A stretch of DNA of 64,000 bases. Source: Sisyra terminalis (taxonomy: Eukaryota; Arthropoda; Insecta; Neuroptera; Sisyridae). This document shows, piece after piece, positions 1 through 64,000 of this stretch; position 1 is the stretch's first letter, and every line of letters starts with the position of its first letter. The stretch is from assembly GCA_958496175.1 (NCBI GenBank), contig OY292275.1, positions 12,090,001 to 12,154,000 on the forward strand. The letters run 5' to 3'. The translations under genes were made by a program, and so were the position numbers. The notes beneath the pieces were generated by a model that saw only the letters and a program-made list of their open reading frames with translations, ran no database searches and was not told the DNA's origin.

Positions 1-138
1 GTTTTCTATGGTCACAATTGACCATAGAGAAAATGTGAAAAAAATATATGAAAAAACATTATTGGTATAAAAGATCATTGATTTTACTAACTCAATTTTT
101 GTAGCTAGAGAAAATGTGAAAATAAATTTATGAAAAAA

Positions 139-474
139 CTGTGTATACAATATATAGGATATATTGCGGTCCAATTTATGTAGTATAATGTAATATAATA
201 ATATATAAAAATCATACCATAAAAAAAAATTTGAACAGAATTCACAACATTCGTGTGAATCATCACAAAGCAGTTACGGAGTGATCCAAACTACTTGATG
301 ACCACTGAGGAAGATTGCTTGGCAATCGAAATACGTATCTGGGCAATACGTCACGAATATTTTTGTTTGAACTTCTGTCCAAATTTATTTTTATGGTATG
401 ATTATTATATATTATTATATTAAATTACACTACATAAATTGGGCCGCAATATATCCTATATATTGCATACACAG
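139..474 (+). mobile_element. TIR element, family A, with hammerhead-like core (complete copy)
   Basis: The element begins ctgtgtatacaatatatagg and ends with its inverted copy finishing in gcatacacag. The arms are about 105 bp each (139-243 and 367-474). The roughly 120-bp centre holds a hammerhead-like core on the plus strand. Related sequences lie at 16493 (terminus only), 49974 (minus strand) and 63618 (plus strand), so this is a dispersed family. It has no coding capacity. The inverted ends suggest a DNA transposon-like or foldback element. The hammerhead core instead suggests a Penelope-like or retrozyme-like non-autonomous retroelement. I cannot decide between them; the target-site duplication is unclear. 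Confidence 0.65.
302..342 (+). ncRNA. Hammerhead ribozyme-like core (family A, copy 1)
   Basis: In order: stem I strand CCA (302-304), CTGAGGA (305-311), stem II GATTGC/GCAATC with a 3-nt loop (313-327), GAA (328-330), stem III strand ATACGTAT (a palindrome, 331-338), cleavage base C (339), stem I partner TGG (340-342). All conserved hammerhead core bases are present: CUGANGA, GAA, A15.1, U16.1 and H17. Activity is inferred, not shown. The very short stems I and III would favour a dimeric form. Confidence 0.55.
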
Positions 475-555
475 TATTACTGTTCAAAGTCAGCGAAAAA
501 GTCTTATGTTGATATAAAAGATCATTGATTTTAATGACTCTATTTTTGTAGCTAA

Positions 556-2677
556 AGTAATGTTTATGATTGAGCAAATTTTCCGTAAAGGGAAACTGTA
601 GAATTATTTACTTAAGTTCTAAATGTTTATCCAAAGTTTTTGTAACCATATCTTTATTTTATTATGCTTGTTTGCACGTAAATCGTGAGAACAATATCTA
701 ATGAATTTCCAAATTGATTTTACTTTCTTTGAAATTCAAAATTTTTGCTTAAATAAATAAGCGATTCACTAGTTTCCTGTATCCTATACCTTTCCACAAA
801 ACCAAATTTTCAATTATGAGCTTTGTTTCCAAACTTTAGTTCTATAGCTAGTTTATGTCTTTAGAGAGGTTTTCTTAAAAAATTAAGAATGCCTGCATAC
901 TTTAATTTTATCTAAACAATAAATAAATAATTAATTCTGACTTTTTAAACAATTGTTAATGCAACTTTGTCGATATTTGTCTTATGGAAGTATCCTAGTA
1001 AAATAAAAAACCAAAATTCCTTAAATCCAATCGTAATATGATTTTTTGGGGTACAATTCAAGAAGTTACAATTAATATTTTTATATTAAAAACTAATTTT
1101 AGTCAATAAGAACAAATAATTAATAAATAAATATTGAGTTGTGTTGGTGGACACAACCAATTTAAGAGCAGGACAGGACGACAAATTGCAATTATTGCCA
1201 AGAGGCAGATTGTGCAAATTAAGTGGAAATAAAAAAAAATATTTTTGTAGCAAATAAATTCATGAAGCTTTTTTCAATCTTCTTAAGCATTCCATTCTCA
1301 TGAATTTGATGCCTTAAAATTTTATTAAGAAAGTATTTGGAAGCAATTATGAAATTAAAACTCCTCTAGAAAAAACTTTACGAATCGCTTGTATATAAAT
1401 AATTTTTAAGAATTTTTTAATTAAATATTCTCGTATAAATAAAGAAAAATTACACAATATATACCTCACATTCTTAAATAATATGAAACGGCAAGTATTA
1501 TATTATTTTTAATAACGGCTGTTTTAAATTTGAAAAATACCAAATAAATTCTTTTTGCTTCCTTTTTAAATTTATTCTAATAAATTCATTGATTTAATGA
1601 CATAACATATTAAAATTCATTAAAGTCAAGTTTTAGATAGCTTGACAAGGGTAGAGAACAAAAAAGAACTTATAATATATAAATCTCAAATGAATTAATT
1701 TTTATAACTCTGCAGTATCGAACTATTCGTGTGTACTTCATCCACTTTTAATTAAAAATCCACTCAAATATCGATTTTGTCGAGTGAATGATTTACGATA
1801 TATACCGAAGTTAATATTTCCAATTTGAAATTATCATGTAGATAACATCGAACTAATAACAACCAATTTCGATTTGAAATCAAATGAGTAACGAACATGA
1901 AAATATTGTGATATGGTTTTCATTTCTAAATAATTTACGGTTAGTGGACGCTTTGTGACATCTTTGTTCGTGGAATCAAAAGTTAATATAGAATTTAAAA
2001 AAAATTTTTTTTGAATGAGAATTATAAAAAAAAATTAAACAATTTTGTCAATGGCAATTTTAACGGATTTCCTCGTTTTGTTAATTTTTATTGAGGTTTG
2101 AGTGTTAAATAATTTGTCGAATATTTCGAGTAAAATGATGTTACAATCTCGATAAAAACAGTAGAATTATTAAAAGCTATATTAATTTTTCTAAGTGTCA
2201 CTAAATAAGATGTAACATTAAAACATTATAATGAAAATTTTGCAGTTTGTAGATCATTACGTAGATGTTTAAATTATTTCTGGAAGATTACCTCAATTTT
2301 TTTTTGAAATAATCGCAGTACTATTTATAACGTGTAACTAGTCCCTACCTATGAAAAATGATAATAACTATTACTATATTATTCAATTAAAAACCATAGT
2401 AAGAAGAAAATCATAGTACTACAGTAGTGAATACGATGTCAGTGAATATGGAATGGGCAATTTAGTTTCTCTTAAGTAAAGGTTCATCAAATATATCAAC
2501 TTAAAGTCGAATCTAAAAAATCGTTTTTTTTAACATGAGAATCGATTCCTTATTGTACTATACAAAGTTACATAAAATTTAATTTTTTATTGTCTTAACC
2601 CAAATAACTTCTATAAAATTCATAGAAAGTAAGAGCAAATTTTCAATGCTAAATTAATAAAATTACTACTAGGCAAA
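556..2677. other. AT-rich stretch, nothing recognised
   Basis: Both strands carry frequent stops, with many A/T homopolymers. I see no transposon end, splice-bounded open frame or RNA gene here. Confidence 0.5.
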
Positions 2678-3012
2678 GCATCTGAAAATCATATTTTGAA
2701 CATCATTTAATAAGCTTTAAGATTTTTAACTATTTAGAAAACATTATTGTAGAGTTTCAGATCCTCGATAATGATAAATTGGTAAAAATATTCAGAGGAC
2801 TAGGATCAAATAATAATCAGTCAAAACTATTTGAAACATCGTGCATGTATCATAATAAATAGTTTTGACTGATTATTATTTGATCCTAGTCCTCTGAATA
2901 TTTTTACCAATTTATCATCATCGAGGATCTGAAACTCTACAATAATTCTTTTCTTAATAGTTAAAAATCTTAAAGCTTATTAAATGATGTTGAAAATATG
3001 ATTTTCAGATGC
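2678..3012. repeat. Near-perfect inverted repeat (hairpin), arms about 155 bp
   Basis: The left arm (2678-2832) begins gcatctgaaaatcatatttt. The right arm (2857-3012) is its reverse complement with only a few differences, and the loop is about 24 nt. A third, directly oriented partial copy of the right arm follows at 3011-3059 (gattattatttgatcctagt). There is no coding sequence and no hammerhead core. It could be a foldback element, a replication template-switch product or a source of hairpin RNA. Confidence 0.8.
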
Positions 3013-3059
3013 TGATTATTATTTGATCCTAGTCCCCTGAATATTTTTACCAATTTATT

Positions 3060-5204
3060 TAGAAATCGTTGTATTTAAAAATTAAATTAAATTTCTATGG
3101 AACAACTTTGGGCTACTATTGTGGGAAGCCAATTCCGTCCACTTTTAATTTATTATTTTCTTCCCGGATGTTTCTGGTGCCGTAGATCATTTTGCAGAAC
3201 AACGTTTTCTCTATTAACCATTCTTGGGAACATTTGGGTACTTGGTTGATCGCTTAAGATTGATTAGGAATATTGGACAGTTCTTCGATTATCTCCCATA
3301 GATTTGGCACCACTTCCTCCCTTAGGATCTTATTGTTTAAGATTTTTATAATTTTTGGTTAGTTGGAGACCTCAAAATTATTGAATTTGAACCTTAAAAA
3401 AACTCATTTGGCATTTATGATCATCTATTGCACTTGGATAAACATTGAGCATGTTTTTGGTATCAACTTTGTGTAAATATCCTGTAAAACTCAAAGAGAA
3501 TACAATACCGAATTTGTATTCCTATAGGCATTTGTCTTACTATTTTGATATAAATTCCAGAACGATAAATAATTTTTAATATTTTACGATTCTGGAAGTC
3601 ACTTTATCGTTAAATGTCTTTAATATGACTTGAAAATAACTTCCAAACCGAAAAATGGCAAGAGAACATTAATATGTTTAAAAACAAAATTTTTTTTCAG
3701 TCCACCGAATAGTAAATAATGAATTACTAAAGTCCAATTTTGGTCATAAAAATATTTTTTTTGGTCTCAATTTGTTCCTAGAATAATAAAATAAAGCTTA
3801 CAGCCTTGGGTTTGCAAAATTGCGTAAAAAGTTTCCAAATAGATTAATAATAATAAGAATTTTATGGTTTTATCGGATAAACATGGAATCAAATTTTGGC
3901 GCTTGATTAATTTCTTATATTTTATTGTCTTTAAATAGTTAAGGTATTTCCATCAATTTGTCCAATTTCCAAATGATCTCTAAAATGTTAGTACCATAAT
4001 TTTTCAATGGCAATCAATTTGAAAAAGTGCAGCTTTTATGAGAAAAACATTCGGTCGAATTTCCAATTGGTAAATTTGTAAGTGGTCGTTATCGATTGCA
4101 CATGTCTTCCATTCCAATCAATCGATGTCTTACTATTCTCTCCTTTTTCTTCGTTTTTGTTCTTCTAACTTAAAAAAGAACAAGAATGAAATAACGGATG
4201 AAGATTCTTGTGCATTAAATTAAAATCACTTTGGCTCGTTTTAGATGGAAGAAAAGAATTGAGCTTTTTTCTTAGACGAGAAAATTCCTCCGTTATATTG
4301 CTGTGAAAATCATCAGCCATTCACATTATTTGTCATCTCAAAATTTGTCTCGAGTACTTTTTTATTGAAAAAAAAAATGTAAATTTATAAACTAGTTGAA
4401 AATATGGAAAATTCGTAGATAAAAATGAGTTTAGTGGTTCAATTATATTTTAATGGTGGCCGAGATTTATTGCTTGCCATATGAAAATTTTCAATTGTGT
4501 GTTATTATCGTTTTTATGAGCTATAATTTTTTTTCTTTTTTAAGTTTTTAATATCAAAAATAACGTTTAGCTTTAGTGAGAGAAATTTTGAATTAATTTT
4601 TGATTGGTGCTTTAAAGAAAATTTAGACCTGATAGGGGTATTATAATTTATTGTAACATCAAAGGAAATTAATAATAATGTATGTTTGGTTGTGTTAAAC
4701 TCTGATTGTTGTGGAGATACGATAAAATAAATTACATTTTCAGTGTACAACACATGAATGGTGCATCGAAGCTTCTGATAACGCCCTTGGTTTACCAACC
4801 GATAATCTATAAACACAAGGCTCTTATTGACAAAATTTGTTACTCTCTATATTTTCCCATTTAAAATTTGATGCAAAAATTTTACATGTACTATACGTGA
4901 GCGCCATTTTTGTTTCAATATTCAGTTGAATTGGTTATGGATTTAGGACCAGTTGTAAATGTGAGTGCAATTATATGTACTGGTTACGCACTTAAATATC
5001 TCAAACTTCGAATTACGGAATGACTTATTTATATCTGCCATTCTCTTGTACATATTTTAGCCTTTTACTATGTTATTTCATATCACCAGGATTGTTTGCA
5101 TTCCAAACTAGCCAACAATTAAACTGGTTTTGCACTAACGTGTGGACCTCATACTGACAAAAGCCATAACAATAATGAAAAGTAGGTACTTCAATTTTAA
5201 TTTT
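3060..5204. other. AT-rich stretch, no recognised gene
   Basis: A 100-codon open frame on the minus strand (4514-4816) has no recognisable motif and an AT-driven composition. I treat it as chance. No transposon ends are seen. Confidence 0.45.
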
Positions 5205-5270
5205 ATCCCTTACCAGCTGATGTCGAGGCTGACCCGTAACTTCGCCTGCATGACGTCTACGGTGATATTA

Positions 5271-5479
5271 CAGTATAATCTCACTAATCTGGCACTTCGA
5301 TTAATCGGCACATCCAATAATCCGGCACCCTTCGCCCTGTGCATACATTTATTCCTTCTATGAAATACTTTATTTTATTTATTACCTATGACTTTTTCAC
5401 TATAATCCAATAATCCGAACATTCCAATAATCCAGCACCCTCCGGTTTTTAATAGTGCCGAATTAGTGAGATTATCCTG
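5271..5479. mobile_element. pogo/Tigger-like MITE, TA target site
   Basis: The left end is cagtataatctcactaatc. The right end, ctaatt-gtgagattatcctg in reverse sense, is its inverted copy. TA dinucleotides flank it at 5269-5270 and 5480-5481, as expected for the Tc1/mariner superfamily. The CAGTATAAT start resembles pogo-type ends, from recall. The interior repeats the words aataatccggcacc and ccaataatcc. It is 209 bp long and non-coding. A fragment resembling the head of the 15136 repeat (gacccgtaacttcgcctgca) lies just upstream at 5231-5250. Confidence 0.75.
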
Positions 5480-5481
5480 TA

Positions 5482-6045
5482 TTTTTTTTTTTGAAATTTG
5501 CATATATAAGATTTATATATTGGGAATTTTATATTCTTACGAAAAACGTATTAGAATCTAAAAATTAAAATTTGAACTCCTTTAAACAGGCACACTGTAT
5601 TCAATGTTTATTTTTTATAAAAGAAGTTACTATTAATATTCTATTAATTTTAAAAAAATTATCCGATGAGACTCAACACGATTATTTAAATTAAAATTTT
5701 TCATACCGTATGCGTAGGATGCATTCTTACTATATATTTAATTCTCCGCAAATCAATTTGTTATGCATGATTAAAAAATGTCATAAGATCAATAAATCGA
5801 TCGTTAATTGAAATATTACTTAAGGTAGACAAACAGAAAATTCAAAATTCCTCTAATTTTAAATGGATATATTATCTTGAGACGGTTATTGAATTTGGGT
5901 CAAAAATCCAAAAGTATAGAGTCCTAGTTTTTTGTAAATTAGTAAGGTTTCCAGATATTGCTCCAATTCCCGAATAAATGTTTCTTCCAGAACCACTTCC
6001 CCTTCCAATACTCATATACGAATAATTATAACGTTAATCGTATTA
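5482..6045. other. AT-rich stretch, nothing recognised
   Basis: No open frame or repeat end is seen between the pogo-like MITE and the mariner remnant. Confidence 0.4.
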
Positions 6046-6338
6046 TATTGGTTGTTTGGAAAGTAATTTCGTTTTTTCCCGACAAAAGATGTAATTGTAT
6101 TTTTTTGCACTCATTTTATGACTAAGCCGTATAATTATTATATGTTTTTAGAGCTTATATAGCAAGGCTTGTATGTGAAAAAGCTCAAGTGAATCTACGC
6201 AATAGTTTTTGGTCCTTTTAAATATGGAGAGGAAAAACCAGAATTTTCCATATATATTACTTTTTCACTATAGAAAAGATAAAATGCTGTTCAGCCAAGA
6301 AAAAAATTAACTGAAGTGTTTGCAGAAGAAGTATTGAC

Positions 6339-6588
6339 GGCACACCAGTGCCAAAATTAGTTTGTAAAATTTCGATTCGGCAATTTTGATGTCGAAGATG
6401 CATCACGGTCTGGAAGACCGGTTGAAGCTGATCAAGCTACAATGAATTCATTAGTTGATGCAAATCGGTGAATAACAGTACGTGAGATCCGTAAAAGGTA
6501 AAATTTACCAAATCCAATTGTAAATGATCCACTTGAAAGGCCTAGGATTAATCTCGAACCCTGATGTATGGGTTCCCTATGTTTTTAT
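6339..6588 (+). pseudogene. mariner transposase N-terminal (helix-turn-helix) remnant
   Basis: The plus-strand frame reads FDVEDASRSGRPVEAD (near 6392-6439), the classic linker between the two helix-turn-helix DNA-binding motifs of mariner transposases. After stops and a frame change it continues as HLKGLGLISNPDVWVP (6530-6577). An in-frame TAG replaces the expected Trp after CQN, and a TGA follows DANR. The DD34D catalytic region is missing. The binding domain once recognised the element's own TIRs; this copy is dead. Confidence 0.85.
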
Positions 6589-6834
6589 GGGGAGAAATTT
6601 GACCTCATACAAGTTTTGTGCCCTCCCAAAAGCTTTTACAACTTGAATGGTATAAACTGCCATACCCATATCATACTCAACAAATCTGGCACCTTCGATT
6701 TATTATTGGTTTTGACCACTGCAAAATCTTTTAGACGGTAAAACCTTTACTTCAAATGAGGAGGTCAAAAATCCCCCAAAATCAGTTTTCGGCTAAAAAA
6801 GAGCAAAAATTGTTTTAGTGAAAAGTCATACTAC

Positions 6835-6890
6835 AGTCAGAAAAATGGCAAAAGAAATTGAACCTAAATGGACAATATATAATTTAAAAA
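6835..6890 (+). pseudogene. mariner transposase C-terminal tail remnant
   Basis: The frame reads SEKWQKKLNLNGQYII and then a stop. This matches the usual mariner ending (a W-Q-K-V-x-x-NG-x-Y-like tail) and sits about 80 bp before the right TIR, where it belongs. Its presence shows that the element lost its middle rather than its 3' end. Confidence 0.7.
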
Positions 6891-6966
6891 AATATTTATT
6901 CATTTTACAAAAATTGTCTTTCATTGTCACAAAAAAAGAAACGAAATTACTTTCCGAACAACCTAA

Positions 6967-9318
6967 AATATTTAACCACTACAAAACGATACATGTATGT
7001 TATTAATATTTGAATTTTATTCAATGAAACTATATGGAACTGTTTCAAGCTCACCACACTGGATTTTAAATTTATTATAAATAGTGAAAAGAAAAAGATA
7101 ATGAAAGTTAAGTTCTAGATTACGATGTTTCTATTGTCATTGTTGCATAATCTTTGTGGCATTTATAAAATTAAATTCAAAACAACTTAAGATTAGTTTC
7201 AATTTATATATCACGCCTGCAATTTTCTGTAAAGTAATAACAAATAGAAATCCCTCTTTAGTAATCTTATAAAAAATCCCACTGGTGTTACAGTAATCCC
7301 GGTGGTTGCTAGGTAACCAATGGATCTTTGATACTAACTATGGGATTTGAGTTTTATTTTTTGATTTACTTGATAATTAAAATCTGTACAGAATTTGTTT
7401 TTTTTTTTTGAGTAGCATATCAAGTTTATATGTAATACACAGAATTTCTCTTGTAAGTTAATTAATTTCTAGTTTATAAATTCATAGCTTTAGAGCTTTT
7501 GAGATAGTATCTATTGTGTTATCTACAAGCACTTCTGCTGACAATTGCAATTATCACAGTAGATGAAATTGTAAACTCTTCGACATCAGACTCAACATAT
7601 TTACAATGTTACACCATTTATTAATTGAGTAATGCGGTTTTGAATAAAATACACACTAACCCAATTTGGAATGAACGTTGAATTATATAGAGAATATTAC
7701 GTAGAGAATTTCTAAGTGGATGAGTTTGATAATTAAAACTTTTTGGAAAGAACGTTCGCAACAAAATTTGTGAGAAAATTGCAAGGAAAATGCGCGAATT
7801 CACGAAACGAAGACAAAACGAAAAGTAATTTTCAATTACGTTCGAGATATTTTATAAATTGCCTGGCCGCCTGCATTGGCCTTCTATTCGAAAATAGCGT
7901 GGCTATTAAAATCTTCATTATCGATTTAATTTACGCGTTGGATTGCCGCATCTGATAACGTGTAAGTTATTTAAATGCAAAGGTCGAATCTTTCCAGTTG
8001 TCTTCGAATTTTCTGCCTGACCCCGGCGGCGGCGTAAAATATGAGCTTGAGTATTTAAAACTTGCCATTGGATTTGATTATATCTTAATGGTCACGTAAC
8101 CACAGTCGGATGTCTTGATAAAAATTGAATAAATTTTTCCTGACCGTTTTAATTGAAATGTATGCCGAAATGATTCGATCTTCGATTCGATGTTGAATGT
8201 TTGTGTTGACATTGTTGTTCATTGTGTATTCCGGCTCTCCTCTGCACACATATTGGATTGTTTTCATCTCGTTTCAGTAGTTTATTTGCATAAATTAAAA
8301 TTTATTTATAGGACATTTGTCATTTGTGTACTTTGCGTTTGTGGTGTGTTCTCATTAACGAGTTGAAATGAGAAAATTCAAAACGAATTGAAAAGATATT
8401 CGAGGAATTGAGAACTTATTTGAAATTGGAAAAAAGAAATTTTACTGAAATGAGCTTTTGCGTTTAAAACGAAAAATAATCACACTTATCTTTTTGATCG
8501 TATGTTTGAGGGTAGTGTGTGGGTGTTTGAATATATCTTTGTACGTTTTTAATGAGTGGGTGGCGTTACATGAAATTTTAATTCAATAAATTTATCTTAG
8601 AAGTTGGTTCAAAAGTTTTCATCAGCCACTCATAAATGATTTATTCTTGCAAACAAAATTCCGTAAAAGGGATCTTTCCCAACCAAAAAGGCAAATTGTC
8701 AATGTTTTAGAACTTAAAATTTAATTGTTATAAAATAATATTGAAAAAATATTGTTAACAACTTGTTGAGTGGAAAAACAAAAACTTTTGATGATCAGAA
8801 ATTAACTCAAACACAATACATAAATTTGAACCAAATTTAATTTTCAATTTTACCAAATTAAAAACAAATACTGAAAACTTAGACATCATATAATACTCAA
8901 GAGATTAAAAAATTGTGAAAGTTTTAGATTTCTTCCTGAAAATCATAATCTCTTTCTAAATATAAAAATTCACTTAACAATATCAACATTGGTGTTAATG
9001 ACCGGAGATGTTAAAGTACTTAAATATAAAGGAGATAAAGAGTAAACATTGCGACGATTTGTTTTCCCATACTATTTTCTTTGGTATTTTTTCCTTCACG
9101 TTGGTATTTGTACCACTTACAATTATAAGTATTTATTTCAATCAACTTAATGGTTTTTTCAATTTATAAGTACATAGAAAATCACTTACTAGTATACTTG
9201 TTTTTACCATGTTTACAGTTTTAAATTCTTCAATAACTAACAGTTTCATAATTGCCTTTTTCTTTTATTTATTTGAAATTTACTATTTTGCTAAAGATGT
9301 CAACAAGAAAAATATCGA
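6967..9318. other. AT-rich stretch with mildly GC-richer patch near 7.85-8.04 kb
   Basis: No recognisable gene. The patch at 7860-8040 includes ccccggcggcggcg and a short open frame ending at 7955 without recognisable motifs or convincing splice sites. A conserved non-coding element is possible but cannot be judged from one sequence. Confidence 0.35.
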
Positions 9319-9396
9319 AATCGAATCGATAAAAACTAATTTTAATAAAATCGATTAAATCGATTATCGATTTAATCGATAAAATCGATTGAAAAC
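9319..9396. repeat. Cluster of six ATCGAT palindromes
   Basis: ATCGAT occurs at 9325, 9350, 9359, 9366, 9375 and 9384. The section around 9350-9380 is itself a near-perfect palindrome. A flanking word, aaaactaatttt, is repeated on each side. In Drosophila the TATCGATA word is a known DREF/BEAF binding site. Any such role here is inference. It may equally be a simple tandem expansion. Confidence 0.5.
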
Positions 9397-10479
9397 TAAT
9401 TTTGATTTATGTTAAAAGCTTTCGGTGCTTCTATGAACGGAATAGAAACCTAAAAGCCTTCAAATTGCTATAATTACTTTGTGTTGTATAAGAAACGAAT
9501 ACTACCTACTTCTTGTTAAATTAAAATACACAAAATGGTTGTACACAAATTACCTTAAATTTAATTACCACATCACTATTGAAAATAATTAATCAATTGA
9601 TAAAGTTACTAAATCAATTTGCTTTAGAAGAAATTTTTAAGCATATTTTGTATAGTTTGATATACTGTTATAAACTTAGGTAATATTTTACTTATAAAAG
9701 TCGTATGAAAATTAGATACACGTATACTTTAGAAAGGTACAATTAAATGAAACCTTACTTGAGTAAGACTTCATTTTCGTGATATATGTGTAAATTAAAT
9801 TGAAAATTTTGTAACACAAATTAAAGTTAAAATGGGTACAACAAAGATAAGACAAATACCATCACCTAATGAGGCAACCATAGCAATCATAGCATGGATT
9901 ATTGTCATATTATCTAAAAAAAAACTACCCTTTCGTAAAAAATCGTTGAACAAATTTAAATGTAAAATATTTGTCAAGAAATGATTATTTTTCAGAGCAA
10001 AAGCAAAAATGAACCAAAAATAGTTATGCAAACCGTATTTTTTTTTTTATATTTGCAAATAATGAAGATAAATAACGAAAAAATAAGACCTTTTATAACT
10101 TAAGCTCTAATTTGAAAAAGGACATTTTCTTGTTGACATTAAGAAAAATTTTGAACGTTTGATATTTTAGACCAAAATTTATGAACTTTTTATATTGCCG
10201 TGTAAGTTGTTCAGTAGGTACTGTCTGGAGGGAAGGGTAGTTCAACGAAATGGGGTAGTAGTAAATTAAATGGAAGCTTTACGAATTTGGTGGTTCTGGA
10301 TCGCAAAATAGCACTATTGATGCTTTCTATTAAAATGTTAGAAAACATTTTGCACCAATTCCAATAATTATGATATACTTTCTGAGATTTCCACAATTTG
10401 AAATTAAAATATTTTTTTTCTGCATTTCATATGCAGAAATTAAAATTCATCTTTCCCTATCACTTAATATTTTTATTAA
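9397..10479. other. AT-rich stretch, nothing recognised
   Basis: Short open frames at 9795-10031 and 10211-10396 (minus) lack any family motif. No repeat ends are seen. Confidence 0.4.
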
Positions 10480-10884
10480 AAATAGATTTCTCTGAAGTTT
10501 TGCTAGTTTTTTATCATATTCTTTTGCTTCTTCATGTTCCTCTTCCTTTCAAGAGATTGGACATCATAACAACCAATTTGTGACCAATTGATGACCAATT
10601 TTAAGTCCTATGCTTCTTCACCGTTTTATGATGGCTTGTAGTATTTGGTATTTGTTGTTGCGGATAATATGTCTTAAATTCTGAAGCTTACGCATCTGTA
10701 TGGTTCTCAAAATGTCTTTTTCCTTGTTCATTTTTTGAAATAATTCATCGTTCGAAATGTTTATCATGCTACTTATTATCAGAATCCATTTGTTGACCCA
10801 TATTACAAAAGCTTCTATTTCTCAATCATGGTTTTGTACAAAGGCCAGGTTTCTATGCCGTATAGCAGTACAGCATATATGGTA
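10480..10884 (-). pseudogene. RTE/BovB-like LINE reverse transcriptase C-terminal remnant
   Basis: The minus-strand translation gives AVLLYGIETW (10874-10845), a typical late reverse transcriptase motif. After stops and frame changes it gives KLQNLRHIIRNNKYQILQAI (near 10690-10630), which matches the conserved C-terminal K-L-x-x-L-G-H-I-x-R-x-x-K-Y-x-x-L-Q block of this clade. Stops and frameshifts throughout show it is dead. A related fragment lies at 36300-36960 in the same orientation. The clade assignment is from recall; the LINE origin is firm. Confidence 0.7.
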
Positions 10885-11013
10885 CAAGGTGGCCTCATGT
10901 GCTACGTGACGTATCCAGAAGAAATTTGTGCATATCTTCAGACCGATTCAAATTTTAAAATTCTTCGTATGACGTCATTTTTTTTAATGGGGCAACCTGT
11001 GTAATTTATAAGC
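10885..11013. mobile_element. Degenerate copy of the 153-bp MITE family (cf. 59028)
   Basis: It shares ggtggcctcatg, ctacgtgacgtatccagaag, catatcttcaga and attcttcgtatgacgtcatt with the element at 59028-59179, and ends caacctgtgtaattta-aagcctt like that copy. The left end is poorly preserved and directly abuts the LINE remnant. This second copy therefore also lies in or beside a LINE. Confidence 0.65.
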
Positions 11014-12947
11014 CTTGGGTACAAAGTACCTTAAGAAACTTGTTTTCAAGTTAAAATTGAGGTCTTGTTTTTACCACTTAGATTGCAAAGTTTATATTTT
11101 TTAAAATTTTTCTAAAGAATTTTTTAAAGTTCATAGCAGATCCTTGATTAAATGCTTTAAATGGGTAGAATTTTGAAATGAAGAAGTATCCCAAAAGTTA
11201 AGTTTTTCTAAATAGACCCATATATGACTCGTCTAAGGATTATGCTCCTACATTCAACAACTCATGACTTTCTATTCTTGATATAAGGAAATAAAAACCT
11301 AATATTTTAGGGTTGAATTATATATGTTAACAATTTGGTAAATATTTATAAAATAAACGAATATTTACATTCGAATAATGCTGAACATATTTTTCGTAAG
11401 AAGTCAAATTCCAGATAAACAAGCCAAACTAAAACTTTTCAATAATATAGAATCTCAAATCTATTTTGCCCCCATTTTCATTTCAGCAATTGTTTATTAA
11501 GGAATAACTTAATTATATGTTTAAGGAGGATTTTTGAAAATCATTAAATAAATGAAACATTGTATTATCTGAAGAACTAAATGGGTCTTTTGTGGTACAA
11601 TTGGATATTTTTCCAATTTTAAGTTTGTCTAAATTTTTATAGTTTTCTAATCGTAAAATCAACTTTAAACGGTTATTGGATGGTTTTTTCAAATATTTCA
11701 AAGTAAAAAAAATGTCAAGTTTTAATTATTTTCCAAACATAATACTACCAAATGGAAATTTTTCCAAGCTTGTGAAGTTTGAACGAAACGAAGACAAATG
11801 CATGCGCCTGTATATGACTTCTATTATTAAATTCAATGAAGCAACTATTTGTTTTCTTTTTAATTAAATAATTTGTACTCATAATGCGATCCACGTTGCT
11901 CTCTAATTTATTTTAAATTAAAAGATAAATAATTACATTTTAACACAAAGAGTTTTAATTATCTCTCTGCTATTTAGTTCATCCATCAAATGAATCAATT
12001 ATTTATATTTTTTTACAAGATAATTTTAAAAATTTTCCCCCGGAAAAATGAGCGTATGAAGAGTGTTTGATATGTTGACTTTTCCAGATAATAAATCAAT
12101 ATGGGGTAGGTACATCAAATTATGTAGCCATCGACTAAATAACTCGAGCCTCTCGATGAAATTAAACCTTTGATTAATCTTTGATTGGTATAATCAATCA
12201 TTTTTAAAACGAAAAATTATAAATAAGTGGCTATCGATTGGAACAAATGTGGGTCATTTAATGTTGAATTAGCCTAATAATTGAGAAAAGCTCAGTATAT
12301 CGGGTGAAAAACATACATCGATTTATCATGGACTTTTATCCGTGATTTATTTATTCCAATAAAAGATGAAAATTTATTGATACTGTAAAATATCAAATGA
12401 AAATAAAACTTATTTAAAAATGACCTTACAATGCCTTTTGTGTAATTAACTAATGATCTAACGAATGGTGTACAAAGCGCACCTAACTATAGCATGTGTC
12501 TTTAACAGACCGCCATTCTCATACATAAAATATAGCTTTGCTCGATTATCTAATTAGGCTCAAGATAACAACCTCACACTTCACCATCCCCCATAAACTA
12601 TCACATTCCCACTTGGAGACTTACCGTATTATTCTTGTTCACTCACACATTAAACCAATGCAAATTTCAGTGTTTTATGTTAATCAAACACCACACGCAA
12701 TTCGAGACAATATAAAAGGTATATATCTCTTGAATAAACTACGTTTATAATCCATTTGCAAAATGCAGATGTTCGTATTTAATCAAACCCTCATTTCAAA
12801 ATCGACTCAAAAAAAAAATCGCATACTATTAAAACTACCTGTTACATCCAAGTGATGCCAGTCTTTGCAATTTAATTAATTTTAATAGAGGAATTACTGC
12901 ACTAAAACTGCCATTTTCATCGCGGAAAATTTATCTTATAAGTTTAA
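11014..12947. other. AT-rich stretch, nothing recognised
   Basis: Several short open frames (11513-11867, 12538-12750) lack motifs. No repeat ends or RNA genes are seen. Confidence 0.4.
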
Positions 12948-12950
12948 TAA

Positions 12951-14025
12951 CACCGGCACACAAAAAAAAAAGTGCTCTGTACTTTTGACCGGACCTACAT
13001 AAATCTACGTATTTTGACCCCCTGAACACGAATCCGGGGTCGGTTTGACCTGTAGACCCTCAAAAATTCGAGAAAACTTTAAAAAACCGAAAAAAATGGT
13101 TAAAATCGGCAGTTTTGGTGACATTAAAATTTTTTTGAACTAAACCGAGCATGATTTTCATGTTTTTCGATCCGCTGAATACAAATTCGAAGTTTATGTA
13201 GATCATAAGCCGTTTTTATGGTAAGAAATTTGCCTGCTTTGCGAGCCTGCTTTCTCACTCTGACCAGACGCCGACACTGGGGTTCCGAATCCCTGCATCG
13301 TAAAACACTTTTCGCTTGTGCCTGCCATGACGACATATACGCCTTTAACCCAGGGACTCTGCCAGACGGTTCTGTTGCCCGCCGTCACCACGTGGAGGTG
13401 TCCTGGTTACAGACACAAGCATCCAAACAAGAATTCAAAAATGCTTAAAAGGTACTCTTGCATAACTAACTAGCCCTGTACAAAAGTCATTTAAAGACAG
13501 ACGGGTTCGATATAAGCAAATGACGAATTGAAATGAAAGCAATTGGCCCATTTGTAATTTTCAGAGATTTTTTGCGGGGAATTTCAATTTCTTTAAAGAT
13601 TTTGGCCAAATAATCTTCAAAATCATATTCCAGAAGTAGAATAATATGCAAAATATCCTTTGTAGAGATTTAAAAGTTTATTTTCATCATATAATCTCGA
13701 CTTTTAGAACACTAGCCGCAATTTTTTACAATTTTTAAGGGTTTTTTGCAATTTTCTTACAATAAAAACGGCTTATGGTCTACATAAACTTCGAATTTGT
13801 ATTCAGCGGATCGAAAAACATGAAAATCATGCTCGGTTTAGTTCAAAAAAATGTTTATGTCACCAAAACTGCCGATTTTAACCATTTTTTTCGTTTTTTT
13901 AAAGTTTTTTCGAATTTTTGAGGGTGTACGGGTCAAACCGACCCCGGATTCGTGTTCAGGGGGTCAAAATACGTAGATTTATGCAGGTCCGGTCAAAAGT
14001 ACAGAGCACTTTTTGTGTGCCGGTG
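12951..14025. mobile_element. Long-TIR transposon with GC-rich core, TAA target site
   Basis: It begins caccggcacacaaaaaa and ends with the inverse, ttttgtgtgccggtg. The inverted arms are about 275 bp (12951-13232 and 13746-14025) with few mismatches. TAA flanks both sides (12948-12950 and 14026-14028). A 3-bp TWA duplication fits PIF/Harbinger; the CAC terminus with a 3-bp target would also fit a CACTA-type element. The central part (13230-13450) is clearly GC-richer than the arms. It is open in several frames on both strands (up to 76 codons) but resembles no transposase I know, so it is probably captured sequence. Confidence 0.8.
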
Positions 14026-14028
14026 TAA

Positions 14029-14869
14029 TTCATCAAAGTAACAATAAAAACGAGGCTAGTTTGTTTAGAATGTCTTCAAGTAGTGGTGAGCCAAATAGAA
14101 AAGACGTTTATACATAAAACACAATTGTTAGGAATGTTTTATGAGGTTTTACCGACGAGGAAATACTTTGAGTCGAAAGCTTTCTTGTGAATTTTTAATT
14201 TGAATAATGCTGGATGTAAGATATAAGACACGGAGGTAGCAGTGATCTATAATTATGACATATAACTGACACTGTTCTGGATAAGAATTGGGTTGGGATG
14301 TTTAGATATTTAGTGTTGGTTTTGTAGTAGAGGAATAATTTAGTTGAAAACATTGTTGTAAATCGGAGTTAAGTGGCAGATATATAAATTTTTGAATTGT
14401 TTTCCTTTTTGTTAAATAAGAATATATAATATCAGAAAGCTTTTTGAGCTTTTGATTTTTATAACTTTAATGCTGGAGCTTAAAAATTCTTTTCAATGAT
14501 AATGGGAGTATCCAGAATGAATATTAAAAAAGGGTTTGAATTTTGGTGGGAAAGGTTTACAATTAAGGTTATAAGGTTTGAAATTTAGTGGCGATTTATA
14601 ATAACCTTATTTTATAATAGGTGAAAATAATTAATTTTGAAGGTTTTAAATCTTTTAAATAGTTATTGATATTTTTAAATAGTTCTAAATTTTATTATAT
14701 GCCCAAGCTCGCGGTCTCTTTAGTCTTACGTAGGACTTCTTTGCTAGATAAATACGATATTCCACAGGTTTTATGAGTTCTATGGAATGTCCATAATTCG
14801 GAGGTCTTTATTTTATTGATCATTATACCCTGAGAGTCTACGATCTATACATGCTGTGTTCTCCTAATC
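14029..14869. other. AT-rich stretch, nothing recognised
   Basis: No open frame, repeat end or RNA gene is recognised. Confidence 0.4.
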
Positions 14870-15077
14870 CATTGTTTCCTAACCTGAGGGTCCGTTAGCC
14901 TATGTTTGGGGGTCCGTGGTCTCATTCGAAAAAGTTTGTTTTTTGTTTTTTAATTTAATGAAGGAATACTTAAATATACTATTGTCCAAAAATTGCACCT
15001 TTTTTTCACTCAGGGGTCCTTGGCATTATACTTGATTTCCTTGGGGGTCCGCGGCTGAAAAAAGTTAGGAATCGCTG
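14870..15077. mobile_element. hAT-type MITE with 8-bp target duplication
   Basis: The left end is cattgtttcctaacctgagg. The right end reads cagcgattcctaacttttt in reverse. Both fit the CAG-N-G-N-TTC-x-TAAC hAT terminus. The 8-bp flanks are tcctaatc (14862-14869) and ttctaatc (15078-15085), one mismatch. The interior repeats gggggtccg and gggtcc words. It is 208 bp long and non-coding. Confidence 0.8.
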
Positions 15078-15135
15078 TTCTAATCTATTAGATTTTGGAG
15101 ACTATACTCCATTCTATCACACTGTTTTATGATTA

Positions 15136-15925
15136 ACTAGCTAATCCCCGCGACTTCGTCTGCGTAACGTTGGTGTTGATTGTTTTCTTTTAAGGTTTGC
15201 TCCTTGTACTGATAGTATATGGAAATTTTTATTTTTCTTATTCCTTTTACGAAAAACATAATCATACTTAAAAACACTATTTTGTCGAATTTAATTTATT
15301 AATTTTTAAAAAATATTTATAATTATCTAAAAAGAGTATGTCTTTTGCGTATAGCTACGATAGGTTTACCTTCCGTGGACCAAATAATCCGTAAATCAAT
15401 CAGCATCTATACATAAATAAAGTCGATCTTAATATGACTAAAAAAAGTCGAAACTTATCAAAATACTCGCGTTAAAATAACAGAAGTTATGGGTCTAGAT
15501 TTTGAATATTAGTAGGAATCTCTATTGAATTGAATTTACTGTGATTTTTATCAGTTCAACTTAAAAATATTTTGGCAGATTATTTTCTAACTTTTAATTA
15601 CCTTTCCAATGATATATAACTCACCTATTTAAAGTAAAAATTTATGTTTTCATCACTAGGGAATATCTTCCCTTATTATATTTTTTGGAATGATAAGTAG
15701 CCTATAGTATGTGGGAAATTGTGTTGTATCTTAATACCAAATTTTATTAAATTCGGTTGTTCCGTTCTTTAGTTAAATCGGGACACACAGACAGACAGAC
15801 AGACAAACATTTTTAAAAATGTTAAATTTGGAATAAGGGCCTCTTGAAACAAATATTTACCCTAAAATTGGGTTCAAAATCGAAATGTACAGACAGACGT
15901 AAGAATTTTATATATTAGTATAGGT
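15136..15925 (+). mobile_element. Non-LTR/SINE-like retroelement remnant
   Basis: The head reads actagctaatccccgcgac and ttcgtctgcg, a type of start I recognise from dispersed insect retroelements. A (CAGA)n run sits at 15788-15805 after ttccgttctttagttaaatc. The end is ttttatatattagtatag. These landmarks are typical of abundant RTE-related or SINE-like insect repeats, but I see no coding part and cannot name the family. Similar head fragments occur at 5231 and 16165. Confidence 0.5.
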
Positions 15926-16492
15926 TAATAAATTCACGCATAAAAATATGTACTTCTGCACATTTGGGCAATAAGTATTCTGAAAAAAAGAAACTTAATA
16001 ATAGAGAAATTTTCCTGGGAAAATTGAAAAAAAAAGGTTTTATTCTTAGGAAGACACTCTAAAGTTAAATTTCTTTTTCGACAAATGCTATGACTTACCA
16101 TAATATAAGACATAAATTAATAAATTCATTTTTCAAATTTATTCGTTGAAAATATTCTGTAGCAACTAATACCCTCAACATCGCCTGCATGACATAAAAA
16201 TATGTCAGTACTTAGGATAACAAAGGCAATTCTCGTGTATATTTACGCCTTGTGCTATATGGAATAAAACCGTGAGAAAGTAAACATACTATAGGCTATC
16301 GACTATCGTTAATGGTAAGTTTTAAAGCTACTCGATATTCTAAAGGGACTTAATTTTTTTAATTCGATAACCGAATAGATTACAATTCGAGAGGAAAAGA
16401 ATTTATATTTGGTGTTGTAGGAGAAAACAATGGAAGGACTCAAGAAAAAAGAAAGAATTGGAATTCTAGAACTGTTGAAAAAGTATAATGGA
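15926..16492. other. AT-rich stretch with a weak repeat-head fragment
   Basis: Bases 16165-16195 (taccctcaacatcgcctgca) resemble the head of the 15136 repeat. Nothing else is recognised. Confidence 0.35.
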
Positions 16493-16549
16493 TTACTGTG
16501 TATACAATATATAGGATATATTGTGGTCCAATTTATGTAGTATAAGCTT
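16493..16549 (+). mobile_element. Family A terminus fragment
   Basis: The sequence ctgtgtatacaatatatagg, continuing to gtccaatttatgtagtataa, matches the left end of the 139-474 element almost exactly. The rest of the element, including the hammerhead core, is absent. Confidence 0.8.
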
Positions 16550-19431
16550 CTCTGTTTGGCTTAGTTGAATTCTAATGACAATAATGTGAAATATTTTTGT
16601 TTCCCAAAAAAGGTATATCGTTTTTGCTACTTATCCATGGATTGATGATATCATATTATTTTAACTAATTTATATTGAAGTAAATATTTTTTTAAATATC
16701 TGACTAGTATTCAATAATTTTTTTTCCTGAAATTGACTGGATAGTACTCGTGCATAATACTATTAGATGAATCCTGTAAGACACCCTAGAATGGTAAAAC
16801 CCTAGGGTTATATAACACTTGTAGGGTTTGTCCTACAAACCTACAAATTTTATATGCAAAATAAACTTCCTAAGCAGCAACAATTCATGGCTTTAGATCT
16901 AGTGTTAAAAATAACCAGGTGCAAACTATAATCAGCAAAATTAAGTTTCTATTTTTTTATCAGAGAAAAAAAATGTTTTTTTTAATTGCAAGGGATGCAA
17001 CCGGAAGATAGTAAACAGTTTTGTCACAAAAATAATTTATTTCTTTTATAAAATTGTCCCCTACTTTTAAAACGCTGAATTAAAGGCTGCCTATGGAAAA
17101 AAATATTTGTTTTGTTAAAAACATAAAAAAGCAATATGTATTCAAGGGCATAAGGATATAAAATGTTTGTACTATTACGATACCGTTATAAAAATAAATT
17201 GGTTTTTATATTTATATGACTCTCAAGCGAAATTTGATCAGTCTGTCAAAAAATGCTGAAAAGTTCAATTTGAAACTCAATATGTATATTGTGTACGCAA
17301 TGAAATAAAGTTGGAGAAAACATGCTTAATATCCGAACTATCTTTCATATCTAAACTATCCAAACTACCCTTTATGTAATTAGGAAATTAAATTTTATTA
17401 ATAAATTCATTTCCAATTCCTAAAGTATCTAGAACAAAGTGTCATTCTTTAGTTAATGATTTTTTTCCAAGCTGAAAAACCTTCAATTGTTAAAAACTTG
17501 TTTTCAAAAGCTCTTTTGTGTCCGAAGCTTGCAGAAGCGAAAAAAGACAATATTTTATTTACTACTCTTCATTAGCTGCAAAAAATACGATAAAATTCAA
17601 TATCAATCACCCTAAACTCCACCAAACACAAAGCATGAAGAGTATAACTTCATATAAATAAAACATATTTCCAAATATTGACTCAGAAAAGAAAACAGGG
17701 AAAAGGAATTCCCCTAGTGTGCGACCTAAAGGTTTTTACGTCGCACCTTTGCGACTTCAATCTTTTTATTATCTAACTCGCATTCGTATCTTATCTGATT
17801 TGGTTGGAGATTTAAAAGACGTACTATTTTCCTTTGATGACTTACATTAAATAAAAAAATCCACTTTTCTTTGTGTACCATACGTATATGAATATACCAT
17901 TTCTTTACTTGTAAAGTCAATAGAAATTTATACTATTTTTTTTATATTTAAAAAATTATTTCGTTGAATAATTAAAGTCCCTTTAGAGTGATACATCGTT
18001 GAACTTTGTAAAAGATTATCTTCAATGGTTTAATTAGAACTGTTGCGTTTAACACATTATTTCTCTTGAGAGGAAGTTGAAGTATAAAAAAGTTCGTTTT
18101 TCAATTTACAATGTTGAAGAGATGGAAAAAATCTTAAGAATTTTTTATTAGTTTTATAATATGAGAGTAATTTTTTCAGTGGAAAGCAGAGCTTGATTTG
18201 AATGGAATTTGTAATATTTTTTAATAACTTTAATGGACATATTTTTAGTAGGTTTTATACAGATTGATTCATAAGTTAGTGGATCAATAGTAGGGCGTAT
18301 TTTTCTTCGACTGGATTCTGGTAGACAAAATCCATCACTTTAATTATCCTTTGTTCTCCTTTTCTTATTGTTCTTTTGCTCCGCAGTAAATCATAGCACG
18401 AACTATGCCTTTATCGTCGTATTCCGGAATATTGTGGGTTGATCACATAATAATCGAAAAGAGCTTGAAAAAATTGAGTTAAAAAAAAGCTAAAATTCAC
18501 AATTAAGAAGAAAAAAATGCAAACCTGAATTACGCCATGAGGAATCCAAAAAGGTATCACATACTTTAATTCAATATGCAGAAGGAAATGTAAAGAACCA
18601 ATAGTGTCGTCAGAAGAATAGTATTTCAATTGATATCTGTAAGGATTTGGTACAACACAATAACGATCGATTTATTTTGAGCAGCAAAGTAAGAATGGTC
18701 CTCATGATCTCTAAAATCCAGAATCGAATGGCACTTCCAAGAAGAAGAAAAATCATAGCCCAATAATTCTCCCTTCCCCATGTTGATCAAGCTTTTTTTT
18801 GACCTTACTTTTTCTGGTTCTGCCATTGATGTTAACGTTTTCTTTCTTAAGTACATTTTTTCAGTAAACATAAGTCCACAACCTCAGCCTTCCTTCTCTT
18901 ATCATTGAATCTGCAACTGCTTATCTTCATGATTGCCAATATTTACTTGACTCTTTTTGTATTCTTTAGTTTTTATCTCAGCTTTAAGGTCAAAAATTTT
19001 GTTGGATTTTGAAATCGTAAGTTGTCTATATAATTCGAGTGCCTAGATAAAATTGAATGGCAATTATGGATGATTAAATCTTTCGAAAATATTAGTTTTT
19101 CCAGAAACTCTGAAAAAAAACTTATAACCCATCTGGAGTCTACCAACACTTTTTGTGGTCGAAATATGAAGAAATTCTGAATTTAAACACAAACTCAAAT
19201 TGAAAAAAAAATACCAAAAATGTTTTGCTTTTATGATTTTAAAATACAATTAATTGTGTATAAGAAAATAGCGGGAAAAATGGAAAATTTTCAGCACTAT
19301 TCGTCGTTATTTTCTAGTTAAGACTATCGTTGAAGTTATACGTATCTCGAGAAAGGTTAAGTAGTGTATACGTAAGTCGAGGATGATCCAGAAAATGAAT
19401 TTTTGGTTTAACAAAGAACTAATTTACAACA
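16550..19431. other. AT-rich stretch, nothing recognised
   Basis: Only short open frames (for example 17726-17920 and 18411-18871, minus), none with motifs or convincing splice borders. No repeat ends are seen. Confidence 0.4.
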
Positions 19432-20070
19432 GAATGGCGCTGAATTTACATTAGAATGATATAGAAATAGAGATCATAATTTTTAAATGTCTTAACTTGA
19501 AAATTTTTGTCCTCAAACTATCATAGGAAACTAGGCACCTAAAACTATCTAAAGTTCATGAAAAATAGTTTTTTTATGATTCATAAAAGTAAATTGTAAT
19601 AAACAATTCCTATAACAAAAATCTCGAAATCAAAAGTTCTATAAGAATGCACTAAAATGCAATCTTATTATATTAAAAACTTGTTGTTTAAATTTGATAT
19701 TTTAATAAAAACATCTTTTTCAGCAAATTTTTTACATCATTAGAGTGAAGAATTTCCATTAAAATGATATAAAAAAAGAGATGATCATTTTTAAATGTCT
19801 TAATATGGAAATTTTTGAGTTTTAATCGGCAAAAGTATCATTGGGAAATTAGGTACCTACAACTAACTAAAGTTTTTTAAAAATAGTTTTTTTTTTTTTT
19901 TATGAAACTTTCAAGTTAATAGTAATATAATTTTTTTTTCAAACAATTCGAAATGAAAAGTTCTGTAATAATAAAGAAAAACAATTTTTTAAATTATTAA
20001 ATTTCTTTGTAGAAATTTGATATTTTAATGAAATCGGCTTGTTCAGTAAAATTTAAGAGTATTTAAAGAT
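19432..20070 (+). repeat. Diverged tandem duplication, unit about 310 bp
   Basis: Unit 1 (about 19432-19740) and unit 2 (about 19741-20070) run in parallel. Shared words in order are agaatgatata/aaaatgatata, tttttaaatgtcttaa, gaaattttt, a gg(c/t)acct-aaact block, aaaatagttttttt, aaaagttct and aatttgatattttaat. Unit 2 has small indels. Non-coding. Confidence 0.65.
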
Positions 20071-22249
20071 GTTATTTACATTCATAGTTTCTTGATGAAA
20101 ACCCCAAATTTAAACAAATCTAGTATCCTTTACTATTTTATTTCATGTTTTTTCTGTAGCAAAAAATAAATGAAGATCTGCTAAGTGAAAACTTTTAAAT
20201 TTTCAACAGGCCTAACCCGTAATTCAAATCATAATAAAATTGCAATGACTTAAGCTTGGATGAGGTGTATTTAGAGAGTAACCATCAAAGAAAAAAAAAT
20301 AATCCCTAAAATAAATTCAAAAACTTTCTGCTCCGAATTTTGAATCATTCTATGTAGTGCGATGTGGTTTTATGTTGAAAATTTATTTGGGAGAATGTCA
20401 ACCGTTCTAGGTCAGACTATATCCTACAAACCGAGTCAACAAACATTTAACAAACATTCGTAGATAAAATATTTGTTTACTCAATGTTAGTTATTACAAC
20501 TCCTTTCTGATAACAAAGCGCTCGAACCGAGAAGAGAATAACTAAAAAATTAGACGTTGATATTTTCATGAGAAATTATATTTCCATTTTCCCCGAGACG
20601 ATTTTTCTTCTACGATGATCGAAAAATTATTTCTCCGACTTTTATTTGCTGTGTAATAAAAACGTCATTGTATACCACAAGAAGCACACATATACACACC
20701 CATCCAGAATGGCACATAAATCAAATACAGTTCTGAGTGAAAATAAAAGCTGAGCTTTAAAACCCGCGAACAAGGAGGCATAAACAACAATGGGCTTTTG
20801 TTCAGTTGACTGAACCGACCGTAGATGTAAGAAAGAGAGGCCGGACATAGGAGACAATTTGTAATATGAGGCTATACAAAAGAGCCCTAAAGTGCTTTCT
20901 CTGAAAAATTATTTTCAGGCTCGATATTCAAGTCTGGCTTGGAGACAGATGCACAAGTCTAATAACCTAGTTTTTTTTTTAAAGTTTTCTAGTCCTGAAA
21001 TTTTTCATCCCATTAACACTAAGAAAAAGCAATTTTCAAGCGCCAATTTACGTGAAAATCTACAAGTTCTTTGATAGACATTTTCCCGGGTTGCAATAGA
21101 ACGACTATCGATTTAATCTAATCACTCGACAGACAAGAATGTAATGTCAAATTTTGACATTCCATTTAACAAAGGCCTAGTACACATATATTTACAATCA
21201 TTGATTTTCTGTTCGGAGAAAAACTCGTTTTTTTTAAAATACCATTTTTTCAATCCAAGTTTTTTATCAAATGTTCGGCTATTATATAAAACAACAGTGT
21301 TCTACATAAAATCGTTTATCTTATTTCAGTTCATTTAAAAGATTGTCCCTTAACACAGTTCTCGTGTTGTATAAATTGCCTAAAGGTTTGCCTAAAATTA
21401 TTGTTGCAGCTAAGTTACAAATGCTACTCTAAAAGATTGAGATTTTGAAGTTTTGATTTTCCTTGTGGCGCTTTTATTGCTTTAAAGTTGGAAAATTTAT
21501 TACTTCCATCAATAATTTGGAAATATAACAACATTTTTGATAAGAAGCTTTTGGGTGTTAAGAGAGATTAAATTATTTGTAGTATTGTTTTGTTTCGCAA
21601 CGCCTCTTCTTTGTTTCTTTGTTAAATTAGGGAATAAAACTTTCTTTTTAAAAATTTTAAAGGCAAATGTCTAAGATTAGCATTTAAAAAATTTTAAAAC
21701 TTCTTATTTTAAGCAATAAATTTATCATCGTTTGTTCAGTTAAAAATTTTAGTACTCTTAGTATGAAAGCATGTTTTAATTGTTAGGCGATGGTATTTAT
21801 GACATTTTTTTTCAAATAGATAATTATGATCTTAAGTAAATTGAATATCTTTATTTTTTAACAATTGTTAAATTTAAATGGCCCAAAAATTGGCAAAATT
21901 GATTTGAAATCAGGGATAAGTCCTCCTTAAGGCGTAGTGGAATTCATTACCAATTTATATACTTGTGGGTATTACATTGGAACCCTACAATTAGTAATTT
22001 TTTTTCTTCGAATTATGATTTCTTACTAATAGTGAATTTACTAATAGAAAATGAATCAATCCTAAATCTTAAGAAAAAAAAAACATCAGATGGTAAAGAT
22101 TATAGAACAAATAACAATGAATTAAAGTTTTTCGATTAAACGGGGGGAAAACTTTGAAATTATTATAAAGCAATTCCATTTTTTGGCGTAGTAGAAATCT
22201 TTATTGTAGCAATATTTATTGTTGAGGAGTACTTTAAAATCATGATAGT
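20071..22249. other. AT-rich stretch, nothing recognised
   Basis: Short open frames only (for example 20642-20857 minus and 20892-21338 plus), with no family motif and no transposon termini. Confidence 0.4.
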
Positions 22250-22745
22250 TGTGGATCTTGTAAACCTTCTGTGACGTCACAATCCATTAAACAACTTAAA
22301 GTGCATACGATGGTACTAAGAAGATACATTTGTACACTAAGTGTTTGTTATATATCTCTATTTATTTACTGAGTAAATGTTAATCAGAAAACCTTTTTTC
22401 TCAACAATGAGAGAACCAATTTGACTGAAATTTGGACATATAATGAAAGTATGCTAAGGATATAATATTATAATTATTTGAGGAAGATGAGTCTTCTACT
22501 TCTCAGTTTATATGATTAACTGTAAAATGATATCTAATTGAAAAATATAAAAAGTTTATTTTTTAAAATAAAAATGTAATTAAATGAACTTGGTCGTATT
22601 AAATTTGCAAAATTGTAAATGGATTTGATTTAATAATCTTACTACTTTTTGTCCTAATAAATTTGTCTTAGGAAAGCATCCTTACAATTTTGAAGTTTCT
22701 GTACTGTGACGTCATTTAAATACCCGGCCAATAGTTGGCTTAGGC
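22250..22745 (+). repeat. Dispersed repeat copy 1, with two TGACGTCA words
   Basis: The segment cttctgtgacgtcacaatcc (22268-22287) reappears inverted near 48920. The segment around gtactgtgacgtcatttaaa and cccggcc (22697-22731) reappears inverted near 47710. The two ends lie in the same relative order in the second copy, so both loci derive from one repeat, with about 430 bp between the ends here and about 1.2 kb there. Non-coding; family unknown. Confidence 0.5.
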
Positions 22746-24539
22746 GTTTTGAATTTTACAGTTTTGTATCCTTTTTTAAATGAATATGTCCTAGATTTTA
22801 TCAATGAATTTCAAATGTAACAGTCACATTATGTTTTTATATTAGGTAAGAACTTTTTAAAATCAATTTAAATCATTTTTAGAACTTGTGTATTTGGTCT
22901 TTTCGCCTAATGAAGAAAATGTTAATTCAAATCTAAGAAGTACTAAGAAGTGTAATAGAACTACAATAGTTAAAACTTTACCCGCAATTAGTTGTCTTTT
23001 TTAGATTTTCAATGACTCATACCAAAATTTAGCTAATTTGATTTTCTTTTCCCCATTTAATTACTACTGAATATTACTCTTGTTCTTCTTCCTATTGTTA
23101 ACTTTTGGTTAAAAAACTTATTCAACACTTAGTATCGAAACGATCGAAAAAAAGTGAGAATTTTAGACAAAATAATTCTATTTTCAAAACACTATTAAAA
23201 ACCGACAATCTGGAATTTTTCGATTCTTAAGTAAAGCACTTTTATTTGTAAAAGAAATTTCTATTACGAGGAAGTAACATATGATTGACAGTTTCCATTT
23301 GATATTAGATTTCGAATGGCAGTATAACAGTAAGCTTATCCTTTTTCAACAGTTGGTATCACTTAAAATAAATTGGTAAGTGATGAAGAAACTTTTAAGG
23401 GCCACTTTTCCAAGTAAAATTTTTCACAGAAATCAGTTTGAGTAGTTTCCCAATTTATCTCAAAATTTAAATTCTTGAAATCATTATTCACTTCATAAAA
23501 TTGTATAAAGTTTTGATCAATTTGATATTCAAATTTTCAGTATATTTAGATAAGAAGTATTACAATGAAATGGTTTTAATTTTAATCATATACGCATTAG
23601 TAAAATGGAATTAATATCTTAAGAGTTCAATTTTCTACGTTGGGGTCTATAGTCTTTGTACAACGATTCATCAAATATTTAAAAAAATAAATACCATTTG
23701 TATCTGATAGAAGTAGTACCAAATTCGCTTGTAATACAATTTATTGACTTGATTTAATATTTTTTTTAATTTTTCCAAATTATTTTTATTTATTCTGGTT
23801 CCGATATATTTCACAAAGGAAATTAAATTCATTTTTTTGCTTCAACTTTGTTGTGCAATGCTCAAAAGATGTCCCAGTTCTATTATTGTCCAACTATCTC
23901 CAAAGCTTTTTTTCCGTACAAAACCTATAGCTCGAGGGCAGTTAACAGTGCAATCTAAATCCCTTTTCACATACATAGATATATAAATTAATTATGAAGA
24001 TAACAATGATAATGATAATGACAGTGGAACACTTATCGTTGTAACTTAATGTAAATTTATGTCAGTTTCTGGTTCATAAAACAGAAAATTCTCAGGAATC
24101 AACATAGCGTTAAACCATAACCCGACTAGTTTATTGCAAAATATAGGGAACGGCGAGAGCTGATGGGGAGGTAAAGTTCAGGGTGGAAATTTTTGTTTTG
24201 GCATTTATATTACATCGTTTTTGTATTCGTATTCGTGTTTTGCTCTGTGCTACTAATAGATTATTCGTAGGCAATTTAACGCGGCAGCTTTTTATTTTGC
24301 CTTATTTTCGTAGACGCGAAAGTTCAAGTGAAATCTACATATAGTTGTTAATATGGACATATATTAAAGACTAGGTACCTTAGAACAAGACATAAGTAAT
24401 AACTATAAAAAGCTCAACGACATGTCGGTACATTAAAATTTCTGACCCAATTTTTGCATATGAAGAATATTTAGTTCAGGGTTTTTATGGTCTTTTTTCA
24501 TTAAACATTTACCGTATATAACTGGTATTCTTATCCATG
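22746..24539. other. AT-rich stretch, nothing recognised
   Basis: No open frame of note, no repeat ends and no RNA gene seen. Confidence 0.4.
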
Positions 24540-24579
24540 GTTATTATACATTAATGGTTCTCATTTTCTGGATACTTAA

Positions 24580-25293
24580 GGGTGGATCACCGTCAGAAAA
24601 AATAAATTTTCGATTTTTTTTTTCCATAAATGTCTTCTTATAACATTCAAGAATAACGTGTTAAAAGGATTGGAATAGCTGACTAATGTATTTTCACTGA
24701 TAAAAATTGAATAAATTGATAATAACATAAAAAGATATCTTAAAAAAACTTTAAATGCGTTTTTCTCGAAATCAACTTTTTAAAACTGGGAGACAAGATT
24801 TCTCATAAACTATCCGACGGATTGACTTGAAACTGGAGAGTGTTATAGTTCAACACGTCTTGGTACCGACCCTCTGAAATTGGCCAAACCTCTCCCCCCC
24901 TCAAAGTTTGAGAGGGGAAAAGGTCCAAAAAAAGGTCGTTTTTTTTTAACTTTTTTTTCAAAGTCGCGCCATTTTGTGAATTTTCAATTTTTTTCGGATT
25001 TTCGAGGTTCAGTACCAAGAAGACGCATTACCAAAACCTACATTCTTTGGAAAATCATGATCCGACTTCCGGTTTCCGAGAAAACTTGTCTCCGGTTTGC
25101 CTCCTCATTTTTGAGGATCCTTTTTCAAAGCGCTGTAAAAGGGGGAGGGGGGACATATCGGGCCAAATAAAAAAAAATAATAGTTCAAAACTTTAACTTT
25201 TACATGCTGAAGACCGTTTTTTAATATCTCTAAAAAAAGTGGCAGCAGTTTTAAAAAAGTCATTTTTTTTTACGTTCTGACGGTGATCCACCC
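24580..25293. mobile_element. TTAA-target TIR element inserted in the foldback
   Basis: The 19-bp perfect TIR is gggtggatcaccgtcagaa. TTAA is duplicated at 24576-24579 and 25294-25297. The foldback's other arm (around 25585-25600, atattaagtatcc) preserves the empty site with a single TTAA, proving an exact insertion. TTAA duplication is typical of piggyBac and Kolobok; the GGG terminus does not settle which. The 714-bp body has C- and G-rich patches (near 24893 and 25140) and a 96-codon open frame (24880-25170) with no transposase motif. Confidence 0.85.
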
Positions 25294-25323
25294 TTAATAT
25301 TCGATGTTTTTATTAAATTTTTC

Positions 25324-25361
25324 GTACAACGTTTCGCCACTGTCGCAGTTTCCTCAGATAC
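25324..25361 (-). ncRNA. Hammerhead ribozyme-like core (family B, left arm)
   Basis: On the minus strand, in order: stem I GTAT (25361-25358), CTGAGGA (25357-25351), a stem II region (25350-25336), GAA (25335-25333), ACGT (25332-25329), T (25328), and stem I partner GTAC (one wobble pair). Stem II is less regular here than in the other copies. Confidence 0.45.
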
Positions 25362-25526
25362 TCAATTACAAACATCAATTGTTAAATCCGTACAATAATC
25401 TCGGCATTTATACGATTGTCCTTTTCTTATGTAAATTGGTAAAAGAAGATACTGAGAATTATGAGGACAGTCGTTTAAATGCCGAGATTATTGTACATGG
25501 ATTAAACAATTGATGTTTGTAATTGA

Positions 25527-25564
25527 GTACCTGAGGAAGCTGCAAAAGTGGCGAAACGTTGTAC
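25527..25564 (+). ncRNA. Hammerhead ribozyme-like core (family B, right arm)
   Basis: In order: stem I GTAC (25527-25530), CTGAGGA (25531-25537), stem II GCTGC/GTGGC (25539-25543 and 25548-25552; two wobble pairs), GAA (25553-25555), ACGT (25556-25559, self-complementary), T as cleavage base (25560), stem I partner GTAC (25561-25564). The full conserved core is present. Confidence 0.5.
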
Positions 25565-25637
25565 GAAAAATTTAATAAAAATATCGAATATTAAGTATCC
25601 AGAAAATGAGAATCATTAATGTATTTATAATATAATT

Positions 25638-28600
25638 TGGCTATTGTTTTGTAGCAAATAGTCAAAATAAGTAACTTATCCTGCTAAAAATTTAAATTGT
25701 CTATGAAAAAACGAGGAAAATTGTTTATAAAGAATTTCAATGAGCATTATCTTTTAAATTTTTGTAAAAATACAGTTTTATAGGACCAATATTCGTTATT
25801 ATTTGATCAGAAGCCAGGAAATTTTTATTAAAACATGGAAATGTATTTTTTTCGTGAATGATTTTCGATATGATAATCAATTTTATTTGCCCGAATAGAC
25901 AATTTCGTTTTTATTTCATTGTCATAAGTTTGTGCCATAGGTCTCGAAAGGGGAATTTTGTGCCGTGTTTGGTGGGTGAATATTTCTCAATAGTCAATAT
26001 GGATGATGTTCGAGGTTAGTGTAAGGGATGCGCATAAGGATAACGGCAAATTTTACACGCAATCATGAGCTATGAGCTATTTTCAAGGTGAATGGATTTG
26101 CATATTCGAGGTGGATTTAATCGAACTTTCTCACTATTTTTTTTTCCAAATGAAGTTAGTTCAAGTTTTTTTTCTGAGTTTATAATTTTATTAAAATCCA
26201 CGCATTCGTGCGCTGCTTACCCATAGAAAGTTAACGAGAGCAAAGTTTTTAATGGAATGTTTCGTTGGATTTTCCCCCACGGGATTCGGGGGCGAAATTT
26301 TAATAACTCGTGTATTTGTAAGACAGCTTTTTGATAATTACGAACATCAAATTTCGTGTAGCAACAACGCGATGGTTTAAATTAGTCTGTATTTAAATTA
26401 TTTGCATGGATATATGTAGATAGTAGGTATTAATTTTGACGTATTTTCGTTATGATTAACCAAGTTGGTAAAAGTTACTGTTAGTGTTTGAGAATGTGGA
26501 GACTTTAAGGGATGCATTTGCCGGATTACGGTAAACAACCTGATGTTAGCCAAAATATTTTCAAGGAGTTTATCTAAAATAAAAAATGGTTGAGCTTTTT
26601 CTGACGTCAATCAAAGTTAATTGTTATACAAAAGTTTTATCAAGAATTTGTATTGAACTTTTAACAATATTTTCTAAATTAATTTAAGGAAAGATATTTC
26701 AAAATTGTAGAGGTAAAATGAAAAGCAGGATTCTAAAATTTGATACTAATTATATTTCATTATTAAAATTTCTCAGGTAAAAAAATGTTTTCAGGGGACT
26801 TATGTTGATATTTGATAGGAAGAATTTCCACTTCAGCATAATGATGTAAATGATGTAATCATGAAAGAAGAGGTTTAAAAATTTGCAAAAATTTAGAATA
26901 AGATTTTGATTTTTAAGTAAAATATTTTTAAAATACTGAAGAAAAAAAATTGTCATAAAATGAGATTGACAATTTCAAATGTTTAGTGTTCTGTTATTTC
27001 AGGCCTGGCAAAATCGCGACTCTTAATATTCATCCGAAGTTATACTTTTTTCATTAAAATATAACTATAGAATTCTCTAAATCGGTTGTATTTCACAACA
27101 AAAAAATAACATATTAAAGTACAAAGTTAAAAAAAACTTTTATACCAACAAATTTTTCTTTTAAAAAATGTTCACAATTTTCACTAGCATGGTTAAAATA
27201 TGCTAAAGCTCTAGAAGGATAACTAGAAACATATTTGTTTAAGGTATTTTATTTGATTTTTATTGGACAAATCATTGCATTGTATTTGCATTATATTTTT
27301 CCATATAATTATAAAAAATTAATCAATCAATTATTTCATTTACCTACCTTTAATTTAAATGAAATAATTATTGTAATTAATTGAACTGATTTTCAATTTT
27401 AAGCTGTTTATTTAAAATTGTATTTAAATATAATCCTTTAGTAATAATTCTTGTATCGATAGGCCTCGAATAATAATACATAATTGGCCAAAACGTTTCA
27501 TACTGTACGCCTTAATATTTTCCCATAAAATTGATTCTGGGAGGAGTGGCTTAATGATATTTTCAAATTTTTAACAATCAAAACAAATGATCATCTTTAA
27601 ATTTCGCAATCTTATTGGCTAATAGCCTCTTACATTGAAGCATGTCATCAGATATTAGGGCAGCATTAAAAACGTTCTCTTTGTATTAAATAGGCAATTA
27701 TTTTATATAGATCATTGCATAGGTATATCGTAAGAAGTTTGATAAATTTTCTCAATTCTTTCATTCAGTATTGCCAGGATTTTCATAGGGAAAACAAAGA
27801 TTAATATGGAGAAAAAATGTTTGTTTCCCTAAGAAGTTTAATAAAAAAAAAAACGAAATATTTTAACAATCATCATATTATCATTAATCTTCGAGGTCTA
27901 AAGAAAACATTTTTCCCATCAATTTTAATTTGATATTCAATGATTTTTTTGTATTACAGGAAAGGGATAGCTTTCCGTTCTACCCATACTTACACCAATG
28001 TCTTAAACATACATTTTATAGATTTAATTTAATGCTTAAAAATCTTTTAACGAATTAACTTTCCAAGTTTGGTAACAATAAGGGTTTGCTTATTATTTTA
28101 AATTAACAAAAGAAAATTTCTATTTTGATATTCGTAAAAGTGACTTAAATAGAAATTTTAAATACGTCGTTTCCTTGTTAATTATTTATTTAAATTTTCA
28201 TTAAAACATCGTCAACACTTTCGAAATGTTTTGTCTTTCACTTTCCTTATTTACTATTAGCATTTTCATTAGCCACGATTTACCAACTTTAAATGAACTA
28301 AATTTCTATTTTTTTCTTTCATATTACATCTATCAAAATTAAAATTGAAAAAATAAAGGCTGAAAAATAAATTAAATCAGAGAATTCGACAAACTATTAA
28401 GATCAAAAAAAGATACATAACAGGGGAATTACATTTTTACTATCCTCATAACCGTTGACCTACTGAAATAGTTCTGGCAAAAAAGTGTGTCACGTTGAAA
28501 AATACTTCTAATGCGCTTATAATGTGGGAAACTTTCGCTATTTTCAACCTTCATTTTCAATAAAATTTTATTCTGCTATACATTTTTCTTTTTAATAAAT

Positions 28601-29013
28601 TTTCAATGAATCGTTATCGTAAAATTATTAATATTTCGTTGTTCAGTTAGTTCAAAATCTCTTCTTTGATGTGTAAACAAATATTTTGAAATTAGTAAGA
28701 TTTCTTTAAAGTAGATCGTTGTTAAAAAGTTTATTTGTTAAAGTTATTTGCAACTTTATGCTAATGATTAAAGACATTTTTACAACTTGTTAGAAAATTG
28801 TTAATATAAACATGATGATTGAAGGTTAATGAATTCAATGATGACACATTTTTTATTCAAAGTGGAATAATTGAGATGGTGCTTTGTCGATACCAGTTGA
28901 AAAGAGGAAAATTTCGTGACGGTTTTGAATAAATTAGATCATATGCAAATCGAATTTGAATATTAATTTTTTGCTGATAAAAAGGAAAAATATCGGCTGC
29001 TTGAAACTGGTTG
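25638..29013. other. AT-rich stretch, nothing firm
   Basis: No repeat ends are recognised. A polypyrimidine tract ending gtattacag at 27951-27959 is followed by about 30 open codons to 28056, but no donor follows. I do not call an exon. Confidence 0.35.
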
Positions 29014-29515
29014 TCAGACCTCGAGGCTTATACATATCGAGGAGCAGATGAATAATCCATGAAATAATAAAAAGTAAATAAGCCGATAGGTCGCTAATAA
29101 AATGGTAATGTGTGTGAATTTTGTCATATGAAGTACGATGTAAGTGATTGATTCCGGGCGTCGCCGGTCGTCTCCTAGCAGCGCTGTATTCGTGGTGCTA
29201 TCGATCTCGGCGTCGTCGCTGTTTCCCGGTACTGTGACTGCCTCCAGCTGCTCGGACCAACCTCCAGAATGTCCTAGTCACTACGGAATGCCTTGTAGAC
29301 AAAGACCAATAAATGCTACGCCTAAAAATATTAGACCCTTATCTCTTTCTACAAGTAACAATGAGCAATGCACACGCTTTTCTAGTTTTCGTTTGATAAA
29401 TCGCAAAGGCCGTCGTTGCCAAATTGTCATTCCCGTATCGTCTTTTCGGTTTGTTTCTAACAGCGCCTGTCAAACGTCTGATATTATTATGCACAATTTA
29501 CACAACGTCTAATTC
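29014..29515. other. CpG/GC-rich island, possible exon or promoter
   Basis: Bases 29150-29230 carry 13 CpG dinucleotides, against almost none in the surroundings. The island is open on both strands. On the plus strand, 29144-29512 is open for 122 codons but starts with GTG, not ATG. On the minus strand, 29277-29017 is stop-free for about 87 codons and includes LEAVTVPGNSDDAEIDSTTN, which has gene-like composition. A separate minus frame (29430-29281) reads from an ATG and includes the hydrophobic GLIFLGVAFIGLCLQG. A possible minus acceptor (ctag, 29277-29274) and a plus GTAAGT (29140-29145) exist. I recognise no protein family. A first exon, an exon on the minus strand or a regulatory island all remain possible. 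Confidence 0.4.
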
Positions 29516-31312
29516 AATACAATGATGTTCAAATGTACAATAACTAGTGCCATGTTTCTATATTAACATCGTTTTGATTTGAGGGGAAATCTATCACCAC
29601 CCCCAAGCTGAGGGGCAGAAGTGAGTTTAATGGGTTTTATGAAGCAACTACGTGTTGAATATCCCTCCACAACATGAAAAACTTAGACCACGTGACACAA
29701 GAAAATCTAAACCGTAGCAAACTTATTATCATTTTATAGTTTAGATTTTCTTCAGTTTTATAACTATTGAAATATATTGATGTAAAAATGTGTTACCTAC
29801 CATAAAAAATGCTTTGAACTCTATAAACCATTCTTTAATACCTTGAAAAGCCAACAAATTTCTTAATCGGAAAAATTTATAATTTTCATTAGAAAAATAG
29901 TATTGCCTTTATTGCTTAAAGGCAAAATTTTTATATGGTTGATCTTTTCCTTTTAGCGCTAATTATTTCTGTTGAGATTTTCCCAGTCGAGAAAAACAAT
30001 TTTTTCTTTGAAAAGGTACAGAGTTTCAATTTTCTTCTATAAAATTCAATATGAATCATTTTCTTCTTTGAATCCTTTACAAGAACTTATTCATGTTTAG
30101 GATTGCTTTTTCTTCGTTGATCGAAAAATCTCTTTGATTTTGCCTATTCATCTCTATCAGTACTACATTTTACAGCTTTCTAGATAGTTCTTTTCTTGTT
30201 TCCTGAGAGTTTATGATTCCAATCTGTAAAGTGGCATAGTATTCCACTCCTACTAATAGGACTTAGATGACTGCACCTGCAGTTTTAGCTATGATTTTGC
30301 TAACAAAAGATTATTGTTAACATGATATACTATTTTTGTCATAGTTTTTGGTGTTGACGATTTCTAAAAATAGTTTTTTTATCAGCTCATGTTTTTGTTT
30401 TCAATCTTTGAAAAGGTTTTTTTTGTATGTGATATTATTTAAGTGCTTTTTAGAAAGCTCATTTTCAAAAGCTCATATGCTTGAAAATAATTGAGAATTT
30501 TCTTACTAAACGTCCCAGTATATTTAACGAGCATAAAGGATTTTTAAAGAGCAAAGCTTATAACCGTTTAGGTAAAACTAAGGTCCTTTAATCCATTCGT
30601 AGTTGTCAATGAAAGTGAAGAAGTTATGAAATACTTATTTCAAGATAATTCCAGATTTTTCTTCTCATTCAGTAGAAAAGTCTTGAAGATAAAGAACCAA
30701 GCCATCCATCCATATCTTAGTACTTTAATTTATTCCTAAAGTCTTGAATTTCCAATAGTACCTGAATAGTTGAACAAATTTTTGTTTTTAATAATTCTTC
30801 ATATTTGTATGTATTCATCAATTTCTTTTTACCGTTCGATACTTTATTATCCTGGTATTTTGAACAAAATGTGATAAATTAGAGGTCAAAATTTAAAGGC
30901 ATGCTTAAAGCTTTTTGTTCATAAAATAAAAGACTTTTGTTTTTTTTTTGTTAGGCTCTTTTTAAGGTTTATAATTTTATGGTTTTCCCTAAACTATAAC
31001 AATAAATAAGCTATAATAATAAACTATAATATTCAGTAAGTTTCTAAAGCCATACAAAAACAGTTTAACAATTCCTTATTCAATATATGCACTAAGTGTA
31101 TGTTTCGGTCTTACATTTTCTAACTTTTCTATATAATTGATCAAAAATCATTACACTTATTGGAGAATTGTATATTTTATATTATTTTTAAAAATTGTTG
31201 ATCTTTTACCTCTCTTGCTTTTAACTATAAGTATGTTTAAATTTATGTCGAGCTATTAAACCTATTCCCAAATAAAGTTTAATTTTCTTATGCAGGTATG
31301 TGTATATGCAAT
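29516..31312. other. AT-rich stretch, nothing recognised
   Basis: No open frame or repeat end of note. Confidence 0.4.
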
Positions 31313-31412
31313 GTACTCGGTTTACGCGATTTTCTGGAACCTAGTTTCCCACTTTATATGAACTCGATGTTTCGATTTACACGGTTTCAATTTACGCGTT
31401 TTCTTTAGAAAC
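31313..31412. mobile_element. Fragment of a dispersed repeat with ttacgcg words
   Basis: The words ctcggtttacgcgattttct, ttcgatttacacggtttc and tttacgcgttttct repeat within 100 bp. I associate this pattern with pogo-like repeat fragments in other animals, but termini are not identifiable. The call is weak. Confidence 0.3.
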
Positions 31413-32772
31413 ATATCTATCACGCATATCGCGAGATGATTATATTTGTAAATGGGATGAAGAAGTGATCTAGTTCTAATTTGAGTCATTAAGTACATGG
31501 TAACTAATTAAAAATAAAAAAAAAAACTTTCGTGGAAACTTCAAACGAAAGAAAAATAGAATTTTCGTAAAAGAGTTTCCAATGTATGCAGCAAAAGATA
31601 ATTGCAATAATAAAGTATCAAATAAGTTTCCATATCCAATATTGATTGAAATCGAACTTACTATTAAACTTTTAAACTCCTCATTAAAAGTCTGCAGGTA
31701 TGACAGCAATTAAATAGTAAAAAAAACACTGTCCCTTCTTATTTCCGTTTCTTGTAACGAAAACTATTATTCTTAGTAGTTCCTGAGATGAGAGGTATTG
31801 GCGTCCAATTAAAATGATTTTCACATTTCCGCCTTTGTCTTCTTTCGTCTGTTTTTCCAATGTCTTTAACTTTTTCCTATTTCAGAGATTGTTTTCTCAT
31901 TTCCGATATTTGTTGTTACTGTTGTTGAGTTGTTTGACAAGACCCAGATTTTCCTCTTCATCCCGGAAACAGTTAATAATGTGTAACATTTAATTACATT
32001 TCATATGGGGCAATTAATATGGGACTTGTAATGAAATTAGTTTGTTGACAACGTAAATAATGTCATTTAGTCTGCAATTTTTTTTTTGTCTGCTTGGACT
32101 AATGTGTGTTGATGTTTCGAGCTTTGGTATCATTGATGTTTGTATTAAAAAAGCTGCCATAAAAATTAATATCTCGAGATAATAAATTTCAATTTTCCAA
32201 ACTGAATGTTTAATTATATATTCAATGAAGTTGACTTTATGTTTTGAATAAATATGATTTGACGCAAATGTGTGTTCCATTATTTTAATGTCGAAATTTT
32301 ATGCATGGAAACTAGAGACTAATACAAAAAGTCAATGCCACAACCTAGATGCAGAGCTTTTTCAATTTTGAATTGTACGTTTAAATTATTATACATTTGT
32401 TCGTGAAATTAACATTTTAATTATTTTATGTATTTGAAAATTGAACTTGTCTTTCATTTGAAATAAGTCTCTTTAAATATTGATGTTCAAGTTCTTTGCT
32501 ACACTTTCCTTTGTAATGGATTTTATTCTAAATAATTAAACCAACTTTTCCCTACTTTCGTAAGCTAAACTTTTCAGTCAGTCTTAAAACTTATTTTGGG
32601 AAAGCTTTTAAAAAGCTTAGCGAGAAAGTTCAGTGTGGCAATATTTTATGATGTTTTCTCTTTAAATTTTAACGAATTTGTAGCGTAAATATTTTTAACG
32701 AGAGGACTCATTAGCAATTTTCACTAATTAACCTAATAATAAAACAAGGATTTTTGATGTTTGAAAAGTTGT
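31413..32772. other. AT-rich stretch, nothing recognised
   Basis: Open frames at 31476-31709 and 32014-32280 (minus) show no motif or splice border. Treated as chance. Confidence 0.4.
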
Positions 32773-32774
32773 TT

Positions 32775-33041
32775 TTATTCACAACTGAAGAGGTATTTCT
32801 TAGTTTGTATTCTACAAAAAGTTCCTTCAAAAGTTCCTTGTCTAATTAAAATTTGATTATCTTGCCAATAATCATTATCTTTCAATGGAAGAATAACAAA
32901 GTTATTGGATAGTATGCTTTCTTTGAATTTCATATTTTTTCTGAATTGGATACTGTACGCCAAAACTCCACTCCATTGTTCCAAAATGGTTCTTTTATTG
33001 ATTTGTAAAGAACTAATTTGTTGTCTATAGTCAACTGTGAC
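32775..33041 (-). CDS. Candidate terminal coding exon, product unknown
   Basis: A minus-strand open frame runs to a TAA stop (32777-32775). Directly upstream is a strong acceptor: a long pyrimidine run, then ctttacag ending at 33042, with an attaattaa branch-like word further up. Taking that acceptor gives 88 in-frame codons beginning VTVDYRQQISSLQINK and ending RIQTKKYLFSCE. The composition is balanced (charged, aromatic, two Cys), unlike AT-driven chance frames. The stop codon overlaps AATAAA, a polyadenylation signal word. I recognise no family. No upstream exon was identified with confidence, so this may be the last exon of a gene lying to the right, or a pseudogene. Confidence 0.4.
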   Translation of the reverse strand, partial: VTVDYRQQISSLQINKRTILEQWSGVLAYSIQFRKNMKFKESILSNNFVILPLKDNDYWQDNQILIRQGTFEGTFCRIQTKKYLFSCE

Positions 33042-33803
33042 CTGTAAAGTAAGAGTTAAAAAAGAAAAAGTAAAAATTTTAATTAATTGCTTGAATTTTA
33101 ATAAACTGTATCTTAATCTGTAATTAAAATAAAACAAAAAGCGGTATTGAATTCCAGAACTTTAAATACTCTTTTCCAATTTATCTGATTTAAAAAAATA
33201 TATAATATAATATAGAAAATCTTCACTTGATTTACTCACTAGTTAATTAAATATTTGTATCAGAACTCATTTAGATGATATAATAATTTATTACGAATCA
33301 CTCAACCATTAACTAATTACTTATTTACCATTTATTTTTATATTTACTTCATTGCTCATTAAACCAACATGGTTTTATAATCTCATTGGTTAGTTTGTAT
33401 TGGATTTGATACCGGAAACCCTTAGGGTTTGTTTTTAAAGTTAAAAGTGTTTAAACAATGTAATGATTGCATTGAATCATATTATTGAGAAATCATTAGA
33501 ATTCTATAGAAAGATTCACAAAGAAGAAAAATGATAGATTTACAATTATGGTATTAGAAAAAGGAATGGCTTTTTATGATTTGAAGAACTTAGCCAGACC
33601 ATAGAGATGAAGTATAGAGGACTCATATTTAACATGTTTTAATCCCGTATTCGATTTGGTGATCGCATTTCTCTCCAACTGTTTTTTCACTTCAACGAAC
33701 TCGGTTTATGTTCAGTCATTTCAAAACCTCAATATTACTTGTAATAAAATTGTAATGATTTTTTTTATTTATTGTCGATATTCTACGATAATATTTATAT
33801 TTG
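33042..33803. other. Possible intron or flank of the candidate exon
   Basis: AT-rich, with no recognisable element. If the exon at 32775 is real, this is minus-strand intron sequence. Confidence 0.3.
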
Positions 33804-34100
33804 TTATACTAACGGCCTCAACAATGAAGGATAATAATGATCCAACACTGAACGGAACTGAATTGTTAGTACTACGATATTATTAATGGTCGGTGTCAGT
33901 GGGTAGCAGTAGACTGCAGTAGAATGACCATTCCATGTTAAACAGAGATATAATTTCCGAATTTTGATGTGAAATATTGGGTCATGAAGAAAGCATTGGT
34001 TATATACAACATGAGCACTATCTAAACTGTATCTCTGTGAGCCAGATACAAACAGCGTTTGACGGAAGTGTTCAACCACGCGGGAAACTAAATTTACCAT
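33804..34100 (-). other. 98-codon open frame, unrecognised
   Basis: The minus-strand frame from ATG (34100) to TAA has mixed codon use and a GC content visibly above its surroundings (33890-34095). It includes RYSLDSAHVVYNQCFLHDP. No domain, signal peptide or clear splice site is recognised. It could be an upstream exon of the 32775 candidate, a fragment of a mobile element or chance. Confidence 0.25.
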
Positions 34101-36299
34101 TAGTCAAAAAACCAATATTTAGACACATTTAACAAAATATTTTATTGTTGATTATTTGTACTCTTTTATTGTTTTGATCAACAAATATTTGGTTTTGTAA
34201 GGGAAGCTAGTAAAGGGGGAAATTTCTTAGAATTAATATTGAAAATTAAGATGGATAATTAGGATTATAAATAAAAAAAATCGGCACTGAAGTTCAAATT
34301 ATTTCCGTATTGGAAAAGATTAAACTAAAATTTGTGATAGGAAAAGATTGGTGATCGAATTCTTTAAATGTTTTTTTTTCATCAAAAATAAACCCATGAT
34401 TTTCACAGTAGTTAATCTAAAAGAATATCAACAAGGCGAAAATGTAATTCTGTTACAACAAAAAGGCGGACTAATTTAAAAACCTATAAAATGTCAGAAA
34501 AAAGGTTTCGGCTCTTAAATTAGGTATATGAGAAACTTTTTGCAAATTTTCCTTGAATGACAACCAAATAATAGTTTCCTCGAAACAAGTTTACAGAAAA
34601 AAATTATTCATTTTCTTCAAATAAAAAATAAACACTTTAATGGAAAACAATGTAAACGTTGTTTTTATCAAAATATCATTAAACGTTTTTTGTGTAATTT
34701 TGCGACAAAAACGATTTTCATAAGTGCTTTATGGCTAGTAAAAGTTCAAACAATTGTAATTATTTTGGAGAATATATTAGTAATGCATTAATAATTAAAG
34801 ATTTGTGCCATTATTCGAGTGTGAAATTCAAACACGTAATTATAAATAAAATTTTAATTCACATCCGTTTTCTTCGTGACATTTATTTCTAACGTTAATT
34901 ATTTCATTTAAATCGTTGAAAAGGACTTAGGGAATTAGGGACTCGACTAAATAGCGCCTTAGGACTGTGGTTGAATGAAAGTTTTGTCACAATAGATTTG
35001 ATTTTTAATTGTAAACTTCTCCGCATTTTACGATTTTCTTCGACATGGAATTTCAATTTCAAATGAAAATATCAGATTGAATTAAATTAATGTTTCGCCT
35101 CTGGATATTATAAAGAAAATATTTTCCTATCATTTGCAATTAATTGCGAGAAATTTGCAGGATTTTATTCAATTTTTTGATTAATAACTCTAAACCTATC
35201 ATACTAACAATAGCAATAACAATTTTTAACTAATAACAAGTGTCAATAATTACAACAACTCAATTTTTTTCCATCAAACAGGCGACATTGTTTCCAATTT
35301 GCAAATTGATTCCATTTCATTTATGAAACTCCGCTTAGTGTCACTCATTTTTCATACATTTATAATTCAAATACTACATTGAATATGATGGAGGCTTTTT
35401 CATTTATTTTATGTTCAATAAATAAAGATCAAACATTTTTAAAATTTGCACGAACGCTCTTTTTATGATTTTATATATTTTAAAGTCCTTTTTTTCGTGG
35501 CTCTGTTTCACAAAGAGGGAAATCTCAAACTAAAAAAGATGATTAATGATGAGTTTTCTTTAAATAGTCTTTTTTCATTTTTTTCCGAGAATCGCCTTGT
35601 CGAGCTTTGAAAGCTTTGATCTTTTCAAAGAAACGAGTTGAAAGAAAAACTTTTAAAATTTCCTTTTTTCTTTCACGTACAAGAAAGATTGTTGTAAAAT
35701 AATTAGGATTTATTTTTTTGAGGAAAGTTGAAAAAAGTATCGTTTTTCATTTAAATTAAATGAAAGTTCGTTTGATTGCCACGTGAAAAATTATTTTAAT
35801 TTTGATTTGATATTCTTTTACCTTTTGATTGCAACTGATTAAAAAGTACCAATTAAATTATTTTGATGGTGGTAATGTTTCAAAGACCAAAAACAATTGT
35901 ATGATATAGTAAGGATATGCAAGTTAATATGAATCAAAAGCTTCCCTAATTTTAAGAAATTAAAATAACCTACAGGAAGCTTTTTACAGTAAGGAAATAG
36001 GGAGAAAATGAACAACGTATTAAAAGTTTAAGAACTGTTAGAAATTTTTTATTTATTTTATAGTTTTCTTTCATTTTTAAATAAATTTGTCATTTTTTTT
36101 TTTTGATATTTCAGTCAAGAATATCTATTGAATATTTTGATTGTCCAGAATATTTTTGAGGAAGAGAATTTCCTTTTTTAAATAGAATTTGTAATTTGTT
36201 TATTTTTTTATACGTTTGTAGTTTTCCTCGTATTATCTCTGAGAGAAATGTACGAGCCACGAAAAATATTATTCAGAAGTCGTGTATTTTTTTTAAATT
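34101..36299. other. AT-rich stretch, nothing recognised
   Basis: Both strands are full of stops. No repeat termini or RNA genes are seen. Confidence 0.4.
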
Positions 36300-36960
36300 A
36301 TATCAATATTTGAAGTACATCAACTTCATCTTCATGTTCTCCTTTCTTTCAGAAGATTGGAAATTATTAAGGACAGTTTCATTTTGGAAATCGCGGCTTA
36401 TAGCAGATCCATTGAACTGAATTTGAACCATTTTCGTAGATTTTTTTAGCCAGAAAGTCCTTCTACGTTCATCGCTCCTTTTTCCTTGAATCTTGCCTTG
36501 CATAATGATTTGCAGTATTTTTCATTGTGCATTATGTGTCCAAAGTTCTGAAGCTTACTATCAATACAGTTCTCAGACTTTCCTTTCCCCTGTCCATTTT
36601 TGAAGTTGTTCATCGTTCGAAATTTTCATCACCAAGCTTATTTTTAGAATCGTTCAGTAAATATATAGAACCTCAAGAATCTTGTCTTCAATTGTGTTAT
36701 GCTTCTTGACTTCTAAAGTCTTTTTTCATTGTAGTGAATGAAGATCTGACTTTACCGACTATAATTTTCATTTCTTCCATGTATTCATTTGTAGCATTCA
36801 CTGCTTTACCAAACAATTTGAATTTTTAGACTTGATTGATTTTGGGGTCATAAGCTATAATGTTGCAGTTCCGATTTTCAGGTTCTGTTTCTATCATAAG
36901 TTTGGTCTTCTTTGTGATTTATGATTATTTGTAGGTACTGTAGTAATTAAGGTACTATGT
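36300..36960 (-). pseudogene. RTE/BovB-like LINE reverse transcriptase C-terminal remnant
   Basis: The minus strand encodes KLQNFGHIMHNEKYCKSLCK (about 36556-36497), then in another frame MQGKIQGKRSDERRRTFWLK (36503-36444). The latter matches the conserved G-K-I-x-G-K-R-S-x-x-R-R-x-x-x-W-L tail of this LINE clade, downstream of the reverse transcriptase domain. A frameshift near 36500 separates the blocks, and stops break the upstream part (to about 36960). It is related to the fragment at 10480-10884, with the same orientation. Dead copy. Confidence 0.75.
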
Positions 36961-37263
36961 ACGGTATATGGGTAGTACTTCAGAAACACTTATGGCGGCG
37001 CCACATCTTGACGTATTACCCATCATACATTGCATGATTGAGATACCATCTTATATATAATCTTAAAACTTCTTAACAATAATGCGCTGGAAGTGGCAAA
37101 AAAAATAACTAAGCCATGTCTGAAATTTTGAGGATACGAAAACTTAGAAATCGCCTAACTCGTTCGTTTTTTTGTTATTTATTCTTCGTATGTATTTCCT
37201 TCACCTGATAGAATTAAACCATTTCTTATATAAATTTTAACATACAAATTGCTATTTGAAACC
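36961..37263. other. Short unique stretch
   Basis: It includes a small GC-richer patch (atggcggcgccacatc, near 36992). No gene or repeat is recognised. Confidence 0.35.
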
Positions 37264-37430
37264 AAAAGGTGACCGAGTGATCTAGGTGACCCCTTCAAAA
37301 TTGGTAGGTGTTGAGTTTGAATCTCGCATCGAGCAAAGTTTCAGTATTTCTCAATTACGGATTTTTATTAACCCTAGAGTCGCTAAAGACCTTAGTGTTT
37401 ATAATGCGACGGCAAATAACAGTTAAAGAA
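37264..37430 (+). mobile_element. tRNA-derived SINE, copy 1
   Basis: Box A-like gtgaccgagtgatctagg (37269-37286) and box B-like agtttgaatctcg (37314-37326) lie about 45 bp apart, as in a tRNA promoter. The tail, beginning tttctcaattacggattttt, is shared with the minus-strand copy at 58289-58446. Two independent copies with a common tail support a SINE rather than a tRNA pseudogene. It would be transcribed by RNA polymerase III and mobilised by a LINE. Confidence 0.75.
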
Positions 37431-38783
37431 AAGTGATATATAACATAATAAAACTTTTTTTACTATGATTTAGGTGGAGGTTTAAGTTTACAAATTTAAA
37501 ATTTTTGTTTACTTAGTTTAGCACTTTCCTTTTAACATTTAAACTTTAAAGTTCCTTTTTGTGTTTGATACAATATTTTACCTTTTCACCTCTACTACTC
37601 ATTTTTCATTCTTTTACTGTTTTAATTTATTTTTTAAGCATTTTTTTTGGGTCTTAAGCTGAGAAAATATTAAAAACTTAGCTTTTCATGGCTCCAAAGA
37701 AAAAGTGATATTTCTAGCACATATTAACACATTGGATTCATTTGACTTGGGGAATTTTGAATAACCATTCTTCTGATTTGTAATTGAATTGTGATTGAAT
37801 AACCACCCTAGTTCTGACAAGTACTAGGGAATTTTGTTCTAAAATTATTTACTGAATTTAACATTAGACTCCTTGAACATTGGACTCTTTTTATTAAAAA
37901 GATTATTAAAAATAAATATTCATTATAGTTTTCTGTATATTTGTTTTTTCGAATTGATTTTTTTATTGTTTTAAATGAAAGAATGAATAAATTTAAAAAT
38001 TAAAACCAATTTAAACAAGGTCACCTTATCTTTAAATAATTTGACTTCTTCATTGTATCTGCAACTTTAGTTCGCCTTTCCTTCTTCTATCCAAACAAAA
38101 GTATTTAAATTCCTTCAATTACCTCAACTCAAAACTCTCTGTATCATACCAACCAGTTAAAACTGGAAACTTGTATATTTGATATTTCCTTCAAGTTATT
38201 TCAACCGAATGCATTTCTTAAGCGCTAAGCAGTAGAACGACATAAAAGAACCATTTCAAAAGTGAATTATCAAAAGATAAAAGTGTAATTTTCTTCAGTT
38301 TCCCCAACAGCTACAAGTATTATGCATTATTTGTTATTATTACAAAATAAACGGAACAAAACTTTCTGATAAAAACTGTCACAGTTTGCAATCTCTGAAG
38401 AATACGTATAAGTATGTATATATAAAACATTTGAATTCGTGTATAAAAGAAATTTTATTCAATGCAGCACATTTGAACAAAATTGAATTCTTAATATTGT
38501 ATGGTATTAGAGAGTCGATACTGAATATGACAGGCGATGGAGTGGGTTTTCTACGTAATTTTATCAAAACGAACATTTAATAGAAATCATTTTTTCCTTG
38601 ACTAAATCAAACGGAATTTTCAAGGAAATTATTATTATTATTTGTTTCGAAATTAAATATTAAATGAGATATTACGTACTGGGGCAATAAACGGGGAAAT
38701 TTATCAAGTGGGATTCCTGATAATTTTTATGCCTTGTGGAATGTTAAGAGTATGGTTGAAATCGGATATCCAAGTTTAGTAGT
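37431..38783. other. AT-rich stretch, nothing recognised
   Basis: Overlapping short frames on both strands (38379-38580) have no motif. Confidence 0.4.
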
Positions 38784-38811
38784 GTCTCGTCTCGTCTCGT
38801 CTCGTCTCGTC
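38784..38811. repeat. (GTCTC)n microsatellite
   Basis: Five perfect copies of a 5-bp unit, with a partial sixth. Confidence 0.9.
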
Positions 38812-39584
38812 CCTCGATTCGGACATTGATAAATCACACCTTTCTCCCGAACTCCTCTAACGATAAGAGCTTTCATCCACGCGATCGTTTGCACACCGCA
38901 GGATTTAACAACTTTAATGAATATTAAAATCGGTTTCAAACGCTCTATTTAATTTTTTTGAAAAGCTTTTAAGAGAATGGGAGCTTTTGTTTGAGAGAAA
39001 AAAAAAACAGGAAACATAAAGCGATTAATTGATGAAAAATTGGAGATAAAATATCGTTTTTTTTGTTTTAATTACGGATATTAAAAGGTAGATTGATTTT
39101 ATAAATCGGTTGATTGGAATTATCAAGGAAAATTAATGTACAGACGCATTGTTTTAATTTTTTGTTAACACGCAATACTTGAAAATTTTTTTGGTCAAAA
39201 ATATTTTTTGTAAAACCCTCAATTTTTTTTCGCACAGGTTTAACAATTATTTCACAAATTTTCAATTTTTTTAAACGGAATAAACAAGATCATGATTCCT
39301 TTCTTTAATAATTTTGTGCATTTTACCTAAAATGCCTACTTTAAAACTTTTCGGCCTTTTTCTGATACTCCTCTTTACTGAAAACAAAGGCACAATGGTA
39401 AACAAAGTCTGGTAGACAAAGCACCTCTGAATTAAAGCTCCTAAATATGGAGTATTTGTTTTCACATTATTTTTTTAAATCAAAATTTGGCACTAGACAA
39501 TACAAAAGAAAGTAAAGAAATTGATTGGAAAAAGAAGGATATCTGACAGGAACAATTTGCTTTTTCTAAAATTCCAATTTAATT
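38812..39584. other. AT-rich stretch, nothing recognised
   Basis: Short frames only (39068-39465, minus), without motifs. Confidence 0.4.
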
Positions 39585-40027
39585 AAATTTTTGGTATAAG
39601 CTTGGATCAGGAACGTCGAAATTTGAGAATTGTTTTTGAATGGTTTCGATATTATTCCTGTACGCATTGTTCACTCGAATGCAATTTGTACGTACATTTT
39701 GACATGTCAGAAATAAAGTAATGATTGTTATTTTCAAATATGTATTTATATTGTATTATGTAAAATTATATTTTCTAAATAAAGTCTATTTTGGGCAAGT
39801 CCACTTCAGCACACCCACAATTTGGCAACGTTGCGTTTTCGACTTTGTTTTAATTTAATTCGCGATTAAATCGGTCCATAATAAAAATAACCGTCGCTTC
39901 TTCATTTCTGGCTTGTCAAAGTTTACGTACAAATTGCATTCGAGTGAACAATACGTACCCATTCGGAATAGTTATCTACAGTTCGGAATATCTCGACGTT
40001 CCTGATCCAAGCTTATACCAAATTTTT
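39585..40027. mobile_element. Foldback/TIR element, about 440 bp
   Basis: The left arm contains ggtataagcttggatcagga (39593-39612), and further in ttcactcgaatgcaatttgt. The right arm ends with the inverse (tcctgatccaagcttatacc, 40000-40019) and contains the inverse of the second word. The arms are about 115 bp with internal divergence. It is non-coding, has no hammerhead core and is of unknown superfamily. Confidence 0.7.
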
Positions 40028-40164
40028 TTCTTAAACTTACTTCTCGGAATTCAATTCATAATATTGCAAATAAAATATGTCAAATATGTTTAAATTTTAA
40101 ACAGAGGGCCACTCATGAAATCAAATTCTCTTTCTTTTACCTATCGAGGGGATGAAATTAAAAA

Positions 40165-40210
40165 AAAATACCTTCATCAAGTTAGCACTACATTTTTGAA
40201 ATTAGGAGAA
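40165..40210 (+). repeat. Partial copy of the next foldback element's arm
   Basis: The word catcaagttagcactacatt matches the left arm of the 40438 element. It is a truncated third copy. Confidence 0.55.
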
Positions 40211-40437
40211 AATAACTACGAAATATTTCGGTGTTATTTGTCGTTCAAAAGTTCTGAAAAATAAAATTTGTCACTTGTAAATTTTCCAGGAAGACCCTTT
40301 GTAATGCTTACTTGGCGTTTAGAGCTTTTCTATATATATTAAAATCTCAAAATTTTTATTTCGCCTTTAATTGGTGTTTTTTTGTTGCTTGAAATTTTTT
40401 AAATAAAAAATTTTGGCACTTGTCTATTTTCCACATT

Positions 40438-40748
40438 ACAATAGTTTCAGAATAATTGAACTAAGCTTTTGAAAATAACAACAATAAAATGGCTTCAAAC
40501 GTCTACGTAAAGTATCTAATTGTTTTTATATGTCCATCAAGTTAGCACTACACTTTTGGAATTTGGAAAAAAAAACATCAATTAATGGTGAATTATTTTT
40601 TTTTTAGTTATTTCTTTCCAAATTCCAAAAGTTTAATGCTAACTTGATGGACGTATAAAAACAATTAGATACTTTACGTAGATGTTGGGAGCTATTTTAA
40701 TGTTGCTTTTTTCAAAAGCTTAGGTCCATTGTTTTCAAACTATTTCAC
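40438..40748. mobile_element. Foldback element, arms about 140 bp
   Basis: The left arm carries ctacgtaaagtatctaattg and ccatcaagttagcactac. The right arm is its inverse (ctaacttgatgg, then caattagatactttacgtag). The outer parts (aatagttt, aagcttttgaaaa) pair more loosely. The loop near 40580-40605 is T-rich. Non-coding. Confidence 0.75.
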
Positions 40749-42242
40749 GCGTACTATTTTTCATAACACAGAAATTTATATGAGGAGTACCTAATTATTT
40801 TTGTAAGAAAGATCAGTAATGTCGACATAGAATTTAGTTCAAAATATAAAATTTAAAAATCATTGGTATTACATAAAATGCGAAGACGTAGTACACCACC
40901 AAATAAGTTTTGAAACCGCTGGCTTAGGCTTCTTGTAAAATTATACCATACATAATTTGCTATACTAGTGTGACTATTTTCTCATGAATGTGTGCTTGAC
41001 TTCAGGGAAGAATTTCAATTAATCCTTTCGTCTAGGCCTTTTTCTATGAAAGCTTAGTTTACTATCTATGATATCAATTATTTCTTTATTCCATATTTAG
41101 GTATTTTACTTAAAAATTTTTTCTTTCCACCGTAGGAGGTCGTTTTTCTTTTCGTTTACTTCAGTGGCTCAATGTTGCTAAGTTTATGATTTTATCTGAT
41201 TTTTTTTTGCATTCTATTATTTTTCATGATCCCAGTCCAAAGATCTTTAGATACAATTTATCTTTCTTTGTTCCTGAAAACCGATTAATACTTTTTCTCT
41301 CTCAAAAGTTGTTATTCTTGTTATTGAACGCAATTTTTTCCAGAGCAATTGAATTAATTATTTTCCGTAGTTTTATCAATTTCAATGATAGATTGTCAAT
41401 GATTGATAGCCTTGGTGGACTTTAATTATGATGGGGAGACTCCTGAAACTCTTGAATTAAATCAAATTTTCGAGTCTTTTACTCGTTAGTATGATATAAA
41501 GGGATGTTTATTGTTGAAAATTCTTATAATTTTTTAGTTTTCTTTATCCAATATCTTATTCTTTTTAATCTCACACAATACTATTTTGAAAGAAAATTTC
41601 CTTTAATAGTTTTATTCTTTATAGCTAAGACTTTCAATTATACAAGTTAGCTGAGATTAAAATTAAAGAACTTATTGATTACTAAAATTTGAAAATGGAA
41701 AAAAAGAAAATCTTATGAACATTGGTTTTGCGACAAAAAATATTTTTGAGGAGGAAAGAAGAAACGCTTATTGTATTGAAGAATAAAATAAGAATAGATA
41801 TTTACTTGTGCAACAACGTAGATGGAAAAATTTAACCGACATTTGGAAAATGAAAAAAAAAACTTTTTTAATATAAGTTGGCAAGTTGCAAATACTTTTT
41901 ATTGTACCGAAAATTTATCAAATAATTTCCATGGCTTTTTATTCTTTTTAATATAACTTTACTTTGCGGTAAAAGCATTAAGAATGAGATATGACAAAAC
42001 GCTTTTAAGGAGTACAAGCTTTTAGTTTTTGATGCAATTAATGCGTAGAAAAATTTATCCTAATTTTACAGACAATTTCTTAGAAACATTTTTTACATTC
42101 TGTTAAGCACATATTGTATCAATCGAATAAAATATAAAAGGCTTTGTTCTCAGTTTTTTCTAGAAATTTTATATGAAAATTATAAAAAAAAATTAATGTA
42201 AGGATACTTATTGTGGAGTATATAATAAAATATTCATTATTT
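40749..42242. other. AT-rich stretch, nothing recognised
   Basis: A frame at 41186-41425 is T-rich and hydrophobic by composition only. No repeat ends are seen. Confidence 0.4.
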
Positions 42243-43262
42243 GGGTCAGTCCAAATAAAGTGGTCCAAAAATAAATAAAATGGTTGCTCGACCATTTAAA
42301 AAAAAATTGTGTGTTATCACCCCAACACGTTGGTAGTTCTAATTCATCATTATTTTAATTTTATTGTTTTTAGTTTTCCAGTGGTGGCCATATTAGTTTT
42401 ATTAGGCGCAGATATTTTTTATTTTTTAAGGGTTTGCGGGAACTTGATTATCTCAGGCCCTATTTGTCCTATCAAAATGAAATTAAAAGCAGTGGGTTCA
42501 TGAAAATATAAGCTATAAGGTTGTAATAAGACGTTTTCACTTAAATGTAATTGTAAGGGGTGAAATTTCAGCCTACAGTTTTAGCTCTCATTTCTAAAAA
42601 CTCCCATTTTCATGGAAAGATTGTGAAGGAAGGGAAAGAGTCTACACGTTAAAACTTTTTTTACAAACAATTAGTTACTAGTTGTATTCAAAAACAAAAT
42701 TTGAAGGCTGAGACTTTAAGCCTTTTTAAAATAAAAAATAACAAAAATTGGAAATTTTCAAAATTTGCAATTTTCTGAGCTCAATATCTCTGGTGGGGGA
42801 CCAGATAAAAATCTGAAATATCAACTCATTATAGTACTGTATGACAGTATTGAGCACCTAAAATTTGTAGTTTGAGATTTGACTAGGACCAGAGGTATTG
42901 CAAGCACAAAATGTCAAAATAATGCATACTTTATTAGGTGACTATAATGTATTTAACCTTTTAATAAGTGACGTATACTTGGCAAAAAGGGCATTTTACA
43001 CAAAACAACATATACTCTGGGCTAACTGTTATTCAAATGACAAAAAAGGCCTGAGATAATCAAGTTTCGCAAACCCTTAAAAGTGCGAAAATGTCTGCGC
43101 CTAGTAAAACTAAAATGGCCACCACCGGAAAACTAAAAACAAATAAATTAAAATAATGATGAATTTGAACTACCAACATGTTGGGGTGACAGCAAAAAAA
43201 ATATCAGAATTAAAAAAAATAATCAAGCGCCCAGTGCTGGACCAACTGAATTGGACTGGGCC
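42243..43262. mobile_element. Long-TIR element, about 1 kb, superfamily unclear
   Basis: The left end gggtcagtccaa (with gtggtcca further in) and the right end ttggactgggcc are inverted. The arms continue inward for about 230 bp (left gattatctcaggcc, right ggcctgagataatc), with divergence increasing toward the centre. The GGxxCAGTCCAA ends could be Tc1/mariner-like or Merlin-like; the target duplication is not clear. No transposase is seen. Confidence 0.7.
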
Positions 43263-43639
43263 ATTTGCGATTTTTATAACAAAATTATCTTGATTTACGA
43301 ATATTATCAGACAAATATTGCATTTAATATAAGATACAACTCAGAAGCATTGATCACGAGTATTCAGGAGTTTTTTTAATATTCCAACCAACAAAATGAG
43401 ATTAAAATGTGTTAAATGATTCAATAATTAAATGAGGACATACTCTTATCTAACTATAGAATCTATTCTATAAAAAAATCATAAAGATTACAATAAATCA
43501 AAGACAATATTACGCAGAGACTTAGGGGAACGAAAACACCAAAAAAGTGATTAATAATGCAAAATAGCATTTAAATTTAAGGGGTATTGATATTATTTAC
43601 GATAAATTGGTTGTGTCCATAATTTATATAAATTTATTT
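43263..43639. other. AT-rich stretch, nothing recognised
   Basis: Spacer between two foldback elements, with no features. Confidence 0.4.
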
Positions 43640-43697
43640 ATTTTTAGTAGGATAGTGGACATGAAAGGATGTAGATCCATATACTAATTATTAATTT

Positions 43698-43737
43698 AGC
43701 GACACATTTCGGTCTTTTATTAGACCTTCATCAGGCT
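43698..43737 (-). ncRNA. Hammerhead ribozyme-like core (family C, left arm)
   Basis: Minus strand, in order: stem I AGC (43737-43735), CTGATGA (43734-43728), stem II GGTCT/AGACC (perfect, within 43727-43711), GAA (43710-43708), ATGTGT (43707-43702), cleavage C (43701) after GT, stem I partner GCT. It has the classical GTC cleavage triplet. Confidence 0.6.
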
Positions 43738-44058
43738 TCTAAAATCATACAAACACATGTATTACAGAATCCTTCAAAACATTATTAGTTGTTAAATTAC
43801 CTTAATATGAAGTATACAATATACATCACAATAACATCGATTTTTTTTCTTATCGCACACATACATTACAATTTTTTTTTAAATTAAAATTTTAATATAT
43901 AAAAAAAATAATTTAAAAAAAAATTGTAATGTATGTGTGCGATAAGAAAAAAAAATCGATATTATTGTGATGTATATTGTATACTTCATATTAAGGTAAT
44001 TTAACAACTAATAATGCTTTGAAGGATTCTGTAATACATGTGTTTGTATGATTTTAGA

Positions 44059-44098
44059 AGCCTGATGAAGGTCTAATAAAAGAACGAAACGTGTCGCT
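44059..44098 (+). ncRNA. Hammerhead ribozyme-like core (family C, right arm)
   Basis: In order: stem I AGC (44059-44061), CTGATGA (44062-44068), stem II GGTCT/AGAAC with one mismatch (44070-44085), GAA (44086-44088), ACGTGT (44089-44094), C (44095), stem I partner GCT (44096-44098). AC and GT inside ACGTGT can form a two-pair stem III ending in a GTC triplet. Confidence 0.6.
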
Positions 44099-44161
44099 AA
44101 ATTAATAATTAGTATATGGATCTACATCCTTTCATGTCCACTATCTTACTAAAAATAAATA

Positions 44162-45324
44162 AAAAAAAGAAGATATTATTAACGTTTGAAAAAAAAGGTA
44201 CTAAATCTTCGAATCTTGAATGTGATTAAAAATAACCCAATGGTCCAAATCTATTATAGAAGATATAAGATGATAAAAGTAAGATAAGATGTTTTTTTTT
44301 TTTTTTTTTCAACTACTTAAGTACTTTCTAATGTTAAAGTCTATCCCCGAATTTTTACCAATAACATTTTTTTTTTAACAAAATATTCAACTTTTGAATT
44401 TCGTCAATTTTCACCCAATAATCAAAGCTCTAAATCGATTCAAAACAATCACCACTTCTAGGCAATTTCATTCCTATTCCTCCTTTATCAGATCGACCAA
44501 TGTGAAATTAATTTCATCCAATTGAATTGTCCGCATTGAAAAATATTTATTTGTTCAAAACGATAATAGCGAACTAATTTAAATTTCACATGCGAATGTT
44601 TGAAATGACGGATGGAAATTGTGCAAACTTAATTAAAATTAAATGTTTTTCTCGTTAATTGAATTGTCTTTCAACTGAATTATTCAATTGATTGTTTCGC
44701 GCCAAGTACGCCCTTATTTACTATTATTACGACTCGTCTCTTTCGATTTTTACATTGTTTACCGAATCGTACGAGAAATGCATACAAATTTCGTGATTTA
44801 ACGATTCCACTTTATAAGGTGTGAATTATTTTAAATGAAAAAATCAACATGCACATAAAGCAAATGAGATAATCTTGACTGGTGGAACGAATGAAAAAAA
44901 TGGAATTTGTTTCAATTTTTTCCCGTTTTTTTTCTATGTAATAATTTTGTTTTAATGAAGCTACATGAATATGATATCTTTTTGCTTGATTAATAAATGT
45001 TCAGAGGATTCATCCATCAAGTGAAATTAATCTGTTTCGTCGCTATAAATAATCGATAATGTCTCGTATATACTTACTATACACATTTATCAATCATAAT
45101 ACTTCCTGACATATATTCACAATTTACTTTTTATAAGGCTCTTCGTTAATCTTAAATCAATGTCCAAGAAAATAGCATACAATAGTTTTCCTCTCCTAGT
45201 TAATTATGCAGGACGTCTCGGATTTTAACAGGCAAAAAGAAAACATCAGTTTTATTTCAAAGGGTACAAGTATGATGAATCGATCCTGGAAATATATTTT
45301 AATAATACTTAAGAGGTACGTAGG
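44162..45324. other. AT-rich stretch with an 18-nt T run
   Basis: Poly-T at 44292-44309. No gene or repeat termini are recognised otherwise. Confidence 0.4.
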
Positions 45325-46237
45325 TAAGGGAGACTGGGTACAAAAGTAACGGCGGGACGAAAGTAACAAATGCTTTCTAGGCTTATCCAATGTGCGAACA
45401 TCGTTTTGCTGCCATCAAGTGATAGCCTAGAGCACCCCCTCAATCGCATTAAGTCAACGCGTGCGCAGTGCGTTGTTAGGTTATATAATAGGACGTAATG
45501 TGTTTTAACGAGCCAAAAGTAAGTTTTTCGATGTTTTCTTATTTATTGTTTGCATAGTCTTAAAAGGATCATAATAATCCGAATGTTTGCATATTCATTC
45601 TTGATTATATAAATTGTACATTGTTTAAATTCATTTTTGTCTAGCACGTTCCGTTTTAGGGTTATATTACAAGCTTTATTAAAAATGAGAATGGGGAGAA
45701 AAGTAACATAGCCCCTTAGGGTACAAAATTAATGTGTTACTTTTGTCCTCGTAATGATTTTATTATAAACATCACATTTTTATGGATATCTACTTCAATA
45801 GAATGGTTTTCGATAATATCCGTATCGGTAGTTCTTTATGTAGTAGTTCTTATGCGTTGTCGCGGCATTCTATTGATTAATGTCCTTAAAATATATATTT
45901 TTTGAGTATTTAAAATGCTGAATTTGGTTTATATCATTAATATAAAGTCTTTAAATAAGTAATTTGTTGATTTAACTTGTACTATGTTTTCATTAGCAAC
46001 CCTTAGCAGTCTTGTTACTTTCGACCCACAACGTGTTACTTTCGACCCGCCTACGTGGTCGAAAGTAACAATTGACAATTTTTTTTAACTCTATGTTATT
46101 CATATAAAACGTACCATAATTTAATAAATCAAGTTACTATTGTGAAGAACACATGTGGTTATATTCATGTAATGGCAACACCCAGCCAGAAATCAAGGTA
46201 AAAGTACAAATTGTTACTTTTGTACCCAGCCTCCCCT
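45325..46237. mobile_element. TIR element with repeated subterminal GTTACTTTYG words
   Basis: The left end, gactgggtacaaaagtaac after aaggga, is inverted at the right end (gttacttttgtacccagc, then ctcccct). Near the left end come cgggacgaaagtaac and related words. Near the right end, gttactttcgaccc occurs twice (46014-46046) and again inverted at 46060-46070. Such clustered words are typical transposase-binding sites. The element is about 910 bp, non-coding and of unassigned superfamily. Confidence 0.7.
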
Positions 46238-47699
46238 ACTAACAAAATACAATGATCTTGAAATTTTCTGTATTATATCTCAGTTGGTTTTTGTGAAAAA
46301 AAAAAAATAGAAACTTTAATTCTTTGAATTTACAGAAAATATGATTTGAAGGTTTATAATGGCTTTTCTATAAAAAATTAACCAAACAGCTTTATGAATT
46401 CTACAAAAAAATAAAGTAAAGGTACATGTTTCAGCTGAACTATATTATTACACTTAGTTGTTTAAATATACTCATTTAATTATTTTATTCATGTATAGTC
46501 GCTTCAACTGCGAGATATGATATTTATATGCATATTTATATATCTATACAAAAAGAATCCATCTACTTATACTTACACTAAAACATTGCTATCATTGCTA
46601 CCAAAATTATAGTCGAAAATGGTCCTAGAAATTATAAAGCTCGAACAAAATTATTTGCTCTTTGTTCTCTACTACTGCTAGACTTTCCACCAAGTCCATA
46701 TATAACTCTATATATACGATTTGCTCATTTATTTTATTAGAGTAATTGTTTCAGATTATAATGAGAGCACAAGAATGGAATAATTAGCTTGCAACATAAC
46801 TTTTTAAACTTTATCCTTTGCACGTCCGCTCATATTATCTTCGAACTAAGCAATAATTGACTTTGTTCATTGCTATAAAGCTCATAACGTTAAGAATAAC
46901 ACAAAAAGAAAATACGGTCGTAATCTTTCCTTTAATTTTTATGCGGTTATATCTTTAACAGTCCGTCATAAATTTGAGTCTACGAGGCAATTTTTTTTCA
47001 TACAATCTCAGAAAAGAACATAATTTTTTATTATCTTAAAACCCATAAAAGAATTCATAGAAAAATAAATTAAAGCAAACAATTGAGATTTGTAATATTT
47101 AAATATTGTAGTTGGAGGTTTATTTTGAGTGATATATAAATGTCTTGTTAGTTTTTGGTGAGTGTTGCGAAATTGGTTAAAGTTTATAAATTTGAACGGA
47201 TAAATATTGGCATAGGGGTAAGCTGGGAAGTTATTGAAAAACGATGTTAGTTTTGAGGGATTTAACAAGGTGAAATTAGTTAAACCGTTTGTTGTAATTT
47301 AGTGGTTTGTTTAACGAACTTAGTTGTGTTGGCTTAATACTCTTTTAGCGTTGTAATGACAGCAGTTGTTAACAATTCTTTGAAATTGTTCAAGCAATTA
47401 AGATTAGAAAATTGTTTTAAGATTAAATTAATATAAGAAATAAGTATACAAAAATCCAATGAAAAGTTTTACATCTGATTTTTTAAAGTTTACAGCACGC
47501 AATGTGAAAAGAAATTGTTTTTTATTTTATTGATTTCAACGGACTATTGAAAGATTTTGTCATCAAACAATATACTTAATACATAATGTTTAAAACTAAT
47601 ATCAAAACATAACGTAGCTGTTAATTTTTAACTTTAGTTGATGAAATTTAAGAAATATTCATTTGACAATGCAAAAAAGGTATTTTAATTTTAAAATAC
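46238..47699. other. AT-rich stretch, nothing recognised
   Basis: A frame at 47008-47268 (minus) is unremarkable. No repeat ends are seen. Confidence 0.4.
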
Positions 47700-48955
47700 C
47701 TAAAACGAACTCCTATGCCCCGGCATTAAATGACGTCATAGTACTGAAAATTCAAAATTTCATGGACGTTTTCCTATGACAAATGTACTAAAATACAAGC
47801 AGTAAGGCAGCTTAAATCGTTTAAATTAAATGTTAATGATCAAAACTATTAACTATAATTGAAATTTTGTGTGTTAGATATATTTTATTTAACTTCGTGA
47901 ATTTTTTAAAAAAGAAAAAACATGTAAATTTTTTTTAAGAAATCATTTTACAATTTGTTATCTGAGCAACGAAGTAGTGAAATCATGGTTGTTATTTTTT
48001 CTGAATTTTGCCCTTTTTTATACTTTAATTATATACCCAAATTTCAATCATTTTTTTTTAATTATTTTAAATCGCTTCAACAGCTTGGTCATTCGCGACT
48101 AAAAGTTGATAGCTTTTACAATTTTACATTCATCTTTAACATAAAAAGTATTAAAACAACATATCAAGGAATTCAATAGTAATTATTTACAGAGAAAAAA
48201 ATTAAATAAATAGATTATCCTACTCATTGAAAACAGGAAACAGAAATAATTTATTCAATTAAATTGGTTCCTTCATTCTTAATATATTTTCTGGTTTATA
48301 ATTTTTTTTCCACTTATTTGCAAATTAAGACAAGAGGGTGAAATTTGAGACATAAATATACCTTTTTAGTAACAATATATCCTTCAAAAATGATCCAAAT
48401 ACCTTTCAGAGACTGATTTTTAATTGTTCTTGTCGTATGGGTTTTTCTAAACTTTTCGAATAAGTCATTTTTTTATATTTTGAAAAATTATTATTTTTAT
48501 TTCTCTCCAAATTGTAGACATATTTTGATTGATTAGTGAAAATAAAGTTTCCCTTAAAAGCTTATTGTAAATCCATAAACAATGACATAATAATTTTCCT
48601 CTTTTTCCAGCTAAGTCAATACTTTTTAAATATTTGGGAAATCAATCACTGGATCTTGCTTCAAATTGCAATTATAGTTTGATTGTTTGAAAAAAACAGT
48701 TTTTCGTACATCTATTAAGAAACCCAGTATTGAAATGTTTAATAAAAAAGCTTAGCTTAAACGTACATTAAATACTGTTAACTTCTATCTCATTAAATGT
48801 TGAGAGTATTTTTTATGGTCAAAAATGTTTTTTATCGCGAAAATGTGTAAAATTGTCTAAATTATAATTGTTTATAAGGCAATCACTCAATAATCTGTTT
48901 ATATCTCGGTTTTAATAAATGGATTGTGATGTCACAGAAGACCCATAAGCGTACC
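47700..48955 (-). repeat. Dispersed repeat copy 2 (partner of 22250-22745)
   Basis: The ends match the first copy on the opposite strand: ccggcattaaatgacgtcat with agtactg at 47718-47745, and ggattgtgatgtcacagaag at 48922-48941. The middle (about 1.2 kb) is much longer than in copy 1 and is not recognisably related, so it contains an insertion or copy 1 is deleted. Confidence 0.45.
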
Positions 48956-49973
48956 CTTAATTTTCGAATTCTTATTGCTAATTTACATTAAAACTTATTT
49001 TTCTGTCAAACTAATAATATTTGAGAACTTAAAATTGTTTTTTTTTTCATACCGTAACAATGCATTTATCTAGGCCTCTAGGTGCTATTTATTATTTTAC
49101 CCTTCTTGCACCGTAACAAGTAGGTTATCAAGAGGAAACATCTAATTTTCAAACTATATACTTAAGTTAGGAATTATTTTTTTTACAAAACTTATGAATT
49201 AACATATAATTTTTTAAATAAAACTTATTAGTTCCAATAATTTTTTCAAAGTTTCATATAAACGTACTTATTTTTCCTAGTTTCATTTGAGATATTAACT
49301 TCCTCTAACTAGCTTTGGCTAACGCAAAAATGTCAATTTTGCCATCGTAATCAATCTTTTGCATTAATTAAACTTCAATAGATAATAAAGCCCGAGCATA
49401 AAGTCTATCTTGGCCAATACTTGCACGTTAGTAGTTTTTTATCGTTTCCAGAGTGGAAAAAGAGCCTTCTCTTGAACAATTTTCATTTAGACTAAAAAAA
49501 AAAATGCGCAAAGCAATATAAACATAAGGGTATCTCTAAGATACCGTAAATGCAATGTATTCTGTATATTTTGTGCGAAGCGAATATCTTCAATATTTTG
49601 TAATGAATCTTTAAATGGTAATGCTTGCGAATATATTCATCTATTAAAGTCTCTCCTTAATTTTCAAGATAATATAATGTTTTAAATTAATACGACGTAT
49701 TGCGACTACCATGGTTTGCATTGGTCTTTAAATGTTCTAGCGAAAAAGGATCGAATTTAGCAAGAAGTTCCTCAAAAAAAAAAAAAACATTATAAGGATC
49801 TTCAATTGATTTTGAATGTTCCCGAAGTGGCAGCTCTCTATTAACCAGTGATTTTACAATTAAAAAATGTGATGAGATAAATTGAAAATTAAATTCAATA
49901 ATAAAAATATTTTACACACTTTATTGAAATCGTTTCAAACATTCATACCAAAACTAGCTCAAATCATTCACGT
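48956..49973. other. AT-rich stretch, nothing recognised
   Basis: No open frame or repeat terminus of note. Confidence 0.4.
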
Positions 49974-50160
49974 AGTCCAATTTATGTAGTATAATTTAAT
50001 ATAAAAATCATACCACAAACATAAATTTGAACAGAAGTTCAAACAAAAATATTTGTGACGTATTGCCCAGATACGTATTTCGATTGCCAAGCAATCTTCA
50101 TCAGTGGTCATCAAGTAGTTTGGATCACTCCGTAACTGCTTTGTGATGATTCACTCAAAT
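49974..50160 (-). mobile_element. Family A element, truncated copy with hammerhead-like core
   Basis: It matches the 139-474 element in reverse, from gtccaatttatgtagtataa to gtgatgattcactcaaat. The outermost TIR on one side and the whole TIR on the other are missing. The core region is well preserved. Confidence 0.8.
50067..50107 (-). ncRNA. Hammerhead ribozyme-like core (family A, copy 3)
   Basis: Minus strand: stem I CCA (50107-50105), CTGATGA (50104-50098), stem II GATTGC/GCAATC (50096-50082), GAA (50081-50079), ATACGTAT (50078-50071), C (50070), TGG (50069-50067). Identical in layout to the copies at 302 and 63666. Confidence 0.55.
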
Positions 50161-52249
50161 CAATTTTTAAATTTGAATTATCCATTCATTATTTTCCCTC
50201 TAAAATTCTGGTGTTTCGAAAAATTTACCGCCCCTACAATCATCCCGTCCTTGGCCCAGGCGTCACGGGCCTAGGCTTAAATCCATCACTTCTTCATATG
50301 CAATTTTGCTTTTTAATATTCGAGGACGTTTAAAATCTGTATTCGAAGTTCTACTTTCTTTCACTTAAACAATATTTTTATCAGTGAATTGACATCAATT
50401 ACTTATTCATCACAGTTCAATGATTGACGAGTAAAGTTAAAGAATGGGGTTGAAAAAAATTTTTGAATAAAGATTCTAAGACCAAATTTAAAGTGCTTTT
50501 TTGGTCCATCAAAATTTTTATCATTGTTTTCAGTTATTAATCAATTAGTTTCGGTGTTTTTAATTCCGATAATTATATGTTCAAAGGATGAAATGTAAAG
50601 TTTTCATTGATAAAACATCAAAAATACAATGTAATAAGAACAGAACGTAAATAACTTTATCCTGTTTATGACCTTTGCAAACAACAGCAAATTTTAACAC
50701 GTCATAGTAGTTTGCAATGTTTATTTTTAGATATGTGGGAGTACAACAAACTTCACCATCTAAACTCAGAAAGTTGTTAAATCAAACTTTTTTGAATTTA
50801 TCCCCCTGGTGACGTAATATGTGCCAGTAGGTGTTGATCGATTTCTCTTTTGGTCCAAAAAAGTCACAAGAAACGGTAGAAAGACGTTTTGTAATCTCCT
50901 TCGCAAAGCCTCGAAAAACACGTAGAACGCAAACTGCATCGCCAAACACTCGACCATGCGAATAATTCATTAAAAGTTTTGCGTAGCGGAGAAAAATTTC
51001 TTCTTAATATTTCACAATTGTAGCTAAAGCTTTTTTTAAGCTTTTAGTATATGAACAGACCATTTGTATTAATTATAACGATGTTAAATTAATTATTTCA
51101 GCTGTTGGATATTTTCGCTACTTTATTGTGAGTAACATGGGAAATTTGCTTATGATTTGAATAAATCATGAATTTTTATGAATTAACAGTTAGCAAAGGA
51201 TAATTATATTAAAAGGTGCAACAGGAATATTAAAATTAAGGAAGTAAGATTACATTTTCTTCAAAACATGTTTTCACGTTTATTTTGGATGCTCGAAAAA
51301 AGTTAAGATGAGATAAGAAAAAAAATTATTGAGAACCAGATTGAATTTCCAATTTACACCAAAACGCACATTTAGATTGATTAAAAAGACAAATATCCAA
51401 GATAAATGTGATTGAAAATATTTTTTTCTAGTCCCAAACTATATTCAAATAACAAATCTCAAAGTAAATAGCAAACGATTTTGGTAAATTTGATTTTTTT
51501 TCCGGAAACAATGTGGTTTCACATAAAGGTCAATAACTTTGAATATTTTCGATCAACAACTGGAACGTATTGGGATGCTCGGCGCCAATATCCATAAATG
51601 TCACAACGCAAAAAAAAAGGAAATTTGTGACTTTTTCCGTTGTTTTCTAAAAATAAAAACCAACCCAATATTTTTTTTCCGATATAAAAAGCAGTACAAA
51701 AAAGTACAACTTAATCCAACGAAATAAATATAAGTATTTTCTTTTGGATCGTTAAAATCGTGACTATCGTTATTATCACTGGTTTATCGATTCGAGAAAC
51801 GAGGAACAGTTCATATGGCACATGAAGCTTTACATATTTATAGCGAAAGTTCATAAATCTTTCTGCAAATAACGATTCTTTCCATGTTTGTATTATACTA
51901 AATAAAAGAGTGGCTGCTATTTGAGGAAATCCATACAGATATATTCACCCCAAACATATAAATCTTCATAACTAATCAAAAAGTAAAAAGTAGTTTTGTG
52001 GCAAAACTTATACCGCCGAAGTAGTTTGAAACTGAAATAAAACTGGAAAATGATATAAGAATGACGATACAACAGATGTGAATGGAAAATGCTGTTTTTA
52101 ACTGCTTTGAAATAAAGATATATGCGAAAACCGAGAAAAATATGAGCATTTATGAATTTTTAATGAAGGTATAGCGATGTTGGAAAGAAGTAATAAAAAA
52201 TAAACAATTTTGTGTGAACTATTAAATTTTTATGAACAAAAAATTCAAC
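50161..52249. other. Mostly AT-rich; two GC-richer patches
   Basis: A patch at 50225-50275 contains ttggcccaggcgtcacgggc and can form a small hairpin (ggccca/gggcct). A patch at 50800-50970 is open in two minus-strand frames (62-63 codons) with no recognisable family or splice borders. The rest is featureless. Confidence 0.3.
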
Positions 52250-52391
52250 ATAAGAAGACAATTCAGGTTGCTTAAGATCGGGTTATTTTATTTAATGTAT
52301 TTTAATACTCAAATTAGCTACGTTTCGTTACGTATCGTAACTTCATCAGGCTTAAACAACCTTAACTATACAACCTGAATTGTCTTCTTAT
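52250..52391 (-). mobile_element. Short TIR element, family D, with hammerhead-like core
   Basis: A perfect 21-bp TIR (ataagaagacaattcaggtt plus g) lies at 52250-52270 and inverted at 52371-52391, enclosing 100 bp with one hammerhead-like core. The TIR-core-TIR plan repeats that of family A with unrelated sequence. It is 142 bp long and non-coding. Confidence 0.7.
52316..52352 (-). ncRNA. Hammerhead ribozyme-like core (family D)
   Basis: Minus strand: stem I AGC (52352-52350), CTGATGA (52349-52343), stem II GTTACG/CGTAAC (perfect, 52341-52327), GAA (52326-52324), ACGT (52323-52320), cleavage A (52319), stem I partner GCT (52318-52316). Every conserved core base is present. Confidence 0.6.
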
Positions 52392-52885
52392 TTAATAAAA
52401 GCTGAGATCTGAATTTTATCTTCTATTATGGAAAAAAAATCAACAATGGATTCAAAATGAAAAAAATATTTTTTGATTTTTATGAAATATTTTTTAAAAA
52501 TTTCAAAATCCAAAGAAAACCTATTTCGTTTTGAGTAAAATCTTTGAGTTTAAATCGAAAAAAAATGGGGTAAATTAATGGACTTAATGGATTGGTTAAA
52601 TGATTTAATGGTTTTAATGGATGAATAGTATCAAAAGTATTACAAAAAAGTCAAGAAAAACTTTTTGCTAATTTAGTAATAGGTATGTTAGTAGAACAAA
52701 AACGAAATTAAATGTTTATCGAAAAAAATTCATTGGTTTTGAAAATTGATATTTAAAGTATCAGTAGGAAATTTAAAATGATTAAAACTTTAGAATTACT
52801 TGAGTTAATTTCTTAATGGAGAAACATTAAATTTAATTATTGTAAATAATTAATAATGTTCTTGAGAATTTGGATTTAAATAATA
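52392..52885. other. AT-rich stretch, nothing recognised
   Basis: No features between two hammerhead-bearing loci. Confidence 0.35.
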
Positions 52886-52965
52886 AGACATCATTTTTCA
52901 AATTATCTCAACGTTTCGTTGGTATTTATTTCCAACTTCTTCAGGAGAATTTTTGATGTTAACAT
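52886..52965 (-). repeat. Hammerhead-bearing hairpin, family E
   Basis: The words gacatca (52887) and tgatgtt (52954) close an imperfect stem that extends stem I of the core. No further element borders are visible. Confidence 0.5.
52906..52948 (-). ncRNA. Hammerhead ribozyme-like core (family E)
   Basis: Minus strand: stem I TCTC (52948-52945), CTGAAGA (52944-52938), stem II GTTGG/CCAAC (perfect, 52936-52918), GAA (52917-52915), ACGT (52914-52911), cleavage T (52910), stem I partner GAGA (52909-52906). Stem I continues outward through paired AT and catca/tgatg words with an internal loop. Confidence 0.6.
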
Positions 52966-54407
52966 CCTCGTTGTAAATATTGGCTTTTTAACAAGATAAC
53001 CGAGTGAGTGCGCTAGTGGCAATTATACTGACATATGCAATTAAATTATTGTTTCAACAAAAAAATAAATAAATACAGCTATACTTTTGTACTTTAAAGA
53101 TTCAGAATGCACAAAGGTACAAAAGAGTCCAACTTCGAAATTAAAATCCTTTTTTTTTCTCCAAACGAATTTAAGCATTTCTTGTCTAAAGGCTTAATGC
53201 TTTTTGAATATTTCGTATCCATTTTGCATCCAACATGGTATTTGGCAAGAGAAAATATTTTCCGGCTCAAATCTTATGATCAAAGTGTTCGATTTTGGGA
53301 CACTTCATGATAAGTTTGAAGATTCTAGCTTTTGAAATACTTAATATTAACTTTTGCTTTGAAAAATTACAAAATTTGAATTAGGGATTGGAAAATGATA
53401 TCTTTTTTTCTTAGAAGAAATAAAAGTTTCCCTTTGAGTCGTAGTATTTTCCAGATAACGACTCAATTATAATTTAATATTGACTGAATTTATTATGAAT
53501 ATAACGGTTCGAAGAAAACCTACACAGCAATAAAAAAGATGATAAAATATTAATTATGTCATTTAGAGGGAAATTATGCAATTAAATAATTTTTATGGTG
53601 AAGCTCTCATAAATTGTTCCAATTAAATTGTGACGTCATTTACCTAAGATTGCCACTTCACGGTTCAAATACGTAAGGAATAAGGGGACGTCAGCATTGA
53701 CGTACGTTGGCATTACTTTGAAATGCATAAGTTGTTCTCAAGTTCAAAGCACAAAGCATCTTATTGAACTTGGCCCTTATCACACAAAATGAAGCTAATT
53801 TTTATTTCCTCAATTTTTTCCACAAAACTCATATAAATTTGCTGGTTTTCCTAAATTTTATCACGTATTTTGCCATCGATTAAATGTTATTGATCTTTAT
53901 GTAAAAAAAGTTAATGGATTTTTTAGTTTTTATTTAACCATACTACCAAATGACCTTTACCTGCAATGATTGGATTTGTCACCTATCAATCTCATATCTC
54001 AAAATACGATTTTTTTGTCTTTAGGAACACATTTCTCACTAAAACTTTTGATTTAAATTAAAAAAAAAAACACTTTTCCAATACAACTTAAATTGCGTTC
54101 ATAAATGTTTTCTCTATCTACCGTTGGACGTATTAGTATATATAGTTGTAGTAGTAGGCCCGAAATCGCAATCCCTCTTTTGAGAAAATCCTAAACTGGG
54201 TTTTTCGAATTTTTCGGTCTATATAATTGGGATGAATTTTCTTCAAATTGCTTTTTAAGTGTGTAGTTTTATGAAGTTTCTCTACATTCTCGATTGGCAA
54301 AAGTCTGTAGGATATAATATATATGTACCCCATGTAATCTTTGTAAAAATATCTATGATTGTTCATTGAATTTGCCCTTACTTTAATCATTTTTCTTTTT
54401 GTTACAG
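52966..54407. other. Possible intron upstream of the candidate exon
   Basis: AT-rich. A minus-strand frame at 54133-54390 (85 codons, lysine-rich) lies exactly over the acceptor's upstream region and is probably chance. A phrase near 52998 (taaccgagtgagtgcgctag) is faintly tRNA-like but has no box B. Confidence 0.3.
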
Positions 54408-54454
54408 GTCAGTACCTATAGAATTCAATCTAAAGTTCTTCACGAATTACAACA
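54408..54454 (+). CDS. Candidate 47-nt internal exon with strong splice sites
   Basis: The acceptor is a long pyrimidine tract ending ctttttgttacag (54407). The donor is aca|gtaagt (54455-54460), a full consensus. The 47 bases between are open in two frames: VSTYRIQSKVLHELQ and SVPIEFNLKFFTNYN. The third frame has a stop. The length changes phase (47 is not a multiple of 3), as many real small exons do. I recognise no protein. If real, it places the surrounding tens of kilobases in introns of a plus-strand gene. Confidence 0.35.
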
Positions 54455-55032
54455 GTAAGTTATGTTTGAATTTGATATGCCTTTTAAGACTCCTTAAAGA
54501 GTTAAGAAAAAACTATGTTTTCATATATAAACAGTTTTTTTTTTTTTTGATAATGGTGTAGGCCACTTAAAAAAGAGGGAAATAACATTATGTTTGCTTA
54601 ATTTAGTGTAAACTTTTTAGTTAAAACTGGTTACAAATTTCCATGCGTTGCTCAATTTAAAATTGGCCAGTAGAAGGAATTGCTTGATTATTTATTGTGA
54701 TAGTAATGAAAGCACCAAATGAAAATAATGAATATTTACATACTAACATCAAATAGAGATAATGCTAAGAAGAAATGGTAAATCAATGTTATTTTATGAC
54801 AATTGAAAATATTTATTCTATATTGGGTCTATTAAGCAAAATCGAACCTTACAAATAGCATTTGTGTTGAGGGTTGTCCAGTCATTAGAAAATAACACTG
54901 AGATAATTGATCACAAATATTTACTTTCCATTCATACCAACTAAAAGATGCAGATTTTAAAAGTCGTAGAAATGGTATACCAATTAAATTATTTCGTGTA
55001 CACACTACAAAACCATTATGATCCTATTAAAC
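54455..55032. other. AT-rich stretch after the candidate donor
   Basis: No further exon or repeat recognised up to the hAT MITE. Confidence 0.35.
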
Positions 55033-55210
55033 CAGTGGTTCTTAATCTGGGTTCAATCCATCTCCAGGATTTAGTCACACGGGTTCGTCGGATTCTAAAT
55101 GATTTGATTCAGTTACGGTGACTATGTTTAAATATTTCCTTGTTTAAAAAATTATATTTTACGAAAGGTTCGGTGGGGGTCAGTATCTTCAACAAGGTTA
55201 AGAACCACTG
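55033..55210. mobile_element. hAT-type MITE with 8-bp target duplication
   Basis: The left end cagtggttcttaatctggg and the right end aaggttaagaaccactg are inverted and fit the hAT CAGNGGTTCTTAA terminus. The flanks are tattaaac (55025-55032) and aattaaac (55211-55218), one mismatch. It is 178 bp long and non-coding. It is distinct in sequence from the hAT MITE at 14870 but shares the terminal motif. Confidence 0.85.
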
Positions 55211-55218
55211 AATTAAAC

Positions 55219-56240
55219 AATATATACGACACAAAAATAATTTTACATGAAATCAAATGAAATGAAAGAATTTCGTTTTCAAAAAATAATCTTTATAAAA
55301 AATTATCTAAATGCAACCAAAAAATACTAAATAAGAAACACTTAAAGAGATAAGATAAAATGGTTGGAAATGTACTGAAAATATGTTAGATGACTTTTCT
55401 CAATAGTGCACCATATATTGTTCTACATAGAACATCGATGAAGAACGAAGAATCTAAGATTTATAGAGCCGGTATTTTTATTCATAAACTCAATCTTTCA
55501 TTATCTCGTTCTCACTTTTAAACTTCGTTTCGGTTCGTTTCTCCTATCAATGGAAGATAAAACGATCCCAGCGCTCGTAGCGAAAGGTCCGGTAATACCA
55601 TTTTTGATACAGAACAAGTGGTTGACTTCGGGTCCTGAGTTTTGGCCAAAAAACTATTTTCTTTTGGACCCTAGAATTCATAGATCATATCCTTAAGATA
55701 ATTATTTAACAGATGAAAATATATCTGTTTGATAAATCTTAAACATTTTTCCTAAACGTTTCACTATTCTGCGGATAAAATTTTACCTTATAGTGGTTAT
55801 AGTTATTTTACCTTATTACCTTAAGTGGCATTATCTAGATGTGAAAAAACCGACCCTTAAATAATAACTTCAACATTTGGGAAGACCATCAAAGTGTAAA
55901 AATATCCTTTGGTCTTTGTATTACGATGCCAGGCTTATTATATACGCAGCATGTATCAAAGGATACCAGTTATTACCTCATATACCTTCTATGAGTCACG
56001 AATATTTCAAAATTCTGTCACATGAAAGGCATAAGCCTATATTGCCAATATGTTATGTTAATTATAAAAATATAATTAACGCTTAAGACTAAAAAAGATA
56101 TTTGTGATATTTGAATTAATTTTTTTTGAAACGGAAAACAATGCACGTATACCACCACTTTCAAAGTGAATAACTCATATATGGTGCAAAGCTTTTTGTT
56201 TCGAAATCGGTTTATTTTTGTATTCATTTTTCAGAATAAA
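55219..56240. other. AT-rich stretch, unrecognised open frame
   Basis: A 69-codon plus-strand frame at 55877-56086 has no motif. Nothing else is seen. Confidence 0.35.
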
Positions 56241-56530
56241 TCTATAATATTTTTATTTATTTATTCTTTTACTTCTGATGGAATTTCTATAGAGGTGCGT
56301 TACACCTGTTCATAGAACCAGAAGAACTACAAAATTTACACAAAAATAGTATAGTTAATAAAATTAATCAAATCAATAATACAAACTTAAAAAAGACATA
56401 TTACAATATTACTTAAAACTATTTTTTCTAAAATTACGTCCTAGAGTTGGAAATCCAGTTTCCCAGCTTTTTCCCCAATATCTTTTCGGAACAGATCAGC
56501 GATTTCATGTTTTCAGGTAGCATATTATAT
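56241..56530 (-). mobile_element. Possible 3' end of a non-LTR retroelement, reverse orientation
   Basis: A ttttatttatttatt stretch leads into gaggtgcgttacacctgttc. About 200 bp on come ggaacagatcagcgattt and catgttttcaggtagcatat. This order resembles reversed 3' ends of insect LINEs, from recall. There is no coding evidence, so this is weak. Confidence 0.3.
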
Positions 56531-58288
56531 GGTTAATATATGGTCTTAAATTAAAACAAAAAGCTTAAATGAGATAAAATAGAAGTAATGTTAACGATAA
56601 AATTATTTGATATAGAGACAATTATAATTGTTTTTATTAATCTGACAATAAAATCTCAAATGATTTAAAACGACAAAATATAAATTTATAATTGCCTCAT
56701 TTATGCGTAAACACCTTGGCAATTAGTTACGTTCACAATTATTATAATCTGATTATTTTCAACCTGTTACTCGAACCAATCTAATATCGTGCAAATTACC
56801 AAGTCAAACAATAATACAAGCAAAACATGATATATCTACATTTATTCGGTTTAGTCTGGCCGTTTTCAAGGAGACGAGGAAATGCGTCGTGTGGCCTAGA
56901 TTTTTTTAATATAGCACCCACCATACCGACTCTAAATGGTACTTTTCGATGAATTCGACTTGGATTAAAAAGTTCTTACTTTTTCTTGTGGCAAACAAGT
57001 AAAAGTAATTTTAACCGGCGAATATTAGAGCTTTACTTGGGCTTTGGGATTGGACGATAAAAAGTGCGATGTGTCGAAAAAAGTTAACGAGTTAACACAC
57101 TGTGTTACGCATGGCATGGAATTCGTGTAGGCGGCTATCATTGAATTAAAAACAGAACTATTGACCTATTTAGCAAGGACATGTGTTGTGGTTTTTCCTT
57201 ACGACGAAAATCTGTTCAGAGGATAGTTTATATTAAAACAAAAAGGAAGTTTGATCTTGAAACTTTTTTTTTCTGCCTGGTTAAGAATAACAGGGTTAAC
57301 AGTTTACCATATTTCTCGTTAAAATATTGATTAAACGAGTTATCTATATTTTACAACCGCGAAATCCGTTTAGAAGAGTTTCATTAGACTAGAAAATTAC
57401 ACAAAAGCTTCTGTTACGATTTACGAATTTTAAGTGAAAACTTCTGTAAAAACCGATTGTTTTTGAAACAATGCAGACAATTCTTCGAATTCCACTGGTT
57501 TATAGTAAGTCCCAAGCCGTTAAGTAAATTATCTACATTAAGATTTCAAATTTTAAAGTTTTTAATTTAATTTCGACAATCATCAATGGAAAGCATTAAT
57601 TTTTAAGACAAATTGAATTGTACAACCCAAATTGACAATGGGAAAAAGAGAAATTGTCATTTTTCACAAAGCTCTTTTGTAAATTTAATGATTAAAGATT
57701 CGACACGTTTTCATTAGTATCACTTCTTTTAAAATTTTCCATCACAAATTTTATTTAAGTCATTGAAATCTATAAAAAAGTATTCATGAGGTGAATCAAA
57801 AGTTTTCAATTTGATTATCGATTCGGTGGTCTATTCTTTTCTATATGTTAATAAGATTATTTGTCACCGAATCGTAAAAACACTAATGATTTTCTGATGA
57901 GTTTTGAAAATTTGATAATGGGATTGGAATTCGTGTTTGAACTTGTAATATTTGAGTTCCAACATTTGATACATGTATGTCTTATGATTTACATAGTTGA
58001 ATAATTAATTAGAAAATTACATGCGCGTATTTCTAATCAAAGAGAGTAATTTACATTTAATTCAACGATATTAGATGCTTTACTATGGTTTTAACGGAAT
58101 TAAATGTGAAAACGATGTAGGTTGGTTTTGGAACTAAAATGTGGGTAAAGTATCAAGAAAGTTTTATAAATTTTCAAAAAAAAAAAGCCTTTGAAGAAGG
58201 AAATGGCTTCTTTTGAAAATTCCATTAATAACGTTATTGTTTTGGACAAAATTCGTTCTCTATTTAAAATCCAAAGGGTAGTTTTTCT
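56531..58288. other. AT-rich stretch, nothing recognised
   Basis: No open frame, repeat end or RNA gene seen. Confidence 0.4.
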
Positions 58289-58446
58289 TTTTTTTAATTG
58301 TTATTTATCGTCGCTTTATGATAACCAAGGTCAAAAGCGACTCTAAGGATAATAAAAATCCGTAATCGAGAAATATTGAAAGTTGGCTCTATACGAGGAT
58401 CGAGTCCAACACCTCGGCCACCAGTAGGCCCACCAAGGGTAGTTAT
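58289..58446 (-). mobile_element. tRNA-derived SINE, copy 2
   Basis: Read on the minus strand, it has a box B-like ggactcgatcctcg. It then shares the tail of copy 1, with tttctcgattacggattttt followed by attatccttagagtcgct, ending in an A-rich run. The head differs from copy 1, with ggtggccgaggtg replacing part of box A, so it may be 5'-rearranged. The conserved tail is the stronger evidence. Confidence 0.7.
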
Positions 58447-58629
58447 ATGTTAAAAAAAATAAAAACTAGTCACAAGTTTCAATTTAAAAGTTACTAACAA
58501 CAAAACCGATTTGATAGTCGAATGATTTCAAATTCTTTTTTTCCAAATTTAATAAGAACATAACATTATCATGCCATGAGGGAGATCATTCCAAATTATT
58601 GAAACCATTAGAATCAATTTATGTTTTTA
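58447..58629. other. Short AT-rich spacer
   Basis: Nothing recognised. Confidence 0.35.
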
Positions 58630-59357
58630 ATAAATGGACTACTAGAGCCCAAATCTACAATTAGTATACACAATAAACTGACTTTATACAAAGCAATATT
58701 ACGACCTATCTGGACGTACGGAGCAGAATTGTGGGGTTCCGCTAAACCTTCCAATATACAACTAATCCAATCCTTTCAATCCAAATGACTCCGAAGAATC
58801 TTCAATGCTCCCTATTATGTTCAAAATGAAATAACACATAGAAACCTAAGTATTCCCTATGTGGCCGAACTTGTATCACATACATTTCAAAAATTTCATG
58901 AAAAATTACACTACCATACAAACCTAGAAGTGCAAACGTTAGCATTATTACAACACCCAAAAAAACCTCCACGTCGATTGAAAAGGCGATGGCCAAGAGA
59001 TCATCTTATTAATTCAAGGAGTTTCAATCAAGGTTTATAAAATACACAGGTGGCCTCATGGTGGCTACGTGACGTATCCAGAAGAACTTCCTACATATCT
59101 TCAGACTGATTCAATTTCAAAATTCTTCGTATGACGTCATTTTTTTTAATGGAGCAACCTGTGTAATTTACAAACCTTGAGTTTCAATAATGATTGGTGC
59201 CTCTCATCAAGTCCTCAAACCTGGTGGCTTTGACTTGAAATTCTTTTCGAGTTATAGCTCACTTTTATTTTTAATTACAATCATCACTTTTGGTTATTGT
59301 ATGTTTATATATTGTACAGATTGCAAATTCATCTTTTATAATAAATAAAAAAAAAAT
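58630..59357 (+). pseudogene. jockey-clade LINE, 5'-truncated 3' end with reverse transcriptase remnant
   Basis: The plus-strand frame reads LYKAILRPIWTYGAELWGSA (58684-58743), the hallmark C-terminal block of jockey-type reverse transcriptases. It continues through LRRIFNAPYYVQNEITHRNL and PPRRLKRRWPRDHL, also typical of this clade. A TGA at 58786-58788 interrupts it. A MITE at 59028-59179 interrupts the end of the frame. After it come an untranslated tail and aataaataaaaaaaaa ending near 59357. The copy is about 0.7 kb, against more than 4 kb for a full element: a typical 5'-truncated dead insertion. Confidence 0.9.
59028..59179. mobile_element. MITE nested in the jockey fragment, 7-8 bp target duplication
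   Basis: The TIR begins tcaaggttt-taaa-tacacag and is inverted at the right end (ctgtgtaatttacaaacctt). AGTTTCAA flanks both sides (59020-59027 and 59180-59187), so the LINE's empty site is recoverable. The element is about 152 bp. The interior includes ctacgtgacgtatccagaag and a TGACGTCA word. A second copy is at 10885-11013. An 8-bp duplication would fit hAT, P or Merlin; the terminus does not decide. Confidence 0.8.
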
Positions 59358-60644
59358 GTTTTTAAGGAAAATTTTTGTTCCAGCTGTATTAATAAAACAC
59401 CGATTTTTTTCTGATAAATAAGCTTTCATTACTTCTACATGAAAATACTTAATTTAATCAAAATAATTTCCTTTATAAACTATACATTTTTGACACCTTT
59501 CTGGAAATTTATGGATACCTTACCAAATAAATGTTCATTTTTTGAGCTTCTTTTGGATTATGGGAAGCTTATCGTTGGAAAATAAACAACAGTTTTGCAA
59601 AGCAATTATTATACCCATCTTAATAAAAATAAATAAAACCAAAAAAATCGTTTCAAAAATAGATTTTGATGAAAATAAATTAAATTACCGAAACAAAATT
59701 TTATCTATCCCTTTACAAGATCAATTTTACTTAAATATATGAATAAAAACTATCATTTTTATTACATTGACGTTGTAAAAGCTCATTTTCATATTCAATT
59801 TATACCTCGACTCGATTCATACATCTATTTCGTGTACCGCTATAGAAAATTGATAAAATTTATAAAAGTTGGAATATGAGACTTTTATATATTATGTTGA
59901 AATTCAATTTTAAATTTTCCTCTGAAAACAGTCAGCATCGGTTGAAATCTTTCCATTCAAATTAAATTAGTTTTGAACTGAATGAATGATAAAAGTGGCA
60001 TGAAAATTGATTAGAATTATTCTTATGAAGTTGAAGATGAGCAAAGTTTCACTATAAAGTGGCAAAGTTAATTGAATTATTTTTAATATAAATCACTGAT
60101 GGTCGCGCCGGTCGGTTTGCAAAGTTTTTTCTTTGCCATACGCATTGGAAATGGCTGTTGAAATGTGAACATTTTCTATGCTTCGTAATGGGTGGAAGTA
60201 GTTTGTTGAGTATGTGTGGGTTATTTATTTATTGGAAATTAAAGACATTGTAAACAGTCTATTGATTTTGCTGTTGTAAACTGTAATTTTCTCTTGTTAT
60301 CATTGAGTAAATTGATTGAAAGCAATTTTATTGAAGTCATTGCCTCGATAATTTCATGATTGATCCAATTATTGCCTTCGTTACGATTGAAAATTTTATT
60401 TTCCGAAAGGCTTATCGGTTTTTATATTTGGGTAGGAGTTAACCCTCTTTTTATTTGTTAAATTTGGAATTCAAAGTTTTTGTCTTATATCTCTTTGACA
60501 ATTCTGATTTTTTTAAATTAGTTTTTTTAAAATATTAATAATTATTATTAAGGATATCAAATATCAAAAATTTTGTCTTAATTAGTCGGTTCTTGAAATA
60601 TTTGAAACCATTGTATTGAATACTAAAAGAAATATAATAATTAA
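59358..60644. other. AT-rich stretch, nothing recognised
   Basis: A frame at 59542-59742 is AT-driven. No repeat termini are seen. Confidence 0.4.
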
Positions 60645-60694
60645 ATTGTGGGCAATAAGGACGAAGCTTCTTGCGGAATATTAATTATTTTATC

Positions 60695-60732
60695 GCCAAC
60701 GTTTCGTCAATCATTCCTGACTTCTTCACTGC
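60695..60732 (-). ncRNA. Hammerhead-like core, decayed (family F, left arm)
   Basis: Minus strand: GTGAAGA (C3 changed to G) at 60729-60723, stem II GTCAG/TTGAC with one wobble (60721-60706), GAA (60705-60703), ACGT (60702-60699), T (60698), GGC (60697-60695). The conserved C3 is lost, so it should be inactive. Confidence 0.45.
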
Positions 60733-60898
60733 TCAAAATTAAAAATTACTCCACAAATGTCATAAAAATAAGCTGTAAAATGACCCAACTGGTAGAACAA
60801 CAAACTAAGAATACAATTTGGTATTGATAAATAAAAAATTATTTAAAAAACATTATTGAAAAAATATAAACACACATGGCTAAACTCAATTATAATAA

Positions 60899-62042
60899 TC
60901 TTATATATAAATTGACTATCTTGCCGTCCGTGCGTGCAGAATATACGCATGCGCTCTGTTATCCCCACTTACACATTCAAAACGTTGGTAGGGTTAAGTT
61001 GACACAGCGCACGGCATTTAAACATGCCTATTTGCTCAAACCGGCTATTTACCAAATTTGTTATTATTTTTGTATTTTTTTCATAACAACTATTTACGTT
61101 TGTCAAAATATTATTACTCAATCACATTAAATAATTATTTACACACCCGATGGTACAATTTTTTATGAATTTAAATTAATATTATTTGTAATAAAAGCGC
61201 GACAAATAGTAAGCCAGTTGTAAATATTCGCTTTTAACGGACTTTGATTGATTATTAAATTTGAAATTTCGATTGTTTATTAAATATTATCCCTTACAAA
61301 CTTTGCTACCGTTTTTCACTCTTTTAGGGGAGAAATTTTCAAAAACTCTTTCTTATTATATATCTGCATCGTATAAGGAAAACATTTTCCAAATTTCATT
61401 GACACAAATATGCACTTATATTTGAAAATACAATGTAAAACGAAAAAAAATAATGACATTCTTTATGTTAGTTAACATGACTAAAAAGCTATTCGATTTC
61501 GCACATTTGGACGTTGTACATACAAAATAGGTGGAAAGCGTGGAAGTAAATTCGAATATTTTATATTTTTCAATAACAATAATTGATTTTCAAATTGTTC
61601 TAAATACCGAAAAAAAGTTAGTATGGAAGATTATATATTTGCATTGACAGTGAAATATATGGCAAAAAACTGCAACCTTAATGCTTTTCAGCCGAATAAA
61701 TAATTACTCCAGATCACAACCATTGGTTGATAAAATAAAATATATTTTAAAAAGTTTGATTGTTGAAATACGAACCAAAATTTAAAATCGACAATTTGGT
61801 ATAAGTACTACATAAGTATTAAAATTTCATACTTATTTAGTGAAATGACGTTATTTAAAATGTTGTTATTAAAATGATATAAAAAATATTTCTTAATATA
61901 ATTTTAAATACAGTTTTTTTAATTAACAACACTTTGATTATTAAATTTAAAATTTCGATTGTTGATTAACTCTACATTATCTCATACTAAACATTTTATT
62001 GAGATAAAACCTTTAGTTGCGAATGCAACGGGCAACTACTAG
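60899..62042 (+). mobile_element. Helitron-like element in the foldback loop
   Basis: It starts TC (tcttatatataaattgacta) after an A at 60898. It ends CTAG (62039-62042) before a T at 62043, preceded by the hairpin gttgcgaatgcaac (62016-62029) and a 9-bp gap. TC start, a hairpin about 10 nt before CTAG, and insertion between A and T are the Helitron hallmarks. At 1.14 kb with no Rep/helicase, it is non-autonomous. An internal word (gattattaaatttraaattt) occurs at 61249 and again at 61935. Confidence 0.75.
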
Positions 62043-62243
62043 TAATAAATATAATAAGATATAACAATATATAATAATACATTATAACTGAGTTGAGCTA
62101 TGTGTGTTTATATTTTTTCAATAATGTTTTTAAACAATTTTTTATTCATCAATACCAAATTGTATTCTTGGTTTGTTGTTCTACCAGTTGGGTCATTTTA
62201 CAGCTTATTTTTATGACATTTGTGGAGTCATTTTTAGTTTTGA

Positions 62244-62283
62244 GTCCCGAAGAAGTCAGGAATGACTGACGAAACGTTGGCGA
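62244..62283 (+). ncRNA. Hammerhead-like core, decayed (family F, right arm)
   Basis: CCGAAGA (U4 changed to C) at 62247-62253, stem II GTCAG/CTGAC (perfect, 62255-62270), GAA (62271-62273), ACGT (62274-62277), T (62278), GGC (62279-62281). It is mutated at a different core base from the left arm; together the two arms imply an ancestral CTGAAGA. Confidence 0.45.
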
Positions 62284-62335
62284 TAAAATAAATAATATTC
62301 CGCAAGAAGCTTCGTCCTTATTGCCCACAATTTAA

Positions 62336-63617
62336 TTATTATATTTAAAAAGACAAGGACTTAAACAACATGGACTAAAAGAAATATTTTTTATTTATTT
62401 TGTAGCTACTTATATCTAAGGATATTCTAAGTAAATGGCTTTTATGAAATCTCAACAATCTGATTTAATATCTTTCAAAACTTAAAGATTATTAAGAGAT
62501 TTCAACGTTTAAATATTAACAGTATTTAAAGGGAAAAGTGTGATTTTCTAATTTAAATATAACCATTATCGTGACAATGTTTGAAATCCTGACATTTAAA
62601 ATCACTTCCAATTAAAAATGATTTCTAGCTAAGGAACCTGCAATTTTTCGTAAATTTTTAATACACTAAGGTATTATTAACAATAAAAATTAATCAAACC
62701 CTTTTACAATGATTTCGCCATTCAGTTATCGAAAGTGCATCATTTATGATGTTCCGTTCTCCAAAGGTTTCCCGTTAACTTTAGTATAACATTCCCCCCC
62801 CCCCAAATTAAAACAATGAAAAAATTCAACTTTTTAATCCAAATTTTCAAAAAAAATAATTTGGGAATTTCAAATGAAAACTAAGTCGATATCCACAAAT
62901 CAATGGATCGCGTTACTGATCTTTAATTTTTTTTCGAAATTTAACTCTTTAACAATGTAATGATTGGAAACCTTTGCTAAAAGTACAAGAAAACTACCTC
63001 AAAAGTTGGAAAACCCAAATTTTTTTTTGCTTATCAAAAAAAAATTTTCATTTTTAAAACCTTCTTTACTTGATTATTCAAAAAGGGGCAACAAATTAAT
63101 TTATTCCGGACTAATGCCAAGCCCGGTTTATTTTAAAGTGTTATTTGATCGTTTTAGTTTCCAACTATTGAAATTAGTATTGCACTACTAGAATGAGCTA
63201 ACGATGTGGTCTTAACAAATATATCTTCTATCAATCCTCAAGGGTTAATAAAGACCATGGAAATTATCCTATTATTATAAACACAATGCACCAGTAATAA
63301 CTAACACTTTACAACTCAATAATAATTATGAAATTGTTATTATATGTTTCGAAATGGTAAATTTTAAAATATGAAAAACTAACGTCATTCCTAAAGAGGG
63401 AAAATTTTAAAAATTGGAAACTTTTCATCTCTGCAGTTGTCATCAGACTTTGAAACGAAATAGCATTTTTTTATCATGCGAAGAAGATCGTTAAAAAGTG
63501 TTGTTTTCCATTTATTAATTAGGGATTCATGAATCATATCTAATTAAAATTAAATAAATACCGATTGAATTATTGATTGGGCTATCTATAATTTTATGGT
63601 TTTCAATCTGTGAATCA
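62336..63617. other. AT-rich stretch with an 11-C run
   Basis: Poly-C at 62794-62804. A frame at 62964-63191 has no motif. No repeat ends are seen. Confidence 0.4.
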
Positions 63618-63880
63618 TGTGAATCATCACATAGCAGTTACGGAATGATCCAGACTACTTGATGACCACTGATGAAGATTGCTTGGCAATCGAAATACGT
63701 ATCTGGGTAATATGTCATGAATATTTTTGTTTGAACTTCTGTTCAAATTTATGTTGGTGGTATGATTTTTATATATTATTGTATTAAGTTTATATATTAT
63801 TTTATTAAATTTGTATATTATTATGTTTAATTATACTACATAAATTAGACTGCAATATATTTTATATATTGTATACACAG
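63618..63880 (+). mobile_element. Family A element, left-truncated copy with hammerhead-like core
   Basis: It matches the centre and right arm of the 139-474 element, ending in tattgtatacacag like the first copy. The left TIR is absent. The right arm carries an extra tandem ttatatattattttattaaa-type expansion (63767-63830). Confidence 0.8.
63666..63706 (+). ncRNA. Hammerhead ribozyme-like core (family A, copy 4)
   Basis: CCA (63666-63668), CTGATGA (63669-63675), stem II GATTGC/GCAATC (63677-63691), GAA (63692-63694), ATACGTAT (63695-63702), C (63703), TGG (63704-63706). The core is unchanged from copy 1 except N7 (T instead of G), the one position that is free in the consensus. Confidence 0.6.
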
Positions 63881-64000
63881 GAGTTTAAGTATTATGGTTC
63901 TCTATCAGTTTACAATAAAAAAACGTATGTCTATGCTAAAAAATCTGACAAAAGTATTTGAGTATTTAGTAACCTTGCATAAATCATTTATGTTTAAATT
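63881..64000. other. Window end, nothing recognised
   Basis: AT-rich sequence with no feature. Confidence 0.35.

Follow-up and report, generated by a model that had tools for sequence, protein, structure and literature searches.

A 64,000-nt stretch of contig OY292275.1 of the neuropteran Sisyra terminalis (assembly GCA_958496175.1, positions 12,090,001 to 12,154,000), here called the window and numbered from its first letter, contains eleven short motifs that resemble hammerhead ribozymes. The initial annotation sorted them into six repeat families, lettered A to F, and named two settings in which such ribozymes occur, the termini of Penelope-like elements and retrozymes. The question is whether these are genuine ribozyme folds, and what kind of element carries them. 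We conclude that they are very probably minimal type I hammerhead ribozymes, with cleavage predicted, carried by the pseudo-LTRs (pLTRs) of Penelope-like elements from several families. The element type is already known, and is seen here in unusually clear detail. Penelope-like elements with minimal hammerheads in their pLTRs were reportedly described by Cervera and de la Pena in 2014 and by Lunse et al. in 2017.

Hammerhead motifs and their stems

A strict fold descriptor, combining CTGANGA, a stem II of at least 4 bp, GAA, A..U, H, and a stem I of at least 3 bp, finds 7 sites in the window (305+, 25531+, 63669+, 52944-, 52349-, 50104-, and 43734-), all among the eleven annotated loci, and 60 dinucleotide shuffles of the window give a mean of 0.05 and a maximum of 1 site. 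A relaxed descriptor finds 12 sites, namely the eleven plus one at 58191, against a mean of 0.11 and a maximum of 1 on 100 shuffles. All eleven loci are present where the annotation had put them, the core of CUGANGA ... GAA, A15.1-U16.1 and H17 being found in 7 of 11 by the strict scan and 11 of 11 by the relaxed one, and the predicted excess over shuffled sequence is borne out. Stem I is absent from 58191 and F1 in the relaxed scan, B1 and C2 have each lost one stem II pair, and F1 and F2 are the two loci with decayed CTGANGA cores that had already been remarked on; hence 7 of the 11 loci are fully formed.

That the motifs are chance matches to a short consensus in AT-rich DNA is refuted by the shuffle controls, and we give it next to no credence. 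Over the whole genome the strict word has 8,316 matches versus 1 for the reversed pattern run as a control. A natural control is given by the 97 viral contigs that contain this linear word, where a stem II of at least 5 bp forms in 1 and both stems in 0, and exact scans for the family A and C cores in viral contigs, and for the family A core in prokaryote contigs, gave 0.

The stems also speak against chance. Taking one representative for each of the six families, positions 2-5 of stem II vary on both strands, and a family's own strands pair at 5 of 5 positions in 6/6 families, versus 2/30 when strands are swapped between families. Stem I closes with 3-4 bp in 5/5 of families A to E, as annotated, and swapped strands reach 3 bp in 0/18, a control that omits the two swaps between C and D, whose stem I is identical. 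Stem II has at least 4 bp in 89 of the 100 matches listed out of 8,316, and stem I has at least 3 bp in 50 of the 69 distinct sites having that stem II. The first 100 of those matches hold 43 distinct stem-loop II sequences. Stems I and II are maintained by compensatory change. A stem I extended beyond 3-4 bp by way of an internal loop was not above chance in the five families tested (shuffle fractions 0.18-0.67), and helix III in most loci is merely an ACGU palindrome. The initial annotation had taken the stem variety as a sign of RNA structure rather than shared descent. The first half stands on the compensatory stems, and the second does not, because minimal hammerheads are reported to be conserved in Penelope-like elements (PMC7761336, PMC6155905).

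What a chance origin has in its favor is that Rfam is silent and that the complete structure appears in few unconstrained folds. In minimum-energy folds of about 75-80 nt, stems I and II both form only in B2, E, and F1 (3/11 loci), and stem II alone also in C1, D, and F2, giving stem II in 6/11, with A1-A3, B1, and C2 adopting other structures. The covariance-model check suggested by the annotation went against it as worded: Rfam reported no hammerhead at any locus of the window, neither at the gathering threshold nor at E up to 10, and two further local runs of the Rfam hammerhead families on short stretches had no match, the curated threshold not being reached. This silence is probably due to the motifs being minimal type I, in which an ACGU palindrome replaces helix III. 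As every window locus escaped Rfam, Rfam-based tallies of these ribozymes may be underestimates.

Insertion structure in the window and in the genome

In the window, family F forms a head-to-head pair at 60622..62381, flanked by an 8-bp target-site duplication (TSD) ACTAAAAG at 60622-60629 and 62374-62381, with a tail at 62347-62373 and a Helitron-like insertion at its center (60899-62042). Its two hammerheads are F1 at 60695..60732 on the minus strand and F2 at 62244..62281 on the plus strand, each with a core broken at a different base. The head-to-head pair of family C (43600..44163) has its tail at the left, about 43600-43632; C1 (43698..43737, minus strand) has stem I AGC/GCT, stem II GGTCT/AGACC, and helix III ATGTGT, and C2 (44059..44098, plus strand) has one stem II pair broken. 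In the head-to-head pair of family B (24535..25635, outer edges approximate), a MITE-like element flanked by TTAA (24576-25297) interrupts the left arm. There B1 (25324..25361, minus strand) has a broken stem II pair, and B2 (25527..25564, plus strand) is intact, with stem I GTAC/GTAC, stem II GCTGC/GTGGC, and helix III ACGT. For the inserts of families B and C, base pairing between the sense hammerhead and its antisense copy is predicted, which would probably silence them in cis.

The family D insertion (52250..52420, minus strand, edges approximate) consists of one unit and a 21-nt inverted arm at 52371-52391, followed by the family tail; its intact hammerhead at 52316..52352 (minus strand) has stem I AGC/GCT, stem II GTTACG/CGTAAC, and helix III ACGT. 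The intact family E hammerhead at 52906..52948 (minus strand; stem I TCTC/GAGA, stem II GTTGG/CCAAC, helix III ACGT) has no inverted partner that we could see. Outside the annotated list, there are pLTR arms of a further family, G, at 2743..3059, which end downstream of the hammerhead core. The hammerhead-bearing copies in the window are non-coding, and Pfam run on 10 of the 12 window frames of at least 90 aa gave nothing above its cut-offs.

Genome-wide, among the 100 matches listed, only 46 sites are in short head-to-head pairs, and same-family neighbors within 1 kb are head-to-head in 23/23 cases and tandem in 0. A confident TSD flanks 17/25 head-to-head pairs versus 6/300 swapped-flank controls, or 16/25 versus 6/600 in a constrained version. 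Eight of the 25 pairs have no confident TSD, and 3 of those 8 showed nothing at all. In each of the 17 confident-TSD pairs, one end bears a 23-43 nt tail and the opposite end is tailless. The tails are family-specific, and TSD lengths read by eye run from 8 to about 15. A one-sided tail of about 30-40 nt together with a variable TSD (17/25 pairs) is a Penelope trait, and the same-family pairs are built like Penelope insertions, with head-to-head pLTRs, one-sided tail, and TSD.

Two other kinds of element have to be weighed against this architecture. Foldback or MITE-type DNA transposons that multiply as palindromic units, with a hammerhead present by coincidence in their terminal inverted repeats, would explain why the inverted pairs are symmetric and bordered by short direct repeats. 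They would not explain centers of varying length (13 distinct values in 14 D/H pairs), the extra tail at one end in 17/17 confident-TSD pairs, copies truncated at the 5' side with a constant 3' end, or TSDs that vary in length. We set that origin aside on the varying centers and one-sided tails, and consider it highly improbable.

Retrozymes, that is, small non-autonomous hammerhead elements that spread via circular RNA from tandem repeats, come closer, since the copies here are short, non-coding, and AT-rich, in many families with type I hammerheads, and PMC7229834 reports retrozyme-like repeats from invertebrates, insects included. One same-family, same-strand pair 1.6 kb apart does occur among the 100 matches listed. 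Against this, the retrozyme trait of tandem hammerhead repeats of 150-450 bp is missing, with 0 same-family tandem neighbors within 1 kb in that list; helix III in most loci is only an ACGU palindrome; the TSDs and one-sided tails are Penelope's; and a coding element has family A as its pLTR. With no close tandem copies in that list and with a Penelope tail and TSD, the retrozyme origin was set aside as very unlikely, and we read the genome's matches as pLTR hammerheads of Penelope-like elements. Of the initial annotation's picture of several families of small non-autonomous hammerhead retroelements, what holds is that hammerheads are present in several small non-coding retroelement families; that these are independent elements of the retrozyme sort does not, given the Penelope insertion structure and the coding source of family A. 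The Penelope termini that it listed as one of two contexts are borne out by both.

The coding element of family A

The same genome contains a full-length element, L179, whose pLTR is family A. In it, direct-order pLTRs with hammerheads surround one 839-aa reverse transcriptase frame; the two hammerheads on either side of this frame are on the same strand, at a distance of 2.8 kb. The direct repeats are 378 nt long and exact, with an identical hammerhead in each; the head-to-head arms are 3,024 nt and 100% complementary; and a flanking duplication of 12-13 bp was read by eye. The protein matches RVT_1 at E = 1.8e-8, and has a weak GIY-YIG match at residues 692-729 (E = 0.015), under the Pfam cut-off. 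The sole genome-wide GIY-YIG match resembles a host SLX1 gene and was set aside. Among 120 homologues listed, all of the named organisms are arthropods, and most carry PF00078, PF28514, and PF26215, with PF01541 present in some as well. The genome contains nine 839-aa reverse transcriptase frames that are intact, in near-identical copies. Of 57 rows of element copies, 41 extend to residue 839, their starts ranging between 1 and 543, so the C-terminal end is constant and the 5' truncation variable. In a separate genome search with RVT_1, in which 150 of 3,440 candidates were scored, 2 of 30 excised loci hold one hammerhead-like word.

Family A in the window is 80-92% identical to the L179 pLTR in pieces of at least 50 nt. 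The insertion at 138..508 (plus strand) aligns to the pLTR plus the stretch that follows it in L179, and is made up of a truncated inverted pLTR arm (138-249), a hammerhead pLTR unit (about 250-476), and a tail (about 477-508). Its hammerhead A1, at 302..342 on the plus strand, has stem I CCA/TGG, stem II GATTGC/GCAATC, helix III ATACGTAT, and C17. A2 (50067..50107, minus strand) is within a pLTR copy at about 49977-50160 missing its 3' end, and A3 (63666..63706, plus strand) is intact within a copy at 63603..63880 (plus strand). A 5'-truncated copy at 16495..16545 (minus strand) is a 51-nt fragment of the pLTR 3' end.

Searching with a Penelope protein profile showed no sign of coding sequence in the window or in L098-L178. 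A direct comparison gave no window match below E = 2.7; in L115 it picked up a single C-terminal piece of the family A protein. Families B to F, for which no linked coding element was found, are inferred from the architecture they share to be Penelope pLTRs as well.

Proposed mechanism and comparison with known elements

The insertion of Penelope-like elements is described as only partly worked out (PMC11167929), and the role of the minimal hammerhead in them was termed unknown in a 2020 review (PMC7761336). We suggest that the element protein would cut AT-rich DNA on both strands, that reverse transcription would start at two adjacent sites inside the RNA, and that the two truncated cDNAs would join head-to-head, leaving a short non-coding insert with one or two hammerheads. 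Within a tandem transcript of full length, two hammerheads may dimerize through the palindromic helix III (ACGU or AUACGUAU), and the dimer is predicted to cleave and so to excise a unit-length RNA. Two internal start sites for reverse transcription are reported to account for the tail (PMC11167929). Our extension, which we put forward tentatively and regard as somewhat doubtful, is that every head-to-head Penelope insertion comprises two linked starts, one per adjacent internal site; under this proposal each such insertion would invariably have one tailed and one tailless end, the protein would act as an asymmetric pair, and the inverted hammerhead inserts would be a normal product and not a by-product.

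Comparison with Penelope/Poseidon-type elements, as described in PMC7761336 and PMC11167929, finds the same pLTR architecture, minimal type I hammerhead without helix III, 839-aa reverse transcriptase (and possible GIY-YIG) protein, tail, TSD, head-to-head inverted pLTRs, and 5' truncation. What differs here is the 43 stem-loop II variants among the first 100 of 8,316 matches in one genome, the share of listed matches in short head-to-head pairs, and a tailed/tailless asymmetry that is exceptionless in the confident-TSD pairs. Penelope families of Adineta vaga (PMC3846280) share inverted pLTRs with a 31-bp tail on one of them, TSDs of 8-10 bp in several copies, and palindromes at head-to-head junctions; there, however, the tail is termed optional, TSDs are missing from some copies, and the few copies described are mostly coding, whereas the short pairs examined here are non-coding. 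Metazoan retrozymes likewise have a type I hammerhead within short non-coding repeats, but those described in PMC7229834 form tandem repeats, have a workable helix III in invertebrates, and yield small circular RNAs. The satellite hammerheads of newt and axolotl, from the same source, resemble the ones here in a weak helix III, a palindromic loop, and the dimer mechanism that we propose, but are located in tandem satellite repeats.

This genome unites intact, near-identical full-length copies with thousands of hammerhead matches, and the sampled short pairs record the outcome of insertion. From them come statements about mechanism that can be tested, namely one tailed and one tailless end in all 17 confident-TSD pairs, and no same-family tandem neighbors within 1 kb in the sample. 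The strict asymmetry between the two ends is the most notable part.

Hammerhead motifs in the window

The motifs in the window very likely belong to a known kind, the minimal hammerheads found in Penelope-like elements, and one family, A, is tied to intact copies within the same genome. All eleven loci claimed by the initial annotation are present where it placed them, and its hammerhead observation stands; its interpretation as several families of small non-autonomous hammerhead retroelements is right in part. Searched with a strict descriptor that requires CTGANGA, at least 4 bp in stem II, GAA, A..U, H17, and at least 3 bp in stem I, the window gives 7 sites, every one among the eleven; 60 dinucleotide shuffles averaged 0.05 sites, with at most 1 in any of them. 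Relaxing the descriptor gives 12 sites, the eleven plus 58191, where 100 shuffles averaged 0.11 and again had at most 1, so the excess over shuffled sequence, the absence of which had been named as grounds for refutation, is there. Site 58191 is without stem I and is probably a chance match. The two loci described as decayed are F1 and F2, each without one core base, and B1 and C2 each miss one stem II pair.

When each family is represented once, the first pair of stem II is G-C throughout and pairs 2 to 5 differ on both sides. Own strands form 5/5 pairs in 6/6 families, versus 2/30 with strands swapped between families. Stem I swapped among families A to E reaches at least 3 bp in 0/18, the two C-D swaps being excluded as their stem I is identical; its extension past 3-4 bp was not above chance in the five families tested. 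In 97 viral contigs with the linear word CTGANGAAG..CGAAACGTNG, both stems occur in none. Counting against the motifs, unconstrained folds contain both stems in only 3/11 loci (B2, E, F1), with stem II formed in 6/11.

The Rfam search of the window found no hammerhead at curated thresholds nor at E up to 10, and two short local runs found none. Taken to the letter, this is the background-level covariance scoring at all loci that the initial annotation had set against its own claim. We infer instead a limit of the Rfam hammerhead models, because helix III is a loopless ACGU in families B, D, E, and F, ACGUGU or AUGUGU in C, and AUACGUAU in A. According to two reviews, Penelope-like elements have minimal type I motifs that lack helix III (PMC7761336; PMC6155905).

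Head-to-head inserts across the genome

The genome searched is 376.6 Mb in 11 contigs, with the window at contig C2:12,090,001-12,154,000. The pattern CTGANGAAGN{5,25}CGAAACGT, which family A lies outside the reach of, has 8,316 matches (4,105 forward, 4,211 reverse) and 1 when read backwards. Among the first 100 matches listed, all on contig C1, there are 43 distinct stem-loop II sequences, which pair 4.67 of 5 on average versus 2.97 with swapped strands, and stem II has at least 4 bp in 89 and at least 5 bp in 81. Of the 69 distinct sites whose stem II has at least 4 bp (loci up to L148 plus the window), 50 also have at least 3 bp in stem I. Counting stem-loops more than 75% alike as the same family, neighbours less than 1 kb apart among the 100 listed make 26 pairs, 23 same-family and 3 mixed-family; all 23 same-family pairs are head-to-head (-,+), which places 46 of the 100 in such pairs. 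At spacings of 1-3 kb the listed matches include two more same-family neighbour pairs, a head-to-head one at 1.8 kb and a same-strand one at 1.6 kb.

Arms were compared outwards from the hammerhead in these 23 pairs and, from the window, in pairs C and F. Arm likeness past core position C3 runs for about 100 nt in most pairs (overall range 46 to 158), and in the D/H, C/K, and F copies inspected a family-specific tail follows one arm only. With both offsets free, target-site duplications (TSDs) score at least 10 in 17/25 pairs, versus 6/300 with flanks swapped between elements; a constrained search, with one end near the arm edge, gives 16/25 versus 6/600. All 17 pairs with a confident TSD have one end tailed and the other tailless, the tail being 23-43 nt long (median 31). 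Three of the other 8 have weaker TSDs of this tailed/tailless kind, 2 have weak ones of another kind, and for three of the 25 no TSD was found with both offsets free. Across 14 D/H pairs the centre between hammerheads takes 13 lengths, whereas most of these pairs have the unit sequence upstream of the hammerhead in common (locus L144 does not share it), which suggests that insert junctions are formed anew at every insertion.

Other elements lie among these inserts in the window. A MITE-like element at 24576-25297, with TTAA at both edges and 45-nt inverted ends 78% complementary (outer part TTAAGGGTGGATCACCGTCAG), interrupts the left of the two B arms, with B homology continuing beyond. Helitrons are marked by a TC start, a hairpin, a CTAG end, and an A/T target, and from these hallmarks we take the insertion at 60899-62042, in the centre of the F pair, to be Helitron-like (TC start, GTTGC/GCAAC hairpin, CTAG end, A|T target). 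At 2743-3059 lies a seventh family, G, whose arms are cut off past the hammerhead core, which is missing in the window, with a third partial copy at 3012-3059; elsewhere in the genome G has stem II GGCTC/GGGCC. Further large inverted-repeat elements lie at 12946-14030, 39590-40022, 40440-40744, and 42317-43189, and hammerhead scans of these found nothing.

Coding copies of family A and other traces

A Penelope reverse transcriptase motif, W-x-R-Y-V-D-D, has 75 sites in the genome as a DNA pattern (reversed pattern, 4). Locus L179 holds two head-to-head copies of family A, whose 3,024-nt arms are 100% complementary, with an 839-aa frame in each, matching RVT_1 (E = 1.8e-8) and, weakly and below cut-off, GIY-YIG (E = 0.015). 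In the right-hand copy a stretch of 378 nt is present twice as an exact direct repeat, at 4023-4400 and at 6823-7200, where it overlaps the end of the frame (4365-6881); both repeats bear a family A hammerhead on the same strand, with C3 at 4105 and 6905. One inner hammerhead, at 3932 on the minus strand, has a helix III expansion of ~18 nt that the other three copies are without. By eye, the flanks have a 12-13 bp duplication, TTAAATCAAAAA, and a one-sided tail. Window loci A1, A2, and A3 and the fragment 16495-16545 match the L179 pseudo-LTR (pLTR) at 80-92% in pieces of at least 50 nt, the A1 alignment continuing past it into the tail.

Among 7,992 database entries scored, 381 are relatives of the L179 protein with E no higher than 0.001. 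The 120 listed are from arthropods wherever the organism is named, and most have PF00078, PF28514, and PF26215, with PF01541 in some. Against the genome it matches in 57 rows, from 54 of 2,854 candidates scored. Nine of these rows are intact (residues 1-839), and 41/57 reach residue 839 with starts spread from 1 to 543. By our own count, nine neighbouring rows are (-,+), one is same-strand, and none is (+,-).

With the Penelope protein profile, neither the window nor L098-L178 shows any coding trace, and direct comparison with the family A protein gave nothing in the window below E = 2.7. In L115 the direct comparison finds C-terminal residues 791-839 next to a family A pLTR piece; there, 550-1108 holds such pieces and these last 49 protein residues beside a family K hammerhead pair. 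L180 is a second, broken Penelope family, with profile matches in several pieces and a hammerhead-like motif downstream of the frames. Family C units (L117, L142, window 44092 (+) and ~43703 (-)) retain an open frame that begins with an ATG past the hammerhead (MDLHPFMSTI...) and in L117 extends across the tail; this would be expected if the pLTR held the start of a lost coding frame. The genome search gave a single GIY-YIG match, L128, whose translation, as we read it, resembles that of the host nuclease gene SLX1.

Proposed insertion route and setting of the hammerhead

Minimal type I motifs reportedly cleave as dimers, going by the title of Lunse et al. 2017, which the reviews cite. The natural setting of the hammerhead would be a tandem pLTR transcript, in which the palindromic helix III would let dimers form. 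In whole-element folds of the B and C inserts, nearly every base of the sense hammerhead is predicted to pair with the antisense copy, which makes cleavage in cis unlikely there. The inverted arm of A1 is truncated, and in the predicted fold of A1 stem II forms and the hammerhead lies close to the tip of an extended hairpin.

As described in PMC11167929, an Anolis element cuts AT-rich DNA on both strands, its tail is accounted for by two adjacent internal reverse transcriptase start sites, and its hammerhead cuts only with protein added and is dispensable for insertion in vitro. Work on Adineta (PMC3846280) describes inverted pLTRs head-to-head, with duplications of 8-10 bp in several copies and missing in others. 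The loci in this genome fit this Anolis and Adineta picture, and the short inserts would be early-terminated products of the same insertion reaction. In the Adineta work (PMC3846280) the 31-bp tail on one pLTR is termed optional, whereas here the 17 pairs with a confident TSD are tailed and tailless without exception, an asymmetry that specialists may not expect.
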